64,000 bases of DNA from Botryococcus braunii (lineage: Eukaryota > Chlorophyta > Trebouxiophyceae), in assembly GCA_002005505.1 (NCBI GenBank), contig KV908642.1:1-64000 (forward strand). Direction: 5' to 3'. Of this stretch, positions 1 through 64,000 are shown piece by piece. The translations under genes were made by a program, and so were the position numbers. The notes beneath the pieces were generated by a model that had not been told where the DNA came from, did no database searches, and worked only from the letters and a program-made list of their open reading frames with translations. Each line of letters starts with the position of its first letter. Position 1 is the stretch's first letter.

Positions 1-1296
<1,296 letters not shown>

Positions 1297-2125
1297 CTTG
1301 GTCCAACATGGCATCCACGCATGTCGCCCTCATGACTGTCATGTTTTTCTGGTACTCTCTGAATTGCAAAGGGCATGCGTATGCCCTCGTGCTCTCTTAC
1401 TTTGGTCACTTTCGTCATTATGTTCGGATCTTACTTGGGTCCCACGCTTCCTGCCTCCTTGCTCCATTCATTCCTTCTTTGGTTCCTCCTTTCCTCCCTT
1501 CCTTCCGTCTCCCTCCTCCCACCCTTCCTTCCTTCCCTTCACCCCTCCTCCCACCGTTCGTTCCTGCCATCCCTGCCTCTTTCCCTCCGTTCCTGAATTC
1601 GTATCCTTCCTTCCTTCCCTTCCCTCCCCTCTTTCATTCCTTCCTTCCTTTGCTTCCTTCCTTCCCGTCCTTACCTTCCTCCCTCCCTCCCTTCATTCTT
1701 TCCTTGTTTCCATCATTCCTTCCCTTCGTTCCAACACATTTAAGCTTCAACGCCTTTGGCATGGCCTTAAGGTTGTCATGCTTTCCCTGTTCTATGTCAA
1801 GAACATATCAAATAAGCTCGCGAGCTTCCAATTCCTGCTCTGCTTTCGTCACTTGCATGATTCATGTTCCTCTCTTGTCGACCAGGCTTTACTCATGTAG
1901 CACTTATGAAATTGCTCTTACTTCATGCAGGCAGGAGTGATTTTATTATTTGTACCTGTCATAAGGATCTTTTACGCATTCACTAAATGGCCTTCACATA
2001 TTTCAAAGTGAGACCATGTTGACTTGCTTCTTGTTGCACGCCCTCCCCCCCCCCTACCCCCAGAAAACCTGTTTCCCTATCATTGCTCATTATCATTTGG
2101 GGGCCAGCAGGTAAGGCTTCGTACC

Positions 2126-3000
<875 letters not shown>

Positions 3001-3785
3001 ATTGGTCCAACATGGCATCAACGCGTGTCGGCCTCGTGACTGTCATGTTTTTCCTGGTACTCCGTTAATTGCAAAGGGCATGCGCATGCCCTCTTGCTCT
3101 CTACTTTGGTCACTTGCATGATTTTAAAAATACGTTGGGATGACATTCTGATCTTACTTTGCTCCCATGCTTTCTGCCTCCTTGCTTAATTCATTCCTCC
3201 CTGGTTCCTTCTTTCCTTCCTTCCGGTTTTCTCCCTCCTCCCACTCTTTCTTACTCCCCTCCTCCCTCCTCCATCCCTTAGTTCCTGCCATCCCTACCTC
3301 CTTCCCTCCGTGCCTTCCATTTGTACCCTGCCTTCCTTCCTTCCTTCCCTTCCCTTCCTGCAGTCCTACATTCCCTTCCCTAATTCATTCCTTTCTTTGC
3401 TTCCACTCTTTCCGGTCTTACCTTCCTCCCTCCCTCCCTCCGTTCATTCTTTCCTTGTATTGCATCGTTTCTTCCCTTCCTTCCAACACCTTTAGGCTTC
3501 ATCGCCTGGCCTGCTATCGCTACTTGCTTAGATTCATGTTCCTCTCTTGTCTACCACGCTTACTTGCTGAGCACTTATGAAATTGCTGTAACTTCATGCA
3601 GGCAGAAGTGATTTTCTTATTTGTACGTCTCATCCTTTACGCATTCAGTAAATGGCCTTCACATATTTTAAACCACGCTGACCTGCTTCTTGTTGCACGC
3701 CCCCCCCCCCCCTTCCCAAACAACACATGTATCCATATCAGTGCTCACTGTCAATTGGGGGCCAGCAGGGAAGGCAGCAAGCGGG

Positions 3786-4680
3786 ATGCGTTGATGCCTT
3801 TTGCAGCAATGGAGCAATGACTGCATGGCCTAAATTTATCCAGTAAAGACTAGTTACGACTGCAGCAAAGATGTAGCAGTTATGCAATTGCTTGACATAT
3901 CGATAGGCCAATACATTGTGGACGCGTCTGAGGCTTTGCTATGGCAAGCACTATGTACTTGGCCACCTTGGTTTGCTGCGTCTGCAGACTTGTTTCACAA
4001 ACTTGGCAAGGGCATATTTGTGCAGTGCTGACAGGTGCAGACATATACAGTTGATGGCAACATAAACACAAGTAGTACATATTGAGTTGTGCAGCAGTTG
4101 AAAGACAAATGATGTTTAGCACTGCCAAGTCAGGCATGTGTTTCAGAACATGTAAGTCTATCCTCTGTCGGATATTGCCATATTGCATGTGCTATAGCCT
4201 TTTATAGAATGTTATACTACATGTATTTGAAAACATGTCCAAATGGACATTCGGAAGGTCGCAACTTCGAGGACTTCCACGGGCATTGTCTGCGAATAGC
4301 GCAAGGTACTGGCGTGCCACGAGATTCAGGACATATAGGACCTTGTGTTTGCAGCATGTAAACCAAATGTAACCTTTATGGGGGTCCCGAGTGCTGCCTG
4401 AATGTTGTCGAGTATCGCGAGGTCGACCAGATGCCGGTGCCAAGAACCGCGGATGCATTATGTAAAAAGAAACAATCCCCTTGGCCCCGATAGTATACCA
4501 ATATACACGCATGATACAACGCGAGAATTCTTAAATACACACCTGCTGTGCATATGCGAGCAATTGTTTCGTACGTGAAAACCGCTGAATAACGTCCAAT
4601 ACAGTCTAAAAGGGCTGAAAAGCATGGTCATGGGCTGTAGAGGCTTGTGGTGTTCCGACAAATTTGGACGTTTTCCGGAC
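3786..4680. other. No recognisable feature
   Basis: About 0.9 kb of apparently unique sequence with only short frames on both strands (none above about 106 codons) and no family resemblance. No transposon ends or RNA gene were found by eye. Confidence 0.5.
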
Positions 4681-4895
4681 ATTATTCAACGCGATTCGCA
4701 CGCGATTCCGATAAACCATTGTTCACGAACCGTCGAATCGCGTGCGAGTGACGTCGAATTCCTTCATGTTTTCGTAAGGAAAGCGTCGAAAATAACAGGC
4801 GCTCGAGGCGTCGATCAATTCGCGCGGAATTATTTTGGGACTCGATTCCGGTACAATCGGGCGCGTTTCGACTCGATTCCGCGGGGGGATTTTCC
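4681..4895. other. CpG-rich segment with a 13-bp inverted repeat
   Basis: Composition changes sharply here: many CG dinucleotides and repeated CGATTC/TCGA words. An inverted repeat pairs 4696-4708 with 4735-4747 around a 26-base loop. The segment borders the AT-richer virus-like genes that begin near 4896, so it may mark the flank or edge of the integrated element. That is inference from composition only. Confidence 0.4.
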
Positions 4896-5092
4896 GTAGT
4901 GATTATATGTCTGTTCAAAAGGCTTTCGGAGTAAGCGTCTTTAATTATTTTTTTAAAACTCTGTATTGCATCGTCAAGACAGTATATAGATGAGACAGGT
5001 ATAATTAGTTCAATTGGTTTCAATATGTATCCAAGGTCTTCGCCAGCTTTCAACAGGGTATGCATGTTTTGTATGAGTTCGTTGGTCATCAT
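4896..5092 (-). pseudogene. Small unknown gene of the virus-like element, probably 3'-truncated
   Basis: The frame opens with two adjacent ATG codons at 5092 and 5089 and reads through hydrophobic and charged segments (residues about 1-60 contain 'LLKAGEDLGYILKP' and 'SFKKIIKDAYSES'). About 60 residues look like genuine AT-rich coding sequence. Beyond about 4896 the frame runs into the CpG-rich segment to a stop near 4682 and looks non-homologous. It is divergent from the next gene with only 23 bp between start codons. I do not recognise the family. The low start spacing and base composition link it to the virus-like cluster; truncation is inferred from the composition break. Confidence 0.4.
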
Positions 5093-5115
5093 GTAATAAT
5101 ATCTAATCTTTAAAT
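5093..5115. promoter_or_regulatory. Divergent intergenic start region
   Basis: Only 23 bp of AT-rich sequence separate the minus-strand ATG at 5092 from the plus-strand ATG at 5116. Any promoter elements of the two genes must overlap or lie inside coding sequence, as in compact viral genomes. No TATA box can be assigned with confidence. Confidence 0.3.
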
Positions 5116-5388
5116 ATGAGTTTAGACGAGCGCATCCGTTCCATCAATAGTATCCAAGACTTCCATCAACGAGAATAAGAGTACAGAAAGCTGCTTGATG
5201 AGTTGAGACGATCTACGGGCACTCCCGCACCACTCTTCAAGAAGAAGACAGAAGAACAGGTTGGATGGGAGTGGATTTTCGGGCCGCGAGGGGACACATA
5301 TAGTATTTTAACGGGGGTGTGCTCAAGGGACTACTCTATAGGACAGGGGATATCGTATAAACATTTTTTATTTAATGATATTATATGA
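5116..5388 (+). pseudogene. Small unknown gene with an in-frame stop, overlapping the methyltransferase
   Basis: From the ATG at 5116 the frame reads 20 codons, meets TAA at 5176-5178, then stays open for 69 codons to TGA at 5386-5388. The whole frame of about 90 codons has uniform composition, and the final ATGA overlaps the methyltransferase start at 5385. One substitution in a former sense codon would explain the break. The product is small and charged at the N-terminus ('MSLDERIRSINSIQ'), with a Trp-containing 'VGWEWIFGPRGD' segment. No family is recognised. The ATGA overlap suggests it was expressed with the downstream gene. A sequencing error at the TAA cannot be excluded. Confidence 0.5.
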
Positions 5389-6194
5389 AGCCCTTTATAA
5401 ATTACATTGGGTCTAAACAAAGGTTTTTGAAAAGAATTAACAACCTGTTTCCTGAAAAGATAGTGGATTACTACGAGCCTTTCCTTGGAGGGGGGAGTGT
5501 CTTCCTGCATCTTCGCAACAGGACAGGTGGGAACGCTTACATCAATGACTTGAACGGGGATTTGGTGGGGTGTTGGCAGGTGGTGCGGGATGATATAGAA
5601 AAACTTTTAAAGAAGCTGGATGAAATGAACAGACAAAGGGATGGAACTTTCTTTTGTCTTTACAAAACAAGGTTTAACGAACGGACAGAGGGTAAGATTG
5701 AGATGGCGGCGATACTTATCTACTTGCTGAAATTGTCTTACAACAACAGATTGAATTACAGCAAGGAGGGTGGCAACACCATTAAGCCCAATTTTTCGCC
5801 ACTACACACCAAAAGCCCGATATACGACGAGAGCAACCTCCGAACGGTTTCGAAGGGCTTGCAGGGGGTGAGTATATCCGGTATGGATTACAAGGAGATG
5901 TTTGAGATTTACCATCCTCAAGAGGGCGATTTTGTCTTCTTTGACCCTCCTTATATAGTAAAGCAAGTTCAATCATATTATCGAAACACTTTTTCTTTAA
6001 GCGACTACAAGAGGCTGCTCAAAATCTGCGACGAGTTAGACGGGAGGGGGGTGAAGTGGTGTTTGACTGTTGGTGAAAACAAGGATTTACGCGAGGTGTT
6101 TAAAAATTACAATATTACATGCATTCCAAAGAGTTCCAACATTTCATGTGGGCGCGGACGGGAACATGAGATGGTCATTAGAAATTATGAGTGA
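5385..6194 (+). CDS. Dam-like (D12 class) DNA adenine-N6 methyltransferase
   Basis: A 269-residue intact frame starting at the ATG that overlaps the preceding stop. It has the class order of Dam/DpnII-type enzymes: an N-terminal 'INYIGSKQRFL' segment (residues about 5-15), the S-adenosylmethionine motif I as 'YEPFLGGGSVFLHL' (about 30-43), a 'YINDLNGDLV' segment, and the catalytic DPPY motif ('FFDPPY', about 185-190). Length and motifs match the family, which transfers a methyl group to adenine N6 in a short palindrome. Target sequence cannot be read from the protein. Enzymes of this class occur in phages, giant viruses and polinton-like viruses and may protect or mark the element's DNA. It converges on the helicase half-gene, with two 134-bp repeats between. 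All key motifs are present, so it may still be functional. Confidence 0.9.
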   Translation: MKPFINYIGSKQRFLKRINNLFPEKIVDYYEPFLGGGSVFLHLRNRTGGNAYINDLNGDLVGCWQVVRDDIEKLLKKLDEMNRQRDGTFFCLYKTRFNERTEGKIEMAAILIYLLKLSYNNRLNYSKEGGNTIKPNFSPLHTKSPIYDESNLRTVSKGLQGVSISGMDYKEMFEIYHPQEGDFVFFDPPYIVKQVQSYYRNTFSLSDYKRLLKICDELDGRGVKWCLTVGENKDLREVFKNYNITCIPKSSNISCGRGREHEMVIRNYE

Positions 6195-6215
6195 GGGGGG
6201 GTTGGGGGTTGTAAA

Positions 6216-6349
6216 GGGGGAACAGGTGGTACTTCATTCGCCAAACTATTTCATTGTACTCAAAACAGAGGTGTTATGTAAATCTTCAAAATTATTAAAA
6301 AAATTGAATATCTAAAAAGTTTGGAGAATAAAGTACCCCCTGTTCCCCC
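6216..6349 (+). repeat. 134-bp terminal-inverted-repeat unit, copy 1
   Basis: The unit begins with a G-run followed by AACAGGTGGTACTT and ends with AAGTACCCCCTGTTCCCCC, so its ends are complementary over about 36 bp with a few mismatches. The interior is AT-rich. It is followed by TTTCACTTTTCTTGACTCCC and an 86-bp link to the next copy. It has the form of a MITE or of a terminal repeat module. Confidence 0.85.
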
Positions 6350-6435
6350 TTTCACTTTTCTTGACTCCCTTCCGACGGCAGGTTGTGTGAGATTATATGT
6401 AAGCCAGTCCACCCACTACCCCTCGGGTACCTCGA

Positions 6436-6569
6436 GGGGGAACGGGGGGTACTTCATTCGCCAAACTATTTCATTGTACTCAAAACAGAGGTGTTATGTA
6501 AATCTTCAAAATTATTAAAAAAATTGAATATGTAAAAAGTTTGGAGAATAAAGTACCCCCTGTTCCCCC
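6436..6569 (+). repeat. 134-bp terminal-inverted-repeat unit, copy 2
   Basis: Same length and orientation as copy 1 and nearly identical in the interior. It lies 31 bp from the stop codon of the helicase half-gene, with the shared CTTTCACTTTTCTT tail filling most of that gap. Confidence 0.85.
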
Positions 6570-6600
6570 TTTCACTTTTCTTCAACAAGTCAAAAAAACC

Positions 6601-8083
6601 TCACTCATCATTATCACCATCAGCCTCAACAACATCCTCACCAATGATACTCCAACCAATGAGTGCGTTTTGTTTCACACCGCATACTTTTTTCATTTCA
6701 ACCCTCCATTGTTTCTTCAATAGCCTGGTGAATTTCGCCTGTTGAATACCAGAACCCGCAAATCTCTCAAGAAAGTGGGAAAATGCATATTTCACTGGGG
6801 TGCGAGCATTCTCAACCTGTTCCAAGTTTTCATTACCCCACTGTAAAGCAGGGTTAAGGTTTGCGGTATATTCTTGTGTTGTCGCCTTCACCTCATCGGA
6901 CAAGAGGAGGTGTCCGCGTGCTTTGTAGCTCTTGTAGCTCTCGATGATGAGGTTCGCAAATGCTTGTTTGTATCTGACATCATTCTTTACCTTGTCCTTC
7001 AAGGTAAGGTCTGCCAACTTGTGTAAAGGGTTGTTGGGGTCATAACCCTTATCTCCGACCTTCGCAAAGAAGAACGGAAAGTATATCTTGACAGCCCTTT
7101 TCATCAAGCCAACATCCACATCCGTCCAGAGGACTTCATAGTTTGTTGAAATGAGGGGAGTATAAAACAATCTAAACTCCATCACGGTGTTGCTGTAAAG
7201 CGCTCTCCCCTTCACCATCCCACCCCCCGTATCTCGCTTCATCGTCCTCGTGATGAACTTAGCATCCTCATCTGTCTCATCCGTTATACCGAGGCGTTTC
7301 CCCCTCATATACATCAGCATCGGTGTTCCATTTTCACTATGTTTTTGATATGTTGTATAGTAAGACGCATCGATAGAACCCGTGTAATCATCACCAAACA
7401 CTCCCTTCAACAAGTCCAGCACCAACCCTTTCCCATTTCTCCCCTCCCCGTGCATCACCAAAAATATTTCCTCCCTGTTCCCTCCAAACATACACACTGA
7501 CAACACCTCCAATAATGAATCATATGTTCCATCATCCTTGAACATCCCCCGTACAACCTTGCTCACCTCGTCGGTAGAAACCTCAGGATTAAAATCGTAT
7601 CCTGTTGTATAAGAAATATAGTCCTCCTTCTCTATTGATCTAAACACCATCTTATGTCCATCCCAAACTCCATTACGGAATGCCAAGAGGCCGGGGTCAG
7701 CATCAAGTTTCTCCTCAAACTTCGGGTCAAGCATATCAGGTTGTTCCTTGCAACAGCTAATAATGTGGTCCTTCCGTACCTTACTCAATAGAAAGTCGGG
7801 GGCTGCGCGTAGAACACTCTCATCTTGAACACTTACCTTGGCCTTGGTTGCCGGTGGTGCCTCATCATAAACTTTTAAAGCCCTCACATACTCACTTCGC
7901 ACATCACAGGAAATAAATCGACCCAGCCGGGATTGTAGAGTATCCTTGACCCACAAGCCAGTTTTCTCATCCCAACACCACCATCCACTATCACTCCGGA
8001 CAAACTTACCTTTTCCAATCCGAGCGACTATTTCAGCAAACGAAAAATCGGCAACAGGGCTCGTTAGAATGGTCATAGCAAGG
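6601..8083 (-). pseudogene. C-terminal half of TVpol-helicase: D5-like N domain and superfamily 3 helicase
   Basis: The virus-derived part runs from the insertion junction at 8083 to TGA at 6601-6603, about 494 codons. Early residues form a D5_N-like region ending in 'LLAFRNGVWDG'. The SF3 helicase follows: Walker A 'GEGRNGKG' at about 7426-7455, a Walker B-like 'GITDETDED' at about 7263-7290, and the motif C region 'FYTPLISTNY' near 7130-7160. The C-terminal tail is acidic. These are the signatures of D5/P4-type replicative helicases that unwind DNA at the origin. The first codons of the longer open frame (8084-8256) are LTR sequence, not helicase. The N-terminal polymerase half lies at 55549-56437, and the frame would be continuous without the insertion. 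As it stands the half-gene has lost its natural start. Confidence 0.88.
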
Positions 8084-8813
8084 TGTACAATTCTGGGCGT
8101 AATGTTCCCTGTATGTCCCGGCACGAAGGGTGTTAAGCTCGGTCGGGTCTCTTGCTGTGTGTAGGAGAGCAAGCAGAGCCCGACTGTGTGTTGACACTTG
8201 AGGCAACTGATCAGAGATAAGCACCCGGAGTGCTCTTTCAGTCCCAAACAAGTCATTACATTGCTTCTTGCTCTCTCTCAACGTCAAGGAATTCAAACTA
8301 CCTCTTCTAAGCATCGACAGATAGTTCGCATTTCCATTGTTCGATGAGTCAAGCATTCGCAACATTCTAATACACTTATCTAGACCTCTTCCTAATCAAT
8401 TGTCCATGCAAGTTACACTGAGATGCAGCACTTCACCTGTATGTCCCGGCACGAAGGGTGTTAAGCTCGGTCGGGTCTCTTGCTATGTGTAGGAGAGCAA
8501 GCAGAGCCCGACTGTGTGTTGACACTTGAGGCAACTGATCAGAGATAAGCACCCGGAGTGCTCTTTCAGTCCCAAACAAGTGCCGAGCCCTTCATGCCTG
8601 CTGCCTATATCCTTTCTTGCAAGAACGCGTCAAATTGCATTACTCTCTCTTTCTAAAATGGAATCAGTCCAGATCAATTATGGCAGAACTCTAGAGTTCT
8701 GCCATCCATTACTCTACCTCTAAGATTGTTCACATTGATTGCTTTAAGGGAAGCCTGGCCACTATTACTCTTCTGAGGGAAAGTCACTAATCTGTTCTTT
8801 CACTATTATAACA
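8084..8813 (-). repeat. Copia-A 3' LTR
   Basis: 730 bp, 5'-TG...CA-3' on the minus strand. It holds two copies of a 146-bp module (8108-8253 and 8436-8581) that differ at one position, separated by 182 bp. The first lies 24 bp from the 3' LTR end. The minus-strand polypurine tract AAGGGGAAG (8814-8822) adjoins it, as expected for plus-strand DNA priming. Confidence 0.93.
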
Positions 8814-8831
8814 CTTCCCCTTGACTTTTCC

Positions 8832-11800
8832 TCACAAAAACTTGGCCAGTCCTAGAGCCTCACGATGGCCCTGAAATACCTGCCTTGTCAACGGCTTGGT
8901 AAATATATCTGCCACATTCCTAGCAGATGGAACGTACTTCACATCCACCTGTCCCAATGCAATAGCTTCCCGAGCAAAATGGAAGCTGATTGCAATGTGC
9001 TTGGTATGCTTTGAGAACACTGGGTTTCTGAGATGATTGATGCATCCCTGATTATCACAGTGGATCTTCACAATCCAAGGAGAAATACCAATTTCTTCAA
9101 GGAATCCCTTCATCCAATTTGCCTCCTTGACAGCTGCACTTGCCGCCATGAACTCAGCCTCTACAGTGGATGTGGCCACTGCAGACTGCTTCTTGCTTCT
9201 CCAAACTACAGCTCCTCCAAACACACGAATTACGTAACCCGTAGTGGAAAACCTGTGATCCTGATCACCACCATAATCTGCATCCACAAAGCCCTCCAGC
9301 TCTGTGTCCTTCCCTCCAAGTACTAACACAAGATCCCTGGTAGCCATCAGATACTTCAACACTCTGATGGCTTCATTCCAGTGAGCAGTGGTGGGAGTAA
9401 TCCTGTACCTGGAAAGCACTCCCACAGCCTGGGAAATATCAGGCCTTGTGGTGTTTGCAATGTACAACAGTGACCCAACCAGCTCACAATATCTGTGCCC
9501 TGGTGGTAAGGGACTCCCAGCTCCAATGCTGGCACTGTTGTCCTTGGACATCGGTCGCTGTGTGGCCACAAAATCCTTAGTCATAGGGGTGTCAGGCCCC
9601 ACAGACTCCAGATCCAGCCCAAATTTCTCAACTAAGGCATCAATCTTTGGGATGCAACTCAAAGGAATCAACCCTTTCTCTCTATCTCTCATCACTTGGC
9701 AGCCTAAGAAATCTTTCACCTCTCCTAAATCATGAATGGTGAACTCCTTCTTCAACAATCCTTTCACTCTCTCAATCTCACTCATGCCCTTTGAAACTAT
9801 CAATAGATCATCAACATAAATCAGCACAAAGGATTTCCCTCCCTCCACAGAACATTTCACATAGACCCCAGCATCACTCTTGCACACCTCATACCCCATG
9901 GTATGTAGCTTCTCATTAAGGGTCTTATGCCATGCCCTTGGAGCTTGCTTCAGGCCATACAGAGCCTTCTTCAAGCGACACACAGTGTTCCCATCCCCAT
10001 TCTCAAACCCAGGAGGTTGTGTGACATAGACCTCCTCCTCTAATTCACCATTTAAAAACGCAGTCTTGACATCCACCTGGTGAATTTCAAGACCCTCCTG
10101 TGCAGCCACTGACAGTAAAGCTCTTCTAGACCCATAACTGCTGGTGGGAGCAAATACCTCCATCACATCCACTCCTGGAATTTGCCTACACCCTTGAGCC
10201 ACCAGCCTGGCCTTGAACCTAAGCACATTGCCGTGTGCATCCATTTTCATTGAGAAAATCCAGTGAACTGGGATGACTTTGTGCCCACGAGGTCTAGGAA
10301 CAAACTCCATCACCTCATGAGCATCTAAGGAGTTTTGCTCCTCCTGCATTGCAGCCTTCCAGTATTCCCACTGTGGGGACTGCTGGGCCTCCTTTAGACT
10401 TGAAGGCACACTAATCTTCCCAAAACGCACCCCAGTGTGCTTCCCCTGATCTTGCTTACTCTTACCCTCACTCTCATCCACTACTCTTTCGCTGAATGTC
10501 GCCGCACTGCACGTGGGGACTGTGGGTAAAGATCCAGATCTCTCCCTCTGCTCTTTCTCTCTCTTAGACTCACAGCTTGCCCTCTCAAGCTTGCTGCCAG
10601 CCACTCTCACATCATCCTCCCAAACACAGGTACCTCTCGGAAAGCTCTTGTAATTGGGGGAGTTCTCACACTGTCTTGGCTTCCGATTCACCTCCTCAGA
10701 CACACTCTCACATGGCTGACGGTTTGCAGTCCCGTCAGGACTCTCACAGACATGTGAACCACTCTGCATTGCATGAGCACTTGGTCTATCTTGCTGCTGT
10801 GCCCATGTCTCTCTCTCTCTCTGTCTGCTGCCCACTAGACATGAGCGCTGGGGCGCAGGCCCAGCAGCACACTCCCATGCATGGCCCACACTTGCGTGGC
10901 TGGCACCACATTGTCCTTGGGCATCACTGATAGAGTTCTCATCGCTAACATTTCTCTCAGGCACTGAGCAGGTCCCACCCATACATCTCAGCTCACTTGG
11001 ACCATCTGCAGTCTGATCAGAGACTGCCCCCCTCTCATCTCTTACAAGTGAAGCAGGTCTCTCGGTGTCCTGCCCCAATTCCTGCGCTTCCCCTGGTCCC
11101 TGTGACTCTGTGTCACCTTCAGTCCTCCCCTCTCGCTCACAGCTCTCTCCCTTATCCTGTGCCAGCAGGATATCTCGAGCCGCAGTTCGTTGCTCATAGC
11201 GTTGAGCCCGCGACAGTCCGTCCGGAGGCGGGATGGTAGTAGCCGGATGCGTGTTACGCAGTGACTGCTGTATTCGCTCTAAAGTCTGATGATGTTGTCC
11301 GCTGTCTGCACTTCCTCGCGCCAGTCGTTGAATAGCGTCCAGAGCCCCGGACTGATCCAGGTCCGGCTGCTGCTCTCCCGTGCTTGCTTCGGGAGACACA
11401 ATGAGAATGCCCTCCTCTTGGGAAGGCTTCCCCTGACTATCAGGCTCAGTTGCAGCCTGGTCAGAGGGTACCGGGAAGGAGCTGTCAGGTCTACTGCTGG
11501 AGCATGGGCTGCTGACAGTCTGGTTCTGCATACTGCGCTGTGACAATGGCACCACTGGATTGCTGCTGTGCAATTGCCCTGATAAGTCTTCAGGGTATGA
11601 AAACTGCTGAGGCTGGTCAGGGAGAACAGCCATTCCCACCCGAGTAGCTCCTCGAATGTGTTCCACAAATTGAACATCTCTGCTCTCTCTCCAGATCCCC
11701 CCCCCCATATAGATACGATATGCCTTTGACACTGGAGAGTAACCAGTGAACATCCCAGCCACAGCCTTCGGTGCAAAGGCCCCCCTCTGCTGGTCAGGAA

Positions 11801-13246
11801 CGTGCACAAATGCAAGGCATCCCCAAGTGCGCAGCAAGGATACATCTGGCTTATATCCCATGAACATTTCGCAGGGAGATAGGGGCCTGCCTGTGCTGGG
11901 TCCCATATTTAGGAGGGTGCAGGCTGTCTCCAGGGCTTCCTTCCACATAACAGGGCTTGCTGCAGCAAAATTGAGGAGGGTCCTGGTGCGCTCCTTGAGG
12001 GTTCTGTTGGCTCTCTCAGCAACTCCATTCTGCTGAGGGGTATATGGGGCAGATGTCTCCAGCTTAGTGCCCTGGGATGCACAAAATTCCTTGAACTTGG
12101 CATTTAAGAACTCTGTCCCTCTGTCACTGCGGATGCACTTCACTGTAGTTTCCTTCTCAGTTTGCCAATACAACATTAGGTCTCTGACAACAGCTCCAAT
12201 TACATCTTTTGACTTCACTGGCAGCACTGCCTTCCACCCAGATGCCTCATCAGTTACGGTTACCCAAAAGCGTTCCCCAGTAATGGCTGTTGGTGATATG
12301 GGACCCACAGTGTCAATGTGGATTCTGTCAAGGGGTTTCTCAGCAGGTCTAGAGCTTTCACCAAATGGGGGACGTGCATGCTTCCCCTCAATGCATGCTT
12401 CACAGTACTTAGGACACTTTTCACAGGGGGACATCAAGGTGTCTAGGCCAGTAACCAGTTGCTCACTGCTCAGGCGTTTCATCCAGGGGTCTCCTGGGTG
12501 TCCCAATCTACTGTGCCACAGGAAACGTTTGGCACAGTCATGACTTAGTCCTTTGGAGCATTTCTTCTTCAGGGCAGCAGTCACTGAATAATGAACCTTC
12601 ACTGGCGGTACTGGGAGGCAGTTGTGGATATAATAGAGACCATTCTCTGGTTTCACAGGCATCCGCCAACCACTCGGTCCTGAGACAGCAGTGAATGCTC
12701 CCAGTCTATCTGTACTGAACCGGATTCCATCGCGCAGAGCAGCAGATACTGAGAGAATATTGGTGGTGGCTGAGGGAACACACTGGACATGATGCAGCCA
12801 CACAGGAATATGCTGAGAGGACATGAGACACACTGACCCAGTAGCAACAATACCCCCAGTGGCATCAGATGTAGCAAGCAGCAGTGGAATAGGGTGGTCA
12901 TGTACTGTAGGGGCATGCAGCAGGGAAAGGTTGTTCACAAGATGTACAGACGCTCCACTATCCACAAGCCACGACTGTTTGGACTGTTGGTGCTTACTGC
13001 CATCCAGCACATTATAAGATACCACGTATGGCATACCTTCTGAGGGAGGAGAAGGTGGGCCTGGAGGAGGGTGCAGTAGTGGGAACGCTCCAGTGCCTGG
13101 GAATGCATGCTGCACGCTTGGAGGTGGCTGGGGTGCACCAGGAAACTGCCCTTGGGGCCACATGGCAGCAAGTTGCTGTACCGCTGCCACCACATTGCGT
13201 TGTGTCTCTGCATCCCTTTGACGTTTGCGGCAGTCTCTCCAAAAAT
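8832..13246 (-). pseudogene. Copia-A tandem copy 1: 5'-truncated Gag-Pol polyprotein
   Basis: The frame is open for about 1,470 codons from the deletion junction near 13247 to TGA at 8832. It begins inside the Gag zinc knuckle, keeping only the 'HFWRDC' half, and reads into LTR sequence upstream to 13277. Domains in order: aspartic protease 'WLVDSGASVHLVN', GAG-pre-integrase 'LWHSRLGHPG', integrase core with D ('IHIDTVGPIS'), D ('IRSDRGTEF') and E ('VAERANR'), a long variable linker, RVT_2 reverse transcriptase with 'IYVDDLL', and RNase H with 'VDADYGG' and 'HCDNQGC'. It differs from the second copy at only a few residues (for example 'WRSKKQ' against 'WGSKKQ'). Loss of the capsid part of Gag and of a 5' LTR makes it non-autonomous. 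Confidence 0.9.
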
Positions 13247-13457
13247 GCCTATATCCTTTCTTGCAAGAACGCGTCAAATTGCATTACTCTCTCTTTCTAA
13301 AATGGAATCAGTCCAGATCAATTATGGCAGAACTCTAGAGTTCTGCCATCCATTACTCTACCTCTAAGATTGTTCACATTGATTGCTTTAAGGGAAGCCT
13401 GGCCCCTATTACTCTTCTGAGGGAAAGTCACTAATCTGTTCTTTCACTATTATAACA
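13247..13457 (-). repeat. Copia-A LTR remnant between tandem copies
   Basis: This 211-bp fragment matches 8603-8813, the part of the LTR that serves as the 3' LTR start for the right-hand copy. The rest of the LTR and the gag 5' region of the left copy are missing, with a few bases of microhomology (TGCCT) at the junction. The TTCCCCTTGACTTTT tract follows, as at the intact LTR. Confidence 0.9.
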
Positions 13458-13475
13458 CTTCCCCTTGACTTTTCC

Positions 13476-16300
13476 TCACAAAAACTTGGCCAGTCCTAGA
13501 GCCTCACGATGGCCCTGAAATACCTGCCTTGTCAACGGCTTGGTAAATATATCTGCCACATTCCTAGCAGATGGAACGTACTTCACATCCACCTGTCCCA
13601 ATGCAATAGCTTCCCGAGCAAAATGGAAGCTGATTGCAATGTGCTTGGTATGCTTTGAGAACACTGGGTTTCTGAGATGATTGATGCATCCCTGATTATC
13701 ACAGTGGATCTTCACAATCCAAGGAGAAATACCAATTTCTTCAAGGAATCCCTTCATCCAATTTGCCTCCTTGACAGCTGCACTTGCCGCCATGAACTCA
13801 GCCTCTACAGTGGATATGGCCACTGCAGACTGCTTCTTGCTTCCCCAAACTACAGCTCCTCCAAACACACGAATTACGTAACCCGTAGTGGAAAACCTGT
13901 GATCCTGATCACCACCATAATCTGCATCCACAAAGCCCTCCAGCTCTGTGTCCTTCCCTCCAAGTACTAACACAAGATCCCTGGTAGCCATCAGATACTT
14001 CAACACTCTGATGGCTTCATTCCAGTGAGCAGTGGTGGGAGTAATCCTGTACCTGGAAAGCACTCCCACAGCCTGGGAAATATCAGGCCTTGTGGTGTTT
14101 GCAATGTACAACAGTGACCCAACCAGCTCACAATATCTGTGCCCTGGTGGTAAGGGACTCCCAGCTCCAATGCTGGCACTGTTGTCCTTGGACATCGGTC
14201 GCTGTGTGGCCACAAAATCCTTAGTCATAGGGGTGTCAGGCCCCACAGACTCCAGATCCAGCCCAAATTTCTCAACTAAGGCATCAATCTTTGGGATGCA
14301 ACTCAAAGGAATCAACCCTTTCTCTCTATCTCTCATCACTTGGCAGCCTAAGAAATCTTTCACCTCTCCTAAATCATGAATGGTGAACTCCTTCTTCAAC
14401 AATCCTTTCACTCTCTCAATCTCACTCATGCCCTTTGAAACTATCAATAGATCATCAACATAAATCAGCACAAAGGATTTCCCTCCCTCCACACAACATT
14501 TCACATAGACCCCAGCATCACTCTTGCACACCTCATACCCCATGGTATGTAGCTTCTCATTAAGGGTCTTATGCCATGCCCTTGGAGCTTGCTTCAGGCC
14601 ATACAGAGCCTTCTTCAAGCGACACACAGTGTTCCCATCCCCATTCTCAAACCCAGGAGGTTGTGTGACATAGACCTCCTCCTCTAATTCACCATTTAAA
14701 AACGCAGACTTGACATCCACCTGGTGAATTTCAAGACCCTCCTGTGCAGCCACTGACAGTAAAGCTCTTCTAGACCCATAACTGCTGGTGGGAGCAAATA
14801 CCTCCATCACATCCACTCCTGGAATTTGCCTACACCCTTGAGCCACCAGCCTGGCCTTGAACCTAAGCACATTGCCGTGTGCATCCATTTTCACTGAGAA
14901 AATCCAGTGAACTGGGATGACTTTGTGCCCACGAGGTCTAGGAACAAACTCCATCACCTCATGAGCATCTAAGGAGTTTTGCTCCTCCTGCATTGCAGCC
15001 TTCCAGTATTCCCACTGTGGGGACTGCTGGGCCTCCTTTAGACTTGAAGGCACACTAATCTTCCCAAAACGCACCCCAGTGTGCTTCCCCTGATCTTGCT
15101 TACTCTTACCCTCACTCTCATCCACTACTCTTTCGCTGAATGTCGCCGCACTGCACGTGGGGACTGTGGGTAAAGATCCAGATCTCTCCCTCTGCTCTTT
15201 CTCTCTCTTAGACTCACAGCTTGCCCTCTCAAGCTTGCTGCCAGCCACTCTCACATCATCCTCCCAAACACAGGTACCTCTCGGAAAGCTCTTGTAATTG
15301 GGGGAGTTCTCACACTGTCTTGGCTTCCGATTCACCTCCTCAGACACACTCTCACATGGCTGACGGTTTGCAGTCCCGTCAGGACTCTCACAGACATGTG
15401 AACCACTCTGCATTGCATGAGCACTTGGTCTATCTTGCTGCTGTGCCCATGTCTCTCTCTCTCTCTGTCTGCTGCCCACTAGACATGAGCGCTGGGGCGC
15501 AGGCCCAGCAGCACACTCCCATGCATGGCCCACACTTGCGTGGCTGGCACCACATTGTCCTTGGGCATCACTGATAGAGTTCTCATCGCTAACATTTCTC
15601 TCAGGCACTGAGCAGGTCCCACCCATACATCTCAGCTCACTTGGACCATCTGCAGTCTGATCAGAGACTGCCCCCCTCTCATCTCTTACAAGTGAAGCAG
15701 GTCTCTCGGTGTCCTGCCCCAATTCCTGCGCTTCCCCTGGTCCCTGTGACTCTGTGTCACCTTCAGTCCTCCCCTCTCGCTCACAGCTCTCTCCCTTATC
15801 CTGTGCCAGCAGGATATCTCGAGCCGCAGTTCGTTGCTCATAGCGTTGAGCCCGCGACAGTCCGTCCGGAGGCGGGATGGTAGTAGCCGGATGCGTGTTA
15901 CGCAGTGACTGCTGTATTCGCTCTAAAGTCTGATGATGTTGTCCGCTGTCTGCACTTCCTCGCGCCAGTCGTTGAATAGCGTCCAGAGCCCCGGACTGAT
16001 CCAGGTCCGGCTGCTGCTCTCCCGTGCTTGCTTCGGGAGACACAATGAGAATGCCCTCCTCTTGGGAAGGCTTCCCCTGACTATCAGGCTCAGTTGCAGC
16101 CTGGTCAGAGGGTACCGGGAAGGAGCTGTCAGGTCTACTGCTGGAGCATGGGCTGCTGACAGTCTGGTTCTGCATACTGCGCTGTGACAATGGCACCACT
16201 GGATTGCTGCTGTGCAATTGCCCTGATAAGTCTTCAGGGTATGAAAACTGCTGAGGCTGGTCAGGGAGAACAGCCATTCCCACCCGAGTAGCTCCTCGAA
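13476..16300 (-). pseudogene. Copia-A tandem copy 2: C-terminal Pol part
   Basis: About 940 codons from the gypsy insertion point to TGA at 13476. It contains the variable integrase-to-RT linker, RVT_2 ('HWIFSVKMDAHGN', 'IYVDDLL') and RNase H ('GFVDADYGG', 'KIHCDNQGC'). The frame is open throughout. It is the continuation of 51806-53726 on the other side of the gypsy complex. The target duplication TCGAA sits at 16296-16300 and 51801-51805. Confidence 0.92.
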
Positions 16301-16599
16301 TGTAACAGGAATAGTCGCGTGTTATAGGAAAATGACCGGACCACGAGGATTTGGACCTCCATAAAGGTCCCTTCGTGAGTTATGTTCCTCCACGCCAAGA
16401 AGTGGCTACTTCACGCGCCAAGGGAGTGACCCCTTACTTGACAAGGCGCATTGGCGATGGAGACAGAGACACACTTAGAACAGGATAGAATAAGGCTTTG
16501 GCAGAGGAAGGACCGGGCCGGACTGGACGGGTACTGAGGTGGAGCCCAAACAACTTGTAACCATTGTTTTCGCATCCTTTGGCCGTTTCTACTGTATCA
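16301..16599 (+). repeat. Gypsy LTR, plus orientation, left edge
   Basis: 299 bp, TGTAACAGG...CTGTATCA. It differs from the right-edge LTR (51502-51800) at one position seen by eye (AGAGAC against AGGGAC). Confidence 0.93.
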
Positions 16600-16601
16600 C
16601 T

Positions 16602-16886
16602 CGGCCAAAGGATGCGAAAACAATGGTTACAAGTTGTTTGGGCTCCACCTCAGTACCCGTCCAGTCCGGCCCGGTCCTTCCTCTGCCAAAGCCTTATTCT
16701 ATCCTGTTCTAAGTGTGTCCCTGTCTCCATCGCCAATGCGCCTTGTCAAGTAAGGGGTCACTCCCTTGGCGCGTGAAGTAGCCACTTCTTGGCGTGGAGG
16801 AACATAACTCACGAAGGGACCTTTATGGAGGTCCAAATCCTCGTGGTCCGGTCATTTTCCTATAACACGCGACTATTCCTGTTACA
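16602..16886 (-). repeat. Gypsy LTR, minus orientation, truncated
   Basis: About 285 bp, lacking the terminal 14-15 bases at its left end. It lies almost back to back with the plus LTR at 16301, so the two form a palindrome with arms of about 285 bp and a 16-base loop. It is the 3' LTR of G1. Confidence 0.92.
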
Positions 16887-17475
16887 CCCTCCCCCCCTTA
16901 GCTTGGACGTCACAGCCAAGAGGGAGACTCACTCTAAACAACTACACTACGCACCTAACACACTTGGCAGAGGTACGGTCCTGTCACGTCCTGTCCGCGG
17001 GTACTAGTCTGGCGTCCCCAGCCCAAGCCAGACCCCTGTCCTGTCCTGTCTTGTCCAGCCCTGTCCGTATAACAATGTAAAATCTGTCCCGTCCATACAT
17101 AAATTCGCCCGTCCTGTCCAATAGGAATTCTACCCAACGGCAGTGGGGCCACCCATCTGCGTCGGGCGTTACGCTACAGCGCGAGCTAGCACGGATGTCG
17201 CGACATTACATGATTGACGTCCGAAACCTGACAAGGGTGAGCAGTCAGCACCGCATGCACCGGAGGTAGACGACACCCTACCTCGACGAGTCCTGTCCAG
17301 GGTGAGCGGTCATCACCGCACGCACCTGAGGTAGACATTCTACCCCGCTTACGTCCTATTTATCCGAGTGCGCTCTAGTACTGGGATACCCCCAGGGTAC
17401 ACTCTAAGGGCCAAGCTTAGAGCTTCCAAGGTGGCCCAAGGACGCACCGAGGGGCCGACCCGACCTGCCAGAGCA
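16887..17475 (-). other. G1 3' untranslated region with repeated GGACAGG words
   Basis: Non-coding stretch between pol stop and 3' LTR. On the coding strand it contains many GGACAGG/GACAGGAC words, a pair of diverged repeats each starting GTCTACCTC (about 17224-17340) and a G-rich polypurine tract at the LTR border. The same region recurs at 23465-23926, 36919-37507 and 50914-51501. Confidence 0.8.
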
Positions 17476-20400
17476 CTAAGCGCGCCTAGCGCGCTTCCGC
17501 TGCTTCTCAGCATTTTTACCACGTCCTTTACGTTTCTTGTCCACCTTTTCTTTTTGTTCCGGCCTGTGCTCCGTGGTTAAATCCCAGTACCGCTGTAACG
17601 CCTCCCTGGCGTGTTCTAAGTTATCCTCTGGCTCCCAAGTATTATGAATATCCTGATACCCGTTCCACTTTACAAGATATTCTCGCGCAGTTTTTCGACC
17701 TCGTAACTTTCGTTCCCTATGAGCTAGCACAGCCTCGACCTCATACTCCTCTTCTCCATCAATAATCTCAGGTAGAGGAGGAGGTTGTACCGTCCCACCT
17801 TCCTTATAAGGCTTAAGCATAGAAACATGGAAGACATCATGAACCCTCAGAGTTTTTGGAAGCCTAATTCTGAAAGCTACCGATGATACCTCCTGGACGA
17901 TGGGAAAAGGCCCAATAAACCGAGGTAAGAGTTTTCTTGTCCGAGTATGCTTGAATTTCAGATTCTTTGTTGAGAGGAGGACAGGTTGGCCTATTTTTAA
18001 AATAGGAGCATCTTTTCTCCTCGCGTCCGCATATGCCTTCATGCGGTCCTGCGCAGCTTTGAGACATGTCCGCGCTCTTTCTAGATCCCATCTCATCCTT
18101 CGTACAAACTCTGCTGCTGCCGGTACATACTCACGTACAGAAGATGTCACACCTTCATAGACTTCCTGGAAGGGAATCGTGGGATCCTGACCGAAAGTCA
18201 ACCTAAATGGAGTAGTGTTGATTGATTGCTGAAAAGTGTTGTTGTAAGAAAATTCAGCCTCACACAAATGTTTATCCCAGTCGTTGTGTCTTCCAGTGAC
18301 GTAATGACGCAAATAATCCTCCAAAATCCTATTAATTCGTTCCGTTTGACCGTCGGTCTGCGGATGAAACGCTGTAGATAGCGCAGAGCGACAACCGGTC
18401 AACCGAAAGAGCTCTTGACAGAAGCGACCCACCCACCTAGGATCTCTGTCTGATACAATGTGAGTGGGAAACCCATGCAAGGTGAAAACCCGGGTCCGTA
18501 ACAGTTGAGCTATCACTTCTGCACTTGCGTCAGTGGTCGTCGGAGCGAAGTGCGCATACTTTGACAACCTATCAACAGCAACCCAGATAGCGTCATATCC
18601 TTCCTTAGTTCTTGGCAGTCCAGTGATTAGGTCCATAGACATTGATTGCCACTTTCTGTCAGGTATTTCTAGAGGGTGTAGTAACCCTACAGGTAAGTGT
18701 GCTGGGGCTTTGACACGCTGACACGAGTCACATTGGGCCACAAAGTCAGCCACATCTGAGGCCATCCCTGGCCACCACCAGGAACGTTGAACTAATTCGA
18801 GGGTCCTGTCCCTGCCTGGATGACCAACTATAGGTGGTCCATGCAAATTTTCCAGGATTTCTCTACGAAGGTTACGTTCGACACCGTCAGAACTCATATG
18901 GTGGGAGGGAACGTAAATGCGCGCACCGCGCTTCCACAAGCCACTATGGAAGCTTAACTTGCGGCGATTTTGTTTACGATGGAGCCAATCATCTATCTCA
19001 TATGCCTCACTTAAAACCCTTCCCCATCCCCTCAACCCGTCCATCGGCGTGGGTAGGGTGGTGGAGTCTGCAGCCTCCCCAACCCCCATCGCTCCTACTC
19101 CGACAGGGGGAGAGTGCTCCCCCAGGGGCCCTGCCCTAGCCTGAACCGACGCCTGAACCCCAGCCTGGGCCCGAGCTAGGGCTCGGACGTGGGCCCCGGC
19201 TAAGTGAGGACTCCTAGACAATGGGTCAGCAGGGTTAGTGGATCCCGGCGCATATTCCCATTGGATGTCGAATAACTGTAGAAACTCCGCCCAGCGCGCC
19301 CGTCTGGGTGAGAGTAGGGTTTGGGTTTGCAAAAAACTATTCGCGCGATGGTCCGTAACAACTGTGAAAGTTTGCCCTAATAAGTAACACCTCCACTCCT
19401 TGAGGGCATACAACACACCTGCAAGCTCTTTCTCAGTTGTGGAATAATTGCGTTCGGCATTACTAAGCTTTTTACTGAAGTATGCTACAGGTCTACCTTC
19501 TTGCAATAGTACTGCACCCACCCCATAGTCACTGGCATCTGAGATCACTTTGAAAGGCTTGCTACTGTCTGGGAGTGCTAGTACAGGAGCATTGGACAAA
19601 GTTTCTTTTAAACTTTGAAACGCGTGCTCTTCAGCTTCTCCCCACGTCCAAGGAACTTTGCCAGTGAGCCGGGTTAAGGGGGCCGCGAGCGTACTGTAAC
19701 CCGGGACGAACTTGCGGAAGTAGTTGGCTAGTCCCAAGAATTGTCGTACGTGCGTGCTCCCCGTGGGTGTTGGCCAGTCCACAATAGTCCGAACTTTGGC
19801 AGGGTCAACTTTGATGCCGTCGCGCCCCACGACATGTCCCAAATACCGCAACTCGTCAGCAAAAAACTCACACTTGGATAATTTTGCATAAAGTTTTTCC
19901 TCTCTCAGCCGAGTAAGGATGCGAGTTAAGTGCTCTAAGTGCTGTTCCCTGGACTTGCTGTATACCAACAAATCATCTAGGTAAACCACAACAAAACCTT
20001 CTCGAATAAAATCATGAAACACACTGTTCATCAGTCTCTGAAACGTGGAGGGAGCATTCGTGAGACCAAAAGGAAGCACCAAAAATTCAAATGAACCTAA
20101 GGGTGTTCTAAAGGCGGTTTTGGGAACATCGGATTCATGTAATCGCACTTGATGGTAACCTGACAAGAGATCAAAAGAGGTAAAGAACTTTGAACCCTGC
20201 AGCTTGTCCAGAAGATCGTCTATCCGTGGCAACGGATATTTGTCCTTCCTTGTTAAGTTATTAACTGCCCTGTAATCTATAACCATTCGGAATGTTCCGT
20301 CTTTCTTTCTCACAAACAATATGGGGCTACCATACGGTGATGCACTCGGCCTGATGAAACCCTGTGCTAGTAATTCCTCAACCTGCCTCCGACACTCCGC

Positions 20401-21621
20401 CACTTCTGGTTCAGCCAACCTATAAGTGGGGCGACAGGGCGGCGTATGGCCGGGTGTCATAGGTATAGTGTGCAAGATGCCCCTCTCTGGAGGTAAATCT
20501 GGCAATTTCTCTGGAAAAACATCCAAAAACTCTAACAACAATTGCTTCAAGTCTTGTGGCTTGTCAGTCATACCCTCAATAACACGCCGGGAGTTTTCGT
20601 TTAAATCTAGGCCGGTGGCTCCGCTGTCTTCGTCCCAAGGATTATCCCCCTCTGTAGTTGCCACTGCAACCCTATGGAGATAGTGTGTTGCACAAACTGA
20701 GTCCTGTCCACTCCTTGCCTCTCGCACAACCCCCCAAAACCCTGGACAACCCTTTCGCATAGCCCGCCTAGCTTGACCCTCACTTATAACATTCACTTTT
20801 TGCGCCGGTAAGGTACCTCTTTCACTAGGGGGCAGCGGGTTGAGGAGTGTAATGTAGTGTGAGGAATGAGGCGGTTTAAGATGAACTGCGCCATGATTGT
20901 AGTCAATTAACGCTTTTCTTTCTTTCAGAAAATCCTCCCCAAGGATTAAGTCCACCCCATCCAACAGAGTTTCGCAGACAATGAAATCCCTCTGTTCCAC
21001 ATATGTTTGAGATAAGTGCACCCTGAGCTTAGCTGTCCCCGCCGAGCGCATGGTCTGTCCATCTGCCAGCTGGACATCCACACACTTCTTTGACAGCCTC
21101 ACTCCGAGAGTAGCTAGGAAGTCTTGTCTGACGAACGAGTGCGTCGCCCCGGTATCGACTAAAGCGACGCCCTTCACACCAGTACAGTTAACATGAAAAA
21201 GCATTGCTAAATGCCTATTTGAAAAAGCTTGAGCAAAAGATACGCTAAATTTGGGTCCGGCATGGTAAACTACATAGGAGTAGGGGACATCAGGTCCCTT
21301 GGTACCTTGCAGGATAACTCTCATGCCTTTTAGCCATGGGTACACTGCCTTGGATTTCGCCACTTTACTACCCATTAGAAAACAAGCACTTAAATGTTTA
21401 TTTGCTTGTTGCTCACGAGCGAAAGTGGATAAGGTGTCCTCCGCTTTACCTATAGGTACTGCAACAAATGTCGGTTTAGACGTTCCATCGGGTAGGGTAT
21501 TGTCAAAGGGGCCTCTAGAAAAAGAACAATGCAAAAACTCAGAACAACGTTGCTCGATAGAAGAATGAAAAGATTCCCAAGGAACAAAAGTGTGGAGGTT
21601 TCCTTCTCTAACTCCACTCAT
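17476..21621 (-). CDS. Gypsy G1 Pol polyprotein with chromodomain
   Basis: A 1,381-residue intact frame. Domains in order: retropepsin-like protease 'LVDTGATHS' (about 153-161), RT with catalytic 'YLDD' (about 547), RNase H starting 'VISDASDYG' (about 692), an HHCC integrase zinc finger (about 926-970), the integrase D,D-35-E core with D about 995, D about 1056 and E about 1092, and a C-terminal chromodomain ('EYLVKWNGYQDIHNTWEPE', about 1310-1330). The chromodomain can direct integration to modified chromatin, which defines the chromovirus clade. The start ATG overlaps the gag stop (ATGA). A basic tail with a short GC hairpin ends the frame. All catalytic residues are present, so this copy could be coding-competent. 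Confidence 0.95.
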   Translation of the reverse strand: MSGVREGNLHTFVPWESFHSSIEQRCSEFLHCSFSRGPFDNTLPDGTSKPTFVAVPIGKAEDTLSTFAREQQANKHLSACFLMGSKVAKSKAVYPWLKGMRVILQGTKGPDVPYSYVVYHAGPKFSVSFAQAFSNRHLAMLFHVNCTGVKGVALVDTGATHSFVRQDFLATLGVRLSKKCVDVQLADGQTMRSAGTAKLRVHLSQTYVEQRDFIVCETLLDGVDLILGEDFLKERKALIDYNHGAVHLKPPHSSHYITLLNPLPPSERGTLPAQKVNVISEGQARRAMRKGCPGFWGVVREARSGQDSVCATHYLHRVAVATTEGDNPWDEDSGATGLDLNENSRRVIEGMTDKPQDLKQLLLEFLDVFPEKLPDLPPERGILHTIPMTPGHTPPCRPTYRLAEPEVAECRRQVEELLAQGFIRPSASPYGSPILFVRKKDGTFRMVIDYRAVNNLTRKDKYPLPRIDDLLDKLQGSKFFTSFDLLSGYHQVRLHESDVPKTAFRTPLGSFEFLVLPFGLTNAPSTFQRLMNSVFHDFIREGFVVVYLDDLLVYSKSREQHLEHLTRILTRLREEKLYAKLSKCEFFADELRYLGHVVGRDGIKVDPAKVRTIVDWPTPTGSTHVRQFLGLANYFRKFVPGYSTLAAPLTRLTGKVPWTWGEAEEHAFQSLKETLSNAPVLALPDSSKPFKVISDASDYGVGAVLLQEGRPVAYFSKKLSNAERNYSTTEKELAGVLYALKEWRCYLLGQTFTVVTDHRANSFLQTQTLLSPRRARWAEFLQLFDIQWEYAPGSTNPADPLSRSPHLAGAHVRALARAQAGVQASVQARAGPLGEHSPPVGVGAMGVGEAADSTTLPTPMDGLRGWGRVLSEAYEIDDWLHRKQNRRKLSFHSGLWKRGARIYVPSHHMSSDGVERNLRREILENLHGPPIVGHPGRDRTLELVQRSWWWPGMASDVADFVAQCDSCQRVKAPAHLPVGLLHPLEIPDRKWQSMSMDLITGLPRTKEGYDAIWVAVDRLSKYAHFAPTTTDASAEVIAQLLRTRVFTLHGFPTHIVSDRDPRWVGRFCQELFRLTGCRSALSTAFHPQTDGQTERINRILEDYLRHYVTGRHNDWDKHLCEAEFSYNNTFQQSINTTPFRLTFGQDPTIPFQEVYEGVTSSVREYVPAAAEFVRRMRWDLERARTCLKAAQDRMKAYADARRKDAPILKIGQPVLLSTKNLKFKHTRTRKLLPRFIGPFPIVQEVSSVAFRIRLPKTLRVHDVFHVSMLKPYKEGGTVQPPPLPEIIDGEEEYEVEAVLAHRERKLRGRKTAREYLVKWNGYQDIHNTWEPEDNLEHAREALQRYWDLTTEHRPEQKEKVDKKRKGRGKNAEKQRKRARRA

Positions 21622-22949
21622 GGCCTACCGCGTCCCCTTGCCCGGCCCCGTCCACGGCCCCGTCCTCTGATTCTCCGTCCCCGTCCGGCCCCACCCTGTG
21701 CTGTCCACCCTTGCATAGGGGCTGCTCCCACACCGAGGGACCTAAAGTTGTTGTGGCCCCCTCCTACCCGTCGCCGCAGCAAATCACCAGCCAGACCTGG
21801 AATTGGTGGAGCAGGCTGGTTTACCTCCTGTCTGGCCTTCACAATGTGTTGCAAGATGTCCCACTGTTGTTGATTAAGATAGGCGTTAGGGTCCTCTCTA
21901 AGTTTTTTGAGTGGGCAAAACCAAGATTCATGGCCAGGGGTATTGCACGCGTAACAGCTTCTGTTGAGGGGAAAGGCAACTCTAGTGTCCCTCCGATACT
22001 CGGGAGGTAAACCATCCCTGCGGGGATAAGGAGTCGCGCCTTGGATCGCGGCGACCGTGGCGAGCGGCGCAGGGTAACCATGGGCCATCTGGATTGGCGC
22101 TGCCACCATCGGTGCAGCTGCCATCATCCCAAATTCATGACTGTAGTAGGGGATTGTCCAGTCCTGTCCGACGCCAGCAACGTGCGGTGCTGGGCCAACG
22201 GTGGCGGTTGCAATGCTTGAGTTAGGGCCCCCGGGGCCGGTTCTCAGTCTCTTTGCCTGTAAGGGCCCGCCCACCGCGGCATCGTACCGTGTGAGTAAAC
22301 TTATCAAGGCATCCAAATCATCAAAACCTTTGCCTGTTGTAGGGTTAATTGCTGAATATTTCTTTAAATCCTCACGTAGGCCTTTACGAAACCTATGGAT
22401 TTTCTCCCCCATGGATAGGTCCCCACTGACTTCTACCTCTGCTAGCAAGGTTGTAAAGCGCTCAACATACTTCTCAACTGATTCGTTGCCCTGATATACG
22501 GAATCAAGTTTATCCCTTGCCTTTGCAACCTTATCAGTGTTATCATAGACAGAAGACAACAGATCCCCAAAGAGAGCTAAATCCACGACAGCACCTGGAT
22601 TTTGCCTCACGTAAGCTGCTTTTTTGGGTAACCACACCTTTTTCACGCTCTTTCCTAAGCAGCGCACTGCGTAGTCAACCCTGAGGTTCGCGGGCACACC
22701 GGTGAGTTCACAATATGACCTCACATCGTCTAGGAATTGTTCGAGATCGTCCCTGCGTCCCTCGAATTTTTCCGGTAAGTGGGTTCTAACGGTCGGGATT
22801 CTTGCCTGTGGGTTCGCGGGGTTTTGAGCCGCAACTTCAGCGTTTTCTGCCTGTTGTCGTAACTCAGCCAGTTCGGCAGCCATTGCCGCTTCACGCCCCT
22901 CGGCCTCTGCCAAAGCAGCCTGCAGCTCTTCGACTTGTCGTCTAGCCAT
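21618..22949 (-). CDS. Gypsy G1 Gag
   Basis: 443 residues from the first ATG at 22949; the open frame extends upstream to 23060 without ATG. An N-terminal Glu/Ala-rich coiled-coil segment (about 5-45) precedes the retrotransposon gag core ('HLPEKFEGRRDDLEQFLDDV'). A CCHC zinc knuckle of the form CX2CX4HX4C ('CYACNTPGHESWFC') lies near residue 330, followed by an Arg-Gly-rich tail that should bind RNA. The stop TGA overlaps the pol ATG. It differs from G3 Gag by a Pro for Thr in 'WLPKKAAY'. Confidence 0.93.
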   Translation of the reverse strand: MARRQVEELQAALAEAEGREAAMAAELAELRQQAENAEVAAQNPANPQARIPTVRTHLPEKFEGRRDDLEQFLDDVRSYCELTGVPANLRVDYAVRCLGKSVKKVWLPKKAAYVRQNPGAVVDLALFGDLLSSVYDNTDKVAKARDKLDSVYQGNESVEKYVERFTTLLAEVEVSGDLSMGEKIHRFRKGLREDLKKYSAINPTTGKGFDDLDALISLLTRYDAAVGGPLQAKRLRTGPGGPNSSIATATVGPAPHVAGVGQDWTIPYYSHEFGMMAAAPMVAAPIQMAHGYPAPLATVAAIQGATPYPRRDGLPPEYRRDTRVAFPLNRSCYACNTPGHESWFCPLKKLREDPNAYLNQQQWDILQHIVKARQEVNQPAPPIPGLAGDLLRRRVGGGHNNFRSLGVGAAPMQGWTAQGGAGRGRRIRGRGRGRGRARGRGRP

Positions 22950-23165
22950 ATCTGAGCTGTCAGTGCTGGCGAGGCTCGGTGACACAGGAAATCGAGAAAG
23001 TCCGGGTGGGGGCCCTAAACTCGGTGACCCGAGTCGTAGGCCCCTAAAAGCGCCACACACACCACAACTAACCCAATCCGAATCTATAGAATTCTCTGAA
23101 AAACTTCTTTGGGAAATTTTTTCAACGAGAGGAGCTCAAAATTTGGCCCCTCTCGCCGATACCAG
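22950..23165 (-). other. G1 5' leader and primer-binding site
   Basis: Directly after the LTR the minus strand reads TGGTATCGGCGAGAGGGG. Its TGG start fits pairing to a tRNA CCA end. The matching tRNA is not identified; only the first bases agree with plant initiator tRNA-Met. The remaining leader has no gene. Confidence 0.7.
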
Positions 23166-23464
23166 TGATACAGTAGAAACGGCCAAAGGATGCGAAAACA
23201 ATGGTTACAAGTTGTTTGGGCTCCACCTCAGTACCCGTCCAGTCCGGCCCGGTCCTTCCTCTGCCAAAGCCTTATTCTATCCTGTTCTAAGTGTGTCCCT
23301 GTCTCCATCGCCAATGCGCCTTGTCAAGTAAGGGGTCACTCCCTTGGCGCGTGAAGTAGCCACTTCTTGGCGTGGAGGAACATAACTCACGAAGGGACCT
23401 TTATGGAGGTCCAAATCCTCGTGGTCCGGTCATTTTCCTATAACACGCGACTATTCCTGTTACA
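23166..23464 (-). repeat. Gypsy LTR, minus orientation (5' LTR of G1)
   Basis: Complete 299 bp. It is followed on the right by plus-oriented gypsy 3' UTR rather than by a target duplication, so G1's right border is also a rearranged junction. Confidence 0.93.
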
Positions 23465-23926
23465 CCTGGGGTAGAATGTCTACCTCAGGTGCGTGCGGTG
23501 ATGACCGCTCACCCTGGACAGGACTCGTCGAGGTAGGGTGTCGTCTACCTCGGGTGCATGCGGTGCTGACTGCTCACCCTTATCAGGTTTCGGACGTCAA
23601 TCATGTAATGTCGCGACATCCGTGCTAGCTCGCGCTGTAGCGTAACGCCCGACGCAGATGGGTGGCCCCACTGCCGTTGGGTAGAATTCCTATTGGACAG
23701 GACGGGCGAATTTATGTATGGACGGGACAGATTTTACATTGTTATACGGACAGGGCTGGACAAGACAGGACAGGACAGGGGTCTGGCTTGGGCTGGGGAC
23801 GCCAGACTAGTACCCGCGGACAGGACGTGACAGGACCGTACCTCTGCCAAGTGTGTTAGGTGCGTAGTGTAGTTGTTTAGAGTGAGTCTCCCTCTTGGCC
23901 GTGACGTCCAAGCTAAGGGGGGAGGG
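23465..23926 (+). other. Orphan plus-strand gypsy 3' UTR fragment
   Basis: Matches 37050-37507 and ends at a complete plus LTR. It is what remains of the 3' end of a further plus-strand copy upstream of G2, whose gag-pol is gone. Contains the GTCTACCTC repeat pair and the GGACAGG words. Confidence 0.85.
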
Positions 23927-24225
23927 TGTAACAGGAATAGTCGCGTGTTATAGGAAAATGACCGGACCACGAGGATTTGGACCTCCATAAAGGTCCCTTC
24001 GTGAGTTATGTTCCTCCACGCCAAGAAGTGGCTACTTCACGCGCCAAGGGAGTGACCCCTTACTTGACAAGGCGCATTGGCGATGGAGACAGGGACACAC
24101 TTAGAACAGGATAGAATAAGGCTTTGGCAGAGGAAGGACCGGGCCGGACTGGACGGGTACTGAGGTGGAGCCCAAACAACTTGTAACCATTGTTTTCGCA
24201 TCCTTTGGCCGTTTCTACTGTATCA
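23927..24225 (+). repeat. Gypsy LTR, plus orientation (5' LTR of G2)
   Basis: Complete 299 bp, followed by CTGGTATCGGCGAGAGG, the primer-binding site of G2. Confidence 0.93.
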
Positions 24226-24438
24226 CTGGTATCGGCGAGAGGGGCCAAATTTGAGCTCCTCTCGTTGAAAAATTTCCCAAAGAAGTTTTTCAGAGAATTC
24301 TATAGATTCGGATTGGGTTAGTTGTGGTGTGTGTGGCGCTTTTAGGGGCCTACGACTCGGGTCACCGAGTTTAGGGCCCCACCCGGACTTTCTCGATTTC
24401 CTGTGTCACCGAGCCTCGCCAGCACTGACAGCTCAGAT

Positions 24439-25401
24439 ATGGCTAGACGACAAGTCGAAGAGCTGCAGCTGCTTTGGCAGAGCCGAGGGGCGTGAAGCGG
24501 CAATGGCTGCCGAACTGGCTGAGTTACGACAACAGGCAGAAAAAGCTGAAGTTGCGGCTCAAAACCCCGCGAACCCACAGGCAAGAATCCGACCGTTAGA
24601 ACCCACTTACCGGAAAAATTCGAGGACGCAGGGACGATCTCGAACAATTCCTAGACGATGTGAGGTCATATTGTGAACTCACCGGTGTGCCCGCGAACCT
24701 CAGGGTTGACTACGCAGTGCGCTGCTTAGGAAAGAGCGTGAAAAAGGTGTGGTTAACCAAAAAAGCAGCTTACGTGAGGCAAAATCCAGGTGCTGTCGTG
24801 GATTTAGCTCTCTTTGGGGATCTGTTGTCTTCTGTCTATGATAACACTGATAAGGTTGCAAAGGCAAGGGATAAACTTGATTCCGTATATCAGGGCAACG
24901 AATCAGTTGAGAAGTATGTTGAGCGCTTTACAACCTTGCTAGCAGAGGTAGAAGTCAGTGGGGACCTATCCATGGGGGAGAAAATCCATAGGTTTCGTAA
25001 AGGCCTACGTGAGGATTTAAAGAAATATTCAGCAATTAACCCTACAACAGGCAAAGGTTTTGATGATTTGGATGCCTTGATAAGTTTACTCACACGGTAC
25101 GATGCCGCGGTGGGCGGGCCCTTACAGGCAAAGAGACTGAGAACCGGCCCCGGGGGCCCTAACTCAAGCATTGCAACCGCCACCGTTGGCCCAGCACCGC
25201 ACGTTGCTGGCGTCGGACAGGACTGGACAATCCCCTACTACAGTCATGAATTTGGGATGATGCAGCTGCACGATGGTGCAGCGCCAATCCAGATGGCCCA
25301 TGGTTACCCTGCGCCGCTCGCCACGGTCGCCGCGATCCAAGGCGCGACTCCTTATCCCCGCAGGGATGGTTTACCTCCGAGTATCGAGGACACTAGAGTT
25401 G
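24439..25401 (+). pseudogene. Gypsy G2 Gag, 5' part, frameshifted and interrupted
   Basis: Same sequence as the first two-thirds of G3 Gag but with at least eleven one-base losses within this interval, all in runs of identical bases, and only one substitution noticed. The losses cluster at 24465-24640 and 25260-25401, while 24660-25250 is open. Copia-B interrupts it at 25407 after the duplicated CTTTC. The remaining 3' part at 32424-32776 is clean. The pattern resembles consensus error more than random decay. Confidence 0.88.
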
Positions 25402-25406
25402 CTTTC

Positions 25407-26100
25407 TGTTGAGTTCTGAACATTATTATTGAATGCCTTGTGCTTTAAGTGATCTTCATGTGTGCACTATTAGGATATGGGTCCATTGAGAACATAAGGT
25501 ACCTTGAGACACGGCAGATTCTGGACGTTTTCGAACATAAGGTACAATCCTATCTAGATCACACGTTTGTCGGATGAACTCTTAAGGCTGCCCCACCGGA
25601 GTGAATACCAACTGGTTGTGAAAGATGCTGGGCATCACCAGATGCTAGTCTTGTCCAACAGTTGTGTGTGGCACTCAGCAGACAGTCGTACGGACTGTAG
25701 CTGGAGTAACTTCGTCTATTGACGACCTGTCTGCTTTGTACAGGTACGGTGCGGCAGTGTGTGTTGTATCATTGTTGCTATTGTGAGAGTGAACAAGCTT
25801 AGTGTACCCTGTAGTCACTCAAACAGATAAGGGACAGTGACTTCAGGGAGTATAGGCATGTACTTGAACGTAGCCGTCTAGAGCCTTATCTAGTGATTGC
25901 TTGATCGGTGCTTGTGTACAAGATAATGATGTAACGGAACTGGTTGTGAAAGATGCTGGGCATCACCAGATGCTAGTCTTGTCCGACAGTTGTGTGTGGC
26001 ACTCAGCAGACAGTCGTACGGACTGTAGCTGGAGTAACTTCGTCTATTGACGACCTGTCTGCTTTGTACAGGGAAAGCCGATTGCCCATAACCTTTCACA
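25407..26100 (+). repeat. Copia-B 5' LTR
   Basis: TGTTGAGTTC...CTTTCACA. A 135-bp module occurs twice (25610-25744 and 25938-26072, one difference), separated by 193 bp, the second copy ending 28 bp before the LTR end. Confidence 0.93.
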
Positions 26101-26114
26101 GGTTATGGGCCCAC
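26101..26114 (+). other. Copia-B primer-binding site (half-tRNA type)
   Basis: GGTTATGGGCCCAC directly follows the LTR. It is complementary to the anticodon arm of initiator tRNA-Met, as in Drosophila copia, rather than to the tRNA 3' end. Confidence 0.75.
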
Positions 26115-26490
26115 GCCCTTCCAGCTGAGCCAAGTAAAAGCAGGAGTGAAGGTCGTCTACGGATGGGTCAGACGTAAGCGTCAACAAAGGAGCTCGAGCA
26201 TGGCGCAGCGGCGCAAGGGAACTCGAGTGTACCAGGACCATTATCTTACTCACAGTTTACCTTTCTGGGAAATTCATAATTGAAGTTTTAGCTGTGCTTT
26301 ATCATTCATAGACGTTGTCTAGAAGCACTGAGTGAGTCGGGCCGGACTCCGGCGCAAACTTCTGAGGGGAACATATCTGCTACTACTGTGCAAGACTGGC
26401 TGGTAAATTTCCATGACATGGAGGGAATTGTAGGGTATTGCTGCATTCCAGAAGTTTATGAGTAAGTTTGGCTGGTGAAGTGACAATAGT
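26115..26490 (+). other. Copia-B 5' leader
   Basis: 376 bp without a large frame. A 27-codon upstream frame opens at the ATG in 'GAGCATGGCGCAGCGG' (about 26201). No other structure was identified. Confidence 0.5.
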
Positions 26491-29400
26491 ATGACAAAAA
26501 GGGGCAAAGAAAAGGAAAGTAGCAGTGAAACAGCAATGTCTCAACCTGGAGAAGTCAGTGGGGCCACTCCAGGGCAGTCTATGACCGGGACACAATCAGC
26601 CACTGCAGAACCAAAGGTGGAGATTGACAAGGCAGCCTACATCCCCAATACCTCTAATCCAAAGATGACTGTCATGCTTGATGATGGAGGGCGCAATTTT
26701 GAATTTTGGTATGAAAATTTGGAGGCGTGCGCAAACACCAAGGGGGTCAGAGCGGCTTTGGAGAGGCCAATGCCAGGGTCGGTGGAGAACTCAGCCATCA
26801 AGCAGTGGCTGATCCAGTCAGTTCCAGTCATCTGGCATTCTCAGATCTCATGCCACAAAGCAGCGTTCGACTTCATCGCGTGGGTGAAGAACAGTCACAC
26901 TGGAGGGAGCAACCAAGACATCAACCTTGAGTGGTACAAGGAAATGGAGCAGGGCATCAAGACAGGGGAGACACTCAAGGTCTACCTCTACAGAATGATG
27001 GATCTGGCTACAAGTCTCAGAAACAACGCGTTCATCCTCTTGGACCACAATGTTGGGGAGCTGATGGTGAAGGGCCTCCCTCCTGTGCTGAGGCTCGAGT
27101 CCCTGGAGGTTATGGCAACCGACAAGCCGCCATTGGAGCTGATTCAAAGAATCCTGCGCGCCGCAGCCAGCCGTGGGTACAAGGACCCACCTGCAGAGGG
27201 AACACCTCAGGCCATGGCAGCTGCAGCAGTGGCTGGTCCCTCTGGGGGGGTAGCTGGAGCGTCATCAAGCGCTGGAGCTGCACCAGGAGTGGGAGCAGTA
27301 CCGGGAGTTGGAGCAGCACTACCAGCAAACGAACAGCCTCCCGCTGGCCCCTCTGCAACTACTTTTGGTGGCAGGGGGCGTGGACCTGGCAGGGCAAGAA
27401 GGCCCAGAGAGGAGCTTACATGCCACTTCTGCAAGGCAAAGGGCCACTTCATGACTGACTGCGGACCGCTCAGGCAGCTGCAGGCTCTGCATCAAAACAT
27501 GCAAGCGGCAAGCGTTGGGCCTGCAGCTTACCGGGGCCAGGGAGGCCCACAGTCGTCTCCTCAAGCCTGGTGGGACCATGGATCTGGCCGGGGTGGCCCG
27601 CCTTCATCCGCTTCCAGCCCTGGACCTCCTTCAGCATATAACTATCCAACAAGTCAACACACGTTTCCGGGGTGGCATTTACCACCTCCACCCCCTCCTT
27701 CTGGTGAGGCGATGTTTATCTCTCTCAATGTGCTTGCCCCAACTTCGCATGGAGCTAGCAGCACATCTTGGTTAATAGATAGTGGTGCCTCTGTGCATAT
27801 AGTCAATGATCTCTCATTGCTCCATAATCCAGTTATGCATAGACAGCCTCTTCCTCTGCACTTGGCAACCTCAGACGCCAAGGGAGGAATCATTGCATCT
27901 GGGTCTGTATGCCTTGTGAATGCAAGGCACGAAGTATTCTGGCTGCACAATGTGCAGTGTGTTCCTTCTGCGCATACCAACCTCATTTCAGTCACTGGTG
28001 CAATTCAGGATGGAGCATCTTTCCTGACTGACACTGCAGGTGGTTACACAGCCATGAAGGGACCTGAAGGGTGGTGTGGAGATATCACCCGCGCACGAGG
28101 TCTGTTTTTTTTGGAGTTTGTTAGTCCTGTCAGAGGGCAGCAAGTTGGCTGCAGACATATTGATCACATGGCTGCGGCGTCTCATCTTAGGAAAGGACAC
28201 GTGTGTAGCGAGAGATCTCTGTGGCATGCTAGGTTAGGTCATCCTGGTGCCAGCAGCATGCAGAGGTTCTCCAAGGAAGATCTGGTTACAGGAATCAATA
28301 TCTCCCTTGCTCCCTGCTCTGAGTGCCCCAAGCACTGTGAATCGTGTATACAAGGGAAACACTCCAGACCTCCTTTCCCTGTATCTTCCAGGCCTGCACA
28401 TCACCCACTCGATAGAGTCCATGTGGATACTGTGGGTCCCATATCACCTCCTGCCATCACAGGTGAACGATATTGGGTCACTGTAGTGGATGAAAGTTCA
28501 CACCAAGTTGCCTCCCTGCCTGTGAAGTCAAAGGATGGCATCCCAAAGGCTGTGATAGACCTGCTCCGTTTTTGGCAGACCCAACGAGGCACGGTTGTGA
28601 AGTGTGTGAGGACTGACAGGGGTTCAGAGTTCCTGAACCAGCAATTCAAAGAGTTTTGTGCTCAGCAGGGCACTAAGATGGAGTCCTCAGCGCCCTACAC
28701 GCCTCAGCAGAATGGGGTGGCGGAGAGGATGAATAGGACCCTGAAGGAGCGAACAAGGACTCTGTTGGTCCATGCTGCAGCAGACCCCTCCCTTTGGAAG
28801 GAGTCGCTTGAGACAGCTACCCTCCTCTACAATGTGGGTCCTACTTCAGGCAGGTCCCTGACCCCCATGGAATTATTCTTTGGTGTCAAACCTGATGTGT
28901 CTGTGCTGCGCACGTTTGGCTGTGTAGCCCATGTGCACATTCCCAGTGGCCAAAGGTCTGTTTTTGGGCCCAAGACCATCCCTGGGATGTTTACTGGTTA
29001 TTGTCCCCAGTCTAAAGCGTATCGTGTGTACGTGGGGAATGGAGTGTGGAAGGAGAGTAGGGACGTCAGCTTTATCGAGCACTTGAGGGGGGCTGAGAGA
29101 GTGGGTCTATCAAAGGTCCAGCCTGGGTCTGTCTATGATTCTAGGATATCACCCCCCCTTGGCAGTGAGAATCTGGCAACGCCTCAAGCAATTCCCTCTG
29201 CTGCTCCACCCACGTTCTGGGATGAGGAGGATGACCATGGAGTGGAGACGCTTTCCACTGGGGCTCCTGGGACCTCTGGACTTTGTGCTGGGGATCAGTC
29301 TGGAGACGGGACCACAGCAGCACATGACCAAGGAAACCCCACCAGCCTGGATTCTACTGTTGGGACCCCAGAACCATCTCAGCACTCGTGGTCGGTGCTT

Positions 29401-31704
29401 GAGCATATGCAGAATCTGGCCAGGGGGGGTGTAGAAACTCAATCCCAGGTAGAAAAAATGCAGAAGGTACAAGAGGGGTTGCGAATGCAGGGGAAGTCAC
29501 AAATTCCCCTTCCTCCAGGGACCACCCTTACAAGGGAGCAGCGTTATGTACAGCGCGTGGCTAGGAGAGAGCATTCTGACATCCCATTGCATGCCCCTGA
29601 CCCAGGTCAGGCAATTGTGAGTGAGCCAAACATGGTTGGTCTCCCTGATATGCAGGGGCAGGTTGAGACAGTCGAGGCTATGTTCGGTGCAGATGTAAGA
29701 GATGAGAGCAGTGGGTTAGACATGCCAGCAGTAGGGGAAGCTGGTGCCCAATCCCAGTCACTGGCTAGTCATGCTTATGGTGTGCAGGCTGACATTGTAG
29801 GCGCAGCTCAGGCAAGTCTGGGTAGTGTGCCCAAGTGTGAGTCCAGGAGAGAGAGAGAGCTGCTGCTCCCCTCTGCATTGCGGAAGGTGCGAGAATGTAA
29901 GGGTGCTGCACATGAGTCCAGTAGTCAAGGAGAGAGAGAGAGACTTGAGAAGGAATCAGATAATCCCGGCAGTACTGCCCAGTCCCAGCATAAGGTACAT
30001 AATGTACCTTATTCTGGCAACCAGGGAGAGAGAGAGAGAGAAGGGAACAGCATCAGTAAGGCTGACAGCCCTGCTGCACCACAGCATAAGGTACAGAGTG
30101 TACCTTCTGTCACGTTGGGAAAAGTTCACGTGCCCTCAAACTTGAGGGAAGCCCAGCGCTCACCTCAGTGGGAGTTTTGGCAGCAGGCAATGCAAGAGGA
30201 GATGGAGTCTTTAGACACCCATGAGGTTATGCAGTATGTGGAAAGACCCCATGGGCAGAAAGTTATCCCTGTTCATTGGATTTTTTCTACAAAAAACGAT
30301 GCACATGGGAATGTCACTCGGTTTAAAGCAAGATTGGTTGCCCAGGGTTGCAGACAGATTCCTGGTATAGATGTTGGTGAGGTTTTTGCACCTACCAGCA
30401 GCTATGGTGCTAGGAGAGCTGTGCTGGCAGTGGCTGCCACACAAAATCTTGAGATCCACCAAGTGGATATCAAGACAGCTTTTCTCAATGGGGAGTTGGA
30501 GGAAGAGGTCTATGTAACCCAACCACCAGGATTTGAGAATGGCAACACGAGAGTTGTGTGCAAGCTCAGGAAGGCACTCTACGGTCTTAAGCAAGCCCCA
30601 CGGGCTTGGCACAAGACCTTGAGCGACAAGTTGAGCGTGATGGGGTATAGTGTGTGCAAGAGCGACGCTGGGGTATACATCAGGAGGGCCCCTGATGGTA
30701 ATCTGTCGTTTATTCTTGTTTATGTCGATGATCTTCTCATAGTTGCCAGAGTGGTTGCAGAGATTGAGTGGGGGAAAGAGTTATTGAAGAAGGACTTCAC
30801 CATCCATGATTTGGGAGAGGTGAATGATTTCCTGGGGTGTCAGGTCCTACGCAATAGAGTTCAGGGCACTATTTCCATGAGTTGCACTCCCAAGATTGAT
30901 GCTCTTGTGGAGAAGTTTGGCGTTGCTGATGATGGACGTGGGGTTGATACCCCCATGTCCAAGGACTTCGTGGCTAGCAGCAGACCCGAGTCCTCAGATG
31001 GTATGTCACATGGGGCTGGTACCCCTCTGCCACCTGGTCATCGATACTGCGAGTTAATTGGATCGTTACTGTACATAGCCAATACGACCCGGCCTGACAT
31101 TTCTCAGGCTGTTGGAGTGTTGTCAAGGTATAGAATGACACCCACTACCTCACACTGGAATGAGGCCATTCGAGTGCTGAAGTACTTGAGAGATACCAGA
31201 GAGTTAGCTCTTACTCTGGGTGGAAAGGGCCCTGAGCTAGAAGGCTATGTTGATGCCGACTATGCTGGGGACCTGGACCACAGGTATTCCACCACTGGCT
31301 ATGTTCTATCAGTCTATGGTAGTGCCGTGGTTTGGGGAAGCAAGAAGCAGAGCTCAGTTGCTACCTCAACTGTGCAAGCTGAGTTTATGGCAGCTGGCCA
31401 TATTGTGAAGGAAGCCAACTGGCTAAGGGGCTTCTTGGAAGAGATAGGGGCTGCACCTTGGAGGGTCAAAATTTTCTGTGACAACCAAGGATGCATTTCT
31501 AATTTACGGAACCCCCTGTATTCCAAATTCACAAAGCACGTTGCAGTAAGCTTCCACTACGCTAGGGAAGCTATGGCACTTGGGCAGGTAGATATCCTCT
31601 ATGTGGAATCTGCACGCAATGTGGCTGACATTATGACCAAGCCACTTGCCAAGCCCGTGTTTGTTGGTCATCGTGATTCACTAGGTTTGAGAAGATACAC
31701 TTAA
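26491..31704 (+). CDS. Copia-B Gag-Pol polyprotein
   Basis: Single intact frame of 1,737 residues with an ATG at 26491. Gag domain (about 60-250), Ala/Gly-rich spacer, CCHC knuckle 'CHFCKAKGHFMTDC' (about 311-324), protease 'WLIDSGASVHIVND' (about 427), GAG-pre-integrase 'LWHARLGHPG' (about 577), integrase with D about 646, D about 707 and E about 744, a long Ser/Gln/Glu-rich linker with short Arg-Glu repeats, RVT_2 RT ('HWIFSTKNDAHGN', 'VYVDDLL' near 1411) and RNase H ('VDADYAG' about 1588, 'FCDNQGC' about 1664). All catalytic positions look intact. Gag and Pol are not separated by any frameshift, so Gag excess must arise by another route such as splicing or differential processing; the sequence does not show which. 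Confidence 0.96.
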   Translation: MTKRGKEKESSSETAMSQPGEVSGATPGQSMTGTQSATAEPKVEIDKAAYIPNTSNPKMTVMLDDGGRNFEFWYENLEACANTKGVRAALERPMPGSVENSAIKQWLIQSVPVIWHSQISCHKAAFDFIAWVKNSHTGGSNQDINLEWYKEMEQGIKTGETLKVYLYRMMDLATSLRNNAFILLDHNVGELMVKGLPPVLRLESLEVMATDKPPLELIQRILRAAASRGYKDPPAEGTPQAMAAAAVAGPSGGVAGASSSAGAAPGVGAVPGVGAALPANEQPPAGPSATTFGGRGRGPGRARRPREELTCHFCKAKGHFMTDCGPLRQLQALHQNMQAASVGPAAYRGQGGPQSSPQAWWDHGSGRGGPPSSASSPGPPSAYNYPTSQHTFPGWHLPPPPPPSGEAMFISLNVLAPTSHGASSTSWLIDSGASVHIVNDLSLLHNPVMHRQPLPLHLATSDAKGGIIASGSVCLVNARHEVFWLHNVQCVPSAHTNLISVTGAIQDGASFLTDTAGGYTAMKGPEGWCGDITRARGLFFLEFVSPVRGQQVGCRHIDHMAAASHLRKGHVCSERSLWHARLGHPGASSMQRFSKEDLVTGINISLAPCSECPKHCESCIQGKHSRPPFPVSSRPAHHPLDRVHVDTVGPISPPAITGERYWVTVVDESSHQVASLPVKSKDGIPKAVIDLLRFWQTQRGTVVKCVRTDRGSEFLNQQFKEFCAQQGTKMESSAPYTPQQNGVAERMNRTLKERTRTLLVHAAADPSLWKESLETATLLYNVGPTSGRSLTPMELFFGVKPDVSVLRTFGCVAHVHIPSGQRSVFGPKTIPGMFTGYCPQSKAYRVYVGNGVWKESRDVSFIEHLRGAERVGLSKVQPGSVYDSRISPPLGSENLATPQAIPSAAPPTFWDEEDDHGVETLSTGAPGTSGLCAGDQSGDGTTAAHDQGNPTSLDSTVGTPEPSQHSWSVLEHMQNLARGGVETQSQVEKMQKVQEGLRMQGKSQIPLPPGTTLTREQRYVQRVARREHSDIPLHAPDPGQAIVSEPNMVGLPDMQGQVETVEAMFGADVRDESSGLDMPAVGEAGAQSQSLASHAYGVQADIVGAAQASLGSVPKCESRRERELLLPSALRKVRECKGAAHESSSQGERERLEKESDNPGSTAQSQHKVHNVPYSGNQGEREREGNSISKADSPAAPQHKVQSVPSVTLGKVHVPSNLREAQRSPQWEFWQQAMQEEMESLDTHEVMQYVERPHGQKVIPVHWIFSTKNDAHGNVTRFKARLVAQGCRQIPGIDVGEVFAPTSSYGARRAVLAVAATQNLEIHQVDIKTAFLNGELEEEVYVTQPPGFENGNTRVVCKLRKALYGLKQAPRAWHKTLSDKLSVMGYSVCKSDAGVYIRRAPDGNLSFILVYVDDLLIVARVVAEIEWGKELLKKDFTIHDLGEVNDFLGCQVLRNRVQGTISMSCTPKIDALVEKFGVADDGRGVDTPMSKDFVASSRPESSDGMSHGAGTPLPPGHRYCELIGSLLYIANTTRPDISQAVGVLSRYRMTPTTSHWNEAIRVLKYLRDTRELALTLGGKGPELEGYVDADYAGDLDHRYSTTGYVLSVYGSAVVWGSKKQSSVATSTVQAEFMAAGHIVKEANWLRGFLEEIGAAPWRVKIFCDNQGCISNLRNPLYSKFTKHVAVSFHYAREAMALGQVDILYVESARNVADIMTKPLAKPVFVGHRDSLGLRRYT

Positions 31705-31724
31705 AGCATGCAGGCAAGGGGAAG

Positions 31725-32418
31725 TGTTGAGTTCTGAACATTATTATTGAATGCCTTGTGCTTTAAGTGATCTTCATGTGTGCACTATTAGGATATGGGT
31801 CCATTGAGAACATAAGGTACCTTGAGACACGGCAGATTCTGGACGTTTTCGAACATAAGGTACAATCCTATCTAGATCACACGTTTGTCGGATGAACTCT
31901 TAAGGCTGCCCCACCGGAGTGAATACCAACTGGTTGTGAAAGATGCTGGGCATCACCAGATGCTAGTCTTGTCCAACAGTTGTGTGTGGCACTCAGCAGA
32001 CAGTCGTACGGACTGTAGCTGGAGTAACTTCGTCTATTGACGACCTGTCTGCTTTGTACAGGTACGGTGCGGCAGTGTGTGTTGTATCATTGTTGCTATT
32101 GTGAGAGTGAACAAGCTTAGTGTACCCTGTAGTCACTCAAACAGATAAGGGACAGTGACTTCAGGGAGTATAGGCATGTACTTGAACGTAGCCGTCTAGA
32201 GCCTTATCTAGTGATTGCTTGATCGGTGCTTGTGTACAAGATAATGATGTAACGGAACTGGTTGTGAAAGATGCTGGGCATCACCAGATGCTAGTCTTGT
32301 CCGACAGTTGTGTGTGGCACTCAGCAGACAGTCGTACGGACTGTAGCTGGAGTAACTTCGTCTATTGACGACCTGTCTGCTTTGTACAGGGAAAGCCGAT
32401 TGCCCATAACCTTTCACA
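31725..32418 (+). repeat. Copia-B 3' LTR with preceding polypurine tract
   Basis: Same length and sequence as the 5' LTR as far as compared by eye. Polypurine tract AAGGGGAAG at 31716-31724 adjoins it. Confidence 0.93.
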
Positions 32419-32423
32419 CTTTC

Positions 32424-32776
32424 CCCTCAACAGAAGCTGTTACGCGTGCAATACCCCTGGCCATGAATCTTGGTTTTGCCCACTCAAAAAACTTAGAGAG
32501 GACCCTAACGCCTATCTTAATCAACAACAGTGGGACATCTTGCAACACATTGTGAAGGCCAGACAGGAGGTAAACCAGCCTGCTCCACCAATTCCAGGTC
32601 TGGCTGGTGATTTGCTGCGGCGACGGGTAGGAGGGGGCCACAACAACTTTAGGTCCCTCGGTGTGGGAGCAGCCCCTATGCAAGGGTGGACAGCACAGGG
32701 TGGGGCCGGACGGGGACGGAGAATCAGAGGACGGGGCCGTGGACGGGGCCGGGCAAGGGGACGCGGTAGGCCATGA
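32424..32776 (+). pseudogene. Gypsy G2 Gag, 3' part
   Basis: Resumes exactly after the Copia-B target duplication. It carries the CCHC zinc knuckle and the Arg-Gly-rich tail and ends in the ATGA overlap with pol at 32773-32776. Open and identical to G3 by eye, in contrast to the 5' part. Confidence 0.9.
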
Positions 32777-35700
32777 GTGGAGTTAGAGAAGGAAACCTCC
32801 ACACTTTTGTTCCTTGGGAATCTTTTCATTCTTCTATCGAGCAACGTTGTTCTGAGTTTTTGCATTGTTCTTTTTCTAGAGGCCCCTTTGACAATACCCT
32901 ACCCGATGGAACGTCTAAACCGACATTTGTTGCAGTACCTATAGGTAAAGCGGAGGACACCTTATCCACTTTCGCTCGTGAGCAACAAGCAAATAAACAT
33001 TTAAGTGCTTGTTTTCTAATGGGTAGTAAAGTGGCGAAATCCAAGGCAGTGTACCCATGGCTAAAAGGCATGAGAGTTATCCTGCAAGGTACCAAGGGAC
33101 CTGATGTCCCCTACTCCTATGTAGTTTACCATGCCGGACCCAAATTTAGCGTATCTTTTGCTCAAGCTTTTTCAAATAGGCATTTAGCAATGCTTTTTCA
33201 TGTTAACTGTACTGGTGTGAAGGGCGTCGCTTTAGTCGATACCGGGGCGACGCACTCGTTCGTCAGACAAGACTTCCTAGCTACTCTCGGAGTGAGGCTG
33301 TCAAAGAAGTGTGTGGATGTCCAGCTGGCAGATGGACAGACCATGCGCTCGGCGGGGACAGCTAAGCTCAGGGTGCACTTATCTCAAACATATGTGGAAC
33401 AGAGGGATTTCATTGTCTGCGAAACTCTGTTGGATGGGGTGGACTTAATCCTTGGGGAGGATTTTCTGAAAGAAAGAAAAGCGTTAATTGACTACAATCA
33501 TGGCGCAGTTCATCTTAAACCGCCTCATTCCTCACACTACATTACACTCCTCAACCCGCTGCCCCCTAGTGAAAGAGGTACCTTACCGGCGCAAAAAGTG
33601 AATGTTATAAGTGAGGGTCAAGCTAGGCGGGCTATGCGAAAGGGTTGTCCAGGGTTTTGGGGGGTTGTGCGAGAGGCAAGGAGTGGACAGGACTCAGTTT
33701 GTGCAACACACTATCTCCATAGGGTTGCAGTGGCAACTACAGAGGGGGATAATCCTTGGGACGAAGACAGCGGAGCCACCGGCCTAGATTTAAACGAAAA
33801 CTCCCGGCGTGTTATTGAGGGTATGACTGACAAGCCACAAGACTTGAAGCAATTGTTGTTAGAGTTTTTGGATGTTTTTCCAGAGAAATTGCCAGATTTA
33901 CCTCCAGAGAGGGGCATCTTGCACACTATACCTATGACACCCGGCCATACGCCGCCCTGTCGCCCCACTTATAGGTTGGCTGAACCAGAAGTGGCGGAGT
34001 GTCGGAGGCAGGTTGAGGAATTACTAGCACAGGGTTTCATCAGGCCGAGTGCATCACCGTATGGTAGCCCCATATTGTTTGTGAGAAAGAAAGACGGAAC
34101 ATTCCGAATGGTTATAGATTACAGGGCAGTTAATAACTTAACAAGGAAGGACAAATATCCGTTGCCACGGATAGACGATCTTCTGGACAAGCTGCAGGGT
34201 TCAAAGTTCTTTACCTCTTTTGATCTCTTGTCAGGTTACCATCAAGTGCGATTACATGAATCCGATGTTCCCAAAACCGCCTTTAGAACACCCTTAGGTT
34301 CATTTGAATTTTTGGTGCTTCCTTTTGGTCTCACGAATGCTCCCTCCACGTTTCAGAGACTGATGAACAGTGTGTTTCATGATTTTATTCGAGAAGGTTT
34401 TGTTGTGGTTTACCTAGATGATTTGTTGGTATACAGCAAGTCCAGGGAACAGCACTTAGAGCACTTAACTCGCATCCTTACTCGGCTGAGAGAGGAAAAA
34501 CTTTATGCAAAATTATCCAAGTGTGAGTTTTTTGCTGACGAGTTGCGGTATTTGGGACATGTCGTGGGGCGCGACGGCATCAAAGTTGACCCTGCCAAAG
34601 TTCGGACTATTGTGGACTGGCCAACACCCACGGGGAGCACGCACGTACGACAATTCTTGGGACTAGCCAACTACTTCCGCAAGTTCGTCCCGGGTTACAG
34701 TACGCTCGCGGCCCCCTTAACCCGGCTCACTGGCAAAGTTCCTTGGACGTGGGGAGAAGCTGAAGAGCACGCGTTTCAAAGTTTAAAAGAAACTTTGTCC
34801 AATGCTCCTGTACTAGCACTCCCAGACAGTAGCAAGCCTTTCAAAGTGATCTCAGATGCCAGTGACTATGGGGTGGGTGCAGTACTATTGCAAGAAGGTA
34901 GACCTGTAGCATACTTCAGTAAAAAGCTTAGTAATGCCGAACGCAATTATTCCACAACTGAGAAAGAGCTTGCAGGTGTGTTGTATGCCCTCAAGGAGTG
35001 GAGGTGTTACTTATTAGGGCAAACTTTCACAGTTGTTACGGACCATCGCGCGAATAGTTTTTTGCAAACCCAAACCCTACTCTCACCCAGACGGGCGCGC
35101 TGGGCGGAGTTTCTACAGTTATTCGACATCCAATGGGAATATGCGCCGGGATCCACTAACCCTGCTGACCCATTGTCTAGGAGTCCTCACTTAGCCGGGG
35201 CCCACGTCCGAGCCCTAGCTCGGGCCCAGGCTGGGGTTCAGGCGTCGGTTCAGGCTAGGGCAGGGCCCCTGGGGGAGCACTCTCCCCCTGTCGGAGTAGG
35301 AGCGATGGGGGTTGGGGAGGCTGCAGACTCCACCACCCTACCCACGCCGATGGACGGGTTGAGGGGATGGGGAAGGGTTTTAAGTGAGGCATATGAGATA
35401 GATGATTGGCTCCATCGTAAACAAAATCGCCGCAAGTTAAGCTTCCATAGTGGCTTGTGGAAGCGCGGTGCGCGCATTTACGTTCCCTCCCACCATATGA
35501 GTTCTGACGGTGTCGAACGTAACCTTCGTAGAGAAATCCTGGAAAATTTGCATGGACCACCTATAGTTGGTCATCCAGGCAGGGACAGGACCCTCGAATT
35601 AGTTCAACGTTCCTGGTGGTGGCCGGGGATGGCCTCAGATGTGGCTGACTTTGTGGCCCAATGTGACTCGTGTCAGCGTGTCAAAGCCCCAGCACACTTA

Positions 35701-36918
35701 CCTGTAGGGTTACTACACCCTCTAGAAATACCTGACAGAAAGTGGCAATCAATGTCTATGGACCTAATCACTGGACTGCCAAGAACTAAGGAAGGATATG
35801 ACGCTATCTGGGTTGCTGTTGATAGGTTGTCAAAGTATGCGCACTTCGCTCCGACGACCACTGACGCAAGTGCAGAAGTGATAGCTCAACTGTTACGGAC
35901 CCGGGTTTTCACCTTGCATGGGTTTCCCACTCACATTGTATCAGACAGAGATCCTAGGTGGGTGGGTCGCTTCTGTCAAGAGCTCTTTCGGTTGACCGGT
36001 TGTCGCTCTGCGCTATCTACAGCGTTTCATCCGCAGACCGACGGTCAAACGGAACGAATTAATAGGATTTTGGAGGATTATTTGCGTCATTACGTCACTG
36101 GAAGACACAACGACTGGGATAAACATTTGTGTGAGGCTGAATTTTCTTACAACAACACTTTTCAGCAATCAATCAACACTACTCCATTTAGGTTGACTTT
36201 CGGTCAGGATCCCACGATTCCCTTCCAGGAAGTCTATGAAGGTGTGACATCTTCTGTACGTGAGTATGTACCGGCAGCAGCAGAGTTTGTACGAAGGATG
36301 AGATGGGATCTAGAAAGAGCGCGGACATGTCTCAAAGCTGCGCAGGACCGCATGAAGGCATATGCGGACGCGAGGAGAAAAGATGCTCCTATTTTAAAAA
36401 TAGGCCAACCTGTCCTCCTCTCAACAAAGAATCTGAAATTCAAGCATACTCGGACAAGAAAACTCTTACCTCGGTTTATTGGGCCTTTTCCCATCGTCCA
36501 GGAGGTATCATCGGTAGCTTTCAGACGTAGGCTTCCAAAAACTCTGAGGGTTCATGATGTTTTCCATGTTTCTATGCTTAAGCCTTATAAGGAAGGTGGG
36601 ACGGTACAACCTCCTCCTCTACCTCAGATTATTGATGGAGAAGAGGAGTATGAGGTCGAGGCTGTGCTAGCTCATAGGGAACGAAAGTTACGAGGTCGAA
36701 AAACTGCGCGAGAATATCTTGTAAAGTGGAACGGGTATCAGGATATTCATAATACTTGGGAGCCAGAGGATAACTTAGAACACGCCAGGGAGGCGTTACA
36801 GCGGTACTGGGATTTAACCACGGAGCACAGGCCGGAACAAAAAGAAAAGGTGGACAAGAAACGTAAAGGACGTGGTAAAAATGCTGAGAAGCAGCGGAAG
36901 CGCGCTAGGCGCGCTTAG
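32773..36918 (+). CDS. Gypsy G2 Pol polyprotein with chromodomain
   Basis: 1,381-residue intact frame, the same length as G1 Pol and almost identical. Differences noticed are 'AFRRRLPK' for 'AFRIRLPK' and 'LPQII' for 'LPEII' near the C-terminus. Protease DTGA, RT YLDD at about 34413, RNase H, HHCC integrase finger at about 35550, integrase core D/D/E (about 35760, 35942, 36050) and chromodomain (about 36640-36810) are present. Its own gag is split by Copia-B, so this copy could only supply Pol in trans, and it has no obvious way to be translated by gag-coupled reinitiation. Confidence 0.94.
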   Translation: MSGVREGNLHTFVPWESFHSSIEQRCSEFLHCSFSRGPFDNTLPDGTSKPTFVAVPIGKAEDTLSTFAREQQANKHLSACFLMGSKVAKSKAVYPWLKGMRVILQGTKGPDVPYSYVVYHAGPKFSVSFAQAFSNRHLAMLFHVNCTGVKGVALVDTGATHSFVRQDFLATLGVRLSKKCVDVQLADGQTMRSAGTAKLRVHLSQTYVEQRDFIVCETLLDGVDLILGEDFLKERKALIDYNHGAVHLKPPHSSHYITLLNPLPPSERGTLPAQKVNVISEGQARRAMRKGCPGFWGVVREARSGQDSVCATHYLHRVAVATTEGDNPWDEDSGATGLDLNENSRRVIEGMTDKPQDLKQLLLEFLDVFPEKLPDLPPERGILHTIPMTPGHTPPCRPTYRLAEPEVAECRRQVEELLAQGFIRPSASPYGSPILFVRKKDGTFRMVIDYRAVNNLTRKDKYPLPRIDDLLDKLQGSKFFTSFDLLSGYHQVRLHESDVPKTAFRTPLGSFEFLVLPFGLTNAPSTFQRLMNSVFHDFIREGFVVVYLDDLLVYSKSREQHLEHLTRILTRLREEKLYAKLSKCEFFADELRYLGHVVGRDGIKVDPAKVRTIVDWPTPTGSTHVRQFLGLANYFRKFVPGYSTLAAPLTRLTGKVPWTWGEAEEHAFQSLKETLSNAPVLALPDSSKPFKVISDASDYGVGAVLLQEGRPVAYFSKKLSNAERNYSTTEKELAGVLYALKEWRCYLLGQTFTVVTDHRANSFLQTQTLLSPRRARWAEFLQLFDIQWEYAPGSTNPADPLSRSPHLAGAHVRALARAQAGVQASVQARAGPLGEHSPPVGVGAMGVGEAADSTTLPTPMDGLRGWGRVLSEAYEIDDWLHRKQNRRKLSFHSGLWKRGARIYVPSHHMSSDGVERNLRREILENLHGPPIVGHPGRDRTLELVQRSWWWPGMASDVADFVAQCDSCQRVKAPAHLPVGLLHPLEIPDRKWQSMSMDLITGLPRTKEGYDAIWVAVDRLSKYAHFAPTTTDASAEVIAQLLRTRVFTLHGFPTHIVSDRDPRWVGRFCQELFRLTGCRSALSTAFHPQTDGQTERINRILEDYLRHYVTGRHNDWDKHLCEAEFSYNNTFQQSINTTPFRLTFGQDPTIPFQEVYEGVTSSVREYVPAAAEFVRRMRWDLERARTCLKAAQDRMKAYADARRKDAPILKIGQPVLLSTKNLKFKHTRTRKLLPRFIGPFPIVQEVSSVAFRRRLPKTLRVHDVFHVSMLKPYKEGGTVQPPPLPQIIDGEEEYEVEAVLAHRERKLRGRKTAREYLVKWNGYQDIHNTWEPEDNLEHAREALQRYWDLTTEHRPEQKEKVDKKRKGRGKNAEKQRKRARRA

Positions 36919-37507
36919 TGCTCTGGCAGGTCGGGTCGGCCCCTCGGTGCGTCCTTGGGCCACCTTGGAAGCTCTAAGCTTGGCCCTTAGAGTGTACCCT
37001 GGGGGTATCCCAGTACTAGAGCGCACTCGGATGAATAGGACGTAAGCGGGGTAGAATGTCTACCTCAGGTGCGTGCGGTGATGACCGCTCACCCTGGACA
37101 GGACTCGTCGAGGTAGGGTGTCGTCTACCTCGGGTGCATGCGGTGCTGACTGCTCACCCTTGTCAGGTTTCGGACGTCAATCATGTAATGTCGCGACATC
37201 CGTGCTAGCTCGCGCTGTAGCGTAACGCCCGACGCAGATGGGTGGCCCCACTGCCGTTGGGTAGAATTCCTATTGGACAGGACGGGCGAATTTATGTATG
37301 GACGGGACAGATTTTACATTGTTATACGGACAGGGCTGGACAAGACAGGACAGGACAGGGGTCTGGCTTGGGCTGGGGACGCCAGACTAGTACCCGCGGA
37401 CAGGACGTGACAGGACCGTACCTCTGCCAAGTGTGTTAGGTGCGTAGTGTAGTTGTTTAGAGTGAGTCTCCCTCTTGGCCGTGACGTCCAAGCTAAGGGG
37501 GGGAGGG
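36919..37507 (+). other. G2 3' untranslated region
   Basis: Non-coding. Contains a pair of GTCTACCTC repeats (about 37066 and 37123), a dense cluster of GGACAGG/GACAGGAC words between about 37095 and 37415, and an A/G-rich polypurine tract before the LTR. Confidence 0.8.
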
Positions 37508-37806
37508 TGTAACAGGAATAGTCGCGTGTTATAGGAAAATGACCGGACCACGAGGATTTGGACCTCCATAAAGGTCCCTTCGTGAGTTATGTTCCTCCAC
37601 GCCAAGAAGTGGCTACTTCACGCGCCAAGGGAGTGACCCCTTACTTGACAAGGCGCATTGGCGATGGAGACAGGGACACACTTAGAACAGGATAGAATAA
37701 GGCTTTGGCAGAGGAAGGACCGGGCCGGACTGGACGGGTACTGAGGTGGAGCCCAAACAACTTGTAACCATTGTTTTCGCATCCTTTGGCCGTTTCTACT
37801 GTATCA
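37508..37806 (+). repeat. Gypsy LTR, plus orientation (3' LTR of G2)
   Basis: Complete 299 bp. It is followed by only CT before a second, partial LTR begins. Confidence 0.93.
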
Positions 37807-37808
37807 CT

Positions 37809-37983
37809 AGTGACCCCTTACTTGACAAGGCGCATTGGCGATGGAGACAGGGACACACTTAGAACAGGATAGAATAAGGCTTTGGCAGAGGAAGGACCGG
37901 GCCGGACTGGACGGGTACTGAGGTGGAGCCCAAACAACTTGTAACCATTGTTTTCGCATCCTTTGGCCGTTTCTACTGTATCA
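37809..37983 (+). repeat. Gypsy LTR, plus orientation, partial (5' LTR of G3)
   Basis: 175 bp, matching the 3' end of the LTR from AGTGACCCC onward. It is joined to the G3 primer-binding site. The intervening CT equals the first bases after an LTR, suggesting a deletion between tandem copies. Confidence 0.92.
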
Positions 37984-38199
37984 CTGGTATCGGCGAGAGG
38001 GGCCAAATTTTGAGCTCCTCTCGTTGAAAAAATTTCCCAAAGAAGTTTTTCAGAGAATTCTATAGATTCGGATTGGGTTAGTTGTGGTGTGTGTGGCGCT
38101 TTTAGGGGCCTACGACTCGGGTCACCGAGTTTAGGGCCCCCACCCGGACTTTCTCGATTTCCTGTGTCACCGAGCCTCGCCAGCACTGACAGCTCAGAT

Positions 38200-39531
38200 A
38201 TGGCTAGACGACAAGTCGAAGAGCTGCAGGCTGCTTTGGCAGAGGCCGAGGGGCGTGAAGCGGCAATGGCTGCCGAACTGGCTGAGTTACGACAACAGGC
38301 AGAAAACGCTGAAGTTGCGGCTCAAAACCCCGCGAACCCACAGGCAAGAATCCCGACCGTTAGAACCCACTTACCGGAAAAATTCGAGGGACGCAGGGAC
38401 GATCTCGAACAATTCCTAGACGATGTGAGGTCATATTGTGAACTCACCGGTGTGCCCGCGAACCTCAGGGTTGACTACGCAGTGCGCTGCTTAGGAAAGA
38501 GCGTGAAAAAGGTGTGGTTAACCAAAAAAGCAGCTTACGTGAGGCAAAATCCAGGTGCTGTCGTGGATTTAGCTCTCTTTGGGGATCTGTTGTCTTCTGT
38601 CTATGATAACACTGATAAGGTTGCAAAGGCAAGGGATAAACTTGATTCCGTATATCAGGGCAACGAATCAGTTGAGAAGTATGTTGAGCGCTTTACAACC
38701 TTGCTAGCAGAGGTAGAAGTCAGTGGGGACCTATCCATGGGGGAGAAAATCCATAGGTTTCGTAAAGGCCTACGTGAGGATTTAAAGAAATATTCAGCAA
38801 TTAACCCTACAACAGGCAAAGGTTTTGATGATTTGGATGCCTTGATAAGTTTACTCACACGGTACGATGCCGCGGTGGGCGGGCCCTTACAGGCAAAGAG
38901 ACTGAGAACCGGCCCCGGGGGCCCTAACTCAAGCATTGCAACCGCCACCGTTGGCCCAGCACCGCACGTTGCTGGCGTCGGACAGGACTGGACAATCCCC
39001 TACTACAGTCATGAATTTGGGATGATGGCAGCTGCACCGATGGTGGCAGCGCCAATCCAGATGGCCCATGGTTACCCTGCGCCGCTCGCCACGGTCGCCG
39101 CGATCCAAGGCGCGACTCCTTATCCCCGCAGGGATGGTTTACCTCCCGAGTATCGGAGGGACACTAGAGTTGCCTTTCCCCTCAACAGAAGCTGTTACGC
39201 GTGCAATACCCCTGGCCATGAATCTTGGTTTTGCCCACTCAAAAAACTTAGAGAGGACCCTAACGCCTATCTTAATCAACAACAGTGGGACATCTTGCAA
39301 CACATTGTGAAGGCCAGACAGGAGGTAAACCAGCCTGCTCCACCAATTCCAGGTCTGGCTGGTGATTTGCTGCGGCGACGGGTAGGAGGGGGCCACAACA
39401 ACTTTAGGTCCCTCGGTGTGGGAGCAGCCCCTATGCAAGGGTGGACAGCACAGGGTGGGGCCGGACGGGGACGGAGAATCAGAGGACGGGGCCGTGGACG
39501 GGGCCGGGCAAGGGGACGCGGTAGGCCATGA
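38200..39531 (+). CDS. Gypsy G3 Gag
   Basis: 443 residues from ATG 38200 (open frame without ATG back to 38089). Coiled-coil-like Glu/Ala-rich N-terminus, gag core, CCHC knuckle 'CYACNTPGHESWFC' near 39189 and an Arg-Gly-rich C-terminus. Intact. The stop overlaps the pol ATG as ATGA at 39528-39531. This copy is the best reference for the frameshifted G2 gag. Confidence 0.93.
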   Translation: MARRQVEELQAALAEAEGREAAMAAELAELRQQAENAEVAAQNPANPQARIPTVRTHLPEKFEGRRDDLEQFLDDVRSYCELTGVPANLRVDYAVRCLGKSVKKVWLTKKAAYVRQNPGAVVDLALFGDLLSSVYDNTDKVAKARDKLDSVYQGNESVEKYVERFTTLLAEVEVSGDLSMGEKIHRFRKGLREDLKKYSAINPTTGKGFDDLDALISLLTRYDAAVGGPLQAKRLRTGPGGPNSSIATATVGPAPHVAGVGQDWTIPYYSHEFGMMAAAPMVAAPIQMAHGYPAPLATVAAIQGATPYPRRDGLPPEYRRDTRVAFPLNRSCYACNTPGHESWFCPLKKLREDPNAYLNQQQWDILQHIVKARQEVNQPAPPIPGLAGDLLRRRVGGGHNNFRSLGVGAAPMQGWTAQGGAGRGRRIRGRGRGRGRARGRGRP

Positions 39532-42500
39532 GTGGAGTTAGAGAAGGAAACCTCCACACTTTTGTTCCTTGGGAATCTTTTCATTCTTCTATCGAGCAAC
39601 GTTGTTCTGAGTTTTTGCATTGTTCTTTTTCTAGAGGCCCCTTTGACAATACCCTACCCGATGGAACGTCTAAACCGACATTTGTTGCAGTACCTATAGG
39701 TAAAGCGGAGGACACCTTATCCACTTTCGCTCGTGAGCAACAAGCAAATAAACATTTAAGTGCTTGTTTTCTAATGGGTAGTAAAGTGGCGAAATCCAAG
39801 GCAGTGTACCCATGGCTAAAAGGCATGAGAGTTATCCTGCAAGGTACCAAGGGACCTGATGTCCCCTACTCCTATGTAGTTTACCATGCCGGACCCAAAT
39901 TTAGCGTATCTTTTGCTCAAGCTTTTTCAAATAGGCATTTAGCAATGCTTTTTCATGTTAACTGTACTGGTGTGAAGGGCGTCGCTTTAGTCGATACCGG
40001 GGCGACGCACTCGTTCGTCAGACAAGACTTCCTAGCTACTCTCGGAGTGAGGCTGTCAAAGAAGTGTGTGGATGTCCAGCTGGCAGATGGACAGACCATG
40101 CGCTCGGCGGGGACAGCTAAGCTCAGGGTGCACTTATCTCAAACATATGTGGAACAGAGGGATTTCATTGTCTGCGAAACTCTGTTGGATGGGGTGGACT
40201 TAATCCTTGGGGAGGATTTTCTGAAAGAAAGAAAAGCGTTAATTGACTACAATCATGGCGCAGTTCATCTTAAACCGCCTCATTCCTCACACTACATTAC
40301 ACTCCTCAACCCGCTGCCCCCTAGTGAAAGAGGTACCTTACCGGCGCAAAAAGTGAATGTTATAAGTGAGGGTCAAGCTAGGCGGGCTATGCGAAAGGGT
40401 TGTCCAGGGTTTTGGGGGGTTGTGCGAGAGGCAAGGAGTGGACAGGACTCAGTTTGTGCAACACACTATCTCCATAGGGTTGCAGTGGCAACTACAGAGG
40501 GGGATAATCCTTGGGACGAAGACAGCGGAGCCACCGGCCTAGATTTAAACGAAAACTCCCGGCGTGTTATTGAGGGTATGACTGACAAGCCACAAGACTT
40601 GAAGCAATTGTTGTTAGAGTTTTTGGATGTTTTTCCAGAGAAATTGCCAGATTTACCTCCAGACAGGGGCATCTTGCACACTATACCTATGACACCCGGC
40701 CATACGCCGCCCTGTCGCCCCACTTATAGGTTGGCTGAACCAGAAGTGGCGGAGTGTCGGAGGCAGGTTGAGGAATTACTAGCACAGGGTTTCATCAGGC
40801 CGAGTGCATCACCGTATGGTAGCCCCATATTGTTTGTGAGAAAGAAAGACGGAACATTCCGAATGGTTATAGATTACAGGGCAGTTAATAACTTAACAAG
40901 GAAGGACAAATATCCGTTGCCACGGATAGACGATCTTCTGGACAAGCTGCAGGGTTCAAAGTTCTTTACCTCTTTTGATCTCTTGTCAGGTTACCATCAA
41001 GTGCGATTACATGAATCCGATGTTCCCAAAACCGCCTTTAGAACACCCTTAGGTTCATTTGAATTTTTGGTGCTTCCTTTTGGTCTCACGAATGCTCCCT
41101 CCACGTTTCAGAGACTGATGAACAGTGTGTTTCATGATTTTATTCGAGAAGGTTTTGTTGTGGTTTACCTAGATGATTTGTTGGTATACAGCAAGTCCAG
41201 GGAACAGCACTTAGAGCACTTAACTCGCATCCTTACTCGGCTGAGAGAGGAAAAACTTTATGCAAAATTATCCAAGTGTGAGTTTTTTGCTGACGAGTTG
41301 CGGTATTTGGGACATGTCGTGGGGCGCGACGGCATCAAAGTTGACCCTGCCAAAGTTCGGACTATTGTGGACTGGCCAACACCCACGGGGAGCACGCACG
41401 TACGACAATTCTTGGGACTAGCCAACTACTTCCGCAAGTTCGTCCCGGGTTACAGTACGCTCGCGGCCCCCTTAACCCGGCTCACTGGCAAAGTTCCTTG
41501 GACGTGGGGAGAAGCTGAAGAGCACGCGTTTCAAAGTTTAAAAGAAACTTTGTCCAATGCTCCTGTACTAGCACTCCCAGACAGTAGCAAGCCTTTCAAA
41601 GTGATCTCAGATGCCAGTGACTATGGGGTGGGTGCAGTACTATTGCAAGAAGGTAGACCTGTAGCATACTTCAGTAAAAAGCTTAGTAATGCCGAACGCA
41701 ATTATTCCACAACTGAGAAAGAGCTTGCAGGTGTGTTGTATGCCCTCAAGGAGTGGAGGTGTTACTTATTAGGGCAAACTTTCACAGTTGTTACGGACCA
41801 TCGCGCGAATAGTTTTTTGCAAACCCAAACCCTACTCTCACCCAGACGGGCGCGCTGGGCGGAGTTTCTACAGTTATTCGACATCCAATGGGAATATGCG
41901 CCGGGATCCACTAACCCTGCTGACCCATTGTCTAGGAGTCCTCACTTAGCCGGGGCCCACGTCCGAGCCCTAGCTCGGGCCCAGGCTGGGGTTCAGGCGT
42001 CGGTTCAGGCTAGGGCAGGGCCCCTGGGGGAGCACTCTCCCCCTGTCGGAGTAGGAGCGATGGGGGTTGGGGAGGCTGCAGACTCCACCACCCTACCCAC
42101 GCCGATGGACGGGTTGAGGGGATGGGGAAGGGTTTTAAGTGAGGCATATGAGATAGATGATTGGCTCCATCGTAAACAAAATCGCCGCAAGTTAAGCTTC
42201 CATAGTGGCTTGTGGAAGCGCGGTGCGCGCATTTACGTTCCCTCCCACCATATGAGTTCTGACGGTGTCGAACGTAACCTTCGTAGAGAAATCCTGGAAA
42301 ATTTGCATGGACCACCTATAGTTGTCATCCAGGCAGGGACAGGACCCTCGAATTAGTTCAACGTTCCTGGTGGTGGCCAGGGATGGCCTCAGATGTGGCT
42401 GACTTTGTGGCCCAATGTGACTCGTGTCAGCGTGTCAAAGCCCCAGCACACTTACCTGTAGGGTTACTACACCCTCTAGAAATACCTGACAGAAAGTGGC

Positions 42501-42645
42501 AATCAATGTCTATGGACCTAATCACTGGACTGCCAAGAACTAAGGAAGGATATGACGCTATCTGGGTTGCTGTTGATAGGTTGTCAAAGTATGCGCACTT
42601 CGCTCCGACGACCACTGACGCAAGTGCAGAAGTGATAGCTCAACT
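39528..42645 (+). pseudogene. Gypsy G3 Pol, 5' part, frameshifted and interrupted
   Basis: Reads as in G1/G2 through protease, RT (YLDD near 41170) and RNase H. At about 42324 one G is missing from a GG pair in the integrase zinc finger, which leads to a stop at 42354-42356. The integrase core resumes in another frame (42383-42645). Copia-C then interrupts it after the duplicated GTTAC (42646-42650). The rest lies at 49892-50913. Confidence 0.92.
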
Positions 42646-42650
42646 GTTAC

Positions 42651-43529
42651 TCAAGCATTTCTGCTTGCGGCGTCACCTGCAGTGATGGCACGACGGCAGC
42701 GTCAGTTCGTAGCCTGTGGGAAAAACCGTCCACGCTACAACGTTTCCAGGAACAGCACACAGCACTCTCCAACAGTAGAGGTTGGTCAAGGATACCAACA
42801 TGCTTCGGACAAGTCTTACAAATGATGTTAACTGCTCTCACTCTTGCTAAAGACCACGTAACACTACGCCTTGCCTGATAGCAGAGTTCAGCACCAAAGA
42901 GGCCTTGCGATGTCTACTTTACGTCACTAGAATACAATAATAGTTCATCAGTAACTCAGCAAGGTCTCTTTGTGATGTTTGTACAGTGAAACTATCTTAC
43001 CGCCACAACGGTGGACGTCAACATAAGTCTCAATGAGGTCAAACATTCAGTGCGCTCTCGTCATGCACTCTCATCAATGCACACAGCAGTAATATCTAAC
43101 TGGTCTGAATGTTTGAGCACAATCGTATCTGGAACGACTTTGAGAATCCTAAACACACCTGCAGTGATGGCACGACGGCAGCGTCAGTTCGTAGCCTGTG
43201 GGAAAAACCGTCCACGCTACAACGTTTCCAGGAACAGCACACAGCACTCTCCAACAGTAGAGGTTGGTCAAGGATACCAACATGCTTCGGACAAGTACCG
43301 AGCCGTTCCTGGGCTGCCCAGGGATGGCTCGGACTGCAGGGATCCTAAAGTACTACCATACGTAATGTCTATTGAGAACGCATATCGTACAAGTCACGTG
43401 TTATGTCATTGAGGTACGAGTATGATCTATACCGTTCATAAAGGGCTATAAAGGCTATAGTTTACACTGCTGTTGATGGCATGTGACAGGGGATGTCACT
43501 AAGTACAGTATTGACCAATTCATTCAACA
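42651..43529 (-). repeat. Copia-C 3' LTR
   Basis: 879 bp. A 141-bp module occurs twice (42674-42814 and 43156-43296) with a 341-bp spacer; the first lies 23 bp from the LTR 3' end. On the minus strand the LTR starts TGTTGAATG and ends GCTTGA. Polypurine tract AAGGGGAAG (minus strand) at 43530-43538. Confidence 0.93.
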
Positions 43530-43554
43530 CTTCCCCTTGACAGCACCCTGTCAC

Positions 43555-46500
43555 CTATGTCATCTTCACAAGTCCAAACCCTCGCCTGTGCATCTGGAAG
43601 GCAGGGCGAGCGAGAGGCTTTGTCAGCATGTCTGCCTTGTTCCTTGCAGACTCCACATAGCAGAGTGTAACCTGCCCCTTTGCAATAGCTTCACGTGCAA
43701 AGTGGAAGCACACTGCAATGTGCTTAGTATACTTGCTATACAGTGGGTTTTTCAGGTTAGCAATGCACCCCTGATTGTCACAGTATAGCTTCACTGACCA
43801 AGGAGGAGTTCCGATTTCCTCCATGAACCCACGCAGCCAGTTAAGCTCCTTAATAGCCAGACTGGTTGCCATGAATTCTGCTTCCACAGTGGAGGTAGCA
43901 ACTGAGTGTTGCTTCTTACTACCCCAGACCACAGCACTGCCAAACACTGATAGCACATATCCCGAGGTAGAATGCCTGCTGTCAATATCGCCAGCATAAT
44001 CTGCATCAACATGACCTTCTAACACAGGCCCTTTCCCTCCCAGCACTAAGACACACTCTCGAGTAGACTGAAGATACCTCAATACCCTCAAGCCCTCATT
44101 CATGTGGGCAGTGGTGGGAGCGTTCCGGTAACGGGACAGAACACCCACAGCCTGAGCTATATCAGGTCGAGTTGTATTAGCAATATACAACAGAGACCCA
44201 ACAAGCTCACAATATCTATGCCCGGGAGGCAGTGGAGTCCCAGACCCAAAGCTGGTCTCACCCACTGTAACCTGCGGCATCCCAGACATCACAAAGTCTT
44301 TACTCATGGGAGTATCGACTGTACGTGACTCAGCACTCACCCCAAACTTCTCACACAGTGCATCAATCTTAGGCACGCAGCTCAGTGATAAGCACCGATT
44401 CTCTCTATCTCTCAGGATCTGGCAGCCCAAGAAGTCCTTGACTTCACCAAGGTCATGAATCTTGAAGCTTGCCAACAGCTCCTTTTTCACCCATTCTATC
44501 TCTTCCGCACCCATTGCCACAATCAAAAGATCATCAACATACACAAGCATGTATGACAGCTCCCCATCCTCGTGTCTCTTTATGTAAACTCCCGCATCGC
44601 TCTTACACACTTCATATCCCATACTCAGCAGCTTCTCATTCAGGGTCTTGTGCCAAGCCCTGGGAGCCTGCTTCAGGCCATAAAGGGCCTTACGCAGTCT
44701 GCACACAATGTTGGGGTTGCCATTATCAAACCCAGGAGGCTGTGTCACATACACCTCCTCCTCTAATTCACCATTCAAAAAGGCGGTCTTTATATCCACC
44801 TGGTGAATTTCCATGTTCTTTGCTGCAGCAGTTGCTAGCAAAGTCCTCCTGGACCCATAGCTACTGGTGGGTGCAAAGACCTCATCTACATCAACTCCAG
44901 GAATCTGTCTACAGCCCTGGGCTACAAGCCGAGCCTTAAATCTCAACACGTTCCCATGTGCATCAGTCTTCACAGAGAAGATCCAATGCACAGGGATCAC
45001 CTTGTGTCCCCTGGGTCTCTCAACGTACTCCATCACCTCGTGCGCATCAAGAGAATCTTGCTCCTCTTGCATTGCCTGGCGCCAGAATTCCCACTGAGGG
45101 GATCTTTGCGCCTCCCTGAGGTTTCCAGGGATTGGCACCTTGGACCACCTCACCCCAGGTATCTTACCCTTTGCAGGATTCAGATTGTGATCATGCACAA
45201 CATGGCTATCCTCTCTAGGCTCACACGCACGTGCTTCCACTACTCTTTCGCTCGAGGTTACTGCGTTACACACCTCTCTGACTCTCTCCCACTCTGGAGG
45301 TGTCTGCAGCTTTCTCTCCTTGGAGGATTCACATGCTGCTCCACTCAATCTGGGTCTTACATCACTCATCATGTCCCAAATGCACTCATCACTTAAAGGC
45401 GCAGCATAATCTGGCACTGTGCGACACCCTGCAGTGGTGTCTCTCTCATCCACGCTTGTACTCTCACAACACACCTGTGACTCCCCAGTGTGTCCCTCAC
45501 AAGCACGCAGAGCCTGGCCATCTGAAGACTCCCTTTGTCCATCAAGTGTCTGATTGGAAATCTCCAAACTGACCTCTCTTGCCTCACTCTCAGCGCTTAC
45601 ATGATCAGACATGCCCTCCAGCCTGGCCAAGTCCTGTCCATTAGGCTGAGCTTCCGTTGCTTCCCCTGGGCAAATGGCCTCTGACATTCTCCTATTCTCT
45701 CCATCACTCACATCTCCATCATGTTCCACAGTGACCTCAGCTGCAGTCTCACGTGCTGCTACTCTCTGATCATACCGTTGCTGCCGGGTCAGCCCGTCTT
45801 GCCCTCGGACACCCATGGCCCCAACTTCCATTCGAACACATTCTTGCACATTATTCAAACGTTGCATGTGTGACTTGGTCTCCTCGCCTCCTCGCGCCAG
45901 GTTCTCCATGTGTCCGAGTACGGACCAGCTGTGGCCGGACTGCGTATGGCTCAGCTCCGAGGAAGTGGGCTCCCCGTCCACGTTGACACTTGAAGTCTCA
46001 GAATTCTCACAGGGGTTGATTGCACATGGGGTAGTTGCACAGGGGGTGGTTGCACAGGGGGAGTCAGGTCCGGACTGCTGCACGTTGACCTCTCGGTTGC
46101 AGAGAGGCTCAGGATCATCTGAGTCCCAAAAAGACAACTGACCCAAGGACTGCTGGCCCTCCTGTTGTACAAAAGGCAAGGCAAAGGGCTGCTGGACTGC
46201 ATTTGGACTCACAGGAGACATGGTGCTAAGCCCCACTCTGTCTGCGCCCCTTAAGTGCTCCAGAAAAGTAACATCTCTGCTTTCTTTCCAAATCCCGTTT
46301 CCCATATAAATTCTATATGCCTTTGACACACTGGAATACCCTGTGAAGAGACCAGGGGAGGTCTTAGACTCAAACACTCCCCTTTGGTGATCAGGTATGT
46401 GCACATGTGCTAGACAGCCAAAAGTCCTGAGCAGGGATACATCGGGCTTTACCCCATGGAAGGCTTCATAAGGCGTCTTGTCACGTCCAGTCACAGGTCC

Positions 46501-48699
46501 CATATTGTACAGGATGCAGGCTGTCTCCACTGCTTCCTTCCAGAGTGACTGTTTGGCAGCTGCATGCAACATGAGTGTTCTGGCCTTCTCCTTGATTGTT
46601 CGGTTCATCCGTTCAGCAACGCCATTTTGCTGAGGCGTGTATGCTGCAGAGGTCTCAAATTTAATTCCCTCCTGCGTACAGAAACCCTTCAATGTACTGT
46701 TGAGGAATTCTGTCCCCCTGTCAGTACGAATGCACTTAACAGAGCGGTTCAACTGCCTCTGCCAAAAAATCAGGAGGTCTCTGACTGCACTGCTGATTGC
46801 ATCCTTGGTTTTTACTGCCAGGGCTATGACGTAGTGCGTAGCCTCATCCACAATCGTGACAAAGAAGCGCTCCCCAGTAATAGCTGTAGGGGAGATGGGG
46901 CCAACTGTGTCCAAATGAATTCTCTCAAGGGGCTCAGTGGCTGCTCTGGAACTGGTTCCAAAAGGGGGACGACTGTGCTTTCCTTGAATGCACGCTTCAC
47001 ATGAAGAGTGACAGTTTGCGCAAGGGGAGAGAGATACAGGGATGCCCAGGACCAAATCTTCAGACTGCAGTCGCCTCATATTAACCTCCCCTGGGTGCCC
47101 CAGTCTACTGTGCCACAGTGCTCTCAATCTGCAATCATGAGCGACTGGTGCTCTGGCTGTGTTAACGAACACAGAGACAGGGTTTCTGACTGGACTGACC
47201 TTCTGCAAGAAATACAGGCCATTTCTCTGTGCAACTGAACAAGACCAGTTTTGAGCGCCACGCATACCAGTGTAACTTCCCACACTGTCTGTCACAAAAC
47301 TAGCCCCATCACGTATAGCAGCTGTCACTGAAATCAGATTAGCTGTAGCTGAAGGAACACAATGCACATTGTGAAGCCACAGGGGTTGCTGTTCTGCACT
47401 GCTCAAGCATAGGGAACCAGTTGCAATTATCTGTCCCGTGGCATCTGACGTAGCCATATGCAAAGGAATGGGATTTCTGTGCAGGGTGGGGGAATGTAGC
47501 AGGGACAGATCATTGACTAGGTGGATGGTGGCTCCACTGTCCACCAGAAAACTTCTCGCTTCTGGCATGACGCGTGTTGGTGTTAAGACATTCAGAGAAA
47601 TCATGGCAGACATACCAGAGGGTGGTGGATATCCCCCGGGGAAAAAGTTGTTGCCGTTCCCGCTGCCCTCCGGAGGTCGAGCCACTGCAGCCGACGCTTG
47701 ATTTTGGAATTGCGGAAGCAGATTGGCCATTGCAGCCATGACTTGCTGCAGGTTCTGTTGCATCTTCTCGTCCGCCTCCTTCTTGAGGCAGTTCCTCTCA
47801 AAATGGCCTAGCTTGTTGCAGTAGCGGCAGCGCCTGTTGTCACGCCGGTCCCGTCCCTCCACCTTGGTCGATGAAGCTTGGCCCCCCTGGCCTCCAGCTT
47901 GGGTCTCCTGTGGGCTTGCAGTCCCTGGTGTGGTGGAGTAGGCTGGTGTGATGGCTGCCCTGGCCACAGGGGTGACTCTGGGGACCTGGTCGTTGAAGCC
48001 CAGTCCCTTGGCTGTGGTGGAGATGATCTCCCACAGTCCCTCCAGATCCTTCCCAGCAGATGAGGAGAACATCCCAGTCTCCTTCGCTTCCTCTGGCAGG
48101 CCCTTGATGATTGCCAGCTTGGCTTCTCTCTCCATGATGGAGTGCCCATTTCGCTTGAGTGCATGGAAGAGTGCCACCTTCCTGTTGTAGTAGTCCTCCA
48201 ACGTTTCTGTCTCTCCCATGCTGGTGTGTAGGAGCTCCAGCCAGCGTGCTGTTACCTCCTGGTCTGCCCCTCCAGTAAAACGCTCTCGAACCCACTGGTA
48301 GGCATTGGCTGCCACTTGCATTGCAGCCAGCTTGGCACCCCACGCCTTGGGGACGCTCTCAATCAGCATTAGGAGCGCTGCTGCATTCTCCTCTGTGTCT
48401 GGCATTGGAGCTTCAATGGCTGCCTTGCACCTTTTGAGGCCACAGGCTGCCACATATGCCAGATCCCAGAGTGGAAATTCCACTCCCTCTCTGTCCAGAG
48501 TCACTGGACATTTGACATTCGTGGTGACGACGCCACCGGTTTTCGTCATTGCGATGCACATCTCTCCACTCTGCGCAGTGGAGTTTGCTGGCTGGCTGGG
48601 TGATGCACTGATGGAGGAGCCAGACCCAGCTGATCCAGACTCCGTTGCAGTGTGCTTACTTCTCGTTTTCATGATCACTTGTCTGCTTCTAGTTTTCAT
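43555..48699 (-). CDS. Copia-C Gag-Pol polyprotein
   Basis: Single intact frame of 1,714 residues from the ATG at 48699; the open frame extends two codons upstream from a TTG. A 27-bp direct repeat near the start encodes 'MKTRS' twice, so the second ATG nine codons later could also serve. Gag domain, CCHC knuckle 'CRYCNKLGHFERNC' (about 294), protease 'FLVDSGATIHLVND', GAG-pre-integrase 'LWHSRLGHPG', integrase D/D/E ('IHLDTVGPIS', 'IRTDRGTEF', 'VAERMNR'), RVT_2 with 'VYVDDLL' (about 1386) and RNase H ('VDADYAG', 'YCDNQGC') follow in the Ty1/copia order. No broken motif was seen. Confidence 0.96.
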   Translation of the reverse strand: MKTRSRQVIMKTRSKHTATESGSAGSGSSISASPSQPANSTAQSGEMCIAMTKTGGVVTTNVKCPVTLDREGVEFPLWDLAYVAACGLKRCKAAIEAPMPDTEENAAALLMLIESVPKAWGAKLAAMQVAANAYQWVRERFTGGADQEVTARWLELLHTSMGETETLEDYYNRKVALFHALKRNGHSIMEREAKLAIIKGLPEEAKETGMFSSSAGKDLEGLWEIISTTAKGLGFNDQVPRVTPVARAAITPAYSTTPGTASPQETQAGGQGGQASSTKVEGRDRRDNRRCRYCNKLGHFERNCLKKEADEKMQQNLQQVMAAMANLLPQFQNQASAAVARPPEGSGNGNNFFPGGYPPPSGMSAMISLNVLTPTRVMPEARSFLVDSGATIHLVNDLSLLHSPTLHRNPIPLHMATSDATGQIIATGSLCLSSAEQQPLWLHNVHCVPSATANLISVTAAIRDGASFVTDSVGSYTGMRGAQNWSCSVAQRNGLYFLQKVSPVRNPVSVFVNTARAPVAHDCRLRALWHSRLGHPGEVNMRRLQSEDLVLGIPVSLSPCANCHSSCEACIQGKHSRPPFGTSSRAATEPLERIHLDTVGPISPTAITGERFFVTIVDEATHYVIALAVKTKDAISSAVRDLLIFWQRQLNRSVKCIRTDRGTEFLNSTLKGFCTQEGIKFETSAAYTPQQNGVAERMNRTIKEKARTLMLHAAAKQSLWKEAVETACILYNMGPVTGRDKTPYEAFHGVKPDVSLLRTFGCLAHVHIPDHQRGVFESKTSPGLFTGYSSVSKAYRIYMGNGIWKESRDVTFLEHLRGADRVGLSTMSPVSPNAVQQPFALPFVQQEGQQSLGQLSFWDSDDPEPLCNREVNVQQSGPDSPCATTPCATTPCAINPCENSETSSVNVDGEPTSSELSHTQSGHSWSVLGHMENLARGGEETKSHMQRLNNVQECVRMEVGAMGVRGQDGLTRQQRYDQRVAARETAAEVTVEHDGDVSDGENRRMSEAICPGEATEAQPNGQDLARLEGMSDHVSAESEAREVSLEISNQTLDGQRESSDGQALRACEGHTGESQVCCESTSVDERDTTAGCRTVPDYAAPLSDECIWDMMSDVRPRLSGAACESSKERKLQTPPEWERVREVCNAVTSSERVVEARACEPREDSHVVHDHNLNPAKGKIPGVRWSKVPIPGNLREAQRSPQWEFWRQAMQEEQDSLDAHEVMEYVERPRGHKVIPVHWIFSVKTDAHGNVLRFKARLVAQGCRQIPGVDVDEVFAPTSSYGSRRTLLATAAAKNMEIHQVDIKTAFLNGELEEEVYVTQPPGFDNGNPNIVCRLRKALYGLKQAPRAWHKTLNEKLLSMGYEVCKSDAGVYIKRHEDGELSYMLVYVDDLLIVAMGAEEIEWVKKELLASFKIHDLGEVKDFLGCQILRDRENRCLSLSCVPKIDALCEKFGVSAESRTVDTPMSKDFVMSGMPQVTVGETSFGSGTPLPPGHRYCELVGSLLYIANTTRPDIAQAVGVLSRYRNAPTTAHMNEGLRVLRYLQSTRECVLVLGGKGPVLEGHVDADYAGDIDSRHSTSGYVLSVFGSAVVWGSKKQHSVATSTVEAEFMATSLAIKELNWLRGFMEEIGTPPWSVKLYCDNQGCIANLKNPLYSKYTKHIAVCFHFAREAIAKGQVTLCYVESARNKADMLTKPLARPAFQMHRRGFGLVKMT

Positions 48700-49007
48700 G
48701 ATCAAGCCAGTTCTTCACTCCAAGCCTTAAATGACTTCCCCTGGAAGCACTTCTTCCTAGCTCTGACACTGAGTTGATCAGTCCCAGAAGTACTTCTGCT
48801 TTCCCAGCCCAGTTGCTACTGTACAACAATTCCTTCCAGCACTACAGAAGGAATAATTTTACGTGACTAGCTCGATATGTTTGAACGGCCAGACCTCACT
48901 CGTCAGTGAAGCTCGCAGTCTCGAAGCGGGGTCCGAAACCCCTTTTCTCCCTGGAAATCTGTCGTGCGTCACTGCAAGCTCAGCTTGGAAAGCGTGGGCC
49001 CATAACC
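48700..49007 (-). other. Copia-C 5' leader with primer-binding site
   Basis: 308 bp between LTR and gag. The minus-strand GGTTATGGGCCCAC at 48994-49007 is the half-tRNA primer-binding site, directly next to the LTR end. No upstream gene is apparent in the rest. Confidence 0.75.
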
Positions 49008-49886
49008 TCAAGCATTTCTGCTTGCGGCGTCACCTGCAGTGATGGCACGACGGCAGCGTCAGTTCGTAGCCTGTGGGAAAAACCGTCCACGCTACAACGT
49101 TTCCAGGAACAGCACACAGCACTCTCCAACAGTAGAGGTTGGTCAAGGATACCAACATGCTTCGGACAAGTCTTACAAATGATGTTAACTGCTCTCACTC
49201 TTGCTAAAGACCACGTAACACTACGCCTTGCCTGATAGCAGAGTTCAGCACCAAAGAGGCCTTGCGATGTCTACTTTACGTCACTAGAATACAATAATAG
49301 TTCATCAGTAACTCAGCAAGGTCTCTTTGTGATGTTTGTACAGTGAAACTATCTTACCGCCACAACGGTGGACGTCAACATAAGTCTCAATGAGGTCAAA
49401 CATTCAGTGCGCTCTCGTCATGCACTCTCATCAATGCACACAGCAGTAATATCTAACTGGTCTGAATGTTTGAGCACAATCGTATCTGGAACGACTTTGA
49501 GAATCCTAAACACACCTGCAGTGATGGCACGACGGCAGCGTCAGTTCGTAGCCTGTGGGAAAAACCGTCCACGCTACAACGTTTCCAGGAACAGCACACA
49601 GCACTCTCCAACAGTAGAGGTTGGTCAAGGATACCAACATGCTTCGGACAAGTACCGAGCCGTTCCTGGGCTGCCCAGGGATGGCTCGGACTGCAGGGAT
49701 CCTAAAGTACTACCATACGTAATGTCTATTGAGAACGCATATCGTACAAGTCACGTGTTATGTCATTGAGGTACGAGTATGATCTATACCGTTCATAAAG
49801 GGCTATAAAGGCTATAGTTTACACTGCTGTTGATGGCATGTGACAGGGGATGTCACTAAGTACAGTATTGACCAATTCATTCAACA
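49008..49886 (-). repeat. Copia-C 5' LTR
   Basis: Same 879-bp sequence as the 3' LTR by eye, with module copies at about 49031-49171 and 49513-49653. Confidence 0.93.
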
Positions 49887-49891
49887 GTTAC

Positions 49892-50913
49892 GGACCCGGG
49901 TTTTCACCTTGCATGGGTTTCCCACTCACATTGTATCAGACAGAGATCCTAGGTGGGTGGGTCGCTTCTGTCAAGAGCTCTTTCGGTTGACCGGTTGTCG
50001 CTCTGCGCTATCTACAGCGTTTCATCCGCAGACCGACGGTCAAACGGAACGAATTAATAGGATTTTGGAGGATTATTTGCGTCATTACGTCACTGGAAGA
50101 CACAACGACTGGGATAAACATTTGTGTGAGGCTGAATTTTCTTACAACAACACTTTTCAGCAATCAATCAACACTACTCCATTTAGGTTGACTTTCGGTC
50201 AGGATCCCACGATTCCCTTCCAGGAAGTCTATGAAGGTGTGACATCTTCTGTACGTGAGTATGTACCGGCAGCAGCAGAGTTTGTACGAAGGATGAGATG
50301 GGATCTAGAAAGAGCGCGGACATGTCTCAAAGCTGCGCAGGACCGCATGAAGGCATATGCAGACGCGAGGAGAAAAGATGCTCCTATTTTAAAAATAGGC
50401 CAACCTGTCCTCCTCTCAACAAAGAATCTGAAATTCAAGCATACTCGGACAAGAAAACTCTTACCTCGGTTTATTGGGCCTTTTCCCATCGTCCAGGAGG
50501 TATCATCGGTAGCTTTCAGAATTAGGCTTCCAAAAACTCTGAGGGTTCATGATGTCTTCCATGTTTCTATGCTTAAGCCTTATAAGGAAGGTGGGACGGT
50601 ACAACCTCCTCCTCTACCTGAGATTATTGATGGAGAAGAGGAGTATGAGGTCGAGGCTGTGCTAGCTCATAGGGAACGAAAGTTACGAGGACGAAAAACT
50701 GCGCGAGAATATCTTGTAAAGTGGACCGGGTATCAGGATATTCATAATACTTGGGAGCCAGAGGATAACTTAGAACACGCCAGGGAGGCGTTACAGCGGT
50801 ACTGGGATTTAACCACGGAGCACAGGCCGGAACAAAAAGAAAAGGTGGACAAGAAACGTAAAGGACGTGGTAAAAATGCTGAGAAGCAGCGGAAGCGCGC
50901 TAGGCGCGCTTAG
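49892..50913 (+). pseudogene. Gypsy G3 Pol, 3' part: integrase core end and chromodomain
   Basis: Continues the G3 frame after the Copia-C target duplication: integrase 'VSDRDPRW' and 'TDGQTERINR' with the catalytic D and E, the integrase C-terminal region and the chromodomain, ending in TAG at 50911-50913. The frame upstream to 49840 is Copia-C LTR and not part of the gene. A single substitution gives 'KWTGYQD' where G1/G2 have Asn. Confidence 0.93.
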
Positions 50914-51501
50914 TGCTCTGGCAGGTCGGGTCGGCCCCTCGGTGCGTCCTTGGGCCACCTTGGAAGCTCTAAGCTTGGCCCTTAGAGTGTACCCTGGGGG
51001 TATCCCAGTACTAGAGCGCACTCGGATGAATAGGACGTAAGCGGGGTAGAATGTCTACCTCAGGTGCGTGCGGTGATGACCGCTCACCCTGGACAGGACT
51101 CGTCGAGGTAGGGTGTCGTCTACCTCGGGTGCATGCGGTGCTGACTGCTCACCCTTGTCAGGTTTCGGACGTCAATCATGTAATGTCGCGACATCCGTGC
51201 TAGCTCGCGCTGTAGCGTAACGCCCGACGCAGATGGGTGGCCCCACTGCCGTTGGGTAGAATTCCTATTGGACAGGACGGGCGAATTTATGTATGGACGG
51301 GACAGATTTTACATTGTTATACGGACAGGGCTGGACAAGACAGGACAGGACAGGGGTCTGGCTTGGGCTGGGGACGCCAGACTAGTACCCGCGGACAGGA
51401 CGTGACAGGACCGTACCTCTGCCAAGTGTGTTAGGTGCGTAGTGTAGTTGTTTAGAGTGAGTCTCCCTCTTGGCCGTGACGTCCAAGCTAAGGGGGGAGG
51501 G
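50914..51501 (+). other. G3 3' untranslated region and polypurine tract
   Basis: Same non-coding region as in G2, with GTCTACCTC repeats and GGACAGG words. The A/G-rich tract at 51490-51501 primes plus-strand synthesis next to the LTR. Confidence 0.8.
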
Positions 51502-51800
51502 TGTAACAGGAATAGTCGCGTGTTATAGGAAAATGACCGGACCACGAGGATTTGGACCTCCATAAAGGTCCCTTCGTGAGTTATGTTCCTCCACGCCAAG
51601 AAGTGGCTACTTCACGCGCCAAGGGAGTGACCCCTTACTTGACAAGGCGCATTGGCGATGGAGACAGGGACACACTTAGAACAGGATAGAATAAGGCTTT
51701 GGCAGAGGAAGGACCGGGCCGGACTGGACGGGTACTGAGGTGGAGCCCAAACAACTTGTAACCATTGTTTTCGCATCCTTTGGCCGTTTCTACTGTATCA
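51502..51800 (+). repeat. Gypsy LTR, plus orientation, right edge
   Basis: Complete 299 bp ending CTGTATCA, followed by the TCGAA target duplication at 51801-51805 and Copia-A sequence. Confidence 0.93.
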
Positions 51801-51805
51801 TCGAA

Positions 51806-53726
51806 TGTGTTCCACAAATTGAACATCTCTGCTCTCTCTCCAGATCCCCCCCCCCATATAGATACGATATGCCTTTGACACTGGAGAGTAACCAGTGAAC
51901 ATCCCAGCCACAGCCTTCGGTGCAAAGGCCCCCCTCTGCTGGTCAGGAACGTGCACAAATGCAAGGCATCCCCAAGTGCGCAGCAAGGATACATCTGGCT
52001 TATATCCCATGAACATTTCGCAGGGAGATAGGGGCCTGCCTGTGCTGGGTCCCATATTTAGGAGGGTGCAGGCTGTCTCCAGGGCTTCCTTCCACATAAC
52101 AGGGCTTGCTGCAGCAAAATTGAGGAGGGTCCTGGTGCGCTCCTTGAGGGTTCTGTTGGCTCTCTCAGCAACTCCATTCTGCTGAGGGGTATATGGGGCA
52201 GATGTCTCCAGCTTAGTGCCATGGGATGCACAAAATTCCTTGAACTTGGCATTTAAGAACTCTGTCCCTCTGTCACTGCGGATGCACTTCACTGTAGTTT
52301 CCTTCTCAGTTTGCCAATACAACATTAGGTCTCTGACAACAGCTCCAATTACATCTTTTGACTTCACTGGCAGCACTGCCTTCCACCCAGATGCCTCATC
52401 AGTTACGGTTACCCAAAAGCGTTCCCCAGTAATGGCTGCTGGTGATATGGGACCCACAGTGTCAATGTGGATTCTGTCAAGGGGTTTCTCAGCAGGTCTA
52501 GAGCTTTCACCAAATGGGGGACGTGCATGCTTCCCCTCAATGCATGCTTCACAGTACTTAGGACACTTTTCACAGGGGGACATCAAGGTGTCTAGGCCAG
52601 TAACCAGTTGCTCACTGCTCAGGCGTTTCATCCAGGGGTCTCCTGGGTGTCCCAATCTGCTGTGCCACAGGAAACGTTTGGCACAGTCATGACTTAGACC
52701 TTTGGAGCATTTCTTCTTCAGGGCAGCAGTCACTGAATAATGAACCTTCACTGGCGGTACTGGGAGGCAGTTGTGGATATAATAGAGACCATTCTCTGGT
52801 TTCACAGGCATCCGCCAACCACTCGGTCCTGAGACAGCAGTGAATGCTCCCAGTCTATCTGTACTGAACCGGATTCCATCGCGCAGAGCAGCAGATACTG
52901 AGAGAATATTGGTGGTGGCTGAGGGAACACAGTGGACATGATGCAGCCACACAGGAATATGCTGAGAGGACATGAGACACACTGACCCAGTAGCAACAAT
53001 ACCCCCAGTGGCATCAGATGTAGCAAGCAGCAGTGGAATAGGGTGGTCATGTACTGTAGGGGCATGCAGCAGGGAAAGGTTGTTCACAAGATGTACAGAC
53101 GCTCCACTATCCACAAGCCACGACTGTTTGGACTGTTGGTGCTTACTGCCATCCAGCACATTATAAGATACCACGTATGGCATACCTTCTGAGGGAGGAG
53201 AAGGTGGGCCTGGAGGAGGGTGCAGTAGTGGGAACGCTCCAGTGCCTGGGAATGCATGCTGCACGCTTGGAGGTGGCTGGGGTGCACCAGGAAACTGCCC
53301 TTGGGGCCACATGGCAGCAAGTTGCTGTACAGCTGCCACCACATTGCGTTGTGTCTCTGCATCCCTTTGACGTTTGCGGCAGTCTCTCCAAAAATGGCCT
53401 TTCCTGTGGCAGTAGTTGCACGTGCCTCTCACTTCTCCCCTTGATTCTGAGTCTGCTGGCTGTTTGGAGGGATTGGCCCCGCTAGTGGAAGGGGCTGGAT
53501 CAGTCTCTCGTTGAGCAGGCATTGCCTTCATCACCATGGCAGGCTGTTCTCCATCATCGTTGTAGCCAGAAGCCTCTGCAGTGGTGGAAATGAGAGCTGC
53601 CAGATCATCCAGGGGGTAAGCTACTGCAGTGGGCAACAGCCCTGGAGGATTAGCTGCTGCTGGCAGTCCCTGCACAATCTGGGAGGCCACATGACCATCC
53701 AAGAGGTCATGTCCATTGCGTTTCAA
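51806..53726 (-). pseudogene. Copia-A tandem copy 2: zinc knuckle, protease and integrase part
   Basis: Open from about 53726 to the gypsy insertion. It carries the end of Gag, the complete CCHC knuckle 'CNYCHRKGHFWRDC', protease 'WLVDSGASVHLVN', GAG-pre-integrase 'LWHSRLGHPG' and the integrase core with D, D and E. It continues in frame at 16300-13476 once the gypsy complex and one TCGAA are set aside. At its N-terminal end a one-base loss separates it from the upstream gag frame. Confidence 0.92.
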
Positions 53727-54229
53727 GCAGCTTTGAGATTTATCATTCTAGACACATACTGAGAGATCGTTTCTCCACGTCTCATCCCTTTGGACATTTC
53801 CTTCAGCCAGTCTGCATTTGCTTGAGTGTTGTAGCCACCAACAAATTTCTTGCAAATAAACAGATATGCATCATAAGCTGACGGCTTACTTGACACTTCT
53901 CCTAACCATTCCTCTGGAACTGACTCATACAGCAGAAGCATTGCAGCCGCATTGTGGATAGTTCCAGGCATGGCTGACTGAATGGCAGGAAAGAACCCTT
54001 GCACTATTGGCAGCAGTGAAGCATTGTCCCATACCACAAAATTTGTGCCATGACGATCCAGTTTAATATGCACTTTGACTTGAGTGGCTATGACCTTGGG
54101 GAGTACATCTCCCTCGCCCTTTGATGTGCTGGGTGTACACGGCTGTCGTGTGGGAGACGATGTAGATGCTTCCTCTGTTGTGGGCTCCTCCTCAGATGGC
54201 TCCCTTGATTTAGATCTCTTTCTCGCCAT
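53723..54229 (-). pseudogene. Copia-A Gag N-terminal part, ending in a frameshift
   Basis: 168 residues from ATG 54229: a charged, Ser/Thr-rich start followed by a Ty1/copia-type Gag domain ('FVVWDNASLLPIVQ', 'ADWLKEMSKGMRRGE'). The frame ends in TGA at about 53723, where one base appears lost from a T-run; the next frame begins in overlap at 53726. In Copia-B and Copia-C the same region is continuous, so this is a lesion or consensus error, not a programmed shift. Confidence 0.88.
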
Positions 54230-54240
54230 GCTGATGTTAC

Positions 54241-54737
54241 TCAGTCTGCGTTAGGTTCTGACCGCTGCGAGTCCCCGTCCTCGTCTCCGTTGTCTGTGTC
54301 CGTGCACCACTCCTCTGGGCTGAATCCTTTTCTGCTGCCCAGAAAGGAAAGTAGGAAGTCCTCGTCAAGAGTGGCGAGAGCACACTCCACTGCTGTGTAG
54401 GCTGCCCTTTCTTCCCAATACTCGGGTTTGCTGGGTCCTCCGAGCTGTTGTAGGTGTCGTTCAAATAATGCTCGCGTGACGAAGCCTGGGTCCGCGTTGA
54501 TGAATGAACACTCCCACGCAGTTACTTTGTAGGCTGGGTAAACAGAGAATCGTCGTCTGAACCACAGAGGCTGTTCGACTTTGCCCAGTCCGTACGCCGG
54601 CTGACAAAATCCTTCACTAGAAATGCTCGTTCTTCTGGTGTTCTCGGTCCCGTATCTCCTCCAGCTCTCCTCAGGCTATCATATGTAGGTGGTGAAGGAG
54701 TTGGGGGAATAAAAGGTCTTTTACTGCCGGTCGACAT
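54241..54737 (-). pseudogene. ORF0: extra reading frame upstream of Copia-A gag, frameshifted
   Basis: From ATG 54737 a frame reads about 60 codons ('MSTGSKRPF...', Pro-rich, then 'RAFLVKDFVSRRTDW') before losing coding character and stopping at 54522. An overlapping frame takes over near 54570-54600 and stays open to TGA at 54241-54243 ('VYPAYKVTAWECSF', 'EYWEERAAYTAVECA', acidic end). Together they span about 165 codons and end 11 bases before the gag ATG. One indel would join them. No family is recognised, and Copia-B and Copia-C leaders have nothing like it. It may be an accessory or captured gene. Confidence 0.5.
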
Positions 54738-54806
54738 CCTCCGCTCTGCTTCGTTCGTCCCATCGTAGGCTCGGAACATACTTTCAGTTGCCCAGCTCAA
54801 GAGTTG

Positions 54807-54820
54807 GTGGGCCCATAACC
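54807..54820 (-). other. Copia-A primer-binding site (half-tRNA type)
   Basis: Minus-strand GGTTATGGGCCCAC abuts the 5' LTR and continues CA, matching the plant-type anticodon arm of initiator tRNA-Met over about 15 bases. Confidence 0.75.
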
Positions 54821-55548
54821 TGTACAATTCTGGGCGTAATGTTCCCTGTATGTCCCGGCACGAAGGGTGTTAAGCTCGGTCGGGTCTCTTGCTGTGTGTA
54901 GGAGAGCAAGCAGAGCCCGACTGTGTGTTGACACTTGAGGCAACTGATCAGAGATAAGCACCCGGAGTGCTCTTTCAGTCCCAAACAAGTCATTACATTG
55001 CTTCTTGCTCTCTCTCAACGCAAGGAATTCAAACTACCTCTTCTAAGCATCGACAGATAGTTCGCATTCCATTGTTCGATGAGTCAAGCATTCGCAACAT
55101 TCTAATACACTTATCTAGACCTCTTCCTAATCAATTGTCCATGCAAGTTACACTGAGATGCAGCACTTCACCTGTATGTCCCGGCACGAAGGGTGTTAAG
55201 CTCGGTCGGGTCTCTTGCTGTGTGTAGGAGAGCAAGCAGAGCCCGACTGTGTGTTGACACTTGAGGCAACTGATCAGAGATAAGCACCCGGAGTGCTCTT
55301 TCAGTCCCAAACAAGTGCCGAGCCCTTCATGCCTGCTGCCTATATCCTTTCTTGCAAGAACGCGTCAAATTGCATTACTCTCTCTTTCTAAAATGGAATC
55401 AGTCCAGATCAATTATGGCAGAACTCTAGAGTTCTGCCATCCATTACTCTACCTCTAAGATTGTTCACATTGATTGCTTTAAGGGAAGCCTGGCCACTAT
55501 TACTCTTCTGAGGGAAAGTCACTAATCTGTTCTTTCACTATTATAACA
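54821..55548 (-). repeat. Copia-A 5' LTR
   Basis: 728 bp, ends TG...CA, followed by CAAGG. Same two-module structure as the 3' LTR (modules about 54845-54990 and 55171-55316). Confidence 0.93.
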
Positions 55549-56437
55549 CAAGGTCATCTATATCCCCCGCGTCCGGCACTCCATTTAACTCTTCCTCCGT
55601 AAACCCCCCGTTCATTGGCTTGATGAGCAGAGGAATGTCATAGCTCGTCTTGTTGCGAACATACTGTTGAGCCTCTGCCAAGATTTCGTCAGTAAGTTCC
55701 TGCTCTCCACGCTCCACCATGCATCCATCGAACACCAGCACACCCACCTTGAACCCCTTGTTCTCCAAAAACTCTACAAGATGTTTTAGACAGTCGTTTT
55801 CGTGCGTACAAAGAACAAGGTTGGTCAGGCTCCCCTCTTCGTTGTTTTTAGACTTGTCGGCATATTGTCTCAGATGCTCGTTCAACTCGCACACCCTTCC
55901 ACGGATTTGACACAACTCCTTCACCAGTTCCTTGAACCATTTCGGTGATGCCCGTGCGACCTTCCCCGTCGCATTTACAAACTTCAAAACATACTTTTTC
56001 GCCTCCTCTCTGTCCATATCCATGGTGTGCATAAGGTCGTTGAGTTTGTCCTCTCTGTTCTCTACATAGTCCTTTAAAAGTTTGTGCGGGATGTTGTTCA
56101 TCTCACAGTATGTCATGAGGATGGTTGGATGAGCGTTCTTCATATCAACATCCCAGTAATACTCTCCCGCTATGGTGTGCCGGATACGCTTTTCAAAAAA
56201 CTGCAACCCCACTCCGCCCCTGGCAAACACCCTCCCGACTCCGTAAGGACTGTTCTCTGATGGTTCATACTCTACTTGAAGCCGCCCGTTGCGGGACTTT
56301 TTCAAGTATCTCTCACAGCTCTTTTTCATCTTGCTCACCTCCTTGGAGTTGAGGTGAGGGAACAGGTGGTTGGACAGCTCAATGATGCGTCGCAGAAGCT
56401 CGGTGTTGAAGGTCTCGGTTCTCTTGTTGTATGCCAT
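55549..56437 (-). pseudogene. N-terminal half of TVpol-helicase: TVpol-type (family A-like) DNA polymerase
   Basis: About 296 codons from ATG 56437 to the insertion point. The open frame also extends upstream to a GTG at 56476. The region 'GVGLQFFEKRIRHTIAG' leads into motif A 'YYWDVDMKNAHPTIL' (D and the HP pair characteristic of transpoviron/polinton-like virus polymerases). A Lys-rich motif B-like 'EAKKYVLKFVNATGK' and motif C-like 'LVFDGCMVE' follow. In known relatives this domain is fused to an SF3 helicase, and the helicase half lies at 6601-8083. The last viral codon before the LTR is in frame with the helicase half across one copy of CAAGG. As interrupted, the protein ends three codons into LTR sequence. 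Confidence 0.85.
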
Positions 56438-56522
56438 ACACTCTTGTATCAATAAAGTTTTGAGAATTAAACGCACTTCTGAGGGGCGACGATAAACCCC
56501 CCCTCACAAGTACATGGTCTCA

Positions 56523-56741
56523 TCAAACAACCTCACGCGCCGGGGAAAACACACCTGTCCTTGAGTTGAACTCAAATGCATACTTGGCGAGTGTTGCAGG
56601 ACGAGGCATCCACTTATATCCAATTCTCTTGTTCCGTAGAAACATTTTCCGTCGGTTTCGTTCAACGCCTGTCTCTTCCACACACAGCTTTGGCCTCTTC
56701 GCCTGTTCCATCATTTCTTCCAATGGATTGCGTGCGTTCAT
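56523..56741 (-). CDS. Small unknown protein of the virus-like element
   Basis: 72 codons from ATG 56741, basic in the middle ('VERNRRKMFLRNKRIGYKW') with an aromatic C-terminal segment. It overlaps the end of the next small frame (56662-56880) in another phase and lies 85 bp upstream of the TVpol ATG. It may be a separate gene or the second part of one gene broken by an indel. No family is recognised. Confidence 0.45.
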   Translation of the reverse strand: MNARNPLEEMMEQAKRPKLCVEETGVERNRRKMFLRNKRIGYKWMPRPATLAKYAFEFNSRTGVFSPAREVV

Positions 56742-56880
56742 TATTTTCTATATGACTACAATCTTTTTTAAGGGTTTCAGACGCGGATCGTTCAAACAGG
56801 ATGAAGGAGCCCCGTTCTATCTCGAGTTTAGGTTTCGCTGCCTTTGACCTGGCTGGTCGTTTGGTAGTAATAGTTTCCAT
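56662..56880 (-). CDS. Small unknown protein of the virus-like element
   Basis: About 72 codons from the ATG at 56880 ('METITTKRPARSKAAKPK'), with a Lys/Arg/Ala-rich N-terminus. Its coding look fades after about 45 residues, where the overlapping frame at 56741 begins. The two could form a single gene of about 115 residues if one base were missing. Function unknown. Confidence 0.4.
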   Translation of the reverse strand: METITTKRPARSKAAKPKLEIERGSFILFERSASETLKKDCSHIENNERTQSIGRNDGTGEEAKAVCGRDRR

Positions 56881-56893
56881 CTTAATATACAAA

Positions 56894-57382
56894 TCATTTA
56901 ATAAAACTCATATTTACCCGCTTCCGAATTCCACTTGATATGTACTTGTCCAAGGTGGCTTGGGTTGGCTTCTTGATATCGCCATTGTTCAACCGACACA
57001 AGTATATTGACTTCATCACTCTGGCTTTGTTATTTTCGTAATATAGCCTTTGGTTTTGTTTGATGACGTCCGCGTTGGCTCTTTTGTACTTATCATCATA
57101 AACCTTCCTTGTCCTCACGGACACGCACTTGGCTCTAAACCCCTCTTGACACTGCACAGGCTCCGTAGGGGGAGGTTCCTTCGCCAATAGTCTCTTGTAT
57201 GGTTTCCCTGCCACGGGAAGCCTGGGAATTATCAGGACCTTCTGCGAATTAGACAGGGGTTTAGTAATAATTTCCCTTTGTTTCTGGCTCAGGGGGGGGT
57301 GGAGGGATAGGTGTCTTCTTCTTGTTGGGGACGGGGGTGGGGGCAGGTGCGGAGCGGGGTAGTATGACACCCTGGGGTACAT
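56894..57382 (-). CDS. Small basic unknown protein, overlapping the recombinase 3' end
   Basis: The frame opens at ATG 57382 inside the recombinase gene and ends at 56894. The first 40 codons mirror the recombinase's proline-rich tail in another phase and are doubtful. Residues from about 57260 onward look like real coding sequence: basic, with 'RKVYDDKYKRANADVIKQ' and 'KPTQATLDKYI' segments that suggest helices. There is no ATG within the convincing part, so either the overlap is real or the start is lost. No family is recognised. Confidence 0.45.
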   Translation of the reverse strand: MYPRVSYYPAPHLPPPPSPTRRRHLSLHPPLSQKQREIITKPLSNSQKVLIIPRLPVAGKPYKRLLAKEPPPTEPVQCQEGFRAKCVSVRTRKVYDDKYKRANADVIKQNQRLYYENNKARVMKSIYLCRLNNGDIKKPTQATLDKYISSGIRKRVNMSFIK

Positions 57383-58301
57383 CCATCTGTTCAAGAATGT
57401 CTTGGGGTATGTCCTTAAATTTCGCGTATGTTTTTTCTAGTTCGCCGACGCTTGTTCTCATCAAAGTGGCCAAGCGCTGTCTGCTTTCGAGGTCTGGGTG
57501 TCTTTGAAAAAAGTGTGTAGTGTAAGCTTTTCTTAGCAAGTTCTGTTTCAAATGTTTTCCTGGAAAGATGTTGGACATGATGGTGCGATACATTTGACTA
57601 CCGATGGGCTTTTTCATGTTGGTCTGCAAAGGCAACAAATAATCACGCTTGTATTCTCGAAGGGATTTTGATATAATTTTACTCAGTGGCCTGTTGAGGG
57701 TAATGACAGGGTCATCATCTTTGTGGTTGTCTTTCCCTTTCACTTTATGGGGTTGATAAAGCAGAATTTTAGCCTCCCCTGTCTTTTTGTCCATGTAAAG
57801 ATAGTTTTTTTCATGAGGAACATCCATCGTGTAAGTAATCTTAAAATTGGTGGCATCAAGACGAAGGGGGGGTTGGTAAGTGTTAAGTGCGAGTACAAGG
57901 TATTTGATATGGTCTTTCAAACCTGTGCTATGGGAAAGTTCGTTTCTTTTTTTTTCCAAGGTTTCAAGGGGGACAAAATGTAACTTTTCAGTATCATTAA
58001 AAGACTGATCTCGACCTTCGTCTTGTTTTCGTCGTAAAGCGACTGACTGTTGGCCGTAAATGCTATAGATCTCCTTGTCCCCGAGTGTCTTGGCGAGGGC
58101 TCCAAGAGTCGATAGATGGGAAATTTTCGAATTTTGATTTGTATATGTTTTTTGAATATATTCGTTGATTTTTTCGTGTTCCTTTAGAATGGTTTCGAGG
58201 GGGAAGGTCTTGACATCGGGATGGTTGAACACCTTCCGAATCCAAGTGGCGATCCGATCTTGATTACTCTTTTTGAGGGAAGATGTTTGTAATGTCGACA
58301 T
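57261..58301 (-). CDS. Tyrosine recombinase/integrase of the virus-like element
   Basis: 346 residues, ATG 58301. An N-terminal helical DNA-binding region (about 1-120) precedes a catalytic domain with an Arg in 'YQPPLRLDATNF' (near 57870, likely the first catalytic Arg), a beta-strand region with Lys, a 'LRKAYTTHFFQRHPDLESRQ' segment in the position of the second Arg/His box, and 'GELEKTYAKF', whose Tyr (57426-57428) is the likely nucleophile. The order matches tyrosine recombinases of polinton-like viruses and virophages, which integrate the element by strand exchange. The C-terminus is a Pro/Lys-rich tail. It is the first gene of a same-strand set (recombinase, small genes, TVpol-helicase). 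The family call is by motif only; assignment of the Arg residues is tentative. Confidence 0.75.
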   Translation of the reverse strand: MSTLQTSSLKKSNQDRIATWIRKVFNHPDVKTFPLETILKEHEKINEYIQKTYTNQNSKISHLSTLGALAKTLGDKEIYSIYGQQSVALRRKQDEGRDQSFNDTEKLHFVPLETLEKKRNELSHSTGLKDHIKYLVLALNTYQPPLRLDATNFKITYTMDVPHEKNYLYMDKKTGEAKILLYQPHKVKGKDNHKDDDPVITLNRPLSKIISKSLREYKRDYLLPLQTNMKKPIGSQMYRTIMSNIFPGKHLKQNLLRKAYTTHFFQRHPDLESRQRLATLMRTSVGELEKTYAKFKDIPQDILEQMDVPQGVILPRSAPAPTPVPNKKKTPIPPPPPEPETKGNYY

Positions 58302-58780
58302 ATCTACTATGGTATAATATTATATTTTTCTCATCTTTAACGCACTACTTTTCCAATTTGAACGCAGTCCGCTCCGGTACACGAGGGGTGCGAGGTTTGA
58401 ACGCAGGCGAGGGTCTCCCCGGGGGTTTTCTGTCGAGGCAGGGGTCGTTAAATTAATAATGCAAAACGCACATGGGTCTCTCCGAACGCGGAGGGTCTCC
58501 GATGGACGCGGAAGGTGTCCGATGGACGCGGAGGGTCTCCCGGGGGGTTTTCTGTCGAGGCAGGGGTCGTTAAACTAATAATGCAAAACGCGGAGGGTCT
58601 CTCCGAACAATTTATACGATCCGAATCTTTAAGTTCGTAATCGTCGGAGTCCATTTTTAATCGGCCATAGCCCCGGCTTAATCGTGCAAGCTTCGTCGCT
58701 TAATCGGGTTGGGTGGGGATGGTGTCCGGCTTAGTCGGGTTGGGGGAGGGTACCGAGGGAGGGAGTCAAGAAAAGTGAAA
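58302..58780. promoter_or_regulatory. Recombinase upstream region with tandem repeats
   Basis: A roughly 60-bp sequence occurs twice (58411-58469 and 58533-58591) with few differences. Between them GATGGACGCGGAGGGTCTCC-like words are repeated. The short minus frame 58448-58654 is a by-product. Position directly upstream of the recombinase suggests a control or replication role, which is inference. Confidence 0.5.
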
Positions 58781-58914
58781 GGGGGAACAGGGGGTACTTT
58801 ATTCTCCAAACTTTTCACATATTCAATTTTTTTAATAATTTTGAAGATTTACATAATACCTCTGTTTTGAGTACAATGAAATAGTTTGGCTAATGAAGTA
58901 CCCCCTGTTCCCCC
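58781..58914 (-). repeat. 134-bp terminal-inverted-repeat unit, copy 3 (inverted)
   Basis: Reverse complement of the units at 6216 and 6436, with GGGGGAACAGGGGGTACTT and its complement at the ends. The adjoining GGGAGTCAAGAAAAGTGAAA is the complement of the tail beside copies 1 and 2. Confidence 0.85.
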
Positions 58915-59046
58915 TCGAGGTACCCCCTCATCCATGACTTGATGTTCTTCAAATAAGCCAACCCTCCCATATTCTTTAAGCCCACTTGTCATGACTTGTA
59001 ATTTTTCACACGACCTGCCGTCGGGAGGGAGTCAAGAAAAGTAAAA

Positions 59047-59180
59047 GGGGGAACAGGGGGTACTTTATTCTCCAAACTTTTTACATATTCAATTTTTTTA
59101 ATAATTTTGAAGATCTACATAATACCTCTGTTTTGAGTACAATGAAATAGTTTGGCGAATGAAGTACCCCCTGTTCCCCC
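59047..59180 (-). repeat. 134-bp terminal-inverted-repeat unit, copy 4 (inverted)
   Basis: Same orientation as copy 3, 132 bp further out. The linking sequence and a further half unit to about 59240 share CGAGGTACCCCC and the CACACGACCTGCCGTCGG words. Confidence 0.85.
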
Positions 59181-59240
59181 TCGAGGTACCCCCCATCCAT
59201 GACATGAAATTTTTCACACGACCTGCCGTCGGCAAGCCTT

Positions 59241-60982
<1,742 letters not shown>

Positions 60983-61000
60983 CTTCCCCTTGCCTTTTCC

Positions 61001-62783
61001 TCACAAAAACTTGGCCAACCCAAGAGCCTCACGATGTCCTTGAAATATCTGCCTTGTTAAAGGCTTGGTGAATATGTCTGCTACATTTCTGGCTGATGGA
61101 ACGTATTTCACATCAACCTGACCCAATGCAATAGCTTCGCGAGCAAAGTGGAAGCTAATTGCAATATGCTTAGTGTGCTTTGAGAACACTGGATTTCTGA
61201 GATGATTGATACATCCCTGATTATCACAGTGGATCTTGACTGTCCACGGGGAAATTCCAACCTCCTCGAGGAAGCCCTTTACCCAATTAGCCTCTTTGAC
61301 AGCTGCACTTGCTGCCATGAACTCGGCTTCTACAGTGGAAGTGGCCACTGCAGACTGCTTCTTGCTCCCCCAAACTACAGCCCCTCCAAACACGCGGATG
61401 ACATAACCTGTAGTGGAGAAGCGATGATCCTGATCTCCACCATAATCAGCATCTACGAAGCCTTCTAACTCTGAATCCTTCCCTCCAAGAATCAGAGCCA
61501 GCTCTCTCGTTCCCTTAAGATATTTCAGCACCCTGATGGCTTCATTCCAGTGTGCTAGGGTAGGATTAATCCTATAACGAGAGAGTACCCCCACAGCTTG
61601 AGCTATATCAGGCCTGGTGGTATTGGCAATATATAATAAGGACCCAACCAGCTCATAGTATCGGTGTCCTGGAGGCAAAATGCTCCCCGCACCAATACTG
61701 TCACTGTTGTCTTTGGACATGAGCCTCTGGGTGGCTACGAAATCTTTAGTCATTGGAGTGTCAGGCCCAAAGACTCCAGATCCAGCCCAAATTTCTCTAC
61801 TAGGGCATCAATCTTAGGGATGCAGCTCAGTGAAATGAGGCCTTTATCCCTGTCTCTCATCACTTGGCAGCCCAAGAAATCCTTCACCTCTCCCAAATCA
61901 TGAATGGTGAATTCTTGCTTGAGCAACCCCTTCACTCTCTCAATCTCTTCCATGCCCTTGGAAACTATCAGCAGATCATCCACATAGATTAGCACAAATG
62001 ACTTTCCTCCATCCACAGAACACTTCACATAGACCCCAGCATCTCTCTTACACACCTCATATCCCATGGTATGCAGCTTCTCATTCAGGGTCTTGTGCCA
62101 TGCCCTTGGTGCTTGTTTCAGGCCATACAAAGCCTTCTTCAAGCGACACACCGTGTTGCCATCCCCATTTTCAAACCCAGGAGGTTGTGTGACATACACC
62201 TCTTCTTCCAATTCACTATTCAAGAATGCAGTTTTGACATCCACTTGGTGGATCTCAAGACCCTCTTGCGCAGCCACTGACAGTAATGCTCTTCTAGACC
62301 CATAACTGCTGGTAGGTGCAAATACCTCCATGACATCTACTCCAGGGATTTGCCTGCATCCCTGAGCCACCAGCCTTGCCTTGAACCTTAACACATTACC
62401 ATGAGCATCCATTTTCACTGAGAAAATCCAGTGAACTGGAATAACTTTATGGCCACGAGGTCTCGGGACATACTCCATTACCTCGTGGGCATCCAACGAA
62501 TTCTGCTCTTCCTGCATGGCAGCCTTCCAATACTCCCATTGAGGAGACTGCTGTGCCTCTCTCAAGCTTGAGGGCACACTTATTTTGCTGAAACGCACTC
62601 CAGTATGCTTCCCCTTTTCTCCCTGACTCTCAGCAGTGCTGCTCTCATTCTCTCTCTCACCCACTACTCTTCCACTGACTGTCGCCGCACTGCAAGTTGG
62701 AATAGCCTGAACAGGTTCAGAGTTTCCTCTCTGCTCTGTCTCTCTTTTAGACTCGCAGTTTGCCTTTTCAAGCTTACTGCTCC
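61001..62783 (-). pseudogene. Copia-D Pol fragment: RVT_2 and RNase H
   Basis: Reads from TGA at 61001 through RNase H ('GFVDADYGG', 'KIHCDNQGC') and, after a one-base loss near 61755, through the RT domain ('HWIFSVKMDAHGN', 'IYVDDLL') to about 62783, where the LTR of Copia-E begins. About 590 codons remain; gag, protease and integrase are not in the window. It is a diverged Copia-A relative. Confidence 0.9.
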
Positions 62784-63184
62784 TGTACAATTCTGGGCGT
62801 AATATTCCCTGTATGTCCCGGCACGAAGGGTGTTAAGCTCGGTCGGGTCTCTTGCTGTGTGTAGGAGAGCAAGCAGAGCCCGACTGTGTGTTGACACTTG
62901 TGGCAACTGATCAGAGATAAGCACCCGGAGTGCTCTTTCAGTCCCAAACAAGTGCCGAGCCCGTCATGCCTGCTGCCTATATCCTTTCTCGCAATAACGC
63001 GTCAAATTGCATTACTCTCTCTTTCTAAAATGGAATCGGTCCAGATCAATTATGGCAGAACTCTAGAGTTCTGCCATCCATTACTCTACCTCTAAGATTG
63101 TTCACCTTGATTGCTTTAGGGAAACCTGGCCACTATTACTCTTCTGAGGGAAAGTCACTAATCTGTTCTTTCACTATTATAACA
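62784..63184 (-). repeat. Copia-E LTR (short form of the Copia-A LTR)
   Basis: 401 bp, TGTACAATTC...ATTATAACA. Close to the Copia-A LTR but with only one module copy (62808-62953). The missing length equals one module plus the spacer. Confidence 0.9.
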
Positions 63185-63202
63185 CTTCCCCTTGACTTTT
63201 CC

Positions 63203-63957
63203 TCACAAAAACTTGGCCAGTCCTAGAGCCTCACGATGGCCCTGAAATACCTGCCTTGTCAACGGCTTGGTAAATATATCTGCCACATTCCTAGCAGATG
63301 GAACGTATTTCACATCCACCTGTCCCAATGTAATAGCTTCCCGAGCAAAATGGAAGCTGATTGCAATGTGCTTGGTATGCTTTGAGAACACTGGATTTCT
63401 GAGATGATTGATGCATCCCTGATTATCACAGTGGATCTTCACAATCCAAGGAGAAATACCAATTTCTTCAAGGAATCCCTTCATCCAATTTGCCTCCTTA
63501 ACAACTGCACTTGCTGCCATGAACTCAGCCTCTACTGTGGATGTGGCCACTGCAGACTGCTTCTTGCTTCCCCAAACTACAGCACCTCCAAATACACGAA
63601 TTACGTAACCCGTAGTGGAAAACCTGTGATCCTGATCACCACCATAATCTGCATCCACAAAGCCCTCCAGCTCTGTGTCCTTCCCTCCAAGTACTAACAC
63701 AAGATCCCTGGTAGCCATCAGATACTTCAACACTCTGATGGCTTCATTCCAGTGAGCAGTGGTGGGGGTAATCCTGTACCTGGAAAGCACTCCCACAGCC
63801 TGGGAAATATCAGGCCTTGTGGTGTTTGCAATGTACAACAGTGACCCAACCAGTTCACAATATCTGTGCCCTGGTGGTAAGGGACTCCCAGCTCCAATGC
63901 TGGCACTGTTGTCCTTGGACATCGGTTGCTGTGTGGCCACAAAATCCTTAGTCATAG
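63203..63957 (-). pseudogene. Copia-E Pol 3' fragment: RNase H
   Basis: About 250 codons, nearly identical to the Copia-A C-terminus ('GFVDADYGG', 'KIHCDNQGC', 'VADIFTKPL'), from TGA at 63203 to an abrupt break at 63957 after CTTAGTCATA(G). The RT domain is not in the window. Confidence 0.9.
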
Positions 63958-64000
63958 TGTTGTGTTAATTAATTTTATGCCTTTCCCTCAGAGGAGTAAT
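63958..64000 (+). mobile_element. Possible start of an opposite-facing Copia-type LTR
   Basis: From TGTTGTGTTAA the sequence resembles, in reverse complement, the 5' end of the Copia-A/D LTRs, including a CCTTTCCCTCAGAGGAGTAA stretch. Only 43 bp are visible before the window ends. Confidence 0.45.

What the first reader, a model, noticed from the sequence alone, without database searches (positions are those of the whole stretch)
6601..56437. Virus-like polymerase-helicase gene split in frame by a 47.5-kb retrotransposon nest
The SF3 helicase half (6601-8083) and the TVpol half (55549-56437) are separated exactly by Copia-A, with CAAGG on both sides. Setting the insertion and one CAAGG aside, the phase of the two halves matches, so the gene was intact when Copia-A landed. 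This gives a relative date for loss of the virus-like element's replication gene and shows a large viral gene that persisted in a host chromosome. Annotation pipelines would report two unrelated fragments.
Basis: partly seen in the sequence, partly recalled or inferred. Interest (0 to 1): 0.9.

Follow-up and report, generated by a model that had tools for sequence, protein, structure and literature searches.

The report
Viral replication gene split by retrotransposon
A virus-derived DNA-replication gene lying in a eukaryote's chromosome was cut in two, recently and without shifting its reading frame, by a jumping gene that has since collected further jumping genes inside it; the case is clean, but such insertions into integrated viruses are already known.

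Summary
On the minus strand a TVpol-like half (55550-56437) and an SF3-helicase half (6601-8078) flank one LTR retrotransposon, Copia-A (8084-55548, 47,465 bp), with near-identical LTRs (1 mismatch, 2 gaps in 731 columns) and CAAGG on both sides. The phase of the halves agrees. Paralogues in the same 176-Mb genome settle the adjacency: C32 encodes both parts in one 781-aa frame, and C295 reads through the exact position with one codon where the window's codon is split. The halves hold no stop and dN is low where dS is saturated or not estimable; the LTRs point to a recent break. Qualifications: the neighbouring integrase-like gene also appears frame-broken, and an open frame after so recent a break is not evidence of upkeep since. 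The C32 copy lies in a 20.8-kb element with terminal inverted repeats, like a polinton-like virus. In the window the gene pair sits between inverted repeats that one genome search found only at this locus (about 5.5 kb without Copia-A). Four of seven TVpol loci found carry an insertion inside the gene flanked by a 5-bp repeat. Retrotransposons inside polinton-like viruses and virophages are published. Verdict: a real, well-supported new example of a known kind.

The parts
6601..8078 (-). C-terminal half of the gene: D5_N-type linker and SF3 helicase; stop codon at 6601-6603
   Evidence: Pfam D5_N E 1e-12; PHROG DNA primase E 2.3e-43; poxvirus D5 and C962R helicases in PDB; no internal stop
55550..56437 (-). 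N-terminal half: TVpol-like DNA polymerase part, 296 aa, starts at ATG 56437
   Evidence: 62% and 70% identical to the N-terminal parts of the paralogues C32 and C174a, 41% to C174b; family-A-like motifs DVDMKNAHP and VFDGCMV by eye (recalled; no supporting hit in Pfam, PDB or NCBIfam)
8079..8083 (.). target-site duplication CAAGG, left copy
55549..55553 (.). target-site duplication CAAGG, right copy
8084..55548 (-). Copia-A LTR retrotransposon with an internal tandem duplication and a secondary nest; 47,465 bp
   Evidence: Copia-order domains gag_pre-integrs, rve, RVT_2; at least 40 LTR copies in the genome, these two included
8084..8813 (-). Copia-A LTR, 3' LTR of the minus-strand element (730 nt)
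54821..55548 (-). Copia-A LTR, 5' LTR of the minus-strand element (728 nt)
13246..16303 (-). second copy of 8602-11659: tandem duplication inside Copia-A, offset 4,644 bp
   Evidence: 3058 columns, 6 mismatches; 11652-13247 matches 51801-53396 at 99.6%
16301..51800 (.). 35.5-kb secondary nest inside Copia-A (Gypsy-type elements, two of the three polyproteins with chromodomain, and two further Copia polyproteins); TCGAA at 16296-16300 and 51801-51805
   Evidence: borders by eye
57261..58319 (-). putative tyrosine-recombinase-like integrase, main frame (assignment recalled from published PLVs)
   Evidence: 31% over 320 columns to the protein at the same relative position in C32; homologues upstream of TVpol at 6 of 7 TVpol loci, this one included
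56894..57436 (-). probable C-terminal part of the integrase-like protein in another frame (apparent frame break in the proline-rich tract)
   Evidence: 24% over 196 columns to the C32 protein, E 1e-6, resemblance concentrated by eye near its C-terminus
6215..6582 (+). left pair of a locus-specific ~150-bp repeat (6215-6390, 6435-6582)
58757..59181 (-). right pair of the same repeat, inverted (58757-58915, 59006-59181)
   Evidence: 96% to the left copy; all 11 matches in the genome search lie on C355 at this locus (the tool warns that it skips very common words)
5388..6194 (+). D12-class N6-adenine DNA methyltransferase, perhaps of the same viral element
   Evidence: Pfam MethyltransfD12 E 2.3e-37; the only other homologue found lies on C356 (two pieces, one stop), 13 kb from an integrase-like homologue

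Best explanation
An endogenous element related to polinton-like viruses (PLVs) carried an integrase-like gene and a TVpol-SF3-helicase replication gene. A Copia LTR retrotransposon of a high-copy family inserted into the linker between the polymerase and helicase parts by ordinary integrase strand transfer with a 5-bp stagger (shown: LTRs, CAAGG on both sides, phase, paralogues; the strand-transfer chemistry follows from what is known of LTR retrotransposons). The element then gained a partial tandem duplication and was itself hit by Gypsy and Copia elements, growing to 47.5 kb (nesting shows that the inner elements came later; when the duplication arose is not known beyond preceding or following the landing). 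The insertion ends synthesis of the fused protein (inferred). The break is recent, judged by the LTR pair (inferred; no clock). Nothing seen indicates a function for the split arrangement.
For: LTR pair with 1 mismatch in 731 columns; CAAGG and TG...CA ends. Element size: 47,465 minus the nest with its duplication (35,505) minus the tandem duplication (4,644) = 7,316 bp; of the neighbouring same-strand LTR pairs listed, seven span 7.28-7.32 kb (such as C174:33580-40902, 7,323 bp) and six span 14.2-14.8 kb (hand arithmetic; pairing by neighbourhood only). C32 781-aa frame and C295 read-through of the junction. C174a runs from TVpol into helicase in one 613-aa open frame. dN 0.23-0.29 with dS above 3 or not estimable in the five pairs that involve C355. 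No stop in the 787 codons of the two halves. C32 copy inside a 20.8-kb element with terminal inverted repeats (991 columns, 96.8%).
Against: No reads were seen, and the nest holds long near-identical inverted copies (16602-21975 against 37792-32419, 99.85%) on which an assembler can err. The polymerase assignment rests on paralogy and recalled motifs, with no library or structure support. No exogenous relative was found in viral contigs (0 relatives in 4 scans). No homologue of the C32 capsid candidates was found in the window, so the parent of this copy may not have been a full virus.
Confidence: 0.93

Rival explanations
1. Assembly join: two unrelated virus-derived fragments were brought together through the repeats of Copia-A.
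For: The insert is made of repeats, the family has at least 40 LTR copies, and no reads were available.
Against: A chance join would have to give CAAGG on both sides, complementary halves adjacent to the codon, the same phase, and matching divergence from the paralogues (C32: 62% and 63%; C174a: 70% and 69%).
Confidence: 0.04
2. Two separate genes: TVpol and helicase were never fused here, and Copia-A fell between them.
For: The junction lies in a linker, not inside a recognised domain (the D5_N match starts at residue 85 of the open frame, 17 residues after the first whole helicase codon).
Against: In C32, C295 and C174a the two parts run in one frame across this point.
Confidence: 0.02
3. 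Not exclusive of the best explanation: the unit between the inverted repeats was no virus remnant but a compact capsid-less mobile element (integrase-like plus TVpol-helicase, about 5.5 kb) that lived like a transpoviron or Crypton in the nucleus; Copia-A broke it.
For: The repeat was found only at this locus, two copies at each end, inverted; no homologue of the C32 capsid, ATPase or tail candidates in the window; integrase-like protein 31% identical to that of C32, while those of C174a, C174b, C295 and C769 are 48-58% identical to it.
Against: Single copy; methyltransferase directly outside the left repeat; no duplication or attachment site looked for or shown; the integrase-like gene appears frame-broken; partial deletion of a PLV would look alike.
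Confidence: 0.15

Closest known systems
Retrotransposon insertions in PLVs of cryptophytes and of Tyrannomonas regina (PMC12220804, PMC12747079; passages seen)
   Same: Elements with reverse transcriptase and flanking direct repeats nested in PLVs, some inside genes (rve-INT in PLV-27); PLVs with TVpol-S3H and tyrosine recombinase; a Guillardia theta PLV with a Copia element is cited there
   Different: The inserts named in the passages are about 4 to 9.8 kb; here the insert grew to 47.5 kb by secondary nesting, and the split gene is the TVpol-S3H fusion. Host identity here unknown
Ngaro retrotransposons in endogenous mavirus-like elements of Cafeteria burkhardae (PMC8547959; passages seen)
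   Different: Ngaro encodes a tyrosine recombinase instead of rve integrase; the hosts are virophages; a survey with preference statistics
Gypsy element inside a PLV of Cymbomonas tetramitiformis (PMC10675990; passages seen)
   Same: Chromodomain Ty3/Gypsy element in a PLV; TVpol-S3H and Yrec among the PLV genes there
   Different: Lies between capsid genes, not inside the polymerase gene
TVpol-S3H of PgVV, PLV-YSL1, PLV-RED1 and virophages (PMC4642659; passages seen)
   Same: Polymerase I-like part fused to an SF3 helicase
   Different: No direct sequence comparison with those proteins was made here

Membership tests
TVpol-S3H fusion | C-terminal SF3 helicase | tested here: met
   D5_N, PHROG primase, PDB D5 and C962R matches; Walker A GEGRNGKG by eye
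TVpol-S3H fusion | N-terminal DNA polymerase I-like part | tested here: inconclusive
   Motifs recalled and seen by eye; no supporting Pfam, NCBIfam or PDB match; model pLDDT 40.7, not used
TVpol-S3H fusion | both parts in one reading frame in relatives | tested here: met
   C32 781 aa; C295 across the junction; C174a 613-aa frame. C603 has a frame change between the parts
Copia LTR retrotransposon | GAG-pre-integrase and integrase before RVT_2 in one polyprotein | tested here: met
   8832-13283: gag_pre-integrs 254-302, rve 315-416, RVT_2 990-1234
Copia LTR retrotransposon | paired LTRs TG...CA and 5-bp target duplication | tested here: met
Copia LTR retrotransposon | primer-binding site and polypurine tract | tested here: inconclusive
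   GGTTATGGGCCC directly beside the inner border of the 5' LTR and a purine tract beside the other LTR, by eye; the likeness to the tRNA-iMet half-primer of copia is recalled
Polinton-like virus (this locus) | major and minor capsid protein and ATPase genes | tested here: not met
   No homologue of the C32 candidates in the 64-kb window (E up to 1e-3); so the locus is called PLV-related, not a PLV
Polinton-like virus (C32 element) | 14-40 kb with terminal inverted repeats of several hundred bp | tested here: met
   20.8 kb, inverted repeats aligned over 991 columns
Polinton-like virus (C32 element) | major capsid protein with double jelly roll | tested here: inconclusive
   431-aa candidate by eye; no Pfam, PHROG or PDB support
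Transpoviron-like element (window unit) | about 7-kb linear element with terminal inverted repeats and helicase gene, associated with giant viruses (recalled) | tested here: inconclusive
   Inverted repeats and a span of about 5.5 kb seen; association not testable

The most novel reading that the evidence does not exclude
The integrase-like plus TVpol-helicase pair, bounded by inverted repeats found only at this locus, is a compact capsid-less mobile element related to PLVs, and the Copia-A insertion stopped it. The C32 element, whose own integrase-TVpol-helicase block is also bracketed by a 124-bp inverted repeat (81%), would then be a composite of such a unit and a capsid module.
Probability: 0.12. 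Interest if true: 0.6.

Novelty: new member of a known kind. Interest (0 to 1): 0.38.

Why it matters
It is an unusually clean record of a retrotransposon ending a virus-derived replication gene in a eukaryotic genome. With three more TVpol genes interrupted at other places in the same genome, it makes testable whether retrotransposons are a main way in which integrated PLVs are silenced. It also warns that long nests can hide viral genes from annotation.

Tried and rejected
Target preference for the replication gene: 4 of the 7 TVpol loci found (which scored 10 of 10 candidates; counts are lower bounds) have an in-gene insertion flanked by a 5-bp repeat: C355 CAAGG, C174a GTGAT, C174b GACAG, C295 GGTAC (read by eye). 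I saw no insertion in the integrase-like genes beside them in the stretches fetched. With lengths of about 2.35 and 1.3 kb, chance alone would put all four in the longer gene roughly one time in six (hand arithmetic), so no preference is claimed. Weak points: the LTR of C174a does not begin with TG as I read it; the outer LTR pair of C295 was not resolved; C603 has a Copia-B-like LTR shortly before the first TVpol match (residue 76) and a frame change; C769 is fragmentary. Among the seven, only C32 is open and uninterrupted through both parts.

Exogenous relatives: 0 in 4 scans of viral contigs. Structure: both single-sequence models were too poor to use (pLDDT 40.7 and 38.1); no fold search was made. 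Reading the ~150-bp repeats as a dispersed host repeat: rejected, because all 11 matches lie at this locus (with the tool's warning that it skips very common words). Inverted repeats around the module were not found in the flanking windows tested in C174a and C174b; the C603 upstream window in that script was one base long by mistake, so C603 was not tested, and C295 and C769 were not tried in that part. Absolute dating: not tried, no clock. Host: not identified; the rRNA search did not complete. A genome-wide count of capsid genes did not complete either.
Full report
What is there. The window is the first 64 kb of contig C355 (167,557 bp) of a 176-Mb, 989-contig genome, a eukaryote by its LTR retrotransposons; the species is not known to me. 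On the minus strand an open frame of 558 aa (6601-8277) and one of 320 aa (55541-56503) run up to the borders of a retrotransposon. The helicase half matches Pfam D5_N (E 1e-12), PHROG DNA primase (E 2.3e-43) and the D5 and C962R helicases in the PDB (that C962R is of African swine fever virus is recalled). The other half has no supporting library match, but is 62% and 70% identical to the N-terminal parts of the paralogues C32 and C174a and bears family-A-polymerase-like motifs that I recognise from memory.

The insertion. Copia-A runs from 8084 to 55548. Its LTRs (730 and 728 nt) differ by one mismatch and two gaps in 731 columns. CAAGG stands directly outside both. The polyprotein has the Copia order of domains. 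The LTR family has at least 40 copies, these two included; 918 candidates were seen and 40 scored. Inside, a 4,644-bp tandem duplication and a 35.5-kb nest with its own TCGAA duplication (16296-16300, 51801-51805) account for the size: 47,465 - 35,505 - 4,644 = 7,316 bp. Of the neighbouring same-strand LTR pairs, seven span 7.28-7.32 kb, which fits, and six span 14.2-14.8 kb, which I did not study. By nesting the order is viral element, Copia-A, inner Gypsy and Copia elements.

One gene, in phase. By coordinates the codon begun at 55549 is completed by 8078 and 8077, and the helicase frame begins at 8076. The halves were not joined. The independent test is the paralogues. C32 has one 781-aa frame that matches the first half at 62% over 287 columns and the second at 63% over 479. 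C295, which has other lesions, reads through the very position: the residue aligned to the last whole TVpol codon and the residue aligned to the first whole helicase codon are separated by one codon (2022 and 2026 of L006). C174a also runs from TVpol into helicase in one open frame of 613 aa. In C603 the frame changes between the parts, so it does not help.

Age and constraint. Nine pairs were compared by NG86 (the YN00 method failed in eight of them). dN is 0.23 to 0.35 in eight, with dS above 3 or not estimable; in the ninth (C603 and C174a helicase) dN is 0.055 and dS 0.33. The halves hold no stop. Because one LTR substitution implies little time for decay, the open frames show that the break is young rather than that the gene was kept afterwards. 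Gene conversion between LTRs could make it look younger.

Surroundings. Upstream of TVpol lies an integrase-like gene (57261-58319) whose homologues precede TVpol at 6 of 7 TVpol loci, this one included; that it is a tyrosine recombinase is recalled from published PLVs and has no library support here. Its C-terminal part seems to lie in another frame (56894-57436, E 1e-6), so Copia-A is probably not the only lesion, unless this is an assembly error in a G-rich tract. The pair lies between inverted copies of a ~150-bp repeat, two at each end, which the genome search found only here (11 matches, all at this locus). Without Copia-A the span 6215-59181 would be about 5.5 kb. A D12 methyltransferase (5388-6194) lies just outside; the only other homologue found is on C356, 13 kb from another integrase-like gene. 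No homologue of the capsid, ATPase or tail candidates of the C32 element was found in the window; one zinc-finger-type C32 protein matched weakly at 4892-5089 (26% over 66 columns, E 6e-6).

Parent type. The C32 copy lies in a 20.8-kb element with terminal inverted repeats (991 columns, 96.8%), a tail protein with a Peptidase_S74 chaperone (E 1.1e-10), and capsid and ATPase candidates that I name by eye only (searches give no support). This is the anatomy of a polinton-like virus as described in PMC12220804 (passages read).

Other interrupted copies. Of seven TVpol loci found, four have an insertion inside the gene flanked by a 5-bp repeat at different sites: C355, C174a (direct repeats of 449 bp, identical), C174b (Copia-B) and C295 (a 14-kb nest whose outer LTRs I did not resolve). 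I read these repeats by eye. I claim no target preference.

Literature. [quoted passage not shown] PMC12220804 (passages): retrotransposon-like elements of about 4 to 9.5 kb nested in PLVs, some in genes; TVpol-S3H is widespread and YREC frequent; a Copia element in a Guillardia theta PLV is cited. PMC12747079 (passages): a 9.8-kb retrotransposon breaks rve-INT of PLV-27. PMC10675990 (passages): a Gypsy element in a PLV. PMC4642659 (passages): the TVpol-S3H fusion. So the kind of event is known. My four paper searches (3, 6, 1 and 3 papers) and the passages read show no report of a TVpol-S3H gene split by an insert of this size; that is a small search of an incomplete library, and supplements were not open to me.

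Verdict. The finding is correct in its facts and mostly in its reading. It is a fine example of a known kind, with modest added interest from the recurrence in one genome and from the compact inverted-repeat unit.

Noticed in passing
5388-6194: D12-class adenine methyltransferase next to the left repeat; the only other homologue found is on C356 (two pieces, one stop), 13 kb from an integrase-like homologue.
   Followed up: partly
6215-6582 and 58757-59181: A ~150-bp repeat with inverted ends of about 37 nt of its own, twice at each end of the unit in inverted orientation, found only at this locus.
   Followed up: partly
16602-23340 and 32419-42650: Long inverted near-identical Gypsy copies (99.85-99.94%) inside the nest; a place where the assembly should be checked.
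   Followed up: no
8602-16303, 51801-53396: A 4,644-bp tandem duplication that starts inside the LTR of Copia-A, as if by template switching or unequal exchange (the cause is a guess).
   Followed up: no
L022, L023 (C32:575420-596230): A 20.8-kb virus-like element with terminal inverted repeats; a 124-bp part of the repeat recurs inverted just after its helicase gene.
   Followed up: partly
L005, L028 (C174:217308-227300): A divergent TVpol (41-44%) followed in frame by a different region, then, after a Copia-B insertion, a frame with a GTGKS Walker motif: another polymerase-helicase type.
   Followed up: partly
whole genome: Copia-A LTR pairs fall into two spacings, about 7.3 kb (seven pairs) and 14.2-14.8 kb (six pairs), by hand pairing of the listed places.
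   Followed up: no
60271-63957 and C355:64001-82000: Several more Copia elements nested or in tandem next to the viral unit.
   Followed up: no
1-3775: Microsatellite-rich DNA (GA, CT, GT tracts) with a self-inverted block at 792-1295.
   Followed up: no
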